From NCBI GenBank assembly GCA_963969595.1, contig OZ018418.1, positions 1,307,001 through 1,371,000 of the forward strand: a DNA stretch of 64,000 nt, in the 5' to 3' direction. A program made the position numbers and the translations under genes. The notes beneath the pieces are model-generated. The model saw only the letters and a list, made by a program, of their open reading frames with translations. It ran no database searches and was not told the DNA's origin. The stretch is from Neckera pumila. Taxonomy: Eukaryota > Streptophyta > Bryopsida > Hypnales > Neckeraceae. Positions 1 to 64,000 of this stretch are shown in pieces. Positions within the stretch are counted from its first letter, which is position 1; every line of letters begins with the position of its first letter.

Positions 1-2278
1 AATAGAATAACTATAATATACTTCTTGGATTTGGAACCCACGTAGCTAAAACTATAACGTACTAACACATAATGCAGAAGTGCTTTCAAATTCTAAACGT
101 CACTACACCGCACAGAATACGTCGTATTTACATCAAGAAGTAAAAGAAAAGTTTCTCAAGTGTCTTATCAGGGTCATAAAAACAAATTGTTTTTGTCTTC
201 TACTACTCTGTCTATAATTACAAAACAACAATCATTTGTCATGAGTGGATGCAGTGATGTCTATATTCATAAGATAGTAAGTCTAAGCCACTAAAACATT
301 GAATTGGGCAAGGTACAAACAATTCAAATGAATGCAAAATAGGCAGTACGTATATTTTTGGTCTTAAAGTTTTCTAGTATTTCCTTGATGTTGCTGTTGT
401 ATCAATCCTTGTTGAGTTGTGAACCACTAGTCTTAACAAGATTTGCAAAGGAATCCAAGAAGCCCTGTCATGCTAAGTATGACCAACTTAAACCTCCAGC
501 ATCCCAATGTACATCGTTCTCCAAAAATTCAAGTGCAACCAAACGCCCCTTCCATGTATGTGTTACAAATGTAAGGAAACAATATTCACCAAAGTTGTCG
601 CCGGAAAAGGATTTCTAGGAACCTGAGCAGCACTGTAGCAGAAGTAATCAGGGTTTAGGGGGTATACATTTACCAAATACAACTTAGTCTATTGCAATGC
701 AGTCACCGGAAAAGATGGGTGAATTTGAATGACAAGCACTTCAGATTATCTTGAATAGATTCTTGGCGACTTCATTGCCCTCAGTATTACGAGTTTACAA
801 GTGCAATTTCATTACATAGGGAAAATGCGGGAGTCCTCAAAAATTATCGTCAAGGATGGAATTCTTAAAAAAATTACATAAACAATTTTCTTAGCATAGT
901 CTATTAATGTATGCCACTACAATTACTTCAACATCTGCCATTCAAGTAAGGAATTCCGCCCAAATGTATCATTTACATTGCCTAATTGCTAGAGTTCAAG
1001 AAGGAAATCTTCAATTCTATATATCATCCAGTGCTGTGCACTATCAACATTCAAATCACAAATGCCAAAAGCAGTCACTACCTTATTAATAATACTTGAT
1101 TACTGATTCATATAGCTTGCTCCAAATGAAAGTGATTGCAAAGTTCATGAACTCAAACATCACATGTATTTGAGAAACTATTTTGGTACCTTGCATTGTA
1201 GTGGCAAACGCATAGGTTGAGGTTTCAAATGCAAAGTTCTTCCATGTCACTGAACAGTATTGAAGAAAGTCTCGCTTTTCCTTTTTCAAGCTAGTACTAG
1301 TACAGAATTCAAGTAGCTCACATGACAATTCACACTCTGCACAAGGTTCTCCGCTTCAGAGTGATCACATACAACGATACAGACTTAAACGATGCACTCC
1401 ACCATGAGAACTCAGTGTGAGTGATTTCAACCACAGCCTGCCCAACGTGGACGTCCTAAGTTGTTCACTTTGAGAAAACGTGGTGGCCACAATATATTCC
1501 GGTGCAAAGAACTGGAAGGAACTTGCTGTGGTATTTCTTTGCCGGCCTGCACGGCCATGGCTGTTGCATGCGCGACTTCCGTCTCTGTTTCGTCGCTGCC
1601 AGACTTCGCTAAAGCTCTGCGGTGAGATGTTCTCATTACACATCATTATAATGAAACCGAAATTAGTGCACGCCAGATGTAACCTTCACTTGAAGTCTCC
1701 TACATTTTCAACTAACAAATGTCAGAAACTACGGTACTGCAATCACATGTGACTTTTCCGTTAGTAAGAAATCCAAAGCAAGTAACAAATCAGCAAAAAG
1801 AATTACCTCAGATAGGTACCGCAGAATAATGCTTTCTAGAAGAGGTAGAAGTGCATACGCCCAGAGAAGCTTCTTATTCCAGGCACATAGTTAAAAATAG
1901 AGTCCATGCCCTCGGCCTTGGAATATGTGCCTTGTTGGAAATCCTAATTTGGAAAAAGGGGATGAAATTTTTTTTCTTAAGTTGTAGCGTAGATGTCAAT
2001 CTTTAACTCTGCCTACGTTTGCCTCTTTGATGTGCGCAAAGCAAGTTGGCTAGCTGCCTGCGGGCATTTGCGGGATTGGTTTGCATAGACAGACTTGTTT
2101 TGCTTCTGCTTAATGCTTGTAATGCTCTTCAACCACTTTTGTTTCACCTACTATAGTTTTTTTCACAATGTGCCTTTGATAAATATTTAAGGAAGACGGA
2201 GAACGTAGTTAGTAGCTATGTCTAGTCAGAGTTTTTCTATTTCATTGAATTGATCAACCTAAGCTTCTCAAAATGCAG
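1..2278. other. Non-coding region, no supported gene
   Basis: No open frame here has convincing composition, and the short ORFs on the two strands overlap antisense to each other with no recognisable motif. The DNA is AT-rich single-copy-looking sequence. The segment just before 2279 ends in a pyrimidine-containing stretch and a CAG, which could be the acceptor end of an intron leading into the exon at 2279. Confidence 0.4.
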
Positions 2279-2855
2279 GTACCAGCGATTGAATAAAAAA
2301 GCACTAGGGGACGCTGAGCTTTATTTTAGGACAGGGAGAGTGAGGTCATCTACACCGCCTTCTCCATCCGACTCAGATGAGGGGGTTCTAGAACTTCGTG
2401 CAGGAAATGGTCAAGACATCGGACAAAATACAGATTGCAAAGAAGATATTGTTGAAGCTTCTTTGAAGCACGGGTTAGAGGTGCCCTCGTCAAAAGTGAT
2501 TCTGCTGCTCTCCAGCAACTCGGAGAACGAATTCTATCAATGCGATGTAGTCTCAAGGAAGTGTGACAAGGATGCATTGCCTATGACATCCGGTGGTGAA
2601 AGTGCCAGTGCTAGTGACTCTGACTTCCATTTAAGCGACTGCAAGAGCGAAAGTGAAAGCAAGAGCACTGCCACTTCAACAAAGTCTAAGACGGAGGAGG
2701 ACTTCCCAATAAAGGATAGAATGACCAATTTTGTGGACAACACTCCACAATTTCAAACACAAAGGACCTTCACAACCACATCAACTGATTCCCAGTGGAC
2801 CAACAGAGAAAGAATAAGTTCAATTCAGACCTACATTTCCTTTGGATCAGCAGTG
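2279..2855 (+). CDS. Possible internal exon of an unknown Ser/Asp/Glu-rich protein
   Basis: An open frame runs from 2250 to 2933. I take 2279-2855 as the probable exon because a TGCAG precedes it (splice-acceptor-like) and GGTACGT follows it (donor-like). The encoded segment is rich in Ser, Asp, Glu and Lys, with runs such as PSPSDSDEG and SESESKST that are typical of disordered nuclear or phospho-regulated plant proteins. I recognise no folded domain, signal peptide or membrane segment. Beyond the putative donor the frame becomes unconvincing. No partner exon was identified in the window, so gene limits are unknown. It may be a real gene piece or a relic; the function cannot be assigned. Confidence 0.4.
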
Positions 2856-2989
2856 GTACGTGTTGTTTTCATACAGAGATATGCATGTTCGTCTGCACCA
2901 CAGGGATTGTTTTTGGAATCAATAATCCAGTGAACAGGGCTGTTGCTGCACCTTTGACATTAGTCATGAAGCCCCAGTACCAGTGAAAC

Positions 2990-3770
2990 ACCATTTATGA
3001 CTAACACTTAAAATTCTGAAGATAACGCTCTTCCCTTCTGTTTCCAAATTTGTTGACCCTATCAGCAACATATTCAGGTCTGTGAACCACAAATCAAGTA
3101 AAATAAGGAAGATTGGGTGGTCATTTGGTAACAACAGAGTTTTTAGAGAAACACCTATATTGGTGAGTGATGAGCCTTCAAAAGTACCGCTTTGACCTTG
3201 TAGTGGGGAAGTTCACAGTGTTTTGGGTTGCGTTCTACCTTGTTTATCCGCCTTCAGTTTGCTAGTACTGCTGGAGGATTTCATGCCTACATGCTCTAAT
3301 ACAATGTGCATCTATAGCTTTTATGTATCAGTAGTTTTGACTGACAAATCCTTGAAAACTATATTCACCGCAACAGTCTACTGATTCCCTCACCTTTTGT
3401 AGAAGGCCTCCAGTACAAATGCCAATAGTTTAAAACAAGGACTAGGTTTTTAAAAGAGATCCATATTTTAGAATCAAACTAATATATATTGCAATACATG
3501 TTGAAAATTAGTGAAACAAAAATGCATTATGTATCACCGGTTCATTTGGAAAGACATACGTGCACACATGTAGGTCATTTGCATTAGATACACATTGCAA
3601 TGCACTTAAGTTGGCCTGGATAGGAATGAACAGAGGATTAAATAATGAAGGTGAACGTGAGATGATGAATACACAATCCTCTGCAAAGAGAACTTCTGTG
3701 ATCAAAAAGTGCAGTGCCTAAATCAATAGAAAGGATTTATATATTTTAACCAAATTAACAAAAACTTGCA
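2990..3770. other. Non-coding, nothing recognised
   Basis: AT-rich sequence between the Ser-rich exon and the kinase-like relic. I see no long frame, repeat or motif that supports a feature. Confidence 0.3.
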
Positions 3771-3772
3771 CA

Positions 3773-5536
3773 TTAGCTGAAAATGGTCATTGTTGTACTT
3801 AATTGAACAAAAAAGTGTTGATGTTTTATTAATCCGGTCACTAATTTTCTCCTAGTGGGTGTCCAAAATGAGGGAGCCCCGCTAAGGTGGTTCACCGTGG
3901 GGATCAACAATTGTTGATCTTCAGGGTCTTCCTTGCACAATTCTCCCAACGCGGCTTTGAATGTATTAAGCATGCTGTAATCCTTAATCATTGCTTTATT
4001 TGCTTGATCCTCCTGCCATATTTGTTTTGCGATTCTACCAACAGCATATCCATTTGTATATATGTTCACTTTACGTTCTTGACCCATACAAGTTGGAGAA
4101 GACTCTATTCCATGTCTGCCAACCACATGCATTAATTTAGGTGCCACCCACCATCGTCTCTTCTTTTCGTGGTTCAGGACTCTCTCATTATTGTACTTGT
4201 GTAGGGATGGAGTTTCTTCATTTATGCAACTCGCCATGCCCCATTCACAAAGGCGAATCCACACAGTGAGCCCGTCATTGCAAGGGAAGTGGAGCATGAT
4301 GTTTGATGGCATAATGTCATTATGGAGGCACCCAGAGTGATGCACAACTTCCACAATGCAGATCAACGCCCATGCAAGTGCAGTCCTATTTTGTCTATGC
4401 GTCATCAATTGTTCGCGGATTCTTTGGTTTGTGCGTTCGCGTGGTATACAACCGCTTCAACTCCACTATAGTCTATGTGCGTTCGATCAAGATCAAACAT
4501 TTGGCTGAGGGTGCCACCATTCCACCACAAAAAAAAACACTCCATTGTCTCCCCGTAGACAGCAAAGAACTTAATTACCCCAAGATGGTCGCATGAACAA
4601 ACTAATGCCTCTATAGACAACTTCTCTTGGTTTGCATTTTTTTGACGTTCCATCTAACAAAACCTTCCCAGCTAACTCCATCGTCTTAGGAATATGTTGA
4701 CAATTCTGGAGTATGACTTTATGCACCCTACCATGCCCACCATGTTCACTATGTCCTGACATGAGAACCTAAACCACATCTTGATCCAAGAATGATATGC
4801 CACAAGTTCCCCCATATGCGATGGCTAACCCTTGCGCTTCTTGGTACCATGGGGACTGCCTGGCGGAGCTTTTAGAAAATGCTTGTACACCTTGATGCCA
4901 CTAGGTGACCTTCTTATGAAACTCCAATTTAGTGGTTCTCTTGGGTGCGCCTTTCGCATCATATCCACAATAATCACAAGCAACTTGGGCAAGGTTGAAT
5001 ATGGACGTTTGCACTTGCTCATTGAATCATTTATCAAACTCTGGAAACATGCGGTCGTCATTTTAAGGGTCCTCATTCATGGCGGTATTGAAAAGCTGGA
5101 CAAACTTCTCTTGAATTCTGTTCAGGCCGTCTTTACCTTGTCCAAGATAAGTTTTTTCCAGTTGTGGCACGGTATACTTTTCAAAGAAATATAAGGCAAT
5201 TTCATGAACATGTGTGGTTGCATCAAGGGTGGGCCAAAGTCCCTCACAATTCTTTTTGCGTTGTTGCCTGCGCTGCTTCTTCTTTCCCTTCCTCTGCAAA
5301 GACTCCCTAGGGCCGAGTGGAATCTCTCCATCAAAAAGAGGCTCTTCTAGAATGCGATCTGCATCGTCAGGCAACAGAACCGGCTCAGCGTCTGTACTTT
5401 GATCCAACCAGGCCGCCACCTTCCTTTTGCTAGAGCCACCACCCGACATTGCTAAGGACGTCAAACTCCTGCCTCCATTAAATTGGGAAAAATACAGTTC
5501 AAAATCCGCAGATAAAAAACGATTCCCGTCAATCAA
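3773..5536 (-). pseudogene. Protein-kinase-like gene, broken by frame changes
   Basis: On the minus strand several open pieces line up in kinase order. 5536-5063 and, in another frame, 5076-4825 encode a charged N-terminal region. 4762-4655 holds a glycine-loop-like GGHGRV and a GKVLL resembling the VAIK strand. 4653-4405, in another frame, holds an alpha-C-like IEAL and a hinge-like NGGTLSQM. 4408-3773 holds the catalytic-loop-like HNDIMPSN, then CEWG where DFG is expected, APK where APE is expected, and a helix resembling the kinase F helix. The known fold is Ser/Thr/Tyr protein kinase. Two or more frame changes and the altered DFG argue that this copy is dead or is a pseudokinase. A GGACGG-rich tract lies immediately upstream (5660-6330), the same arrangement as in the RING gene relics. 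Some frame changes could instead be short introns. Confidence 0.65.
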
Positions 5537-5659
5537 TGAGCCTCTCTACAAGCACTGACGCTTCCAAGCAAGGACTATCTCCAATCCAGAACAAGCGAGC
5601 AGTTCAGGCGCAAGAAAGAGGCAAGCTGAAAAAGAACAGGTAGTGCTTTTTATATTAAA

Positions 5660-6330
5660 TCTGGGTGGACCGACCGACCGTTGAGAGCCGTCCAGGTTGA
5701 CATCCAAAGGACGGGAAGGCTGTCCACATGATGGACAAGCCGACCATTGACTGGTCCACATCAATGCAAGGGAGATTCTTCATGCAAATAGAAGCCCAAC
5801 AACACAACATGAACATTCACAAAGCTTTGATGGACAAATTGTCAAAAAGGACGGACCGGACGTCAATGAGGATGGCCTGAATGGATGTTGATGATGACGT
5901 CCATTAGGATGGACCAGATGTCGACCCAGAATGGAATGGCCGTCGACGCGGATGGGAGGGTGTTCCGTGGACAGGATGGAGGTGCAGGCAACCTGTAGGG
6001 GCGCCTAGGCATCCTGGGCATCTGCTGCGGCACCCAAGGATGTCCAACAACACGTGAACCGTCTTGAAGGCCGCCACTCAGGGATGGCTTGGTATCGGTG
6101 ATCCATTGATAGCATTGGGATCCACAATATGCAAATCAAAAATATAGATTTGGGATGGACGCCAGGCGACCGACGGCGCAAAGGACATGTTTGCCGTCGT
6201 TGGGAGGGACTGCGTACGGACTGCACGTCGACGGGACGGACTTTGTAGGCAACGTTGTTCTTAATCTTACTACCGCTCTTGGCCAAGGTTTAGACAGATT
6301 GTAGACGGCCACAAGTCCGTCATTTTTGTC
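5660..6330. repeat. CCGTCC/GGACGG-rich tract, 5' of the kinase-like relic
   Basis: GC-richer than its surroundings and dense in GGAC, GACGG and CCGTC words in both orientations, for example GGACGGACCGGACG near 5850. It shares vocabulary, but no long exact identity visible by eye, with tracts at 8190-8630, 9690-10190, 13020-13720 and 17990-18480 and with the fold-back arms at 56837-57480 and 60600-61320. Open frames inside it are by-products of composition. Confidence 0.6.
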
Positions 6331-6339
6331 CGTCCCAGT

Positions 6340-8180
6340 GTTCCATCTTATTCAGCAACGTGCACAGGCGAGCCTTTGGCAAAAGAATTGACCATTTATA
6401 TTGGCACCCACCTAGATAACTTCAGAGGAGCAAGGTCATAAATGTTGTCAGCAAGACGATTAGCAGGGACTCGTAATAACACGACGGACAAACAATAATT
6501 TACCTAGGTTAGGCTAACCTAGCATCCCGGTAGTTGCCATTTTTTGAATGGAATATGTCAGGTCCTATTGCACAAACGGAGAGAATAGAGCAACCTTGGA
6601 CCCCAAATCCTAAAACCCTCAAAAAAATTAAGGGACTGGCAAAGGAAAGTGCTAGCTCCATATATTTTGAGGCGCCTAATATAGAAATTAAATCCCTCAA
6701 GCATGGACCAGGACAATTAAAAGAATATTTCCCATTTCACACCCTAAACCACACAAAGTGATACACCAAATTTAGTACATGGAATTGAATAGCTGATTAT
6801 ATTCAACTGGTGTAATAATATGTCAAATCCCATTTAACTCAAAGAAGATCCAAGTAGTAACATTTTGCCACATGCCGCATCATTGGATTTGTATACTATC
6901 TAGTGTATCCTCGTGTACAGGTATCTAGTGGTACTTGCCTAGACACCTACATAAGGCAAACACTTTGAAGATATTACATGTAACAAAGTGGAACATCACA
7001 TGGTTTAGGGTTGTAAGCAGTTTAGAATCCATAGACGCATACATTATTTAATTTCACTTCAAAATGTTAGATGAAAATTGTATTACCTACCTTAAATATA
7101 CATTTGTATATCTTACATCTATCCAAGTAGGTACTAAACAAGAGTGACATGCCATAACTAATTGATTAGGTTGAAATAAATCTCCAACACCGTTGGTACG
7201 CTGGATATGTCCTAATAGATGAGTCGCACATTATACACTTCCAATCTGGAAGGTTGCAAAGCGATTTAGGGTCACCTTAAACTGTCGCAATGGATTCACT
7301 ATTGCTGAGGCACACCAATTCTTTAACTCTGTTTGCGGCTACTTTGTGTTGGTTGAGGCACTATCATGCTTAGGATGACGCAATAATACTCCCGCTCCCC
7401 TACAATTCCAATCCTTGCATGTCTTCACTTTGCCGACATTGTATTCTAATTTTTCCCTTAACCTTGCATTGATATTAGTACCAAATGCAATTAAATAAAG
7501 ACCTCAAACAAACAATGTAGTTACAAGAGCAAGTCAATGGTTGAACCTATAGAAGCTACAAAAATGCCACATGTGCTAGGATGATGACGTTAGAGGTTGA
7601 AGTGGGCTCAATGAAGTGTTAGTCTAGAGTTTGGATATTACTGTTGAGATCCGAGGTGATGGTGGATGAAGTGGTTTAGGGTAATTGGACTTCTTAGGAC
7701 ATAAATTGAAATGTTAAGATCATATTCAATTACTAAAATGGAATACATTGTAGATAGGAGGCTTGAATGTTCAAGGTTGTAGGTCATTTTTTTTATTTTG
7801 ACTTCCACATGGGTGTTTTTCACTTATTATGAATTGCATTAGTGGAAGAATGAAAAAAAAAGGATGCTCTTACAAACTTGGGTTTCTAGGGGTTTAGCTT
7901 CTTGACGTCTTCATTGGGCCAATCCATAGGAACAGAACAAACACAATCTCACCCTAAATAAATATCCAAGGGAACTTATATGTGACCAAAACAATTAATA
8001 TAGATTAAGAAGGAAAAAAATAGATGGATTTGGGTTCAAGTGCCCACATTTAGGGTTAAAGGTTTAGGATTTAGGATTTGCAACCTGTTCCACCCTGTTC
8101 AACCATAGGTTTCAGGCTTCAGGCTATAGGTTTTAGGGATTTGGATATTTGTAAAGTGCGAAGTCCCTAACAAGAGGTGA
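6340..8180. other. Non-coding, nothing recognised
   Basis: AT-rich sequence with no credible coding frame. A TTTAGGGTT/TTTAGGATT-like stretch near 8045-8080 resembles degenerate plant telomere words but is too irregular to call as an array. Confidence 0.3.
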
Positions 8181-8189
8181 CTATCCAAG

Positions 8190-8630
8190 ATGGTTGCATG
8201 TCCGTCCACGATGACGGGCTACAATTTGCCCGTCCAGTCAACGGGCGACTCAGACAAAACTTGAGGATGCACACTCGAGGACACACTTAACGATGTGCAC
8301 ACAATCTTACGTCTGAACTAGGAAAATTAGGGCGGACCCGTCGACCAACCATCCCGCTCCCCGCACCACAGTTCGTCCACCTCTCTGGACGGCCTCCATG
8401 ACCAATCTAGCCAGGGCCGCTTGCTGGACGGATCAGCCGTCGACAGGTGTGACCATCTGTCCTGGTTGACGTTGACCGTCCACCTCACTAGATGGCCTCC
8501 ACGTCTTGTCAAGCCAAGGAAGTCGTCTGGATGGACCAACCGTCGACACTCGACACAAGTGCAATTGAGGGTGTCACGCGTGGGAGTACTCTCAATTGAC
8601 GGCTTACGCCAACGCCCTCCCGTCCAGCCC
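8190..8630. repeat. CCGTCC/GGACGG-rich tract
   Basis: Same word usage as the tract at 5660-6330, with GACGGGC, CCCGTCC and CCGTCGAC. It precedes a short degraded region (8800-9340) rather than a recognisable gene. Overlapping ORFs on both strands here share the same biased composition, so I do not call them. Confidence 0.55.
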
Positions 8631-9180
8631 ATTTATTTTGCCTGCTGTCCAGGCGATGGCAGCGCTTTCCGTCCAATGGAATGCTCCCTTGAATTGTGCA
8701 TTCTGTCTTGGCATACACCCATTTACAACTTTTTTGAGCTCATTGTCTTCCCTGTCCATCGCCTGCCCGGATTTTTGTTGTGGTTCAAATCGAGGTGCGT
8801 CTACAAGATTAGAAGAATGGCGCGGCATGTATAGCAACCATCCAAGTACCTTGTGGACTGTCGGAAATTGACGTGGTATGTCATGTGGGCACTTGCGCGA
8901 TCATTCCATTTGGAAATTGAGTTGCAATACCAGAATTGCCCGCTATGGAGGCTCATTGTCGACGACCGAACAACCCTGAATTGGAGCAAATTGTGGAAGC
9001 GCATTGCATTGGATTGGTTTGAGTCGGTCATTAAGGCGCACTTTGTGGACTGGCAGAAAGAGCAGCATGAGGTGCGACGGATTCATGGACGGCAGCGCAA
9101 ATTTGGAAGTGCAGGTTGAGAGGTGCAATGGACCGTCACTCATGAGCGTTTCAACTATGCGAGGACGTGATTGCCACATT

Positions 9181-9331
9181 GCGATGGTGGCCAAGTTCGT
9201 CGCAAAATTGTATGTTGATGTTGACTCGCGGATCTCACTACATAGATCGATTCATGCAATGGTAGCCAAGTCCATCGCTTGGATGTGTATCAACGTCGAC
9301 CGTTGGATCTCAATACTTAGACGGATTCACA
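9181..9331 (+). repeat. Imperfect 75-bp tandem duplication
   Basis: Two adjacent units of about 75 bp. The first begins GCGATGGTGGCCAAG at 9181 and the second GCAATGGTAGCCAAG at 9256, and both end in a GATTCA-like sequence. Short frames run through it from about 8853 without any recognisable domain, so coding status is unclear. Confidence 0.5.
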
Positions 9332-9689
9332 GTTTTTAGTTTTCATTATAGTCTGTTGTAAACAAATTTAGTATTTCTGGGTAGACTATGCGGATGTGTA
9401 GGTCAATTTTGATCCAGGGTTGTAACATGCAGCTTAATATACACTTTACTTCTTTTTCACTGCAATGTGTGTGTGGATGGACAGTGGCCTTTTTGTGAAT
9501 TGCATATTGTATACAACCTTTTGCATGATTGTAGTTCTCAGTTTTCAGCGAGCATTTTAAGTATCCTCTGTTCAAGTGAGTCCTTCGTCTTTAAGATTAA
9601 ACAAAGTTGCTTGTTGTTTGGCGTCCCGTCGAAGTCCCCCTTCGTGAAAAGGAATTCAATCCGATCCACTGCGTTTTGAGTCCGTTCTG

Positions 9690-10190
9690 CAGTAGGACCA
9701 ATTGTCCAAGCTTGTTAATGGATGAGAAAGGCGTCCATGTTGACTGACCATCCTACGGTCATGTCAACGTCCCTAAACCCGTCTCTAGGTCCGTCTTTGG
9801 GACCGTCTCTAAGTTTGTCCATGAGTCCGTCCTAAAATCGTCCATGAATTCGGCCATAAATAGCCCGTCTCCTCACGATTCTAAACCCTAAATCATCGCA
9901 ACAATCGACCTTGCCTCCTCCCCCCGTCAAAAAGAAGATTGGCCCGTCAACTGCGGTTTGGTTTTGTCCCAAAGCCGTCAAGCCCGTTCATTCTTTTCAC
10001 CCTATACCAACGCGTCAAGAAGACGGCCGTCCATCCGTGATTCTTTTGACCGTCAACGAGACTAACATTGGGCCCGTCCAGGAGTCCGTCCTTGAATTCC
10101 AGCGTTTGAGCTAAGGGACGTACCGACCATTGATCGGCGGGACATCCGTCCACGTCAACGGCCCCAATGTGAAATGGTGACCCGTCGGCC
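9690..10190. repeat. CCGTCC-rich tract 5' of RING relic copy 1
   Basis: Repeated GTCCGTC, CCCGTC and GACCGTC words, mostly in the CCGTCC orientation on the plus strand, end about 230 bp before the first codon of the gene relic at 10418. The placement and orientation match the tract 5' of copy 2 (13020-13720). Confidence 0.6.
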
Positions 10191-10417
10191 ATCCTTAATT
10201 GGTTGCACTCAGGACAGCCTATTGCAAATATAAGCTAACCTTTGCTCCAGCATTTCAATGTTTGCGCTTTTTTCTTGAGTTTAGAGGTCCTGGTTTGAGG
10301 AAAGCCTTGCCTGGTAACTCGGGAGGAAGTCAGAAGCCCTTGGAATTGTTGTTGGGAGGTTATTTTCTCCCTACAAGCATCAGGTGACAAATTGGCGATC
10401 TATACGGGTCAAGTATC

Positions 10418-12960
10418 ATGGAAATTAGCATTGTAACTTCTCTCCGGGACGATGTTCTCTCGGACAGGGATCGTCAACTTCTTGTCCGTGAGCTAGATAC
10501 CTCTCTCAAAAAAAAGTGCAGGAATCGATCCATCATTGATTGGTCCATGTACAACAACCATAAGATTTTGGCGAAGCCAAGGTGGCAAGATGTGCCCTTG
10601 CCCTGGACTCGCATGATTTGTCGGCATTATGTAGACTGGGCGCACATAAATCGCCACTAGGACCAAGATTGTTACCGTACTCACATGAAGGCTGGCATGG
10701 CCAACATCAACCAATGCCGTCACCCTAAACTGAAGAAGAGGTTAAAAGAAGTATCCTTGGCACTTTGGGGTAAGCTTACAAAAAGAGACGAGACGTTGTC
10801 ATTGTGTCAGATGGCATAGGCAGAAGTATTTTGGTTGAAGGATGTAGATTGGACCACATTCCTGGCAAAGCAACAAAAGGGTCAATTCCCAACCAAAGTA
10901 CGAACCATTCCAGCAAATCCAGACGTGCCACTGGAAGACACATCCCTTGACGCAACCGCGGGCGTAGATGTTGCTGAAGAAGAGGGGGATGACATGGAAA
11001 TTGACGTACCAAATGGAGTCAAAAATGATGATTCAGTGACTGTGGCCGCCACAATTTTACGGGACGCGTCAGTCAATGCTTGTTCAATGGACCGGGAACG
11101 CACCACAGTGCAGGCTACCACCAATGGAAGCACAACCCATGAACCAATTTCCTCCGCCGCGACAATGGAAGTTTTCAATGAAGAATTCGAGCAGTTGAGA
11201 AGGGAGCTTGCTGCATTGGAACGTGAAAAGGAGGAGTTGACTCAAAGGCACAACAAAATTCTACAACGCAAGAAAGAAAAGACAAAGGCTATTTTGGATG
11301 AAAATGGAACCTTGAGGGTCCAAATTCAAGAAGAGCAGCATCGGAGACTCCACTTGAGCACACTCGACACACCATCGTTAGACAATGTAGTGGTGACAGC
11401 TACATACGGCCTAGTTGAGGAGGTGGTGGGTCCCAATTTTTGAAGTGCGTTTGTAGTGCGGCCTTGTGCCGTCTTACAAAGTTCAGCTTTTGGGGTTCCA
11501 CGATCCAGTTGCTCAAACCTGGAAGTAAACCAAGGGGTTGATGAAACCGCCGTCGGTACTATTAATTGATGTGCCGTCTAGGCTGAGGTAGACCTGGAAC
11601 AGGTCAAGACAAACGTGGAAGAATTGTCAAATGCACTACATGCCGCGGAAGCACGGTTACAGGTGGCAAAAAGAGATGTATCTTGGTTGACCTTGGCCAA
11701 TACCAGAATGGAGATGGAGGCAATTGAATTGCGTGAGTTGGAGTTCCAATTCAAAACCTTGCATGACAAAATGTTTGATGACCCTTCGCGAGAGAAGAAT
11801 CTGTTAGCCATATGCCACATGAAGCTGGCCTTTATCTTAGCTACAAATGAATTGCAGCAACTACAATGTGAGTTGAAGAAGGTGTGTGCCAAATTTGGGG
11901 ACCGTGGTCAATGTTATTTTAGCTTGACGTCATGGCCTCTATTAGAGGACGTGTTCCCGGTGACATTACCACACGGACTTGGTATCGAGAACAAAAGCAT
12001 TGATTGGAACAGTGACCCATCTTTGGAATTCCAATACACTACTCAACAATATACGTACATGGACCCCCCTTCAGATGGTCCTCATCCACTCGTGTGGCCT
12101 TCTGTACTAGATTTCATAAAAGATAGGAAGGGTTTGTTGCATTTGTCAAGCGCCATTCGATCCGAAGGGCAGTTGGTGTTTGGAGATGTGTCCTCATTTG
12201 TATTATTCTGAATGTCTCAATCCAACCATGGTGACAAGAAGTAGATGCATGCAATGCAGGGCCCCATTTCATCAACACTTATACAAAATGTTGGGCTCAA
12301 AGAGCACATGCCTCCACATTACAAATACAATGAGCTGAAACCTACCGGGACTTGCTAATAGTCATCATTAGGGGAAGGATCTTGCTTGGCTATGGAAGTG
12401 GAAGAAAGACCTCCAACACCTCCCGTCCATTACTGTAGCTAACATACAATGGAATAGTGATGAACAAGTCACAGAAGTATGTAGGTCAGTCATTGGATCC
12501 AGTGAAGACAAATGCCGGTATTTCTTTGCTCAGCTTGCTGGTGGACATTGGAATATGGAGTGATAGGTATTTGTCCGGGAACCCCATTTACAAGGATTAC
12601 TATTTGACAACAATGGTGTTTCGATGGGGACCCGTGGATGCATGAGTTTCCAAGAGGAGTCAAATTACATCTTTGAAATCAAAATGCATGAGTCAATAGT
12701 TTTGAAGGCCATATATTCTTATTTGCACGATACATATGACCCTCACACAAAGGCCCTTCTAACACGCCTCCAGTCTTCGGAAGAATTGTAGAATTTTTTG
12801 ACTCAAAGTGTATCCTCCATCACAGTGGACCCTACGCACGGCCGCACTTGAAATAGGCCCGGCTACCTTAGTGGTTGAGAATATAGGTAGCAAGCCATAT
12901 GCATAGGCACTGCATTTGTGGAGCCATCCAAATATTCTTGAGATGTAATTTTTTGCGTTC
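10418..12960 (+). pseudogene. RING-protein family relic, copy 1 (decayed)
   Basis: One reading frame runs from 10418 to 12211 with only stop codons as breaks (TAG at 10658, a TAG near 10817, TGA at 11441). After 12211 the homology continues in fragments. The N-terminal part has a WAHINRH motif, then a VDW..FL segment, an acidic linker, a coiled coil (about 11180-11350, Glu/Lys/Arg-rich), a second helical part, and a conserved SLTSWPLLEDVFP block. Around 12235-12330 another frame keeps the end of a RING finger (CxxC then APFH) followed by MPPHY, matching copy 2. The C-terminal KAIYSYL-type segment at about 12690-12780 also matches copy 2. The RING core cysteines are not readable in the right frame here. 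It is a paralogue of 14092-16455, more degraded; the cellular role is unknown. Confidence 0.65.
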
Positions 12961-13019
12961 AATACAAGGTCACCTTTCCCAAATTATTGTTTTGCTCATT
13001 TTCATTTGAATTGTTTGCC

Positions 13020-13720
13020 CTATGTCCGTGTCCCCCGAGTCTGCCCTCCAGTCCGTCCCCATTGCCATTCTAACCCCTAAATGACGGACCTATGACCATT
13101 GATTTCAAACCTCACTGTCCATCACTCAATTTGCTACCATTTTGCAACTAGATATTTATGAAAAATTTTATATTTATTTTTCAGAATTGAAAGTAAATGT
13201 CTTCTTTACTTTAGAAAAAATTTAGATTTTCTGATGGAAAATTAGTTTTACTGGTGGAAAATTAGTTTTTTTAAGACTTTTTGAAGAAAAAATGACGGAA
13301 ATTGGCCCATTGATATCTCCCATCCTCTTGGCCCGTGGCCTTGTAGGTTTGTCTTTTTGGCCCGTTGGTATCTCCCGTCCTCATGGCCTGTTGCCTTATA
13401 GTCCGGCTTGCCTTCTCCCGTCATTGTGGCCCATCGCCTCCTGTCGCCCTTGCCCTCCATCATTGGGTCCATCTTCTGGTTCTTCTCCAGGTCTGTCCCA
13501 TCGGACCATCCACTTTGTCCCGTCCTCCAAGTCCGTCTCCAAACAGGGTCCGTCCACATGGGCTGTCCGCCTGATGCGTTGCTTGTCTTGTCTTCATTAT
13601 TTTGCTTGACGGCTCACAATGATGTGCCGAACCTGTTGATGGCTTCTCGAACTTAAAGTTGCCGTTCAGTGGACGTTCCAGCCATCAATCAAGGGCTGTC
13701 CGTTCTGATCTAGACGGTCT
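13020..13720. repeat. CCGTCC-rich tract 5' of RING relic copy 2
   Basis: Dense CCCGTC, GTCCGTCC and GGCCCGT words on the plus strand, as in the tract before copy 1. The gene relic begins about 370 bp downstream. Several ORFs of 60-100 residues overlap here on both strands; their Ser/Pro/Cys-heavy composition follows from the repeat words and I do not consider them genes. Confidence 0.6.
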
Positions 13721-14091
13721 CCAAGACATTGAGGTCAAGGTGAATTGATGTCAATTACACATCCTAATTGCTTTGGTAAGTGAGACAGTATAAGTTTCAA
13801 CTTGTCTTTTTGCAAGCTCACTCTGCAATTTCATTTGCTCTCGAGCCGGACGAACCATGGTTTGAGACAAGTCTTTGTCGTCTAGCTTGAGGGTGTTTTT
13901 TAAAACTTTGCACCGTTTTGTCAGTGCTTTTGCCCATATAAGCTTTACAGACCTGGTTTGAGACATAACCTTGCCGTCGAGCTTGAAGGATGTTTTTGCA
14001 AATTTTGTAGCATTTTTTGAAAGTGGTAGCTCGCAAGCTGGACGGACCTCCAATGGACCCTGGCTTGAGAGTGATAAAGTGAACTGTAAGA

Positions 14092-16455
14092 ATGGCAAAT
14101 AAAGGGAGTCCAAATTCTGTGCAATCTGATGGTACGGAAGGGAAAAAGAGGAGGGACAATCGATTGACTATGGACTGGGAAGTATATCACAACGTCATGC
14201 AATTGGCGTCGCCCGGATGGCAAATAGTGATGGAGCTTTACTGGTCGCGGTTGACATATGGCAAATACATCACCTGGGCACACATAAATCGGCATTGGCA
14301 TGTAGAGCGTGTCGATACTAATATGAGATCTGAGACGGTTAATATATGGATGTGCACAACTCCATGCTTGAAGAAGAGGATGATGGAGGTAGCGCTTAGC
14401 CTTTGGAGTAAACATTTGAAGAAAGATGGCACCTTTGCATTGGTTACCATGGCATATGCTGAGGTGATTTTGAATGTTAAAGTCAATTGGAGGACGTACC
14501 TGAAAACCAAACGGGACGGAGTTGCACCAAACACCCAAAACCGCAATATTCCACCAAATGTCAATGTCTTGCTCAAGGGTGACGCCGTGGTTGTAGACCT
14601 TCTCGTGATTATGCAGTGGATAGATGGTGCCGGCCCTTCAAGTGCGGACGTGGTGATGTTGCCGGTAGATGGTGCCGGCCCTTCAGGCCCTGATGAGATG
14701 ATGGCGTCTCGGGACACTCATGACCATGCGGCCTTTAACACGCAGCTCCCACCATTAGATGTTGGCATGGGGCCCGTTGAAAGGGGCTTATATGATGCGT
14801 CTATGAACAATGTCACCATGTCTTCTTCAACTGAACTGATGCTCGTGGAAGAGCCCATCCCCCCCACAAACACAATGCCTACTGCATCATATCCCGTGAA
14901 TCAAGAGTTGATTTGATTGCGTCAATTGGCAAAATCACTACAAGACCAATTGATTGAGGGTGGTGCGCGACATATGCAAGAATTAGAGGCCAAGAAAGCA
15001 AAATGTTAGGCGTTGGAGGCAGAGCTAGCGAGCTTGAGGGATCAGCCTCTTCCAGTCGTAGCGGTTGAAATACCTCGCACCCATAGAGATATGGTCCCCC
15101 TCTTCATATGGAACAACATGCGGATCCGAGCAAAGGAGGCCGAGAAGATGTGTAAAAATGCAATGATGGCTAATGCCAAAATAACAGATGCAATGAATAG
15201 CCACCGTAATTTGCAGTCTTGCGTCGAAATGTTAGAGGAAGAGAGCGCTGCTCATGTTGTAGACATTGACGAGCTGGTGATGCAGATTCGCAATATGAAG
15301 TTGTGTTGCATTATTGCTCTCAATGAGTTGTTGCAAATGCAACGCAAAATTAGGAGGGTAGCTTCAAAATTTGGTACAGGAGGGTACCGTCACTTTGGTA
15401 TTACGTCATGGCCTATCATGGAGGAAATGTATCCCAGCAATTTGCCCATTGACGCCGAAGGTAGCATCGATTGGAACTCCAAGGACAAATTGGAGTTCAA
15501 ATTCAGGACGGAGAGATATTGACACCTGTTACACATGCTTCTCAATCGGGAAAGGCCACTACTGTGGCCTAACATCTTTGAGTTTGTTAAAGATGGAAGC
15601 GCATGTGCAATTTGTTTTGATCCATTTGGCCCCGAGGGCGGATGGAGCTTGGGGATGTGTCGACATATGTATCACCCGCAATGCATGATCACGGGAATGA
15701 TCATGAAGCGGAGATGTATTTTGTGCAAGGCCCCATTTCATAGCCAACTGTACAGGATGTTTGGCCTGGAGGAGAAAATGCCACCTCATTATGAATATAA
15801 TGAAGAAAATTTTCTGTTTCAGTCGAACGAAGCCTTAGCCATGGTGTAGGGGAGCGACCTTGTATGGTACTAGAAGCGGCAGACACATAGGCATTACCGG
15901 CGGCCCTGCCATGTTGGCCAACTAGGGTGGTCTAACAAGGAGGCAACTAGGTGTGGCATCCTCATCCATCCGGATCACCAACGCGAGCGCCAAAATTATT
16001 TTGCGTATCTGCAGCAGGGCCACTGGAATCACGTCTGCAATGTCTTTGTCCGTGCACCCCACTCCAATGGCAAAGACATAGTATTTAACTCGGCGGGTGT
16101 GAATCTCGAAAGCTCAAGCACCATGGATGAGGATGAGGATGAACAAATGGCTGCTTCGTCCTATTCTTCATTCAACGAGGTGGCGGAATTGAAGGCCATT
16201 TTTGATTACTTGGACAAGGTGTATTCAATCCCGGCTTTGCGTCTTCTGAACTCTTTGCAACGTACACAAGGATTGCAAGCGTTGTTAGCCAAGGGGCTTA
16301 AAAGCAGCATCATTGAACCCCAGTTTGAAGTTTCACAGAACACAAGATACGTTTGTGGACTTGGGGGACCCTTAAACACGCCCCGAGATACCCGGGGTGA
16401 GAATGACAACGGTGCATGTATCGGTGCAGTAGGCGTCCGCCCTTCAAGAAGTTAA
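14092..16455 (+). pseudogene. RING-H2 finger protein family relic, copy 2
   Basis: A single frame of about 787 codons (14092-16455) is interrupted only by stops, among them TGA 14914, TAG 15007, TGA 15520 and TAG 15847. Several fit CGA-to-TGA or CAG/TGG-to-TAG changes. Order of parts: N-terminal block with WAHINRHW; Pro/Ser linker with two copies of DGAGPS (about 14625-14690); helical/coiled segment (15013-15350); FGITSWPIMEEMYP block; RING-H2 finger at about 15604-15735 with CAIC, then CRHMYHPQC, then CILC, giving the C3H2C3 ligands; acidic stretch; C-terminal helix. RING-H2 domains typically act as E3 ubiquitin ligases, so that is the likely ancestral role, but the substrate is unknown. A CCGTCC tract lies 5', as for copy 1. 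The stop codons make it a probable pseudogene. Confidence 0.7.
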
Positions 16456-16739
16456 AGACGTCTGACGTCCGTTGATATGAGATTGTCGTTGCGAATAGTG
16501 GAAGATTTGTACTTTTGTAGTTCCACGTAGTATACAGGCCTTAGTTTTTAGTTTTCATCACAACTCCTTATTGTGCATGTGTAAATATTCCACTAAAATA
16601 AAAACAAGTTTAGACATATTGTGGTGCAAATTTTCTTGTGAATTTCATTTTCTTGTATGTGATGGGTGCTGTTTATGATTTTCCTTATTTTCCCTTTGTT
16701 GAAACCGTGAACCATGGACCGTACTGATTTAAACTGATA

Positions 16740-17990
16740 TCCCTAGACATCCTATACTAATCCAAGGCCAAGGCCTTTCCTTGGCCCCTAAACTTTTGAA
16801 ATTGCTTTTTCAATTTTTCTAAAGCAATTCGACAATTGCTTTTGTTGCACATGCAAAGAGCCAAATCATAGGATCTCACACTACCTACTATTAGTATTCG
16901 AATATGTGTCCAAAATTCATGAACACTAAAGCCATATAGATTGCAAGATATATGAATTTACCCTTCTATTGCAAAAAAAGAAAGACACTTTTACAAGCAC
17001 CCAGTTTGCCTTGCCAAAAAAATAGGGTGCAAACAAAAATTTTCTTTTTATAAGAACCCAATTGCCTTGATTCCAAAAATATGGTGTGAATTCTCTTCCA
17101 AAAATTTACATTAACCCGTGCAGTAATCAAAGTAACTTATCTTGCCAAAAAATTAGATGTGAAAAAATACATAAGAGCCAAAGTGTCTTAACCTCTAAAG
17201 TACCATGACTATGTTCTCACCGAAAATGCTCCTAAACTGCCTTTTTTAATACAAGTATCCAATTTTTGAAAAAAAAACTTTTTCTACACTTGTCACCATA
17301 GGATCTTGTAGTATGGTGACTTGAGAACATAGTTTAAAAATTTCAGTAATTTCCACTGCATGGATTGCAAGATATATGCAATCAAATTCACTAAAACCAT
17401 TTTTTTGGAACTGCAAAAAACAGGGCAGCACCACTTCCCAAGCTCATTTTCTGATGAAAAAATGTCCACAATGTTGGTGCTTCTTTGGATTCTTTTCCCT
17501 AGACAAGTTGGCTACATGGCTTGAAAGTTTAAGACTCATTGATCAAAATGGGATAATTAAAATCTTTTTACCTATATATAACTCTAGAAAACCAATTTCA
17601 AATTTTTATTTTTGAAAAAAGTAATTTTTGCTGATCTGCCTGGACTGCCCAGTTACAAAAAAAGTAACATATTAGGCCATAACTTCTGACTTGTATTTCC
17701 AAATGTCATGAAATTTGGTGCATATGAAAGATATTCCTTGCATCCACATTTTGTTAAAATTTCAGCCAAAAATATAGAAATCTCTAGTCGTACGTACTTG
17801 CCCAAAAATTCTATACGACCAAAAAATGCATATTGGTCCTTAGGGGTTAACCAAAAAAATACTAAAACAGGGTGTGCAAAAATTTAAAAAAATACACACC
17901 AACAAATGTGTCTTCCAAAAATAAAATAGACATAAGAAAGAATTAAAAATAAGAAATAAAGATCTATCCGTAGGTTAGTCCCTGCTGCCC
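16740..17990. repeat. AT-rich dispersed repeat with internal sub-units
   Basis: The segment containing GATTGCAAGATATATG occurs at about 16938 and again near 17357, each preceded by a similar AT(C)ATAGGATCT sequence. A third relative lies at about 57740 inside the fold-back element of the Gypsy element. This shows a dispersed non-coding repeat family. Many A-runs and no credible coding frame. Confidence 0.55.
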
Positions 17991-18480
17991 ACCGTCAGAG
18001 GGACCGTCCAAGTAGTTCGTTCGTACAGGCCGTCCACAAAGACCGTCCTCAAAAGCCGTCCCAAGGTAAAAACGGACGGGCTGTCCAAATAGTCGTCAGC
18101 AGACCCCGCACTAAATCCATTGACGGGTCCGTCCAAAGGACCGTCCTCAAAAGCTGTCCCAAGGTAAAACCGGATGGGTTGTCCAAATAGCCATTAGCAG
18201 ACCCTGCACAAAATCCGTTGACGGGTATGTTTAAAGGACCGTTTACAGACTGAGTCCCCTAAGTCCATCCACCTAATCTGCAAATGAACTCCGTCCATTT
18301 GGGTTCTGCCTACTTCCATCCCCGTTTGTCGGCCCTGACAGAACCGTCATCAAAGATTCAATCCGGACGGACGTTGGGTTTCAATCCGAACGTTTCGTCA
18401 GCATCATGTCCGTCCAGACATGACGCAACAATGACAACCCTGTATTTGGAGCGTCCCAATACTCTAAAATAGCGGCATCC
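17990..18480. repeat. CCGTCC-rich tract with a 98-bp tandem duplication
   Basis: The same CCGTCC vocabulary as the tracts upstream of the RING relics. Units at 18041-18138 and 18139-18236 are near copies, both beginning GACCGTCCTCAAAAGC and containing a GTCCCAAGGTAAAA core. It adjoins the AT-rich repeat on the left, the same pairing of components as in the fold-back element at 56.8-61.3 kb. Confidence 0.65.
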
Positions 18481-18489
18481 AAAAACTCT

Positions 18490-19735
18490 GCAGTGTTTGC
18501 AAAAGCAAGTCCTTGACAGTTAGAAGAATAGAACTATCAGACAAACAATCTACAAAATTTGTGATTAATCTCCCAACTAGTATGTTGTTTTGAGTGATGT
18601 CCAAGCTAGTACGAAATCTTTATAGACTGCATTTGTGTCAACTAGATTGTCACTTGCAGAGAGTATCAATGCCAATATAGCATTAGCTTTCATTAGTTCT
18701 AGCAAAGGCGCTATGATAGTTTTGCTTCCTACAATTGCTTGAAATGTGTGCGGATTAAAGCTTTCTTCAGTGAGAGACCACAAATTCTCTCTCTTCAGGA
18801 TGGCCCTCATTTTTGAGGCTCCATGTGTAGTAATTGCTAAGTCCAATGAGTTTGTTGGGCTCACTGACTGTTATGTTTTTATTATCACTCATGTTGCTAG
18901 CATTTCTACTGGTCTCAAGATTTCCTATGGTTGTTCTTTCTTTGGATAGCTTAGATATGATCTTGGTTATTCATTCTCTCCTTGTCAATAGCATGAGTTG
19001 TTTTTAATGCCTTGTATCTACACTCTTATATACTCAAGATAATGCTTCAAAATCATAAAATTGATCATCAGTAGCACAAGCTATCGTCTGGTATTTGTGC
19101 CTTCATAGCTTGATCATTCTTGAGTAAAACAAGCTCCTATGACGCCTCTAGCAGTTTTGATGATTTGAGTACTTTGCTGCCTTTCTGGACTGTTTGAAAC
19201 TATTGCTCTGTGCTTCATTGAAAAATTATTGGGCAAGACTATTGCTTTGCAACCATGTTGACAGAGTCTTAAAGCTCTGATCAAGAGCAAATTTTATTGC
19301 AAGAGATAGTAAATACAAAACCTATAACTAGGGGTTTAAAGATAAATTAATTGTAACTACTGATAGAGTGGTACATGCACAATTGAGTGGACCAAAAATG
19401 GCAGATGATTACCTAATGAAAGTTCTTGCAAAGACCATCAACTTTGGCCAAGCTGGCAGCCCCAATACAGGCCACGCCAATTTGCAAACGTGAGAGAGGG
19501 AATTTGAAATCGCGCCCAAAAGGCGTGGGTTGTTGATGTGGGCTAGGGTTCAAATGACAGGCCTCCGCGCTTGCTGTGAGGTTGTTGCTTGCGGCACCTA
19601 CTTCCTTTGTGCATGTTGACCCTGCATGGCCTTGCTTCCTGATTCTTGGTCTCTCTTTGGCACTCAAGTATTGCAGTTTGCTCTAGAAAGATTATACGTC
19701 GTTGTAAGCCTAGAGAGAAACCATAGTATCAAAGC
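18490..19735. other. Non-coding, nothing recognised
   Basis: Moderately AT-rich with short frames only. I found no motif or repeat supporting a feature. Confidence 0.3.
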
Positions 19736-19740
19736 TTAGG

Positions 19741-20802
19741 GTGATTATTATGATTAGTCTTGAAAAAGGCAGTGAAGAATGTTGTTTCTTGAAGACAATG
19801 AAGGATGAAGGTATAGAAGAGAGGTCCCCTTTTGTAGATTCCATCTTAGTGGCACAATTAGAGCTCATCTTTGATAGAATATTGCCTCCAACTTGGATTC
19901 AAATTCAGGTATTGTATGGCCTTAGCAATGAAGGTCCGAACCCTAAGAAACTTAAAATAGGTGTGCACCTCAAGGAAAAAGATGTAGAAGCTTTGTTTGG
20001 CCCTTGTATCAATAAAAGTGGCTACACGTATGATAGACTTGAGGATGAGTGGTTGATTTGGGAGTGTGAGGAGAAATACATGATTTGGCATCAACGGAGT
20101 GTGCTCCCAAACAACAGGCTTATCAACAGGCTTATCAACAAGGCTGAGGCATTTCTTATATGAAAGTGAAGGGCAAGAAGGTGAATTGGTGTGATTTTGC
20201 CGAGTGGACATGTCACAATGAGATTAAGAGGAAGGATAACAAGGAAGAGGCTCAAGACATGGTCCCATCACCAAAGAAAGGGATTCTATAAGACGGTTTG
20301 AAGAGGGTTGCTACGTAGTCTCCGGTTGTCCAAGACCATCTGCCAATCTCAGAGAACTAACGAAGACAATGCCCAAAAGCAACAATCATTGGGTCAACAC
20401 GGACTTGCAAGAGAATAAGTCTGTTGGGGAGTGGCAGAACTTATTTTAGGCTTAAACAGTAGCTTGTCTGCGTCGGACGTGGGTTGTCTACAATCTTGAG
20501 CGAAAGATGAAGTGGCAATGGAAAAAATTTGAGTTGTCAGCCAAATTGACTTTGGAGCAATGATGGTGAGTACAGCCAAAGGTCAGCTACAAGAGCTCAA
20601 GGATTTAGTGGAGAAGAAAGAGATGAGCATAGCTCAATTTCCGGCTCTAGAGCTACTTGAAGCAAGTAAACTAAATGTAAAGTCTATCGCATTGGAGGAA
20701 TTGAAGAACCAGGTCCTGCTGCAGAAGAAGGTCATTGAATCCTTGAAGATGATCAAGATGAGCAAGCCAAGTGTGAGTGATGGCACATTGATCCGTCTTT
20801 AG
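19741..20802 (+). pseudogene. Unknown coding relic with coiled-coil end
   Basis: 19741-20163 is open (about 140 codons), acidic, with no recognised domain. A shifted frame from 20160 continues plausibly (KVNWCDFAEW) to a stop near 20290. From 20560 to 20802 the original frame encodes a Leu/Lys/Glu-rich coiled coil. The KVNW..F segment is weakly like the VNW/VDW..FL segment of the RING relics, so this may be a distant member of that family, but I would not insist on it. A CCGTCC tract (17990-18480) lies upstream. The breaks argue that the present copy is not functional. Confidence 0.4.
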
Positions 20803-20899
20803 TACAAGACAGCAATAGCAACATGAGAGGATGCCGTGAGAAGCTTGAATGCCCGGAGGACTCTGAAGCTTGCGCTCCAATGATAGCTATGGCAAATGT

Positions 20900-22020
20900 G
20901 ATTACGATTCCAATTCTCAGGATTTTTCCTAGCTCTTTGGCCTTTTGTAATGTTAAATCCAGATGGAGGAGTGGTTTCTACCACCACAACTGAGGTTGAT
21001 GAGTGTCCATTTTGATTGCATGGTTTTAATCTAGCTTGGGGCTGCAAGATTGTAAGTTGTTAGCATGGCTATCATTTGTGGTGCGCCTGGACACACTTCA
21101 GTAGTTCGTCACGTTGTTGCCTGTTGACTTGTGGTAAGGAGATGCACCAAGACTGGTGGGCACTGACTAGAATTCTAAATCCATACAACACCACAGATTT
21201 GGATGGGTCAATATGGGAGGATGGTGGAGGCCAACGAAGTGATGGCCAACAAAAAAGTTCCATTTTGAGACTTGTAGTTGTGAGTGTTTGTTTAGGTACA
21301 TTTCCACATTCATAAAATGAATGAATTTCCATTTCAGAATTGATTTTTTAGTGAAAGAATCCTAAACAGGTGTTGTGTTTCCCTACTTTAGTCCTGCAAT
21401 TTGCACAATGAACTTAGAAGTCCCTGCCCTTTAGTTATTATTACTTTGTGTGTACATGAAATACAATGGCATTGTAGTTTATATCCCTAAATATTCTATA
21501 GTTCTTAGTAAATGTCTTGTTTGTCCCAATGTTCAAACTGATAGTTCTCAAAGTACCATGTCAAAGTTACCATGTCAATTTCAATATTCCATTGTCCTCT
21601 ACAAGATTCTAAGATTCAGTGATTTCCCATGTATTCTGTAGATGAGTCCCTTAGTTTCATCTAACAGTCAATGGTTTTCCTTGTATTCTGTAAATGTATC
21701 TTAGAGTTTCCAACAAGTACTAGTGGAGTCCATTCGGGTCTTTAATGTGTCATGAAAAGTCCTCTATATATCTTTATTCCGCTTTGGATTCAACATTGTC
21801 CATACACAATTGTTGATAGTCCATTCACCTTTGATAGGGTCTCTAATAGTCCATACAATTCCAATAGTCTCTATGATTGTCTATGCAGATCTGATATAGT
21901 CTCTCATAGAATGAGCTTGAAAGTATTTGCTGACTTGGTCTTGCCGTAATTACAGAGGCAGGGATGGTTTCCCTTTCATACTCTACTCGATTTGGGAGGC
22001 ATTTGCACCTTATTAGATCA
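20900..22020. other. Non-coding, nothing recognised
   Basis: AT-rich sequence with many short unrelated frames between two coding relics; no repeat or motif seen. Confidence 0.25.
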
Positions 22021-22028
22021 CGAACCTT

Positions 22029-22541
22029 GAGCCCATCAATTGGGAGCATAAAGTCATTCAACAAGCACAGCTAGAGCTATTCCAAAATAAGGTAGTGGCT
22101 TCAAAACTTGAAGAGCCTCTTGGAGAGCAAGAGGCATCATCAATACTAGCAACCATGCCACAGAAACTCAGTGGATCAAATGGTAAGCAAAAAAAAGGTG
22201 CAAAGAAATCCCCAGCCATGGCTATTCTTGAAGTATTGTAGGAACTTCAAACACTAGGGGGAGCTGAATTAGAGGATGACAAAGATCGCTTGATTGGAAA
22301 TTTGGGACCCAGTATTGCAAGTGATGATCAGCTTCAAGATGATGCAATCATGGAGTCTCCAACTTAGAAAAAAAGCAAGCGTGGAGGAAAGAGCCCTTAG
22401 TAAAAGCCACCAAGCGGAAAATAGAAGAGATCTGCTGAGAAAGCTATAGGGTTTGTTGACAAGGGTCCAAAGGTGCCAATTAATGAGCGTATATCACAAG
22501 CAAAAGTGACTTGCTTAGCACATAGACATCCTACAATGTGA
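22029..22541 (+). pseudogene. Lys-rich unknown protein fragment, stop-codon decay
   Basis: Not visible as a long ORF, but one frame from 22029 to the TGA at 22539 reads as protein if its internal stops (TAG/TAA at several places) are treated as mutated Gln-type codons. It has a PINWEHK segment, an acidic Glu/Gln/Leu helix, then basic KKGAKKSP and KKSKRGGKSP patches resembling nuclear-localisation signals, and an acidic DDQLQDD linker. Function unknown. It could be the C-terminal part of the same gene as 19741-20802, lying 1.2 kb downstream on the same strand, but no continuous link is seen. Confidence 0.45.
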
Positions 22542-22549
22542 TTACCACC

Positions 22550-25500
22550 ATCAGCATTATTGTTCCATGCAGTATCAAGAATTTTGGAGTGGACTTTGTG
22601 GTGAGCACAATGAATAAAGGATATGCAGAATTGGAACACACCACTTCCTTTCATTTTTAAGCACATTTGCATTTACAGAACATGAGACTTTGTGTTCTAA
22701 TTTTATCAGTAATTTCTTGGAATGCAAGCGAGTGCTATGACTTCAGTTTGGAATGACTCCATGAACTTATGGATGTGAGGTCTTTCTACGTATTTGACTG
22801 GTGCAAGATGCCATAGATTTGACCAGCATCTGAGTTTTGGACAGGCGATAGATTTTTAGCATTTTGCTTTGCCCTTCTAAATTTTTGTTTCAAGTTCTGG
22901 CCTTGTAGCCCTTTTGTAGTGCACATCACAACATAGGGTTGGTGGGATTTCAAATTCCAATTTAATGCAGGTTTGATATCACATGTTTTGTTCTTCTTCT
23001 TCTTCTTGCTTGAAAGTCTAATTCCATTGATTGTAACACACTCATGATTTACGAGGTGCTCAAGTTCAATGACTGAGGGATTTGAGCTGTTTGGAAAGAC
23101 CTTAAATCATATTCTGCTCTGCCCCTTGACCCCTTCTCTCACTGCTCCCCTTCCTCCTTCTATGCTCACCTAGGGTCTTTGCTGATTGCTATTTTAGGCT
23201 TGTCCACGATGTCATTTCTTCCTCAATCTAAGGCTGAATTTGGAGCGTACCTGTCTCGGGTTGATCTAGAAGTAGATATACAATATTTCCCAGCAGTGAT
23301 TGTGCCAACTAATGATAATTGTGAAGCATATTTAGATTTTAGTGAATGGCGTGAGATGTTGAATGTGTTGCTATGTATTTGTTAGAATTTTTGTGCAATA
23401 ATAAGGGATAGTGATCTGCGTTGTACTCAAAATTAGCATCCAGGGAACTTATTGGCATGCTATGGGCGCTTTATTCCCACCTTTGGAATAAACTGTACAC
23501 AATCAAACTCTAGTGTTTGTTGTAGATGAAATCCTAGCGGGTATTTAACACGTATAATCCACTTACGCCTTTCAAGCAATGGATCTTTGATGTTGTTCCT
23601 ATTCCTAGCTTTATCCACTTGTATTTGTTATGAAAATCCCAAAAATGTTAGTAAAATCTGGTCGGTTTTTATTATAACAAATTAATAGGCAAACTATAGT
23701 CCGGTGTTAGTGAGTAAGCAAATAAGTAAAATGATATAGCATATAGGGCTTGTTTTACGCTTTCCAAAATGATAAAGAAACCTAAAATTGACCAAAATCC
23801 CTAGCAGATAATGGCGGATGAAGTTCAGGACTAAAATAACCTCTTAAAACTTCATCCAATAATGGCAAGTGTTCTAATGATTGAAATTAAATGTAAAACT
23901 ATAGTTATTGTCTATTCTTTATTTCCTTTCTAAGTTATGAATTTGACTTTTTTGGTCAACTCTAGTTGACTTTCATTCACTCCTACTTTAATTTTGTTAA
24001 AAGCTTCATCCTAGTCTAAGTTAATTGTTTTTAATTCAACTCTTAAAGTAAAACAATGTCAAAATCTTGAGAATATTGTTTTTTAAATTCAACTTGTTAT
24101 TTCTTTTACCTTTTCCTTCTTTGGTAATTTTTTGATAAGTTCTTACTATTACTAACAAAAGATAAATTCAAAACCACTTCTAGAATTAAATAATTTTACT
24201 TTAAAGATTTTATTTCTATCCTTCAAGGTAAAATAAAATTACTTTTGACTTCCTTGGTGAAAACTATTTTACGAATGAATTTTGACCATTATCCGGTTCA
24301 TCAAAATTCTTTCATATTTTTATTTTATTTTGGAATTTCAAAAATTACTTCTAATACAACCTTTACGTTACTGTTAATTCCAAATTCCTTAGTGGATTCT
24401 TTTTGGACAATACTTTCTAGATTGTTATCTAGTTTTTAAATCTAGTTGAGCTTAATGATTTGTAACTTTTGGGATTTTGATCCTATTTCTTGTTGTAAAT
24501 ATTTCCTAAAAAGCTATTCAAATTCCTTATCAAATTCTAGGTTCCTAAATTGGTTTCTTTTGGTTCCTACTATCATTGTGATTTTGTTGTAGTCAAACTT
24601 GGTATCCATGTTGTCTTTTCTCTTTCTTCAATATGAAAAACCTATTTCTTTTATATCTTCTTTTCTTTTGCTTCATAATTTTCTTTTTGTTTGTGGATAT
24701 TTTGAAAACAAATCTAATCTTTTCAAATCTAATCTAATAGGACTTTTGATAAATGATTTAAAAGTCAACCAAACTTAAAAATAAACGTGTCAAATTTTTC
24801 CTACTAATATTAATTTGAGAACTTCTTCTAAAGTCAAACTGTTCTTTATTTTGCTTTTCTACTTGTTTTCTTCTTCCTATCAAATCAAATGTAGACAAGA
24901 AAGTCAACTATGGCTTGTTAGTGTCCAAATTGACCTTTTTGTCCCCTAACCTCTATCTTCTGTGACTACCAAACTTCCAAACTTTGATTTGTATTGTTCT
25001 TCACAATTTGTTGCAATGGGAGCTTGCAACAAAATTTTTTAGTTCACTGAGATTGAGATCCAACAATATGCTACTGTTTTTTGATTTAGAGCATGTGCTG
25101 GTTGGAGAAGAGGGATGCTGAGATGCAAAATGGATAAGGCTTTGAATAAGAGGACAGCAAGAAGCTCCCTCCCTGCGAGCCGGATCTCCTTGAGAATAAA
25201 GCCTCCGATCTAGACAATAGACTTCTTGTCAATGGCTGTTGCCGCCAATGTAGGTCCAAAAAGGATCTTCCTACCTAAAGCACCCAAAGAGTACCAAATA
25301 TCCCACCCATTTATCCTCGACCAAAAGATAATTGAAGTGGAAGGAAAAGCACAAACAGTCCACCCAAATATGCTTGTATAATTGAATAGACCAACAAGAC
25401 ATCACAGCAGTGCAACAAGACCATACAGTACCCCTATAGAGAGGCCAGAAATTGAAATCAAACATCAAAACCTTTATATTTACAAATCAATGAAATATAC

Positions 25501-25570
25501 ATAAAAATTCTTTTTCACAAAATGTACAGTTCATTTCATCGTCAATTGTCACACAGAAAAGTCTACATTT
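22550..25570. other. Non-coding T-rich region
   Basis: Long T-rich tracts, especially 23640-24900, and a short CTT run near 22995. I see no coding frame above noise and no clear repeat architecture. Confidence 0.3.
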
Positions 25571-25572
25571 TC

Positions 25573-26400
25573 CTACATCCTTTTGGACTCAATGACTAAA
25601 TTCATCCCAAGCAAAACAAAACTTGAACCCATGTTCTTGGCGGACGTTCTCATTCCTTCTAAAATGATATTAGCTCTAAATGAGGACGTTGTGTAGGGCG
25701 GTACAACAATCCAATTTCTATCTACATATTCCCTTAAGCGGCCCGTTTGGCAGTCTTTGTGGAGTCGCCTCAACCATGGCATTAGCATTCCCAATAGGAC
25801 TTAGTCCTCACTTTGGTGATGTTTCCAGCTCTCAAGGAATAGTGCGTTCCCATTCTCATTGAGGATACTCTTGAGCGGAGAGTCGTCAATGAGAATAGTA
25901 TTGTCATTGCTAAACAATGTATGGTCATCCAAGTCTAGGAACAAGTGGTCTCCCAGCACTTTCACCAAGAGAGGCTTGCGTTGGTCTCCAATATGACTAA
26001 GAAATCTCCCCTAAGAGGTTTCCACCATCTTGCACTTGTCATGTCCTAGGATTTTGAAGGATGTATGCAGTTACAAAACAGAAAATTTGTGACGGGCTCC
26101 ACCGTTTTTTTCATCAAGGAACTCCAAACTACGACGTGATTAGCGACTTTGCAAACCTCTTCTAGAAATATCCACACGCAAGGACAAATGTAGACATCCT
26201 TGGACCCAATGAAGGTGGGGTACTTATTGCTGAATACATTATCTTGGACCTCGTATTTCAAATCACCTTTATAGGACAACTTAGCCGTGCACTTACAAAG
26301 CACTCCATTCAAGTCGAACACGATGGTCAACCATTTCTGCCGCGGTTGTGCAACAGCTATTGATGACACATTCCGCGGCACACTCTCTTTGCGACCTCCC
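25573..26400 (-). pseudogene. FCP1/SCP-like HAD phosphatase domain, decayed
   Basis: Reading right to left, 26381-26046 contains VFDLNGVLC, the plant variant of the HAD motif I (DxDGT in the classic form), and VVVWSSLMKK, the motif II region. After a frame change, about 26035-25573 continues with NTILIDDSP, the HAD motif III Asp pair, then ESWKHH and a Leu/Arg-rich tail ending at 25573, with stops at TAG and TAA that fit single changes. FCP1-like enzymes dephosphorylate proteins such as the RNA polymerase II tail. Motif I here is DLNG rather than DxDG, as in a known plant subfamily. A possible acceptor (TAG) sits just upstream of the domain. The frame change near 26040 spans about 30 nt bounded by GT and AG and may be a relic intron or an indel. 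Confidence 0.7.
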
Positions 26401-26522
26401 TGTACTACCTAATCCATGCATAACACAAGAGAGTTGTTGTTACCTATTCAAATGTAGAGTCATGAGATCCATAAACGGCGACAAGCATTGGAACCCACTA
26501 AGTGATTGCTGAAACCCTTCCA

Positions 26523-28282
26523 TTAATTCCGAACCAGAATCTTGGAACAGCATCCCAAATCCTCCACTGCAACATCAAGATTGCTACAACTGACAACATT
26601 TTCCATCATCCCAAATTCATCAATCTTGAGGTCCAATCCCCGCCCGTCTCCCACCTCTTCCCTTGCACCCTCTGTATGCTCTACGTTCCCCTCCTGTGAG
26701 GGAGTGGACTCCAAGTTCAAGTCTAGAGTTCCAAGGAGACAAGGCCAAATATAGCCTGCTAGGTACACAAAATTGTCGTGTAGGAAGTCATTGAGGTCTA
26801 TCTTGGTCCTGTGCTTGGCCATCATTTCACGCATCGCCTCCAAAGAGTGCTCGTCTGCAATAGCATAGCAGAAGAGGCCATACATTTGCAAGACAAAGCC
26901 GTTCACAGAATTTAGGTTTGTTTGCAAATCAACTAAATTTATCTTCAAGGCAAAGATAAAATCTGACAATTGCCTACAAATCATGCAATGGTGTTGAAAG
27001 TAGTGGAAGTGGAAGAAGGAATTATCCTCAACTCAAAGATAAAAAAATGAGAACTTGGATGAACATATACCTTTGCAGTTGTTATGAACTTTGTGCCGCA
27101 GTACACAGCAATGACGTTTTCACCCCAGACAGCTAAACTTTGCAAAATATCCAAGTAGAATTCCATTTTGAGGTTGCTTTTGTGAAGCCTATACTTGGCC
27201 TCGTTATTGTTGGCGTAAAACATGTAATAAGGATTTGTCAAGAGTGCATACTCCTTCATTGAGTCCATGGCTTCTGCTACCCCATCTTGGTTCTTCTTAA
27301 GTAGGAAGAGAAGTGTCACAGGAAGAGGGTTTGCTTGGGTGCTGAGGTTGTCCAGCTGCTCAAGTTTCATTGGATGGTATGTGGACATTCTCAAATTATA
27401 GCTCTTCATATTCTTCTCTGCAAACAAAGTGGCCTCCTATATGTCATCGTCATTCTCTGCAATCCAGAGCCATATGTTCAAAGCATAAATACTAGGCCTC
27501 ATCTGCGGTTTTAGGAATATCAGGAGCTTCAGCATTGGAAGAGCATTGCCAAACTTGATTTTTGGCATCGGAAGCAGGCGGAAGTCAATGACAACCAGGG
27601 GAAGATTTCTCTTTAGGTACTCCCAATGGTGGGTTGTACAATGCGCCATGGGATAGCATTCATGTCCGCTGATGTACACTTGCCCCTTTGTCTGCTCAAT
27701 TCTGCTCTTCATCCTCAAAAACTTCTTTAGCATGGGAAGTAGAGCTGGATATGGCTTTTTCTTGTATCTCATTGCCCTCTTGTTCTTCTCCTTGTTAGTC
27801 AGGCACTTCTGGAAGAAGCTGTTTGGCGTGGCGGATAGGAGAAAATCCTAGGTTGCCGTTGTAAATAGATGATTGCATTTCCATTTCCGCCAAATGGCAT
27901 TGACCACATCCCCCTCCTTCTCTTTGAACTTCAATGAAGAATCAATAGACATGAATTCCTCAATGATTACCTTCTTGCACTTCCTACGCTCCACCCATTC
28001 ATTTGAGGCCATATTGTCTTTGACAAGAAACCAAGTTTTCCCGACTGACACCTTTGGGTAGAGTTTAGTCCACCCGGGTGTCAACCCTAGCAGATGATGG
28101 ACATATTCCTTCATATATTTGTCAATAAAATGTTCCACGTGCTTGAAGAGTTTCCTTTTCAAACCCTTTGGGGAGAATGCCTTTACGGCCTTGTATGGCT
28201 CTAGCATGCAGGGATCAATGAGCGACCCCTCCATGTGACTTTTGATGAACTCCTCCCACAAGTTGTGGACTTCGTCAAGCAA
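26523..28282 (-). pseudogene. Middle part of the FCP1-domain gene relic, unknown
   Basis: Four adjacent minus-strand open pieces (28282-27848, 27772-27437, 27427-26981, 26984-26523) have good protein composition and no large gaps. The first contains TPGWTKLYPKVSVGKTWFLV. The third has YYMFYANNNEAKYRLHK. The last carries an acidic tail before the phosphatase piece. No known domain recognised. They probably are exons or frame-broken blocks of the gene that ends in the FCP1-like domain at 25573-26400, since strand, spacing and order fit. Whether the breaks are introns or mutations cannot be settled without transcripts. Confidence 0.5.
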
Positions 28283-28286
28283 TGTG

Positions 28287-28332
28287 AACCCTAAACCCTA
28301 AATCCTAAACCCTAAACCCTAAAACCCTAAAT
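28287..28332. repeat. Short interstitial telomere-like CCCTAAA tract
   Basis: About six units of CCCTAAA or one-base variants (CCTAAAT, CCCTAAAA) in a row, matching the Arabidopsis-type plant telomere unit. It lies directly upstream (minus-strand sense) of the gene piece starting at 28282. The tract is too short to be a chromosome end. Confidence 0.8.
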
Positions 28333-28339
28333 CTGGTTT

Positions 28340-29108
28340 CTCCAAGTTGGCCGACTGTTGATGAGGTGATTGGTGGTGTTGTACCACTTGGAGATGTCTA
28401 TTAGTGCTACTAGGTTGATACTCTAGACAATAGTTGCCTCCCAAGTTTGCAACTTGATCTTGCACTTTTTGCAGACACCTCCATTCTGCAATTCTTGGGA
28501 GGCAACAATACAATGCTGCCAATTGATGATAAAGAAGTTCAAGTTCTTTATATCATCCCAGCACTTAGGTTGCGTTGTCAAGAGTTTCATCTTTGTGTCC
28601 ATTGGTGCCAGGCAAACCGGTTATTGCAGCTTGATATCGGGAAGCTATCTGAGGTTAGTTTTCCATTCACCAACAATTTTTGGCTTTAGCTTTTGGATGA
28701 CATACTTCTCCCTAGCCAGAACTCATTGGTTAATGTTAACCATAAATGTATTGGGCTTGAATATGAAGCAGTTCTTGCGCCTCTCCCAAAAGTCTTTTTG
28801 TTATGCCGCCACCAGTTCATACTTCTAAATTGGAGGATATTCAATCTGATGCCCTGCTTAGACATTGGTGAGGGCGGAACCAAAACTCCCTACCGTTGCT
28901 GTTGGGGGTTGCGTTGTAGGTTTTGGGTGGCCTCAACAGCAATAGGTATTGTGTTCTTTCTCTTCTCTACCAGGGTGTGCACTGACTTGCTTCCGCTTCC
29001 TCTACTTGTGCCTTGACTTCCCGTACTCCCACCTTGGCTTCTTGACTGACCATGCTCAGCGGATGCTAGCAATGGTTCCTTTTCCGGCTCTAATCTCCTT
29101 TGACTGGC
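28340..29108 (-). pseudogene. N-terminal part of the FCP1-domain gene relic
   Basis: A methionine at 29108 begins MASQRRLEPEKEPLL, followed by a Ser/Gly/Gln-rich disordered stretch to about 28890. 28883-28700 continues with WWRHNKKTFGRGARTAS and TLTNEFWLG. Around 28690 the frame changes and reads on to about 28340 with few stops, including a CKKCKIKLQ segment. It is collinear with the pieces downstream to 25573, so I treat it as the start of the same gene. No targeting signal is evident. The frame change could mark a small indel. Confidence 0.45.
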
Positions 29109-29229
29109 CATGTCTAGTAGCAAGAACTGCTTGCATCATATGCTTGAGAAGGTGCTATAGAATCAAAATAATCCTCCTTGACATGGCCTGCGAGCCTTTG
29201 CGAGCCCATGAACCAAAAATTCGGGTGAA

Positions 29230-29673
29230 TTAATTTGCTATGTCACTCAAGCCTGCCGATTGGAGATTGCAAATGAGTGCGTTGAAGTGAAAAACTCCAG
29301 AATTGTCATCCTCGTGACAGATTACTGAATGACTATGTCTAATAGGGTCACCATTGTCTTTATGTGCAAGGAGGGTTACGACCAAATATTTTTTCTAGTG
29401 GTTTTTGAGAAACTGGACACCCTTGTTGAGATTCCAATTTGGGTACCTAGGTGAATCCTTCACCTTGTACCGCAGAAAAACATATTTCTTGAATTGGTTT
29501 AGGTGGAAAGTCCATGATTTGACTACGCTCTTGAATTGCCAGAGCTTGCTGTAGAGGTCTTCATCCTTGCTAATGAACGGTTCTTCTTGTATCCATTTAC
29601 TGAAAGACTCAAGGAATGGCTCCATGGCAAAGTAGTTGTAGTCCTCTATTTGAACCATTTTGCAATGATCCAC
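29230..29673 (-). pseudogene. Unknown protein C-terminal fragment with one stop
   Basis: Minus-strand frame from 29673 through a TAG at 29395 to a TAA at 29230, about 147 codons. It contains aromatic-rich segments (YNYFAMEPFLESFSKW, DSPRYPNWNLNKGVQFL) and, after the stop, a His/Asn-rich segment (HSHSVICHEDD). Composition is clearly protein-like. No family recognised. It lies upstream of the FCP1-domain relic on the same strand and may be the end of a preceding related unit. Confidence 0.45.
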
Positions 29674-29704
29674 ACATGCAAGAACATAGTGTAAATCTTA
29701 GTTT

Positions 29705-30005
29705 ACAACTTATTATCCTCAAGTCAAAGATAACTATGGACTCCTGGCAATCTCATCTTTATAGTATTTCTCTAGAACTTAATGCTATTATCCTCGAGAC
29801 AAAGATAATTGTGGACGCTACGGGAGGTCATCTTTACAATATTTCTATAGCCTTTGATGTTGTTGTCCTCAAACTAAAGATAACTATGCCCCTTGGGGAG
29901 GTTATCTTTATATTATTTCTATAGACCTTGGTGTTATCCTTGAGCCAAAGATAAGTACAAACTCTGTGGGATGTCATCTTCATAGTATATCTCTAGACCT
30001 TGTTG
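29705..30005. repeat. Four degenerate 70-79-bp tandem units
   Basis: Units start at about 29711, 29790, 29865 and 29934, each with a T(A/G)TCCT..A..AAAGATAA core, then a GTCATCTTTATAGTATTTCTCTAGA-like second half (shown here in part only). Spacing is 69-79 bp. The second half of each unit carries the reverse complement of part of its core (TATCTTT against AAAGATA), so each unit can fold. Confidence 0.65.
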
Positions 30006-30249
30006 TTAAGGCGGTTTGCTTATATTTCCTGTGATCCTTTTGTGATGTTTTTTCTTCATCTGTATTTACTATTTAGTGATTTATCTTTGTCTTGAGGATA
30101 ATGTCGTCACTGCTTTGAATAGAGGTTTTCTGGTAAAAAAACTTTTTTTGTTGGGGGTTTTCCTTCTATTTTCTGCAGGATATGGTGGATACTTTTTGTA
30201 TAATCTTTCTGTGCGCATGCCTGTGTAATTAGTTTCTTAGCCATGTCAT

Positions 30250-30415
30250 TCTGAATTATCCTCGAATTGAGGATAATTATCTTTGACGCGAGGATAAATA
30301 GTCTTGACCCGAAGCTAATTATCTTTGGGTCCAGTATAATTATCCTCGGAACGGGGTTAATTATGATGGGGACAAAGATAATTATCCTTGACCCAAAGAT
30401 AATTAGCTTACAAAT
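30250..30415. repeat. Array of short palindromic GATAATTATC-type units
   Basis: About eight alternating TTATCCTCG / CGAGGATAA and AAAGATAATTATC words in 165 bp, spaced about 20 bp. Each pair is self-complementary. The words match the cores of the 70-79-bp tandem units 250 bp upstream. Confidence 0.6.
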
Positions 30416-30959
30416 TGATCTTTTAATAAAATATCTTGCACCATAAATTATAATTGAGTTAATTTCTTACTTATTAGAGATAAAATTGTTTCCCAAAAAG
30501 AATTTCTTTGTCATTAAGCATTCTCATTTATTTTTCATTTTTAGAAAATCATTGATTTAAGGAAGAATTCAAATCACTTGGGGGTTGCGGTAAGCGGCGT
30601 AGGTAGCTGGACATGTGTGAGCAAATAATAAGGTTTTCAAAAAATATTTTAGTTAAAAATTATAATCTCATTTAGTATACTATAGTGTTCATAAAATAAT
30701 ATTGGATGTCTTACAATTACTGTAGAGTATTGGATAATAGGATCCAGTAGAAAAAAAGTTAAACCTCAGATACCTACTCTAATATTCAACTAGGGTGACA
30801 AGTACCTAGTTTAGGGTTTAGGGTGAGCTTGGCCATCTATTAGTACAATAATTGTATAATAATTTGAAGAACTTTGAAACAAATATTATAGTTGGTTGAT
30901 GAATTGCATTGTATCAAGGTGTATGTTCATTTCTTTTAGTTTCATATGAATGTGTTGTA

Positions 30960-31115
30960 GCAAGTAGGCTAATAATAAAATAGAGCTTTAAATTTCCTAA
31001 TTTGAAGCAGTGAGTAGGCCAAAAAAAAATGCAGCTTCAAATTTCCTATGTCTAAGTAGTGAGTAGGCCAAAAAAAAAGGGAACTTCAAATTTCCTAAGC
31101 CTAAATAGTGAGTAG
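30960..31115 (+). repeat. Three to four tandem units of about 49 bp
   Basis: Repeated GTGAGTAGGCCAAAAAAAAA followed by a CTTCAAATTTCCTA segment. Two well-matched units begin at about 31010 and 31059; a more diverged unit precedes them and a partial one follows at 31107. Confidence 0.7.
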
Positions 31116-31129
31116 ACTAAAATAATATA

Positions 31130-34100
31130 GTAGGTTTTTATTTGGAAAATATAGCCTATGATATATTTAAAACAATTAGGAATTGTAATTAATGTACATG
31201 CCCCTTTCTTAATGGTTCAAATTAGAAAATGATATAATGGTAGACCTTAGAATAATCAATGAAAAAAAAGTAATACCTCCATTCAAATACCCGATGTTTG
31301 CACCTACATCCTTACTTTTTCAATGGATGCACCACCTAAGTCAAATCATTAAATAGAATTGTTTCATCTTGTTAAAGAGTTATTAAATAATAGTTTCTCA
31401 TCAGTTGTTATTCAAATTAGAATGACTTATAAGTTGTTCACATCCCAAAAAAACTTTATATGTGATATAAGGTTTTAGAAAGTTTGTTTTCACTATTCTA
31501 TTTGGAACCGCTTGACAAATTACAATGAAGTTTTCAGGTGATTGCCAAAACTTCAAAATGTGTATATTAATGCAAACTAAACCAAAAAATTGATTTATAG
31601 GGATTAAATCTTATCAGAAAGAACTTACCCTGAACAAAAAAAATGTTAGTCACGTGCAATAAATGTGATGAGGTTGAAAAAAGTATATTAAAAGCCAAAA
31701 AAATATGACAATTAGCAAAAGAAAATCTCGCAAATGAAATCTATAAAATTTGTATAATTAATTTTCATTTTCCTAAACCAAAAGTTCACTTCAAACTATT
31801 ATAATTTATATGTAATGCCTCTAAAAATGAATATTAGCCTCTGCATTGTTGCCAACATAATTACAATCAATATGATTGTATTGATGGAACAACCCATATT
31901 CATTATAACACATTGACATCCAATGTGCTAATTGGGTGAACTATAGATTTACAATTATTCACTATAAATAATGTTAAGTTTTAAAATGGAGAACACATTT
32001 CAGCCAATTTTTTTCTTTTAACCAGACCTCCTGAATATTCGAAGTCTTCTAATTTACTATCAAAAATTATTACCATTTTCCATTTCACAACAAAAAAAAC
32101 AAATCTATTTGATTTAGAAGAGGCAACCCATTCTTGATCAGCGCCCCATTGTGCCTATACTAGAGGCTATTTTCTTTCCGTGAAGGAGATGAGGAGTTAT
32201 TAATAATGGCATGGTTCTCGAGGCAATTGTGGCACATTACTATTGCCTCCAAGACTCTTGATGTTGCAACCAACCCTTGGTGCAAAACGGAAGCAGCCCT
32301 TGATTGAAAATAGGAAAGTCTATATGACCAAAATGGGTTCAACAGAATTTTCAACTAAAAAAATCATTATAAATACGTTTTCAAAAACAAAGAAATGGAA
32401 AATTATAGAAAATAACCCTATGAGTTCTATTTCTTCACACATGAAATTTTAACCGCTCAAGAAACTTGCCCTACAAACATGCCTAATTCCTTAAGTGATC
32501 AAAAATGGGTTGCCTCCTCTACTACTAAAGTCAAAGCATTCAATAGGGTTTAAGTCTTTATGAAATTGACATCCAGTTATTTTCAATTTTTCAAAAGCAT
32601 GATGATAATTAACCTTCACCTGCAAATTGGTACAATCATACTTATTCTAAACGGAAAAGTAACCTACTTGTATCAATCAAATTTCAATACTTCTATAGTA
32701 CCTATGAGGTCAGGTGATTGTAAGTAATGTAGTAAAGTTTGTTGTTCATGATTTATAAAAAAAAAATTAGATGTTTTTGATGAGGTCAAAATAAAATATA
32801 TTAAAACAAATTATAAAGAAAAAGAATCTAATTCACGCTTAGTTCATTCTTCCTTCCTCATTTTAAAATCCATTGTACATATTATTTTAAATAACTACAA
32901 TAATGCATACCAATAACTATGCATTTTATAGATGTTGTATGCAACAATGTCAAAGATTTGTTAATGCCTTTCGTATGAAGGAAGATAGTACTTAGCAAGG
33001 GGATTTTTGGACAGCCTCTTTTGACTTCATAATTTGGAAATTTTGCTTGACATTTTTAGGATGGATGCTACTCATTATAATCTATGTGTGAAGCTTTGTT
33101 TCTTGTCATTTCAATAAATATTGCTAAAGTTAGAATGACTTCTTCAATTACAATGTCAAACTTGGTAGCAAAGAACTACTTCTTGTAAAATAGAAGTTAT
33201 TTCTTGGGAATTTTATAGACTGATACAAACTAAAAAAACAAATCATTTCATTCCAAATCATGAAGTATAAATTGTCAAGCATTTTATTCTGCAAGAAATG
33301 AAGGCCTCAGAAACAAGTGAAGTCATCTTTTGACCTTCACTTTGAAAATTTAAAATAAAAATGAAAAAAAGAATTATATATTTACAACGATATTTTTAGC
33401 ATTGGGTTAACAATTCTCAAATTCTTCCATGAGATATTAGCATGTTAATTTTAGTATCTTTCATCCAGAAACACCACCTACTTCAAAAATTAAAAAAAAA
33501 TGAATTAATAAGTTTTGGGTTTTTTAATTTTTAACATATATTTTGAACTCATAATCCAACACGTTTAATGAAATCCACAAGGTATAAAACATATAGATTT
33601 TCCTCTAAAAATATTGAAAGACTTCATAGGACATACATGTTTTACTTCATAAATGTTGAAAGACGGAATTGAACCTTTCGGAAGGACTGCAAAAGCCAAC
33701 GTTTTGAAATTTAGGTACATTGAACTTCCAGTCGATAGAGATACTCATTGAAGAAATTTGGGACGATGTACATAAACAAGTTAACCAAAGCATTGTATAG
33801 TCAAATTTATTATAAAATGTATCTAGCCTTTTTTAGAGAATAGTTTATCCCACATTATATAAACCTTGATAAAAATTAAAAAAATAAATGAATAGTAAAA
33901 GAAATCTTAAAATGCCAAGGTATTTTTAAAATTCATATTAGCCAAAAAATTTAGGGTATTTATTTTGAATTTGTTGAACATTGTGCACAAGCCCTAAATT
34001 GTGAATTTTAATTCCTAAATCCTAAGCCATAAAACCATAAGAACCTTGATTATAAAAAATCCACCTCTAATTTATGGCTACCTTACATTTTTACCCATGT

Positions 34101-34680
34101 TGTGCAAAATTGGTGCTGCCACCTACCGCAATCACTGACCTAACATGACTTAAAAAAGACAGCATTATCAAAAAGACGCTATGCTAGGTAGAGAGAGATT
34201 TGTCAAAATCTAGCAAATGCCAAATCCAAACGTGATTTCAATGCGAACCCACTTTCCACAAGACGAGGTGTCTCCAAAAGCAATATTCCATCTATCAATA
34301 TCCACAATACAAATGATTGGTGGAATGTAAGATTCTAGTTCTTTTAATTTAAAGCTATTCCTAAACGCATGTCGCGTTGTCGCCGACCTTTAATAGAACA
34401 TGGAGATGTCAATGCCCCTTAAACTGGGGACATACTTTCTTCAATGCGTGAATTTCAAATGCCGTTACTTCCTTTCTCGCTTCTTTTCTCCTGCCAATCC
34501 AGTGTCATCTTTCTCTTGCGAGCACCACAATAGTCTTCACTTCACTTGTTCATTTTTTCTTCCTTCTTGCTTCTTGCAAAATCACTTCACGCGCGGATTC
34601 TAATGTCATGCTTTGCTACTATTGCCAGTGCTTGAGGAATTAGAGCCTTTTAGGTGACATAGGTGTGCTCAGATGTTTGT
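31130..34680. other. AT-rich non-coding region
   Basis: Very AT-rich with poly-A and poly-T runs. Short ORFs at 32160-32452 and 34400-34603 lack recognisable features. No element ends found. Confidence 0.3.
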
Positions 34681-34688
34681 AAGATAAT

Positions 34689-35102
34689 TTGGTTTCTTTT
34701 TGGTTTTCTTGTACTACATATGCTATGGTCTCATTGTCAAAATATGCCGACTCTGATCCAACAAGGGGAGTTGCGACCAATTTCATGAACTTGAACATTG
34801 CAGTGACCATTGGGAATCCAACGCTTGATAACTTTCAACTAAGGAAATATGATAAAAGGACGGACGTACTAGTCATGTATGCCCAATATATTGTTTTTCA
34901 TTCCAATCGGCCAATACGCCAATCATACGGAGTGGTCATCTCCCAAATAGTACCAATTATCTATCTATCTAGTGAAGTCTCCACTGCGGCCGGAGAAATA
35001 CATATCTCCATCTTGGCGATGGAGCATAACAGTTTCCAGTACAGCAGATTGTTGGACTTTGTAACTCAATTTCTAAATACTAGTCAGTTTCCAGGAGCCT
35101 GA
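34689..35102 (+). CDS. Hypothetical protein, about 125-137 aa
   Basis: Open frame to a TGA at 35100; a methionine at 34725 (MVSLSKYADSD) is a reasonable start, and an upstream one is at 34689. Composition is balanced and protein-like, with beta-rich segments (VAVTIG-like NIAVTIGNPTL, YGVVISQIVPIIYLSS). It has no signal peptide, no clear transmembrane helix and no family I recognise. A small gene or a single exon of a larger gene are both possible. It stands alone in AT-rich DNA. Confidence 0.35.
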   Translation: MVSFWFSCTTYAMVSLSKYADSDPTRGVATNFMNLNIAVTIGNPTLDNFQLRKYDKRTDVLVMYAQYIVFHSNRPIRQSYGVVISQIVPIIYLSSEVSTAAGEIHISILAMEHNSFQYSRLLDFVTQFLNTSQFPGA

Positions 35103-35109
35103 TTTGATA

Positions 35110-36538
35110 TAAACGCTCTCTTGGAAGCCTTAAAGTACATTTTGTTTTTTGTATTTGAGCTTAGATAATTATCTTAGGGTTTATATATAAAAAAATAAAC
35201 AAATTGGATGTTAAATATTTGTTTTCTAATAGTAAGCTTGGTGTGCCCTCTTAATAAGGGATACACCAGTACACTTACTAAGGGACGCTATCCAGGGGCG
35301 AAGGCAGGAACCCCAACGATGTTAACATGCGAGCTTGGAGCGGCAAGCTTGTGAGCGGCAAGCGTGGAGCTTGCAAGCATAGAGCTTAGACAACTTATTT
35401 TCTAAGATCTTTTCCAATACTTTTTTTGTTTAGGATTTTTCCTCAAAATTAGAGGGTAGTTTATTGTTTATAGTAAAATTTTAGGACCTATGACCGTGGG
35501 TTTAGGATTTAAGAAACTATCATACTTTGCAATCTGCCAGAATCTATGAAATGAAACCTTGATATTTCAATGCATAGTTTTAGACTAAGCTCTATTGCTC
35601 ATCCACTAAGAAGAAGAAGAACTCTGGTCATTTATGACCAACGTGAATAAAGAGTCTATTAGGGATAGTTCTACTATCTAGGCCATGAAGGCTTAGTTAG
35701 CAAGTGCTATTGTTGATGCCTCCTTTTAGAGGTAGACTCTATGATATGGACTTGTAACCAGTAACTAGTAACTCGTGAGTAGTAGCCCGTGTCTATTGAT
35801 ATATGCACTTCTTGGGCAATTAGTCACCCTATTGAGTTAGTGTATTCTTCAAGAGGTGTTTTAAAGAGGCTTATAGTGATGTATGTATTAGTCTGGGTTC
35901 GGTTCTTGACTTCCTGTTGACTTGTTTTTAAGCCGTGGGTGCTTTTCTGATATTGAGCTACAAAGCCAGGGTTCAAATATCTTTTAGTATTATTTATTAT
36001 TATATATCTATCTATATATTTATTTATTAGTATTCCTATTGACTCCATGAATTATATATGGATTTGAGTATTTATATATGTAGGCAATTTTATGGGGGAT
36101 CTGGTGGTAATGGTTGATGATGTTCGATTTTGCATTTGGTGAGAATAATATGCATAAGGTATTGTATTGCGTTTTGGTGACTTTCTTGGAATGTTTAGTT
36201 TATAAAGCTTATTTTAATTTTGAGGTTTTGATCTTCATGTAGTAATTTTTTGTACCTTGAATGTATAGCTCCTCTAGCACTTGCGGTAATTGTTAAGAGT
36301 GGTGCTACATTCCATCCTTGGCATCTAATATTGTTTAGTAGTGTATTTTACTTTGTCTCTTTGTTTGTAATGCTATCTGCTGAAAATCTATCATGGCAGT
36401 ATGTGAATTCAGTGAATTGTATAGATTAGGTTGGAGATGGGTTGGAGGTGATTTGTTGTGAGAATGATTTTTTACTAGTAGCATATCTAGTTTTTGTTTA
36501 ACTCCACAGTTACAATTAAGTATTGGATTTGCACACTA
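35110..36538. other. Non-coding; small AGCTTG/GAGCGGCAAGC repeat
   Basis: No credible gene. At about 35330-35392 the words GAGCTTG, GAGCGGCAAGC and AGCTTGCAAGC repeat imperfectly. The rest is AT-rich. Confidence 0.35.
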
Positions 36539-36856
36539 GCAGGTGTGAAAATACGTAATATCATTTTTTAGAAATCCGGATTAGCTTAGGATCAATTCCG
36601 TAAATATTTTCAAAATTTTGTAGTAGTAAAGCCGGAAACCGGAACATCTAGTAGAAACTAGGTAGTCAGAAAGTTCCGGCTCGTCAATACTTGTAGAATA
36701 GGTAAGAGACAAACTTCGGTCAGAGTCCGTAAACTGGAATGGGATCCAGATTCAGGCAACCTACGAACTAGGGGTCCGACCTACGAAAACTAGGGGTCCA
36801 TTTGCAATGGCAGTGCATTAAGTGACTGAACCAACGGATGTCGGTTGCTGGCCGGG

Positions 36857-36864
36857 TACTTAAG
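36857..36864 (+). promoter_or_regulatory. Conserved TACTTAAG box, TATA-like
   Basis: TACTTAAG preceded by TGTCGGT and GGCCGG recurs at the same place in three LTRs (also 41617 and 61831), in each case about 170-175 bp before the LTR-internal ORF. The position and A/T core suggest a TATA-like element; this is inference. Confidence 0.45.
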
Positions 36865-37031
36865 CGCATGGGTCTTTTGTTTTTTTCCCTCTTTCTTCCG
36901 CTTGAGGAGGTGTGTGCTTGCAGGTTGTGCAGCACGTTTTTAGAAGAGTGAAAGAGTGGAAGAGTGGTGAGTTAGACCGGATAGGGAGAGAAGGAAAGGA
37001 GTGTGCCAATTGCACTAGATTGTAGTTCCGA

Positions 37032-38268
37032 ATGGTGGAAGGAATGTCGGCGCAGGGCCAGAAGACTATTCCCATTGTCAAGCTTTTGTACCCAGTCGTT
37101 CCGATGGACTCCACTGAACGCTTAGAGTTAGAAGAGGATCTCTTCAATATAGGGTATATTGGGTTGATCCGGCACCCCTGGACAGTTAGAAGTGAGGATT
37201 TTCTTTGTGAACTGATCATGGGAGCACCAAATCAGTTTGAAACGACGGCAAGGGATCAGTGGGCCTCTTGGATGGAAAAAATGTGGGCGGAGACTTACGG
37301 GTTCAAACAAACCGGATCCGGAAATGCGACCCGGACAGATAAGTATTTTGACGAGAAGTTTAAGAAACTGCCGCACCACAAGGAGGGTTTCGCCATTAGT
37401 GATTGCATAGACGAGCGCCACAGGTGGTTGTTAGATTTTCTGATTCCTATTGTATATCCAAAAAAGCCGACGAGGGTTATGGTTACGAAGGCGAATATGA
37501 TTTTCGGAGCAATTGAGGGTCGGGTCATGAACTGGGCGACCATAATCCACCAGAAGGTTAAGAAGATGGCGGGGAATATCGAGAAGGCCAAGCAGAGTCC
37601 GCTCAGCACCTACTGGTTCCATATGTACCACCATTTTGATTTTATGACCCCGCAGGAACAAGTAGCCTATGAGACTGGGATGCAGATCCTAAAATACGGA
37701 TTCATGGAAGAGTTGAAGCCACTGGAAGAAACGCCACAAGAGGAAGAAGAAGAAGAAGAAGAAGAAGAAGAAGAGGATCCGGAACCGAAACCGCTGGAGA
37801 AGAAGAAGCGACAAAAGACCACCAATCCGGACGCACAAAGAACGAGTCTAGACGTGCCGAAACCAAATCCGTATCTGATCCAGCCATCACCGGAAACTTT
37901 TGATAAACTCGACTTCTATGAAGCCGGAAACTCGGTTGAAGAAACGGACGGAAATAATGGAGGCCGAGATCACGGATCCGGATGAAGAACTCGAGATTGT
38001 GGAGCCTGAGAAGCAACTGAAACTCCGGAAGTCTGAGAAGCGAAAACCGGAAGGGAAGAAGCCGGTGAGACAACAGATTGAAGACTCCGAATCCGGTGAG
38101 TTCGAGTCAAGATCAGAGTCTGAGGAGGATACGGAGGAGGAGGAGACATCTCCTGCGGCTTGTCAGAATCCGCCCCGAGCCGCCAAGATGACGCCAGCGA
38201 AGAGTTCCGGTAAGCCGGCAGCTAAACAAGGATCCGGGAGTTCAAAGAAATCCTGTGTGGACAAGTAG
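37032..38268 (+). pseudogene. LTR-encoded protein family member, frameshifted tail
   Basis: ATG at 37032 opens a 317-codon frame to a TGA at 37983. Around 37900-37960 the homology moves to another frame (37900-38268), which carries the expected acidic then Ser/Lys-rich tail ending GSSKKS near the stop at 38266. The N-terminal 210 residues are the conserved core also seen in the LTR at 51287-55192 and 45283-48592: VKLLYPVVP, IGLIRHPW, EKMWAETY, GFAISDC, then YPKKPTRVM. A Glu-rich stretch from a GAA microsatellite follows. No known family is certain; the core is reminiscent of the putative plant transposon protein domain of plant retroelements. Function unknown; the frameshift makes full-length translation unlikely. 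Confidence 0.65.
37740..37776 (+). repeat. GAA microsatellite inside the LTR ORF
   Basis: About eleven GAA/GAG triplets in a row, in frame, encoding a poly-Glu run. Length variation here would change the protein without breaking the frame. Confidence 0.9.
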
Positions 38269-39722
38269 TTAGAAGGAAACTACTTGTAAAAGGTGGATTA
38301 GAATGTAGATAGTTTAGTTTCGGAACCGGATTCTAAGCATGGGCCCAGTTCCGAAAATTTAGGGATAAGGACTTTCCGGTTTATTCGGGATTTCCTTGGT
38401 GTGTGTGGTTATCCGGTTTGTGGGAGCCCCTTTTTCACTTTTAGGATGTTGACTTTGGTTTTGTTTTGGGTTTTTAAGGGCGGGCAAGTTAGTTGCCCCT
38501 CATTCCCTCCTAGTTGATATTCAATTGTATTTCATTCCCTTTTCGAAATCTGAGCCCTTGGGTATGCATTTTGGTTTTATCGGTGTATCCGGATTGTGTT
38601 AATCTGTAGTCTGGGTGTTGGAAGGAAAGGACGGGTGAGGAGGAATCCGGATTTTGGGGAATACGGTTTGAGTCGAGAATGTACTATTGTAATGTTGTTG
38701 CACTGTTGACTTAGGAGCTGCGCACAATGTCTTTAAATTACTAAGAGAGTAGTCCGGATCACAGAGTAGCGGGGAAGCAAGTCCGGTTGTCAACCCGTGC
38801 GGTGGTAAGCGCCCGCCTAAGGAAGCCCCCACCTTTCCGGAAGGCCTGCCAACCTCAGAATTCATCTAACATCTAGAAAGATTACACCCCCATATTTGTT
38901 CTGGTCTCTGAGATCTGTTGTTGTAGTAAGGGAGGGTGAAGTATTCCTGAGTGACCTGCTGTCCGAAATCACCATCCGGAAGTTGTGAGGATCCGGATCT
39001 TTCCGTCTTGCTGCAACATCTTGAATACTTGGGTGTTGTTATTTGTGTTTGTTAGAATCATAGGAGAACAAGAGTGGTGAAGTCCCTACCCCCTCAAAAG
39101 ATCAATTAGTGGACCCTCTGAAGGTAAAACAGAGGTATCAAAAACCGGATTGGAAGAAGAGACGTAAACTGGATTCCGGATAGATTAGGTTCCGAGTTTG
39201 CGTTCCGGATTGTGAAAGCATCCGGAAAACCATGAATTGGTGAGAAGAAAGAAAGAAAAAAAAGCCGGATAGCTAGAATATGCTACATACAATCTGGAAA
39301 TTTCCTGGGATGATATTTTGTGTTATCTTAACACATTTTTGTGTTAAGGATACCTACGCCTAGATTGCGCGTATGACAGCAGGTTAGTAGCCAAAGGGGG
39401 TAGTGCTTTCTTGTGTTTTGCCTTTTGTTTTTCCTGCATTGATGAGATTAAACCATCTTGAGGTTTTGTTACTCACAATCATTTTGTGTAGTGCCCAAAC
39501 AGCATTGTTATGTCATTTTATTTGGAGGTTTTTAATATTTGTTTATGGGCATGCAAGCAAGAGGTGTGGCCATGTGTCTATATTTTGTGTATTGCAAATT
39601 GGATAATTGATATTGGTGTGCTCATTAGGCCAAAAAAGGTGTTTACAAGCATTTCACATATATTGTCCAAATCTAAACTTCAGTAATTAGGATATTTGTT
39701 TGTCTGTAATGTTGGGGTTGTT

Positions 39723-41326
39723 TCAAAAATTGTTGGAAGTATCGAGGTCTAAGTCTTTATTGTTTATCCATTTATCTATATATTTATACTTTATAGTATT
39801 GAATTTTTGTTGAATGTACTCCTCTTCATCTAGGTATTTTTTGAATTTGCATATGGGATCTTTCCAAGGATTGCTTGGATTTTGGGATTTGGCTCTATAT
39901 AGCCAATATGGGCTTATATGTGTATTTTGATATAGTGTTGTGATTTCTTCAGGAGAGTTTTCGACTCCAGCCTCTGCTAGTTTGTCTGCTTCTTTATTGC
40001 CATTTATATTTACATATGATTTGACTTTGTGTAAGTGTATTGGTTTGGTTCTTTTCTTTAGGATATTAGCAATTTCTACAAATAGTAGTTTGTCTGGGTG
40101 ATTATTTTGTAGTGTAGGATGTTTTAGTTGCGTATTTATTAGATACAATGAATTGAGACTATCTATAAAGATATGAATGTTTTCTTCATTATTTTGTATT
40201 AGGATTAATGTTTCTAAAATGGCTGTTAATTTTGCTTGTAATATGTTTTGGAGTCGAGGGAGTCTTTTGGATATATTGACGTTTTTTATTTTATTGTGTA
40301 TTCCATAGCCTGCTGTATCTCCTATTATTGTTCCATCTTCATTTTTATCTGGTGCAATGATAGTCATTGTAATTGAATTGTCTTTTTCCACAGCTAGTCA
40401 GGCCCAGTGTATTGCTTGTTGTAAAATTTCGTAGGTAGGTGAATAAATGATGCCTGTTTTGGTCCATTTGAGGGTGAATGCAAGTCCTTGAGATCCAAAG
40501 ATACATTCTCAAGGTTGTGGTGAGTTGTATGATTTTATTTGTGTTGGACATATTCTTGGTGAGGAGAAATATGAGTGTTCTATGTGGAATTTTCCAATTA
40601 AATATTTGAGTATGTTTATGCCTATATGATGTTGGGTGTTGATGCTTTTGTCATGTGTAGTGTCTTGTATAAGGTATCTTTGATATAATTGCACAACTTT
40701 CATTTCAAAGTTTTTTAGTAGTGGATCTAATATTTGTTGTTTTTGTGAAAAGATTTGGTATTGGTTCCGTAGCCATTGTATTCAGGTATTAGATATTGTG
40801 TGTATATATTGGCCTAAGTTATATAATTCTTTGTTATCTATTGTTGTATGTATTGCAAATTTAATTTTATTAATGTCTTTGTTGGAATTACGTTCTTTGG
40901 TAAAAATGTGGATAAAAGGTGAGTAGGTGGGGGGATTTACATATCTTGTATCACAGTGTTGTGATTGATGAAAGTTTTGGAAGAGAATATTGGTGTAGTT
41001 TGTTTCTTGTTTTTGTATGTAATATTTTTTTAATAACTTAATATTGTAGTCTATGGTTTCTTGTTTGTTATATGGATCAAAATAGCTATTTTTCAAGCAT
41101 GCATTTAGTGTCTACAACATTATTTGGCAATACCCATTTACACAGGTATTGGATTGTGATCTACTGGGTTTTTGTATGTATTTTTTCTTGTATATGTTTT
41201 TAAATCTAATATGGTGTCTATATTGTGGTTTTGGTGTTTTATATATATGTGTTTAGGTATAGGAGGATATATTAGATATAAGTTGTTTGTTATATTTTGA
41301 GGTATTGGAATTTGAATGGTGGTAGT
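39723..41326 (-). mobile_element. LINE-like retrotransposon, C-terminal portion
   Basis: Minus-strand pieces: 41326-41138 (continues from 63784-64000 beyond the Gypsy insertion), 41096-40782, 40703-40509, and an intact 222-codon frame 40391-39723. The last is an RNase H domain: LTAILETL (catalytic Glu), IFIDSLNSL (Asp), then HKVKSYVNINGNKEADKLA (final Asp). RNase H after the polymerase is typical of several LINE clades. I see no reverse-transcriptase YxDD motif, so the polymerase core is probably deleted between about 41140 and 40710. Codon use is strikingly A/T-rich compared with the Gypsy ORFs nearby. The 3' end near 39700 has no obvious poly-A. Confidence 0.7.
41322..41326. repeat. Left target-site duplication GTAGT
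   Basis: GTAGT directly precedes the TGTGGGAG start of the 5' LTR and recurs at 63779-63783 directly after the 3' LTR. Counting the duplication once, the LINE frame reads through the two flanks without a shift. Confidence 0.9.
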
Positions 41327-41616
41327 TGTGGGAGTATGAAATGTCAAAATCCGGAGTTCCAGATTAGTTTAGGAGTAGATTAGTGAGGTTTTTCAAAATT
41401 TTCAAATTCTGACGTAGTAACCCGAAACAGTTACCCAAATCAAGAAATTGGGAAAAATTCGGCCTAGCAAAAACTGTAAAATGGGTAAGGAACGGATCTT
41501 AACGGGATCCGTAATTCGGAAGGTGATCCGGATTCAGGAAACCTATGACCTAGGTTCCGTTTGCGAAAGGCGGCGCATTTATGGGCCATCCCAACGGGTG
41601 TCGGTCGTTGGCCGGC

Positions 41617-41624
41617 TACTTAAG
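41617..41624 (+). promoter_or_regulatory. TACTTAAG box of the 5' LTR
   Basis: Same box and same preceding GTCGGTCG..GGCCGGC as in the solo LTR at 36.5 kb, and also about 175 bp before the ORF's first in-frame ATG (41796). A TATA-like role is inferred from conservation and position. Confidence 0.45.
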
Positions 41625-41795
41625 CCCATTCTTCTCCATTTCTTCTCTTTCTTTCTTCTGCTCAAAGATGTATGTGTTCTTGCAGGTTTGGAGCGCACAT
41701 TAGCTGAGTGAAAGAGTGGTGAGTTAGGATCGGATAGGGAGAGAAGGAGAGGAAGGTGCCGATTGCACCGGGTTAGTAGGATTTTGTCGGCATGG

Positions 41796-42458
41796 ATGGA
41801 GGAATCTTGTGGACCGGCAGTTACGGCCAAGTGGCTCAATCCGGTCATACCTGCGGATCCGAAGGCGCGGATGCTTTTGGAGGGCAATCTGGACAGCATG
41901 GGATGCACGGGGTTGCTGCGCAAGCCTTGGAAATTGAAGGACATTACGACTCAAGTTGCAAGTCAGGCGGGGCCGTCACAAAGGAGGGAGAGGTTAATCG
42001 CGGAGGTTATCAAGAAGGGTCCAAAAGCTCCGGTTGTTCAGGAAACTCCGGTGAAGACAATCCTTGTTACATTCCCCACGCGCACGGCAAGGGTACCAGA
42101 GGGGAACGTAGGATCCAAGGTCATGGTTTCTTCGGTTCAGACGGATTTGACAAGCCGGATGCCTGTGGTGGAGAATCCGGCCCGGACACATCCGGAAGGA
42201 TTCACCCACATGGAGGGAGCATCCAAGGAAGAGGAGGAAGGCAATGACGAGGATCCGATTGGAGCTTCATTGGGGCAACCCATTGAGATGGAGTCGGATA
42301 GGGAGTTAGTCCTATCCAATGACGAGGAAACGGAAGTCACGGCAACTCCGCTGATCCGACGCCCAATTCAGATTCGGGCAAGTGTCCGGAACACCCCCAC
42401 GAAGACAACAGGAGCGACGCAAGGCGGTAGCAGTTCAAAGAAGCCGCAGAAGAAGTAG
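41796..42458 (+). CDS. LTR-encoded protein, core-deleted form (5' LTR copy)
   Basis: The frame is open from 41763; the first in-frame ATG is 41796 (MEESCGPAV), giving about 220 residues. The start (KWLNPVIPADPKARM, GCTGLLRKPW) matches the N-terminus of the 667-residue relative at 51287-55192, and the end (SSSKKPQKK) matches the tail of the 36.5-kb copy, but the roughly 170-residue conserved core between them is missing. The middle is Pro/Thr/Val-rich and acidic (KEEEEGNDEDP). The frame is intact. It is probably not an enzyme; function unknown. The same deletion is in the 3' LTR, as expected since both LTRs are copied from one template. Confidence 0.55.
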   Translation: MEESCGPAVTAKWLNPVIPADPKARMLLEGNLDSMGCTGLLRKPWKLKDITTQVASQAGPSQRRERLIAEVIKKGPKAPVVQETPVKTILVTFPTRTARVPEGNVGSKVMVSSVQTDLTSRMPVVENPARTHPEGFTHMEGASKEEEEGNDEDPIGASLGQPIEMESDRELVLSNDEETEVTATPLIRRPIQIRASVRNTPTKTTGATQGGSSSKKPQKK

Positions 42459-43568
42459 TTAGTTAGGATGTTTTGATTTTGGATTAGGATTTGAACTCTA
42501 GTTCCGGAACGGGTTTTCCGCACTTGGGACCCTGGTTCCGGATTTATTTTTAGAATGAGCCGGCAGTGGATTTTCCGGGTATTTTGGGTGGTTCTCTGAT
42601 TGGCTGCTTGGATTTCTGGGCTGCTTTTTGGCTTTTAGGTGTTGGCTTTTTATGGGTTTTTAAAGGCTGGCAAGCTTGTTGTGCTGGGATTCCCTCCTAG
42701 CAGATTTTCATTTTGTATTCCATTTCTTTCTTTTAATCTAAGTGCTGAGTGAGCTTTCGGATTTCCATCTTTGTGTTCAAGTGTTGGTCTGAATGTTTGT
42801 GACTGTACTAGAGTGTGAGGGAAGACGGGTGAAGAGGAATCCGGGTCTTGGGTAGTCGATTCCATTTGAAAGGTACATTTGAGACAATATTAGATTCTTG
42901 ACTGAGTGAAAGTGCACAATGGTTTTAAACTATCGTAACGATGATCTGATTGATTGAGTAGCGGAAGTGAGTCCGGTTGTCAACCCGTGCGGAGGTAAGC
43001 GCCCGCCCAGAGGAAGTCGCCACTCTCTCAGAAGGTTTGCCAACCTTGGAACGGTCTGGCACTTAACAAACAACCCCCGATAGGTTCCGAAACCCTGTGA
43101 TTTGTCGTTGTAGTAAGGAGTGGATTGAGTCCTGAGTGACCTGCTTTCCGGATCGGGTATCTAAGAAGTTGTGAGGATCCGGATCTTCTTTCCTTGTTGC
43201 AACTCCTTTAAATATTTGGGTGTTTGTTTGTGTTTGTCAAGTTTAGTGAATGTGAGAACCAGAGTGGTGAAGTCCCTACCCCTTGAAAGATCAAAGCGAA
43301 CCCTCTGAGGGTAAAACAGAGGTGAAAGAAGCCATATTGATTTGGAAGTGGAAACCGGATTCCGGGTAGAACCAGATTCGGATTGAACTCCGGATAGTTA
43401 AAAGTTCCGGAAACGAGTGAATAGGTGATTGGATTGAGGAGAAAAGAGAATCCGGAAAACTTGAAATGTGTAGCATCATCTTGGAATTCCTTGGGACAAT
43501 ATTTCATGTTATCTTAGCACATTTTTGTGTTAAAGATACTTACGCCTAGACTGCGCGTACAACACTTT

Positions 43569-43586
43569 TTGTGCCACTGCCAAGGA
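43569..43586 (+). other. Primer-binding site, decayed tRNA-Asp type
   Basis: Four bases after the 5' LTR, TTGTGCCACTGCCAAGGA matches 12 of 18 bases of the tRNA-Asp-type primer site used by many plant Tat/Athila elements (from memory: TGGCGCCGTTGCCGGGGA). Four of the six differences are G-to-A or C-to-T. The assignment rests on that alignment and on position. Confidence 0.6.
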
Positions 43587-43755
43587 TTCTGATCGCGTGT
43601 AGCATATTCTAGATTGAGTTCGATAGGAGTCAGAAGAGTATAACTTGTTCTGGAATTTTAGGACTGAAGGTTCAGTTCAGAAGGAAGTGAGAGGAAAGGG
43701 GTTCTTGCGTCTCTAGCCATGAGAGAATTCGGAAGAAACTGCCAATTGTCACCTC

Positions 43756-45282
43756 ATGAGTAGGTCGTAAAGTCGGAATCAGGGTGGACGACGACCAGAA
43801 CAAGTTGAAGAAGATCCTAAACAAGCTGTGGTCCATGGAATTCCTGCTCCTGAGTTAGACGACAAAATAATGGTTGCACCTGTCTTACGTATCGTGCTGG
43901 AAGGAGAACTGGAACAATCACAAAGTCCAAAAGCAAGAGAGCAACCGGAAGGGGAGAGAGTAGAGCCAGAGAGGCAACTTGATCCAACTTCTTTAGAGGA
44001 AGAACAGACGGAGGACGAAGTAGAAGTCATGAATTCCAGAACTCGTCTCCGATACAATAAGTTCAAGGGTGACGGAAGTAAGGATGTAGATGACTGGATG
44101 GAAGAGTTTGAGGCCACTTCAGTAGCAAACCAGGAGGATCAAGGATCCAAGCAACGTATTTTTCAAGGTTTGCTGAAGAGCGAGGCCTTGAGATGGTACC
44201 AAGATGTTCCGGAAGCTATTCGGAATAATTGGGATCAGCTGAAGGAACTCTTCCTCCAAACATTCAGAGAGGTGGGAGGAGAAGCCCGAGCTCTCGGGAG
44301 GCTAAGTAAAGTTACCATGCGCCCCGAGAAGTCAGTCCGAAAGTATAGGCAGAGGATGAAGGATCTGATCAAGAAACTCACCACGGATGTAGCCGCCAGT
44401 ATACAAGTGGAATGGTATGTGGCAAGATATCTGGAGGAAAGGGCATTCCAGATCCAGCAATCTTGTCCCACCACATTACGGGAAGCCATGGAGTTGGCCC
44501 AGAATTACTAAAACTCAGCTCAGTCGTTGCAGAGATCCATCTAGAAGAGTGCCAAGATGGAGAGAGGACGCAGTAAGAAGTACGAGAAGAAGGAGAGGAG
44601 GAGACGAAAGTTTTTGAAGTCAGAACGTTTGACCTCCGATTCCGGAACAAAATCCTCCCAGACAGAATCATCCAGCTCTGACACAGAATCAGAGGGCTCT
44701 AGCAGCAAACAACATTCACGAGGCAGAGAAGATCGAGGTCGTCGGATCTTAGTGAAGGTGAAGGTGGAAGATGATGCATCCAAAAAATTCATGAAGAATA
44801 TCCAAGAGTCGTTGGAAGCAATCAAAGTCAATTTGGCCGACAATCGGAAGCCGAGACGAATTGTTCTGACCACCCAAACCAACGTCTAGTGTGCAAGGTG
44901 CGGATGACCCGGCCATTATGCCAGCAAGTGTAACCTTGTCCAGCGAAAGCAAGTACACTATGTGGACGAGGAAGGAGTATAGTACACACTACCCGAAGCA
45001 GAAGAATTCGAGGAGCAAATTAATCCGGTTTTCCAGGTCCAGGCTGGATACGGGAGAGGAAGGGTACCTCAGCAACTAACCCGAGCACCTGCAAATCCGT
45101 ATGCAGCCAGGCACAGCCAAGGTAATTTCCCTGCATCAAGGTTTCCATCCGTATGTTGTTTCTTGTATGGTAGCCCCCATCATTATGCAAACAATTGTCC
45201 TCATGGGAGATTAGGGTAGGGTGCACCATTGCCTCTACCTTGTCAAAATTGTGGGCAATACGGACATGATGTTGGTGATTGT
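43756..45282 (+). pseudogene. gag: gag region with three zinc knuckles
   Basis: One frame from an ATG at 43756, broken only by stops (TAA 43768, TAA 44509, TAG 44542, TAG 44887, TGA 44905, TAG 44980, TAG 45217). About 44035-44510 is a Retrotrans_gag domain (FKGDG, DDWMEEF, EALRWYQDV, LFLQTF, LEERAF). A Lys/Glu/Ser-rich linker follows. Three CX2CX4HX4C zinc knuckles come next: 44890-44931 (with the stop inside), 45157-45198 (second Cys replaced by Tyr) and 45241-45282 (perfect). Gag would form the virus-like particle and the knuckles bind element RNA. The third knuckle ends exactly at the duplication ATTGT where the solo LTR entered. Confidence 0.85.
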
Positions 45283-46548
45283 TGTCGCAGCACTGGGCAA
45301 GCAAATTCCCAATTATACTACCAAAAACCACTTCAAAGTATAACAAAGTGACTCTAAAGATCGAACCCGCGAGATTTGGTGAAGTAGATAGCCTTATTTG
45401 GTCTCTAAGCTAAGTCATTACCAATATTTCCTCTTCCGGTCCTAACACAACAACCGGAAACACAACAACACCAAGAACTACAATCAGACCCTCCTTTCTT
45501 TCTCCAATCCGATTGGCTTTCCAATCCGGGCTAATCAGCTCACATCCACTCTTACTACCATCCGATTTAGTTTTACCTCTATTTCACCATCAGAGGGTTC
45601 GCCCCTTGATTTTGAGAGTGGCAGGCCCGCTGCTCCTTCCGTGACTTATAGTGGCTGAAGACCCACTTCTCTATTATCCCATTTCCTACACTAATCCGGA
45701 TCCGGTTTGATCCTCCACAGCAACCTAGAGAACCCTCCAGATCATTGGTCACACAAAAACCCCCCGTACAATCCTCTCATACTACAACGACCTTAGCACC
45801 ATGTTCCGTCTGTATAAAGCCAGGCGGTTGCAAGTGAACCCGTCCGTTCCAACATCAACTAAAGTCCTTCCGTTTACTCACTAAGGCAGTGAGATCTCTC
45901 AGGAGATCGGACACTCAATTGGATTTCCTACCCAAGAGTTCTAGCACGACTAAGGAATCCCTCCTTATCCGCCTAGCCTAATAACGGTTGTCTTGCCCAG
46001 AAACCTAAACCTTAGAGATTCTGAGGAACTGAAATCCACTCTCAACTCTTGCACAACCCGCTCACTTGCACATAAGATCAAAATAAGAACGCCAAAGGGA
46101 GAAATCACACCCGCACAAGCATGCGCCTTCCTAACTCCTCACCACGCAACCCTGCCACATACGGGAGAGACACGCAACAAGAGGCCAAGAGAAGACATAC
46201 ACAAAATTTAGGCAAAAAGACTCCCAGCTCCCAAGCAGGGGCTGACTTATATACAATGTGATTACAAAGCAAAAAGGCCCCCGGAAATCTGCGCTGGACA
46301 TTCGGGTCTGATCCTAACCGGCCGGTCTGGTCCAACATCTGATCCGGTCTTAACTATCTTACAAAACTTTACATTCCTAACTACCTATCTACTCTCCAAC
46401 TCCCCCACCTAGCGTAGGACTCTTGGGTTTCTTGGGCAGTTGGTTGAAGACATCCACAAGGTTCCGGCTCCACTCTCCGGCAGATAGATCCGGAAGATCT
46501 GACCCTGGCAATGAATCCAACTGAATCGGTTGTCCAGGCCCAGGTCTC

Positions 46549-48038
46549 TAATTATTCTTCTTTGACTCGGGTGTCTGATCCTTGGGCTCCTTTGGATTTG
46601 ACCCTCCGGTTGCAAACAAATCTGGTAGCGAAATGTCCGAGAGGTGGATCTCCTGGGAGTACATGGACCCGTTCAGCTTTCGACTGCTGATGTCCATCTG
46701 GTTGGCCGCCTCTCTTGCTGCCGCCAAGGATGCTTCCACCCGATTGGTGAAGTCGGTGAGGATCCGAACTATCCGAGAACCGAATGCCTTCTTCTCCTCA
46801 TGCACCCCTTTGTCAAATAATTCCGCTTTGACTGCGGTGGATCCGGACTCTCCAAGAGTGTCTTTCACCGACTCGGCCACCTTCCGGGTTGCTTCCGCCA
46901 TCTCCCGGACTGCAACCTAGTCTTCCCTGAGGGCTACCATGTCAGGCCTTAGGGTGTCGACTTCCTCCTGAAGCCAACGGATCTCTGCCTCCTGCCTCCG
47001 GTGCTCATCCGGATCAGATAGATACTGACCCACCTTACCCGGTAAATGACTATCCACCGGTGCACCCACCAGATCTCCGATAGTGACAAGAGCCCTCCTC
47101 TTGACCTCCCAGTCCGCTCATATCCCGCACAGGATTACCGTCAACTGGTTGAACGGGTCGGTCGGGTCTTCGGGATCTGGCATCTCTACATTCGGTCCCT
47201 GTTCTGAAGTGGACCGGGTGGTAGGAGGGGATCCTTGCTTGCGAGGAGGCGTCGTCTTCATCCGTTTCCTTGGCCAGAGTTGCTCCTCCTCTTCTTCTTC
47301 TTCCGTCTCGGGTTCGGACCCGGTTTGCTCTTCCTGTTCGTCATCCGAACCCGACTCCCCGTACTTCAGAATAGACTCTTGAAGACTCCACGTCTTCTCC
47401 TCCGTCTCAATGAGGAGTTGGTTGCGTGGTAGAGGTGGAACAGATAGGGACTCAAAGGAGTGGCCCTACTCTTTCCGATCCTCGTCACCAACTAGGACAC
47501 CAGATCGGAAAAGATCCAGGCCCAATTCACTTCTGTTCTCCGCTCAGGGAACCGAAAATTGTGTTGACGATGGTCATCGTCATCTCGTCGGCTTCTTCGG
47601 GTGGACGATCGGAACCATAAACTGGAGGACATTACAGTGCCGGTCGCTCTTACAGTCCGCGACCATGTACTCGTCCTTGTTGCTCGGCCCCCCATGAAAC
47701 TTATCATGGATGAACTCGTCCTTCCGTCCCGCCATGTCGGAACCTCCCATCTGGAAGTTGTAAACTTCCCTCCACCTTTCTTCTTTCCATTTGGTCGGGC
47801 GGCCCCGAAGCGTGTTGTCAAACTCGTTCGACGCCTTACACCTAATCTCTCTTACCATCCGCTCCTCCCTAAACCCCCAGGGTTTATCCATCAACACGAG
47901 ACATCCCATTGCGTTGAGATCCACCATTAGCTCGGACCTAGCCGATTCCGCTGTAGGAATGACCGGAACTACCTTCTAGAGCTTGACGTCGGAGGAGGAA
48001 CTGGGTGCGCCCGGTCTGCTCTTACACAGCTGAGGCAT
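46549..48038 (-). pseudogene. LTR-encoded protein family member, decayed
   Basis: Minus-strand ATG at 48038 (MPQLCKS) leads through a TAG into 47927-47580, which matches the family core: PVIPTAESARSEL, GCLVLMDKPWGF, RWREVYNF, then VADC and VHPKKPTR. Frame breaks follow. 46901-46548 reads as the coiled part (VEASLAAAREAANQMDIS), matching the region after the acidic linker in the 667-residue copy. The copy is clearly dead. The core motifs in the same order across three diverged LTRs support the family. Confidence 0.6.
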
Positions 48039-48310
48039 GGACACAAGTGGCCATTGAACCCTTACCGATTGCTACCTCACTCTCTCCTAGCCGCACGTCC
48101 CGTTCCCTACTTCCTCTCGCCCGATCTCAACCAGAAATCAACACAAAACCTGCAACCCACATGCTTTCTACCTTTCCTACACACTCTGACATGCCCAGCC
48201 GGAAGCGCACACACATACAATGGCTCTAGCACAGACGGAGGCATAAAAGCGCTCAAGGTCAGCTCCAGTGCTCGAGGGAAGTAAAGGAGTGAAATTGAGG
48301 ACGACCAGCC

Positions 48311-48318
48311 TTTATATA
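48311..48318 (-). promoter_or_regulatory. TATA box in the 45.3-48.6 kb solo LTR
   Basis: On the minus strand CTATATAAAGG is a textbook TATA box. It lies about 275 bp before the ATG at 48038 of the LTR ORF. It may start both element RNA and the LTR ORF. Confidence 0.55.
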
Positions 48319-48597
48319 GTCCCAAGACCCCTGGCAGGTCATCATGACTTTTTTCGGTCCAGTCCATATCATTCCGGTCCAACCCTAATCCGATCTGAGG
48401 TGAGATCCGGATGTGATTCTGTTCCTGAATACTAACATTTTGACTGGATCAGATCCAGTTTCCTCCTTACGAGATAAGCATTGTCTATCTCCAATTTCCT
48501 TCTGCCCCTCTAACCTGATACGGATCCTAATTACCCGTTTCCGTTCCATTATTTAGATAAGCAAAGGAAAACCAAATATTCTGGTTACAACAATTGT

Positions 48598-49950
48598 CCT
48601 AAACCTCAAGTAGCTAGAATTCTCTACAAACAGGTAGAAGTTCCGCCCAGAGCCCGATCCAAACTCAATTATGGTTCCGTTGACGGAATTGAGATTCCGA
48701 AGAGTTGACAATCAAAGGTGGAACTTCCGGAAAGTAGAGAGGAATTTGTTCATAGAATAGCAACCTGAAGTTCCACCAAGAATCGGGAAAATGAGAGTAG
48801 AATTAGGAAACATAGACATAAACATAGACCTAATAGAAATCCGAATCCGGATTTTAGTGATTCTGATCACTACGAGCGAAGGGAACCCATTCACCCCATA
48901 GTAGAGTTAGAAAAAGGGGTGGACCGTAATCCGATCTCCATTGACATCAACAAGCAAATGTAGGAAAGCTTGGAGGGATCTTTGAGAGTTCTGGAATCTG
49001 CTCGCCGGGTAGTCACTTTTGATGAAATTCTGGTTGTTATCAATCCGGAACTTAAGGTGGACAAATACGATATCGTCCAAGATATCAAGGGTCAGCAGGC
49101 GAATGTCACCATTGGGCAACTCTTGCATGACAAATTAAACTATCAGAAGTTGATCCGGGACACCTAGACAAAGAAGAGGAGGAAAAGATTGAAGTTACCA
49201 TTGGTAGCTGTGAATTTTTCACAGGCGGAAGACTATGGAGCGCTGGAACTGGAAGTGGAAGTAGGCGGATGCATCGTGCCCGGAGTTCCAGTGGATGGCA
49301 GATCCGGAGTCAACTTGATGTTGAAAGACACGGCATTCGACCTGGGATATACATCCTTCCAAGCGACGGATCAAGTACTGAGAATGGTAAATCAATCACA
49401 GGTGTATCCGGTTGGAACACTGTCAAAGATTCCAACCCGGATCAGGAAGGAGACCTACCTCCTCAACTACGTGGTGATTTGGGTAACAAAGGGTAGACCC
49501 TTTCCATTGCTACTTGGGAGACCTTGGCTGTATACGGTGAGGGCCTTGGTGGATTGGAGAACCAAGGAGTTCGTAGTCGAGAAACCGAACGTTCGAATCC
49601 CTTAGAAACATGTGGACTATATGGGAGAAACGAGTGAGTCGAACGGATACAGCACGGTTTGGTCAGATCCGGAAGATTCCGACTCAGTATCCAGCTACTT
49701 CACATTGGTGACAGAAATGGATTTCGAGTTTTTGGAACCTACTCTAGAGATGGCAACAGAAGAATCCGAACTCGTGATCCCTAAAATCCATTCAGAGGAC
49801 TGATCATTGGGAGAGGTGGATATCCCACTCTCTTTTGATTGGATACGGCAACAGATCATGGACAAGAAGATTCCGGCTGTCGGTTTCAATAAACCAGGTC
49901 ATGAGGCTTCCTGGGGTGAATTCAAAGAGGACGCGGAAGAGGCAGAACCG
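48598..49950 (+). pseudogene. gag-pol linker and aspartic protease region
   Basis: The frame of gag resumes here in phase after the solo LTR. 48598-49188 is a basic/acidic linker ending in LLHDKLNYQKL. 49189-49605 is open and reads as a retropepsin-like protease: CIVPGVPVDGRSGVNLML holds the active-site Asp (VDGRSG where VDGGSG is usual in this plant group), and FPLLLGRPWL is the second conserved strand. 49612-49950 is an acidic linker. Stops include TGA 48708, TAG near 48961, TAG near 49165, TAG near 49603 and TGA near 49801. The protease would cut Gag-Pol. The Gly-to-Arg change next to the active-site Asp fits a G-to-A mutation. Confidence 0.75.
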
Positions 49951-51286
49951 GAGTGAATCAAGACAATTGTAAGTCCCTCCGACTACAAGAAGGTGGAACT
50001 TGCCTCCGGAAAGTCATTCTTCATGAGTAACTCCATGTCACCATTGGAGAGGTAAGGGTATGGAGAATTACTGGAAGAATACCTTGACGTGTTTGCATGG
50101 GTGGCTTCCGACTTAAGCGGAATTCCGGCTGAGTTGGGAGAGCACCAGATTGACCTGGTGGAAGGAGCGGTTCCTGTCCGACAACGCCAATACCGGCTAA
50201 ATCCGAAATATTCCTTGATGGTGAAAGAGGGGATTGATGCCCTCTTGAAAGCCGGATTTATCTACCTAGTTCATAACTCGGAATGGGTCTCTTCGATCGT
50301 CGTGGTTCCTAAGAAGAAGGGACTTAATGGGAAGATCAAGATCCGGGTTTGTCAAGATTTTTGGAAGTTGAATACGGCAACCAGGAAAGACTACTTTCCA
50401 TTGCCCTTTACGGATATCATTCTTGACCATGTTTCCGGAAACAAATGTTACAGTTTCCTGGATGGATTCTCTGGATACAACCAAGTCTTCATCCGATTGA
50501 TTAACTAGCTAAAGACAACATTCACGACGGAATGGGGAACCTTTGCGTTCACCTGGATGCCGTTCGGATTATGCAACGCTCCGGGCACATTCCAGAGATT
50601 GATGATGGACATCTTCTGAGATTTCCTACGACATTTTCTAGAGGTCTTCATCGATGATTTTGCAGTATTCAGCTCTCGAACATTGCATCTGGAGTATTTA
50701 CGAAAGACTTTCCAGCGGTGTCGAGAGACAAATCTCAAGTAACACCCCGGAAAGTGCTTCTTTGCTATTCTTTCCGGAATATTGCTAGGACATGTGGTAA
50801 GCCGGAAAGGTTTGGAGGTGGATACAAATAAAGTGAGAGCCATGCTGGCCTTTACTGCTCCAACCTGTGTATGAGAGATCCGAGGATTCCTCAGATGTAT
50901 GGATTATTACAGGCGATTCATTGAGGGATACGCCTGGAAGGCAATTCCCCTAACGGAATTGCTAAAGAAAGACACGGACTTAAGTTGGAATCCGGAAAGA
51001 CAACAGGCTTTTGAAAGCCTGAAGACGACTTTGGTCAAAGCCCCTATTTTGTCTCCACCGAATTGGACCAAAGATTTCCATGTCATGTTGGACGCTTCCA
51101 GATGGTGCCTACGAGCTATTTTGTGGCAGTACAATCTGGACCAACGGGGGTGTCCCATTTACTATTCCAACAGGCAGATGAGTTTGGTCGAGAAGAAATA
51201 TACCACGACGGAACGTGAAGCTCTGACTGTAGTATATGCTTGTAAGAAGTTCCGTCACTATCTTCTTGGATATTGGATTGTGTTCC
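49951..51286 (+). pseudogene. Reverse transcriptase and start of RNase H
   Basis: Same frame. EYLDVFAW and HQIDLVEGAVPVRQRQYR open the RT. WVSSIVVVPKK and IRVCQDFWKLNTAT follow, then CYSFLDGFSGYNQ, WMPFGLCNAPGTFQRLM, and the catalytic FIDDF (YxDD box) near 50655. RNase H begins about 50900 with LTELLKKD, LDASRW (catalytic Asp), REALTVVYACKKFRHYLLG. Stops sit at TAG 50506, a TGA near 50618, a TAA near 50740, and a TGA near 50872. The first two and the last fall where Gln or Arg is expected (Gln codon to TAG, CGA to TGA). The frame ends exactly at the GTTCC duplication of the solo LTR. Confidence 0.85.
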
Positions 51287-54200
51287 TGTCGTAGCACAGA
51301 AAGCACAAAATCCTTCCCTAAGGCCTTAGTGGACCCTAAAGTGACTCGTGTATCCTTCCGCAGAGATCTTGATGTAATTCTCCTAATTGGCCGGAATGAA
51401 GTGAGTTGATATCCCAAAACAAACCCCAGTACTAGTCTAGACCGGTTCCACCTCCAGTAATCCGGAACTGGAAACTCCTTTCCCATGTATATATCTATCC
51501 GGTCTAGAGTATTTAACTATATAATAAATTCGAGTTTAACCTCTGGACCAAGAGGGATTTGCAACTTGGGCTTCAGGAAGGACGCTTAACTCCTACCCTC
51601 CGAGTTTTAACGTGTCAGAAGATCCACGGTATAAACTTCAAAAGAAAATCTTGACAAAAACGATGAGAAAAAGACTTTCCTCACAACTAGACCGGATTGA
51701 CTACTCAGGCTAGCAGGTCATGCAAGACAGTCTGGATTCTCCTAACAATTACTACGACGACAGACCACAAGACAATCCACGGCCTAGGTAGAGAAGGGGC
51801 GTCAGGAAAACACAGGAGAGCTATGATACTTCTTGACAAAAGTAGCTTCTTGACAAAAGCAAGTTCTAATCCTCGCAAGGAAATCCTGTGGTATCCTATC
51901 TAACACACAATCTCTCTAGGGACCGGATACTTCCTGTATCCGGGTATCACTTCCTCCTTACCCACTCTGCACGATCTCACTGCTCTCACAATAACACGGA
52001 CAAGTGCTAAAAGGTACAGCTCACGGTTTGTGAATTGAATAACTTCAATGGCATTTGCAGAAAAACTAGGAATACAAAGTATGAAAATGCTACCCGGATT
52101 CAACCTAAAATCCGCCTTCAAATACTAAACTGCCCTTCAAACTCAAAAAGCGCCTAAGGCCCAAAACAGCAAGAGGAATGACACGTTTCATTCCTAACTT
52201 CCTGCCAATTTTAGGCAACCTAAGCTACAATCAAAAAGTTTCCACTTAATGTGGATCTTAGATCCTAAAAATCCGGACTCAACTACTTGAGTCCTAATTC
52301 CTTTTACTAAAAATATTCCAAGTCAACTACTTGTCAAAAATCTAAGCATGCAGCCCTACAATCACTGCCATAATCTTCACCTACTTTCTAGTCTTCTTAA
52401 CTGGAGAAAACCCCGCCTTTGCTGGTACCTTCCGGGCCACGGGCTTCTTTCCGGTCTGTTGTCTCGCCATCTGCTTAGACCGGACTTTGGCCTTCTCTCT
52501 GGCTGCCTTTGCCTTTGTTGCTCAGGTCTCTGCCAGAGCCTGATCGGGATCTGAATATGGTTCAGAATCCTCATCGAACTCTGATTCCTCTTCCTCATCA
52601 TCGGAATCCTCTTTGTCTTCTTCCTCTTCCTGAGCCCTGATGAATTTCTTCTTAGCCGACGGTGGCTCAGGAACCTTTCTCTTCTGCGGGACTGGAACAG
52701 GTCTGGCCACCTTGCTCTGAGGTGTTGCCTCTCCTCCAACCGGTTTCCTGATCACACCTTTACTGGGTGATCTTGATGAAGTCCCGCGACCGGCTCCAAC
52801 CTCCGTCTTCACCACGGACTGCATCAAGGCCGTCATCTTCTCGGTCTCGCCGAACTGCACCTTCTTCCCCGGAGTCTTGGGAGAAGACTTGGAGGGGGAG
52901 AGACTGCTGATATTCTTCGTCTTGGTTCCCTCCTTTGGTGTAGATCCTCTTGGTCTGGTTTCCGGTCCCTGTGCCTTGGCTGGATCCGGTGCCGTCACCT
53001 TTTTAATCTCCAAGTCGTCATCCTCCGGAATTGGGTCGGATACCTTGGTGCTTTCCACCTCGGTTTGCTGCTTCTGACTCGTCTTGGTTTCCTGGTGCTC
53101 CTCAGGTACAGGTAAAGCAGGTTGTTCGTGAGAAGTCTCACCTTTACCCGTGTCTTCTGCTGTCGACTGCTGAACTGGCTCTTGATCCGGTTCCGGTCTC
53201 GGCGTAGGCACACTATGAGGATTCACCTCACGCATTACTTCTCGCAGCTGCTCCAATGTCGACTCCATCTTCTTATGGTAAGTGATCATCGCCAATAGGA
53301 GCTTTTGGTGCAACTGTCTTCCCTCCGTCATCACTTGTTGGTCAAACAAGTTAGCCTTGTTGACCACTTCACCCGGATGGGTGATAAATTCCTGGATTCG
53401 GGAAAGGGTATCCTTCGTCTGTTTGGAGAACATCCTCTCCAACTCCACCTCTTCCGTTTTCTGGCGCAACTCTTGTTTAAGAGCAGCCACTTGGCCGGAA
53501 AGCTTCACCAATTCCTCCTTATTCTCATTCTTCTCCTTCTCCCGGTTGAGCCGGATCACCCGAGTCAAGGCTTGTGCTGGGTGGTCAACGCCCACCGTTT
53601 GGCAGATGGCCTGCATTGCACCTTGTACCACTGCGTATCGTTTCCTGAAATCACTCAGATCTCTGGTGATCCTGTCCAAAGGCTCTTCCCCCCAGACCGG
53701 ATCGGTATCCTTGGTCTGTTCTCTCTCTACCGGATCCTTTCCTCTCGTTTCCTCACCCTTGTCCTCCGCTTCACTCTTATCCTCCTCTTCATCAAACTCA
53801 TCCTCATTGTCCTCATCGGAGGACTCTTCCTCATTTTCGGTCTCCTGATCTAAGTCAGGGACCTCAAATTCTACTAATGCCGCGGCTGCCTCATACTCTA
53901 CCTCTTCCTCTTTTGTCATCACCTCCTCCGAATTATACAGGTGATAAAGGAACGGACAAATGGCGGAAGGCTTAGCCTTCCCGACATTGTTGACCATTTT
54001 CAACACTTGGTCCTGAATTACTAAATCCCAATCTACCTTTCGGTCTCTTGACAGCGCGCCAAAGACTGTGTTGGCGAGTGTCAGAGAGACCCGGCTTGGC
54101 CTTTCCAGGTTAAGAATGGCCAAAACGTATTGCAGTAAACGCCTCTCTCTCTCATTGACACAATCGGTAACCGCGAACCCATCCTTCTTGCTAATGGGGG

Positions 54201-55192
54201 TATGAAACTTACCCACCGTGAATTGGTCCTTCCGAGATGCGTTGCCTTCGCCCTCCCGGTCAAACCGGTACACCTTTCTCCACATCTCCGCCGTCCACTT
54301 CTTAGGTTTTGCACGGATCGTGGTCGCGGCCTGAGATGGTGCTCCCGAACTCAACTCCGCCACTATTGCTTCACTCCGGAAATCCCACGGTCTGATCAGG
54401 AAGCCGGCGCATCCCATTTGTTCCAAGTCCTCCTTCAGATCCGCCATCTCCTTGTCATCCTTGGGCAATCGCGGCGTCACGTAGCGCAGCGAGATGGTCG
54501 CTCCTCCGCTGTGACTTGCGGCCATATCTCCCGTCGATCAAAGAGAACCGGTCTACTGTTGGGTATTGGTACAACTAGTGATCCTCACGGCTCACCTCCT
54601 CTCTCTCCTTTCAGATGGAAGGTATTAACTCTAAGCTCTGGCACCAACAACCTTCTCTCTCTCTCAATAACCTTCCAGCACTCTCGCCTGCAGTCGCGTC
54701 AACTCAACACACCAATACTACCTCTCAGACCAGAAATCAGTAATCGCATATGCTGTATAATTCTCCGTCAGGGCAGGAAATCACAAGTGACCAACCTTTG
54801 GACAGATAGGATCTAAAAGAGCCAATCTCAGCAGCCCTTAGTAATTACCCTAATTAAGGCCTTGCCCATTAATCCTGCCCGTTTAGGATTCCCGTTAACT
54901 AATGATTAGAACGTGTCCCTTGTTCCCTAGGGCTAAGTAGGTCACCGTTGGATGGCGGTGTCCTGTTTTCCCTTTCCTGACCTGGTCTAAGCAAAGTATA
55001 GTTCCGGTTCCTCGTTTCCGGTATATTCAATTAGCCTTTACTCTAATTCCTGATCAGTCCATTCCCGGTTTCCGGTTCTAAACATTAGACGGTCTACAAC
55101 TATCTAAAAATAAAAAAAATTAACTACTAAGAAGAATATTATTCCTTAATTTATATTTTAATATAGTAAAACTAGATTTTCATGTTCCGACA
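51287..55192 (-). mobile_element. Solo LTR (3.9 kb), minus orientation, TSD GTTCC
   Basis: Plus-strand ends are TGTCGTAGCAC and TGTTCCGACA; GTTCC lies at 51282-51286 and 55193-55197. Removing it and one duplication copy restores the RNase H reading frame exactly. The plus-strand TGTCG(T/C)AGCAC end matches that of the solo LTR at 45283. It carries the longest intact ORF in the window. It is larger than the other LTRs, largely because its ORF is complete. Confidence 0.92.
52522..54525 (-). CDS. Intact 667-aa LTR-encoded protein
   Basis: ATG at 54525, stop at 52522. Residues 1-220 are the family core: ISLRYVTPRLP, GCAGFLIRPW, AEMWRKVYRF, GFAVTDCVNERE, a VSLTLANTVFG segment, DWDLVIQDQVLKM, CPFLYHLY. 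About 223-290 is Asp/Glu-rich. About 300-420 is a Lys/Glu/Leu coiled coil (QVAALKQELRQK). About 420-600 is Pro/Ser/Lys/Thr-rich and disordered (TPGKKVQFGE). The C-terminus is acidic (DSDDEEEESEFDED). No catalytic motif, zinc finger, signal peptide or membrane helix. The core recalls the putative plant transposon protein domain, a tentative link. It is the only long undamaged ORF of the nested stack, so the insertion is young or the ORF is under selection. Alternative: a captured host gene. Confidence 0.8.
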   Translation of the reverse strand: MAASHSGGATISLRYVTPRLPKDDKEMADLKEDLEQMGCAGFLIRPWDFRSEAIVAELSSGAPSQAATTIRAKPKKWTAEMWRKVYRFDREGEGNASRKDQFTVGKFHTPISKKDGFAVTDCVNERERRLLQYVLAILNLERPSRVSLTLANTVFGALSRDRKVDWDLVIQDQVLKMVNNVGKAKPSAICPFLYHLYNSEEVMTKEEEVEYEAAAALVEFEVPDLDQETENEEESSDEDNEDEFDEEEDKSEAEDKGEETRGKDPVEREQTKDTDPVWGEEPLDRITRDLSDFRKRYAVVQGAMQAICQTVGVDHPAQALTRVIRLNREKEKNENKEELVKLSGQVAALKQELRQKTEEVELERMFSKQTKDTLSRIQEFITHPGEVVNKANLFDQQVMTEGRQLHQKLLLAMITYHKKMESTLEQLREVMREVNPHSVPTPRPEPDQEPVQQSTAEDTGKGETSHEQPALPVPEEHQETKTSQKQQTEVESTKVSDPIPEDDDLEIKKVTAPDPAKAQGPETRPRGSTPKEGTKTKNISSLSPSKSSPKTPGKKVQFGETEKMTALMQSVVKTEVGAGRGTSSRSPSKGVIRKPVGGEATPQSKVARPVPVPQKRKVPEPPSAKKKFIRAQEEEEDKEDSDDEEEESEFDEDSEPYSDPDQALAET

Positions 55193-55197
55193 GTTCC

Positions 55198-56836
55198 ACA
55201 CCAATCATGAGTCATTCAAGTACTTGGTTAACAAGCCCGACCAATCCGGACGGATTGCTAGGTGGGTATTATTACTTCAGGAGTTCAACTACAAAGTGAT
55301 GGTCAAATTCGGAAAGACCAATGGGAATGCGGATTTTTTATCAAGATATCGCGAAAAAAAAGGATTGGAGGACATTTCTGTCAAGTTTCCAGATGAGTTT
55401 CCGGATGATAAGGAAGTACCGGTGTTCCACCTCGACGGAGAACACCAATCAGACTTTCAGAATATCATTGACTTCCTTACGGAACAACGATATCCAAAAG
55501 GTCTGAATCGGGAAGAGAAAGGTATCTTCCATCAGAAGGTAGCTCCCTATTCCTTGATTAAGGGAATCCTATTCAAAATGGGAGCAGACGATCGGCTTAG
55601 GAGATGTTTGGAAACTAAGGATCGAAACAAAGTTATGAGGGCTTTGCATTCCGGGTCTTCCGAAGGCCATTTTGCTTCCATCACGACAGTCAACAAGATC
55701 CGCACAATCGGATACTGGTGGCCGTATTTGATCCGTGATGTCAAGGCGTATGTGGAGGGTTGTGACCGATGTCAGCAGACAGGAGCGCCTTCCTTCCGGA
55801 ATCATTGGCCACTAACTCCTATCATCCCACTTGCACCATTTGAGAAATGGGGGATAGACTTTATCAGTCCCATTGCTCCGCTGAGTGCCAAGAAGAGAAG
55901 GTATATCATCCTAGCCACGGATTATGCTACCAAATGGGTAGAAGCACGTGCCACCCGAAACTGTTCCGCCAAGACGGTTGCTTCTTTCCTGTTTACGGAA
56001 ATCATGATGAGATTTGGTCATCCACTCGAACTCGTCAGTGACAGAGGATTACATTTCCTCAATGACCTGGTCCAAGATATCACCTCAAAAGACCTCATCA
56101 AGCACCGGAAGACGACTCCATATAATCCCAGGGTGAACGGATTGACGGAACAGGCTAATGGTATTATCGAGAGGTCCCTGAACAAGATGGTTTCCAAACA
56201 CAAGACGGATTGGATCTGAAGCTTCCCTCAGCTCTTCATGCGTACAACACATCTGACAAGAACATGACCGGAAGAAGCCCTTACTTCTTAGTGTTTGAAC
56301 AGGAAGCTGTTCAAGGAATCGAATTGGACATAGAAACACACTGGGTCATGAGCACCCAAAACGCAGTGCGAACGAGTGATCCGGAAATCCGACTTTCAGC
56401 AATCAAAGATCTGGAGGAAGCTAGACTCATAGCTTTGGACCACACCAAGGAAGTGCAAGAGAGAAGAAAGGCGGATCATGACAAGAAACTTCCGACGAAA
56501 CACGGAATCAAGGTGGGCGGACTCGTACCTCTATACGATAGCCGCTACAGAATCTTTTTGAGTAAGCTACACACCAGATGAATGGGGCCCTATAGAGTCA
56601 AGCAAATTTTCAAAAACGGGTCCATGCAGTTGGAGGATCTTTGGGGTGTACGGTTTGATGCCAAGGTCAATAAGTCCCGGGTCAAGAAATACAAACTGAA
56701 TCCAGAATCAAATGATATAGATAGTGTCAACAGGGTTGACAAGACGCTACGTCCTAAGCAAAATTACGCCCATTTTTGGGACGTCCAGACGTTGCGTCCG
56801 CCGTCGAATAATTTTAACAGGCGGACGGCTTACTGA
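55198..56836 (+). pseudogene. RNase H end, integrase and C-terminal domain
   Basis: The frame resumes at 55198 with HTNHESFKYL, where the RNase H metal-binding Asp of TDH is Asn, another G-to-A-type change. The integrase follows: zinc-binding HHCC (HSGSSEGH about 55646-55670, then CDRC near 55762), the DD35E core with WGIDF, SDRGLHF and TEQANG (35 residues between second Asp and Glu by count), and after a frameshift near 56210 an open frame to 56581, then GPYRVKQIF (GPY/F-type domain) to the TGA at 56834. Integrase would insert element DNA. The frameshift and TGA 56579 break it here. The last 30 residues before 56836 look composition-driven and may already be fold-back DNA. Confidence 0.85.
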
Positions 56837-57499
56837 AGTGGACGATGGTATACAGTCACCCTGTCCGCCCCGACCGACGCCCCATCCGCCGAGCCGTCCG
56901 CTGGTGTATATTTTAAAATATACCATTGAAAGTGTATTGTCAAGAGCTTTCCAGTGGTATATTATGCGTCCAATTTGGCCAAAAACTCCAACGGCGGGAT
57001 TCTTCCAAAGATTGGGGTCCGCTAAGCCGTCCGCCAATTTGTAGTCCGCCCAGCCGTCCGCCAATTTGTAGTCCGCCCAGCCGTCCGCCTATGTGCTCGT
57101 CCGTCCGTTGTTATGTGCTTCATAATACACCATTGGAAAGGTAATGTCAAGAGCTTTCCAATGGTATATTATGCGTCTGATTAGGCCAAAAACTCCAACG
57201 GTGGGATCCTTCCAAAAATTAGGGTCCTCCAAGCCGTCCACCAATTTGTAGTCCGCCCATCTGTCCGACTAGCCGTCCGCCTGTGTGCCCGTCCGTCCGC
57301 TATTATGTGCTTTATAATACACCATTAGAAAGGTATTGTCAAGAGCTTTCCAACGGCATATTCTGTGTCCGATTTGGCCAAAAACTCCGACAGTGGGACC
57401 CTTTCAAATATTGGAGTCTGCTAGCCGTCTGCCAGCCGTCCACCCCGTCCGCTCAACGACTACTTGCTTGTCCACTTAGCTATCCGCTTCAACTAAAAC

Positions 57500-58480
57500 A
57501 TTGAATTCTAAAAAGCATATATTTGCTTCCAAAGATTGCTATTCAATGCTACAAGAATCCAATGCAACATTAACCCCTAAAGAACCAAGGTGTTTTTCCT
57601 TTAAAAAACCACTCAACATTGTCATTTCTATTGCAAAGAAAAAAGAGCTTTTAAAGTTGTTTTTCTTGCATATTCAATCATAAGATCTTATACTTAACTA
57701 CTATATGAACATGTAGAAGAAATTTCAGAAACTTTCACCATATAGATTGCAAGATATATGCATTTAAAGTGAAGAATACAAGTTTTTTGCTCCTTGCTTG
57801 ACTAGATTTTTTGGCTTTGAATCTTTTTAGTTCAAATTTTTGCACTATAGACTTTTATTTTTTATTTTTTTATATTAAGCAGTTGAGTCAGGAATCTCTT
57901 AAATAAATTCAAGATAAAAAGCATTTAATTTTCACTCATTAAAAAATTGTTAAGTAGAAATGGGTTCAAGATTGATGAAATAACTAAATTGTTAATAGCT
58001 TTTTGATGGAATTGAATCACAATAATCCCAACGGTGAGATTGTTCTAGCAAGAAAATCTAACCTTGTCTAATAATTTTTTGTGAAAAATTCTAAAAATTG
58101 CATTGAAAAACAAATTCTATAGGTTATTTTTTCAAAAAGATGCTTAAATTGCCCAAGAAACTAAGATTGTCCATAACTTTCTCATTACTAGTCCAAATTG
58201 AATGAAACAAAGCTTCACATTTAGCCAAAAATATAATCTTTGAGAAAAAATTTGAAAAAAACTTAGTTTGACTTTCTGTGATTTTTTTTGTGCTGCCCGC
58301 CGAACTCCAATTTTGCTTATTGTGCCATAACTTTTGCTTCCAGGCATCAATTAAATTAAAAAATATATATTCACAAAGCTCTCGCAAAAATACACAACTT
58401 CAAAAAATTCCAAAAAAATATTATTAAAATTGAGATAGTAAGGGGACAAATGGTCCTTTAGGGTTAATGTATGCAAGAAA
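57500..58480. repeat. AT-rich segment related to 16740-17990
   Basis: AATCATA(A/G)GATCT, then CATATAGATTGCAAGATATATG near 57740, as at about 16865-16960. The two places also share a style of long A/T runs and a TTAGGGGTTAA/TTTAGGGTTAA end. Non-coding. Confidence 0.5.
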
Positions 58481-58489
58481 GGGTCCTTG

Positions 58490-59248
58490 AATTTATTTTT
58501 CAACAAATTAAAACCTACACAAAATAGTGAAACTAGGTTGCCTTGTTAATTAGGTTGCCTTATCTAAGATAATTTACCTCATTGATCAATGCTTGTTCCA
58601 TATGGAGGTGCATGCCACTCTCAGAACTAAATCTTAAACTGGTGCACAAATCTATGCCATATACATGGCTTTAAATTGAATGCATCATTGCACAAAAGTT
58701 GTGAATATTTCTATAGTGTAAATTGTCAAGAAATTGGTATGAGACTACCGAATTTCACTATTTTGTGTACAATCTAAATCCTATACCTTAAACTCTATAC
58801 CCTAAACCCTATATCCTAAATCCAAAATTTTGAATCTTACAATAGTGACCAAAAACATTGGCGCAATGTGCTAAATATGTTTGACCTTCAATCCTTTTTA
58901 AATGTCATTATCAAAATATACTACATATAAACCTCACAAACTTATTCATTTATGTTTTCAATGTGGTCCTTGTTTTCTTTATCAATTATTATGTGCCAAT
59001 GTATAATGTGGAACATGCAACTATAACTTCAAGTATTCCCTTAAGTTTTATTGTAAAATACATTGATAGTTTGAAACACCAAAGTATACATAGTATAAGC
59101 AATTGTATTAACTTATTATTCTATTAGAAGATGCTACTAAAATGCTTTAAGCACTTCAATGAAATTTAATGTACATAGTTTAATGTAGCTCAAGAATAAA
59201 TATTGCATTCACATGACAAAAAAATAATTAATGTTATTTTCCTATATC

Positions 59249-59283
<35 letters not shown>

Positions 59284-60600
59284 CATCTTAATTCACAAAC
59301 CATCAACAATGTATCCCATACCAAAAATATTGGTGCTTCGATAGTCAAGAAGGTGATTGATCTCAAATATGATGACTCCTCATATACGACAGTTATGGAC
59401 CTCATTTATGTACTTCTACATTATAAATGATATCATTAATTCATATTGTTGTAATTTGCAAATGCAAAAGTGTGAAACGTGCAATCCTGATTTGAAGAGG
59501 ATTTCAACTTAGGCCTTAGGGTGCATGCCAAATTCAAGGGATTAGTATTATTATATTACAACTATACAAGCAAGTTTATAATTTTCTTAGATGGTGCTAT
59601 ATTGGAGAAATGAATAATCACCCATGTCCACGTGAGCTCGTTAATCTTTTCAAGACCAAACATGTATATTATGTAATATTCATTGATTTTTCAAAACAAT
59701 TGCGTTTTAGAGCTTCAAAGGGAAATATGGATTTCATTGGAGTAAATCAATAGATTTTCATTGAACAAAGAAAAATGCTTGCATGCTTGTGATCTAAATA
59801 TGATGGCATTGAATATCAATGAAATAAATAATTAATATTTAGAATATATTATTATAGTGAATCTTATGAATCTATTCAAAGTTCTGGATAGGACATTAGA
59901 TTTGTAATAAGGACTCTTAGAAATATTAGGTGATTCTTGGTTCTAAACTAGTTTACAACTTTTTGGATTGTGAATCATTCTAAGAATCAAGGGTGGGTAT
60001 GCCGGCCATATATTACCCACCACAATAAAGGACTCACTCTACCTTAGGCAATGAATATGCATTGTGGATTTTTTCAAAATTTTACTGAATATGTTTTAAC
60101 ATGTATTAATGTCATCACACCTAATTTTACACAATATCACTTTGTAGTATAGATATCTTGAAACTAGCAATTGTACTTTAATGATTACAACTAGAAATAA
60201 TCACAAAAAATAGTTTTATTAACTTCACAAAAAAATTTCAATACTACTATAAATATCAACTAAATATGACCAAAGGCATTAATATAAAGAGAATTTTAAA
60301 TGTATGCCACAAATTTATAATCTAAGAAATGTAGTAACGATAAGAAATTGTGCACATACAAATCATTTTATAGAAAGTTACATAATCAATCTACAATTTT
60401 GGAGATTACAATATTGATTGAATTGAAAGAAGGAAAACTATATGGTTAGACTCTTAGTAATATTTATTAATCAAGCATACTAAGATTTTAATAATACAAT
60501 TGCAAGCAAGCCACTTGTGTTTTTTGAATAATGACCAGTTCAATCTTTTTAGGTGAAGATAAGAACTCCAAGAGTGTTGAAGATTACAAGAATTAGAATA
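58490..60600. other. AT-rich interior of the fold-back structure, no gene
   Basis: No coding frame recognised. It includes a CCCTAAA-like degenerate stretch near 58780-58830 and the AT microsatellite at 59251. Confidence 0.4.
59251..59281. repeat. (AT)n microsatellite
   Basis: About 15 AT dinucleotides in an uninterrupted run. The short frames reading YIYIYI through it on both strands are artefacts. Confidence 0.95.
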
Positions 60601-61507
60601 ATGGCTAGCACCCAAACTTTGGAGTGGTCCCCTTGCTGAAGTTTTTGTCCAAATTAGACGTATGATATACCATTGGAAAGCTCTCAATGATATCTTTCTA
60701 TTGGTATATTATGAAGCATACAATAACAGATAGACGGCTAGGCAGATAGGTAGATAGGTGGACGGCTTAGTGGACCCCAATCTTTGAAAGGGTTCCACAA
60801 CCGGAGTTAGTGGCCAAATTGAACGCATAATATACTATTGGAAAGCTCTTGACAATACCTTTTCAATGGTATATTATAAAGCACATAACAGCGGACGGAC
60901 GAGCACATAGGCGGACGGCTAGTCGGACGGATGGGCGGACTACAAACTAGCGAAAGGATGGGTGGAACCCAATCTTTGGAAGAATTCCACCGTTGGAGTT
61001 TTTGGCCAAATCGGACGCATAATATACCATTGGAAAGCTCTTGATAATACCTTTCCAATGGTATATTATAAAGCACATAAAAACGGATGGACGAGCACAC
61101 AGGCAGACGGCTAGTCAGATGGCTGGGCGGACTACAAATTGGCGGACGGCTTGGCAAACCCCAATCTTTGGAAGGATCCCACCGTTGGAGTTTTTGGCCA
61201 AATCAGACGCATAATATACCATTTTAAAGCTCTTGACAATTCCTTTCCAATGGTATATTATAAGATATACATTAGTGGACGGATGGCGAACGAGCCGTCG
61301 GTCGGGTCAATTGGGGTGGCGGACGGGGCGCCAATCGGGGGCAGATTACTAGGACTAACGAGCCGGGTGGCCGCTGGTGATGCACAAAATTTATCATTCA
61401 CTCTATAAATGTAAAGTTTAGATGTCATGGGACGTCCGAGGAGTAGCGGACGTTGGACGTCCGGACAGCCCTGGATAGTGATGATGTTTGCAGGGACTCT
61501 CACATTT

Positions 61508-61517
61508 GAAAAAGGGG
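61508..61517 (+). other. Polypurine tract of the Gypsy element
   Basis: GAAAAAGGGG ends three bases before the TGTGGGAG start of the 3' LTR, the expected place for the plus-strand primer of reverse transcription. Confidence 0.8.
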
Positions 61518-61830
61518 TCATGTGGGAGTACAAAATGTCAAAATCCGGAATTCCAGATTAGTGTAGGAGTAGATTAGTGAGGTTTTTTCAAAATTTTCAA
61601 ATACTAACGTAGTAATCCGGAACAGTTAGCCAAATCAGGAAACTGGGAAAAATTCGGCCTAGCAATATCTGTAAAATGGATAAGGAACGGATCTTAATGA
61701 GATCCGTAATCCGGAAGGTGATCCGGATTCAGAAACCTACGACCTAGGTTCCGACCTAGGAACTAGGGTTCCGTTTGCAAAAGGCGGCGCATTTATGGGC
61801 CATCCCAACAGGTGTCGGTCGCTAGCTGGC

Positions 61831-61838
61831 TACTTAAG
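61831..61838 (+). promoter_or_regulatory. TACTTAAG box of the 3' LTR
   Basis: Same box as at 41617. The preceding GGCCGGC has become AGCTGGC here, while the box is unchanged. Confidence 0.45.
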
Positions 61839-62009
61839 CCCATTCTTCTCCATTTCTTCTCTCTCTTTCTTCTGCTCAAAGATGCATGTGTTCTTGCAGG
61901 TTTGGAGCGCACATTAGCTGAGTGAAAGAGTGGTGAGTTAGGATCGGATAGGGAGAGAAGGAGAGGAAGGTGCCGATTGCACCGGGTTAGTAGGATTTTG
62001 TCGGCGTGG

Positions 62010-62672
62010 ATGGAGGAATCTTGTGGACCGGCAGTTACGGCCAAGTGGCTCAATCCGGTCATACTTGCGAATCCGAAGGCGCGGATGCTTTTGGAGGGCA
62101 ATCTGGACAGCATGGGATGCACGGGGTTGCTGCGCAAGCCTTGGAAATTGAAGGACATTACGACTCAAGTTGCAAGTCAGGCGGGGCCGTCACAAAGGAG
62201 GGAGAGGTTAACCGCGGAGGTTATCAAGAAGGGTCCGAAAGCTCCGATTGTTCAGGAAACTCCGGTGAAGACAATCCTTGTTACATTCCCCACGCGCACG
62301 GCAAGGGTACCAGAGGGGAACGTAGGATCCAAGGTCATGGTTTCTTCGGTTCAGATGGATTTGACAAGCCGGATGCCTGTGGTGGAGAATCCGGCCTGGA
62401 CACATCCGGAAGGATTCACCCACATGGAGGGAGCATCCAAGGAAGAGGAGGAAGGCAATGACGAGGATCCGGTTGGAGCTTCATTGGAGCAACCCATTGA
62501 GATGGAGTCGGATAGGGAGTTAGTCCTATCCAATGACGAGGAAACAGAAGTCACGGCAACTCCACTGATCCGACGCCCAATTCAGATTCGGGCAAGTGTC
62601 CGGAACACCCCCACGAAGACGACAGGAGCGACGCAAGGCGGCAGCAGTTCAAAGAAGCCGCAGAAGAAGTAG
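62010..62672 (+). CDS. LTR-encoded protein, core-deleted form (3' LTR copy)
   Basis: Counterpart of 41796-42458, frame intact, first in-frame ATG at 62010. Eight residues differ from the 5' copy by eye (for example Pro-Ala-Asp to Leu-Ala-Asn near residue 15, Gly to Glu near 175). It has the same start motifs (GCTGLLRKPW), the same missing core and the same SSSKKPQKK end. Both copies staying open over about 2% divergence is mildly suggestive of constraint but may be chance at this age. Confidence 0.55.
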   Translation: MEESCGPAVTAKWLNPVILANPKARMLLEGNLDSMGCTGLLRKPWKLKDITTQVASQAGPSQRRERLTAEVIKKGPKAPIVQETPVKTILVTFPTRTARVPEGNVGSKVMVSSVQMDLTSRMPVVENPAWTHPEGFTHMEGASKEEEEGNDEDPVGASLEQPIEMESDRELVLSNDEETEVTATPLIRRPIQIRASVRNTPTKTTGATQGGSSSKKPQKK

Positions 62673-63778
62673 TTAGTTAGGATGTTTTGATTTTGGATTA
62701 GGATTTGAACTCTAGTTCCAGAACGGGTTTTCCGCACTTGGGACCCTGGTTCCGGATTTATTTTTAGAATGAGCCGGCAGTGGATTTTCCGGGTATTTTG
62801 GGTGGTTCTCTGATTGGCTGCTTGGATTTCTGGGCTGCTTTTTGGCTTTTAGGTGTTGGCTTTTTATGGGTTTTTAAAGGCTGGCAAGCTTGTTGTGCTG
62901 GGATTCCCTCCTAGCAGATTTTCATTTTGTATTCCATTTCTTTCTTTTAATCTAAGTGCTGAGTGAGCTTTTGGATTTCCATCTTTGTGTTCAAGTGTTG
63001 GTCTGAATGTTTGTGATTGTACTAGAGTGTGAGGGAAGACGGGTGAAGAGGAATCCGGGTCTTGGGTAGTCGGTTCCATTTGAAAGGTACATTTGAGACA
63101 GTATTAGATTCTTGACTGAGTGAAAGTGCACAGTGCTTTTAAACTATCGTAACAATGATCCGATTGATTGAGTAGCGGAAGTGAGTCCGGTTGTCAACCC
63201 GTGCGGAGGTAAGCGCCCGCCCAAAGGAAGTCGCCACTCTCTCAGAAGGTTTGCCAACCTTGGAACGGTCTGGCACTTAACAAACAACCCCCGATAGGTT
63301 CCGAAACCCTGTGATTTGTCGTTGTAGTAAGGAGTGGATTGAGTCCTAAGTGACCTGCTTTCCGGATCGGGTATCTAAGAAGTTGTGAGGATCCGGATCT
63401 TCTTTCCTTGTTGCAACTCCTTTAAATATTTGGGTGTTTGTTTGTGTTTGTCAAGTTTAGTGAATGTGAGAACCAGAGTGGTGAAGTCCCTACCCCTTGA
63501 AAGATCAAAGCGAACCCTCTGAGGGTAAAACAGAGGTGAAAGAAGCCATATTGATTTGGAAGTGGAAACCGGATTCCGGGTCGAACCAGATTCGGATTGA
63601 ACTCCGGATAGTTAAAAGTTCCGGAAACGAGTAAATAGGTGATTGGATTGAGGAGAAAAGAGAATCCGGAAAACTTGAAATGTGTAGCATCATCTTGGAA
63701 TTCCCTGGGACAATATTTTGTGTTATCTTAGCAAATTTTTGTGTTAAAGATACTTACGCGTAGACTGCGCGTACAAGA

Positions 63779-63783
63779 GTAGT
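63779..63783. repeat. Right target-site duplication GTAGT
   Basis: Matches 41322-41326; see the left copy. Confidence 0.9.
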
Positions 63784-64000
63784 GCTTGTGTGGAGGTTGT
63801 TTAGTGATATATTGGTATATTTTGTGATTGTGCATGGTTGTGAACAATTTTGTTGGCGACAGTGTAAATGACAAAACATAATTTGGCTATAATATATTGC
63901 GCCTAATATTAGGGGCGTGCATATACCATTTTGCTGTTTAAATTGTGCTTGATCTATTAGAACTTTACCATTTTGAATTGTGAGTTGATCCAAGGTGTGG
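63784..64000 (-). mobile_element. LINE-like element, N-terminal portion (continues off window)
   Basis: The minus-strand frame 63993-63784 reads in phase into 41326-41138 once the Gypsy element and one GTAGT are removed. The joined region is A/T-rich and beta-like with TTIQI, NLYLIYPP and, at the end, VDHNPI, resembling the LINE apurinic endonuclease with its SDH motif. The rest of the element lies beyond 64000. Confidence 0.6.

What the first reader, a model, noticed from the sequence alone, without database searches (positions are those of the whole stretch)
36544..63778. Five LTRs carry an ORF of one protein family inside the LTR
The solo LTRs at 36544-39378, 45283-48592 and 51287-55192 and both LTRs of the 22-kb element each hold a relative of one protein, in the sense orientation of the LTR. 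Shared markers in order are a P(V/R)xP start, G(C/Y)xGxxxxPW, MW/RWxxxY, xxDC, and a basic/acidic tail. Plant LTRs normally encode nothing, so an ORF kept inside LTRs of different length and sequence suggests a functional or selfishly retained gene duplicated by every transposition cycle.
Basis: partly seen in the sequence, partly recalled or inferred. Interest (0 to 1): 0.88.

Follow-up and report, generated by a model that had tools for sequence, protein, structure and literature searches.

The report
Protein gene carried inside retrotransposon LTRs
Four kinds of retrotransposon end-repeats (LTRs) in this window each contain a copy, now damaged, of the same otherwise unknown protein gene, an arrangement best known from a mouse retrovirus and unusual because such repeats normally carry only control signals.

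Summary
All five LTRs are real, with perfect 5-bp target duplications at the four insertion sites. Each carries a sense ORF of one protein family. Hundreds of relatives exist elsewhere (790 at E<=0.01, 120 listed). The 140 relatives fetched match the window only inside the five LTRs. The 22-kb element's two copies are internally deleted; all copies are damaged. Codon positions show past purifying selection among LTRs i, iii and iv (third-position identity 24-41%, first/second 50-64%), though dS is mostly saturated. In two sister LTR families the ORF sits between alignable LTR flanks, so it is an ancestral part of the LTR. Outside the window, the two most similar protein pairs of the set appear to share a contig, as expected of paired LTRs. 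No convincing Pfam family or fold match was found. Closest known design: MMTV sag, mostly inside the LTR; plant additional ORFs are described as internal. Most likely an LTR-resident accessory gene acting in trans; a nuclear role is inferred, not shown. Host species, U3-or-R position and genome-wide LTR location could not be settled.

The parts
36544..39378 (+). solo LTR i, 2835 bp, target duplication GCAGG
   Evidence: both flanks of its ORF align to the 22-kb element's LTRs at 65-69%
37032..37985 (+). LTR-internal ORF i (317 aa): whole N-terminal domain, tail cut by a frame change
   Evidence: profile E 1.6e-95
37986..38268 (+). rest of the ORF i tail in another frame, ending GSGSSKKSCVDK
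41327..63778 (+). 22-kb Ty3/gypsy-type element, target duplication GTAGT; gag 43771-44511 (PF03732), integrase 55176-56219 (PF17921, PF00665)
41327..43564 (+). 5' LTR of the 22-kb element
41793..42458 (+). internally deleted LTR ORF (221 codons with the stop not counted as residue)
   Evidence: profile E 2e-07
61521..63778 (+). 3' LTR of the 22-kb element
62007..62672 (+). internally deleted LTR ORF, second copy
   Evidence: profile E 2.1e-06
61508..61517 (+). polypurine tract GAAAAAGGGG just before the 3' LTR
   Evidence: read
45283..48592 (-). solo LTR iii, 3310 bp, target duplication ATTGT, nested downstream of gag in the 22-kb element
46611..47993 (-). LTR-internal ORF iii, decayed (frame changes and stops); P0002 match 36.6% over 475 columns, a match that runs across stops
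51287..55192 (-). solo LTR iv, 3906 bp, target duplication GTTCC (+ strand), nested upstream of integrase; the ORF starting at its far side begins with the end of an RNase H domain
52522..54525 (-). LTR-internal ORF iv, 667 aa: helical N-terminal domain (about 13-218), acidic linker, long helices/coiled coil (about 280-433), charged tail
52381..52521 (-). same frame beyond the stop of ORF iv: 46 residues ending SPVKKTRK, resembling the SPSKGSSSKRRR-type end of relatives
43107..43308 (+). words shared between LTR families downstream of the ORF (GTTGTAGTA, TGACCTGCT, GTTGTGAGG, ACCCTCTGA), shown for the 5' LTR
46247..46253 (-). TATATAA downstream of ORF iii (possible second promoter; consensus match only)
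48312..48318 (-). TATATAA about 320 nt upstream of ORF iii (possible promoter; consensus match only)

Best explanation
These are LTRs of several related Ty3/gypsy-type retrotransposon families that carry, as an old and fixed part of the LTR, an accessory protein gene of about 560-700 residues. Shown here: the gene lies between the LTR's 5' end and the LTR tail, in the sense direction, in four LTR families; it evolved under purifying selection; relatives are abundant elsewhere. Inferred: it is transcribed from promoter sequences in the LTR's first 300 or so bases (whether the ORF falls in U3 or in a long R is open), and its product (helical domain, coiled coil for self-association, acidic and basic segments, basic end) acts in trans, probably in the nucleus, on expression, RNA handling or silencing of the elements that carry it. 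Each transposition makes two copies, and recombination to a solo LTR keeps the gene while losing gag-pol.
For: Target duplications and LTR ends. Hits only within LTRs in the window, for 140 of 140 fetched proteins. In the sister families i and 22-kb, LTR flanks align on both sides of the ORF (A5 1-453 with i 1-482, A5 1087-2238 with i 1677-2835), so the ORF was part of their common ancestor's LTR. Codon-position pattern among i, iii and iv. 790 relatives; 14 of 140 fetched are 685-700 aa and 14 of 140 keep the SKGS end. N-terminal domain most conserved (43% to ORF iv against 20-23% for the other regions, 40 relatives). The two most similar protein pairs of the set share a contig length (99.0%, 97.9%; 2 of 2 pairs at >=97%, expected 0.005, shuffle p 0.0002). 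Tail words of i and the 22-kb LTR recur in iii or iv at similar distance from the LTR end: 10, against a mean of 0.20 and a maximum of 5 in 500 shuffles of iii and iv. Predicted helices and long helical stretch.
Against: No copy in the window is intact, so present function is not shown. The 22-kb element moved with an internally deleted ORF. In the comparisons of ORF iv with the deleted copies (58 and 68 codons) first positions are hardly better kept than third (0.43 and 0.41 against 0.38 and 0.37). No expression data. dS saturated in most comparisons. 14 of 17 same-contig pairs are below 92% identical, i.e. not close, and contig identity rests on equal length; a local duplication would look the same. 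LTRs iii and iv share no more tail words with each other than chance (10 against a mean of 8.2, 181 of 500 shuffles as high). TATA-like sites are consensus matches, and LTR iv has none clear shortly upstream of its ORF. Nuclear or regulatory action rests on domain layout alone.
Confidence: 0.6

Rival explanations
1. The ORF lies in a long R region and is a leader ORF, the first ORF of the genomic RNA ahead of gag, rather than a U3 gene like MMTV sag. (This is about position and mostly compatible with the best explanation.)
For: TATA-like or CTTAAG sites 277-316 bases into the LTR, upstream of the ORF, in i, 22-kb and iii. In rice Retrosat2, with LTRs over 3.2 kb, R is reported as 2023 bp starting at nucleotide 244 (PMC3485330, passage), a very similar layout. 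I raised this rival's odds from 0.25 after seeing that passage.
Against: Further TATA-like sites downstream of the ORF in iii and the 22-kb LTR allow a start after the ORF.
Confidence: 0.45
2. The ORF is a former internal 3' accessory gene that was swallowed by the LTR when the polypurine tract moved upstream of it, and does the same unknown job as internal plant additional ORFs. (This is about origin and compatible with the best explanation.)
For: Additional ORFs between pol and the 3' LTR are frequent in plants (PMC7264820, parts 1-2 of 3 read). The 22-kb element has its polypurine tract directly before the LTR and no ORF of 150 aa or more between 56219 and the 3' LTR.
Against: No match to Pfam families seen for such ORFs (PF03078, named; pfam04195, named), nor among the 25 of 44 families shown.
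Confidence: 0.3
3. A passenger: a gene captured once into an LTR and carried along without benefit.
For: All window copies are damaged; one family lost most of the gene.
Against: Third-position excess of change among i, iii and iv, hundreds of relatives, region-specific conservation.
Confidence: 0.07
4. The three solo LTRs are a different kind of mobile element with TG...CA ends that encodes this protein, not LTRs.
For: Only one of the four families has a two-LTR element in the window.
Against: LTR i aligns with the 22-kb LTRs on both sides of the ORF; iii and iv share 5-bp duplications and positioned tail words with i and the 22-kb LTR.
Confidence: 0.05

Closest known systems
MMTV sag, superantigen gene in the betaretroviral LTR (PMC4667437, passages seen)
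   Same: Accessory gene mostly inside the LTR, in sense; most ancient copies found as solo LTRs (490 of 527 contigs there); past purifying selection; LTR conserved because it codes.
   Different: Retrovirus of mammals; superantigen; sag is in U3, here U3 or R is open; no sequence relation tested directly.
Additional ORFs of plant LTR retrotransposons: Grande gene23, RIRE2, Retand, env-like (PMC7264820, parts 1-2 of 3 read)
   Same: Extra conserved ORF of unknown function; some products are nuclear.
   Different: Those are in the internal region, mostly between pol and the 3' LTR; here the gene is in the LTR and so doubled.
Retrosat2 / RIRE3 / RIRE8 (PMC3485330, passages seen)
   Same: LTRs of about 3 kb or more, an unknown extra ORF0 that evolves faster than ORF1, a promoter about 240 bases into the LTR and a very long R.
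   Different: ORF0 is reported upstream of gag-pol, not inside the LTR.
Tekay 5' additional ORF of sunflower (PMC11728184, passages seen)
   Same: Extra protein with helices, disorder and a nuclear localisation signal, present in 500 of 523 group-2-like elements.
   Different: Reported as a 5' ORF of the element, not within the LTR; sequence relation not tested.

Membership tests
LTR retrotransposon LTR | TG...CA ends with short target duplication | tested here: met
   5-bp duplications at four of four insertion sites; four of five LTRs TG...CA, one ending GA
LTR retrotransposon LTR | direct repeats flanking gag-pol | tested here: met
   22-kb element only; not testable here for solo LTRs i, iii and iv
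Ty3/gypsy element | order protease-RT-RNase H-integrase with gypsy-type domains | tested here: inconclusive
   gag PF03732 and integrase domains after an RNase H end; the protease- and RT-like frames (recognised by eye) gave no such Pfam hit
sag-like LTR gene (works like) | sense ORF inside the LTR, kept by selection | tested here: met
sag-like LTR gene (works like) | ORF in U3, with its own transcript | not testable with these tools
   no RNA data; R may begin before the ORF
MMTV Sag protein family | sequence homology to Sag | tested here: inconclusive
   no direct comparison; Pfam scans gave only scattered hits
Plant additional ORFs | position in the internal region between the LTRs | tested here: not met
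   all five window copies are inside LTRs
Retrotransposon gag | match to gag/capsid profiles | tested here: not met
   the element's gag matches PF03732, ORFs i, iv and 22-kb do not

The most novel reading that the evidence does not exclude
A lineage of Ty3/gypsy-type retrotransposons turned its LTR into a self-contained gene cassette whose product acts in trans on the conserved words in the LTR tail, so that every solo LTR remains a helper gene for the family: a sag-like solution reached independently outside retroviruses, with a protein fold not seen before.
Probability: 0.25. Interest if true: 0.87.

Novelty: new variant of a known kind. Interest (0 to 1): 0.72.

Why it matters
LTRs are normally treated as non-coding control DNA and are masked in annotation. 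A gene fixed inside LTRs is doubled by each transposition and outlives the element as a solo LTR, which changes how such a gene evolves and can be lost. It also gives a way to align LTRs of distant families by protein, and a concrete protein to test for control of transposon silencing or expression.

Full report
What was checked. I re-read the LTR ends from sequence and confirmed them by script: LTR i 36544-39378, the 22-kb element's LTRs 41327-43564 and 61521-63778, LTR iii 45283-48592 (minus strand), LTR iv 51287-55192 (minus strand). All four insertion sites have perfect 5-bp duplications. The 22-kb LTRs are 96.5% identical. The element has a gag domain and, after the end of an RNase H domain, integrase zinc-binding and core domains, and a polypurine tract directly before the 3' LTR. 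Its protease- and RT-like frames were recognised by eye only (one search gave no such hit). LTRs iii and iv are inserted inside the 22-kb element in the opposite direction.

The protein family. ORF iv has 667 residues. A search found 19 relatives, a profile search 21, and a profile centred on the N-terminal domain 790 at E<=0.01, of which 120 were listed. I used the 140 listed proteins of these three searches. tblastn of the 140 hits only the five LTRs: 140 proteins hit iii, 140 iv, 138 i, 100 the 5' and 55 the 3' LTR of the 22-kb element; none hits elsewhere in the 64 kb. A profile of the N-terminal domain finds the same loci and no other at E<=10 among 1577 stop-to-stop pieces. The copy in the 22-kb element is internally deleted: it aligns over 37-76 columns near the N-terminus and, at DNA level, over the end of the ORF.

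State of the copies. ORF iv has an in-frame stop, after which the frame runs on for 46 residues to an end (SPVKKTRK) like that of relatives (SPSKGSSSKRRR; 14 of 140 relatives keep the SKGS end; the JGI subfamily ends differently). ORF i has a frame break in its tail. ORF iii has frame changes and stops. These are decayed copies of a transposon gene, not a maintained host gene.

The ORF belongs to the LTR. LTR i and the 22-kb LTRs are related: their first ~480 and last ~1150 bases align at 65-69% identity, and the ORF lies between these flanks in both. LTRs iii and iv do not align with them in general, but of 118 nine-base words shared by the tails of i and the 22-kb LTR, 14 recur in iii or iv (mean 1.97, maximum 10 in 500 shuffles of iii and iv), 10 of them within 60 bases of the same distance to the LTR end (mean 0.20, maximum 5). 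Some are CCGGAT variants frequent in this sequence. LTRs iii and iv do not share more words with each other than chance. The positioned words give LTR orientation for iii and iv and agree with the ORF being in sense.

Selection. Identity by codon position is 0.51/0.63/0.26 (iv-i), 0.57/0.62/0.33 (iv-iii) and 0.56/0.64/0.41 (i-iii); pS 0.66-0.92, pN 0.40-0.43. dN/dS could be computed for three comparisons (0.37 for i-iii, 0.33 and 0.38 for iv with the two deleted copies) and should be read as 'below 1' only. The iv-iii count pools three pieces, two of which overlap by five residues. Comparisons with the deleted copies are short and mixed: iv with them 0.43/0.62/0.38 and 0.41/0.59/0.37; i with them 0.65/0.68/0.24 and 0.62/0.65/0.24. 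The two LTR copies of the 22-kb element differ by 8 nonsynonymous and 5 synonymous changes (dN 0.016, dS 0.032), compatible with drift after insertion. Among 40 relatives of 555 residues or more, the N-terminal domain is the most conserved part (72% mean pairwise and 43% to ORF iv, against 55-60% and 20-23% for the other regions).

Are relatives elsewhere in LTRs? No flanking DNA could be fetched, and the source genome was never reachable. An indirect test: proteins with equal contig length were taken to share a contig. Of 17 same-contig pairs, two are 99.0% and 97.9% identical, and these are the two most similar pairs in the set; 2 of 2 pairs at >=97% share a contig (expected 0.005, p 0.0002), 2 of 14 at >=95%, 3 of 89 at >=92% (expected 0.16) and 3 of 221 at >=90% (expected 0.39). 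The other 14 same-contig pairs are not close (one has no usable alignment). So the test supports paired copies in a few cases only; clustering at 90% hides most young pairs.

Structure. AlphaFold2 gives a helical N-terminal domain (helices between residues 23 and 219; pTM 0.73 alone), long helices at 280-433 and disordered charged segments. No credible match to solved or viral structures and no convincing Pfam family.

Mechanism. Shown: an old, selected, LTR-resident gene in sense. Inferred: transcription from a promoter upstream of the ORF (TATATAA in iii about 320 nt upstream; CTTAAG box in i and the 22-kb LTRs). Whether this is also the start of genomic RNA is open. If so, the ORF lies in a long R and is the first ORF of the RNA; rice Retrosat2 has such a layout, with R of 2023 bp starting at nucleotide 244 (PMC3485330, passage). 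If genomic RNA starts at the TATA-like sites downstream of the ORF, the ORF lies in U3 as in MMTV sag. Inferred: the product self-associates and works in trans, plausibly in the nucleus; the transposition of the internally deleted 22-kb family fits a product that is not needed in cis.

Comparison. In MMTV most of sag lies in U3 of the LTR, LTRs being ordinarily non-coding, and most ancient sag copies were solo LTRs (PMC4667437, passages). [quoted passage not shown] My literature searches (listings only, with passages checked) showed no plant retrotransposon with a described gene inside the LTR. The architecture is thus known in kind from retroviruses, but appears new for this group of elements and this protein family: 'new variant of a known kind'.

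Limits. Host species unknown; no expression data; only one two-LTR element in the window, and its copies of the gene are the deleted ones.

Noticed in passing
43565-43594: No TGG-type tRNA primer site follows the 5' LTR of the 22-kb element; the stretch has only an 8-nt reverse match in the LTR. Priming may be unusual.
   Followed up: partly
42979-43008 and 38789-38818: GTCAACCCGTGCGGxGGTAAGCGCCCGCC, conserved in the tails of LTR i and the 22-kb LTRs, looks like a splice donor (GGTAAGC) downstream of the ORF (read by eye).
   Followed up: no
39723-40397 (-): RNase H domain (PF00075) in an ORF of 224 residues between LTR i and the 22-kb element, possibly a LINE remnant.
   Followed up: partly
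56869-57434 and 60601-61345: Tandem repeats of about 192 bp, in opposite orientation near both ends of the AT-rich stretch between integrase and 3' LTR of the 22-kb element; inverted copies 84-88% identical.
   Followed up: no
3773-4408 (-): Protein kinase domain fragment (PF00069).
   Followed up: no
10835-12211 and 14092-15522: Open frames of 169-274 residues without a Pfam match above cut-off (one weak coiled-coil hit); no hit to the LTR protein family.
   Followed up: partly
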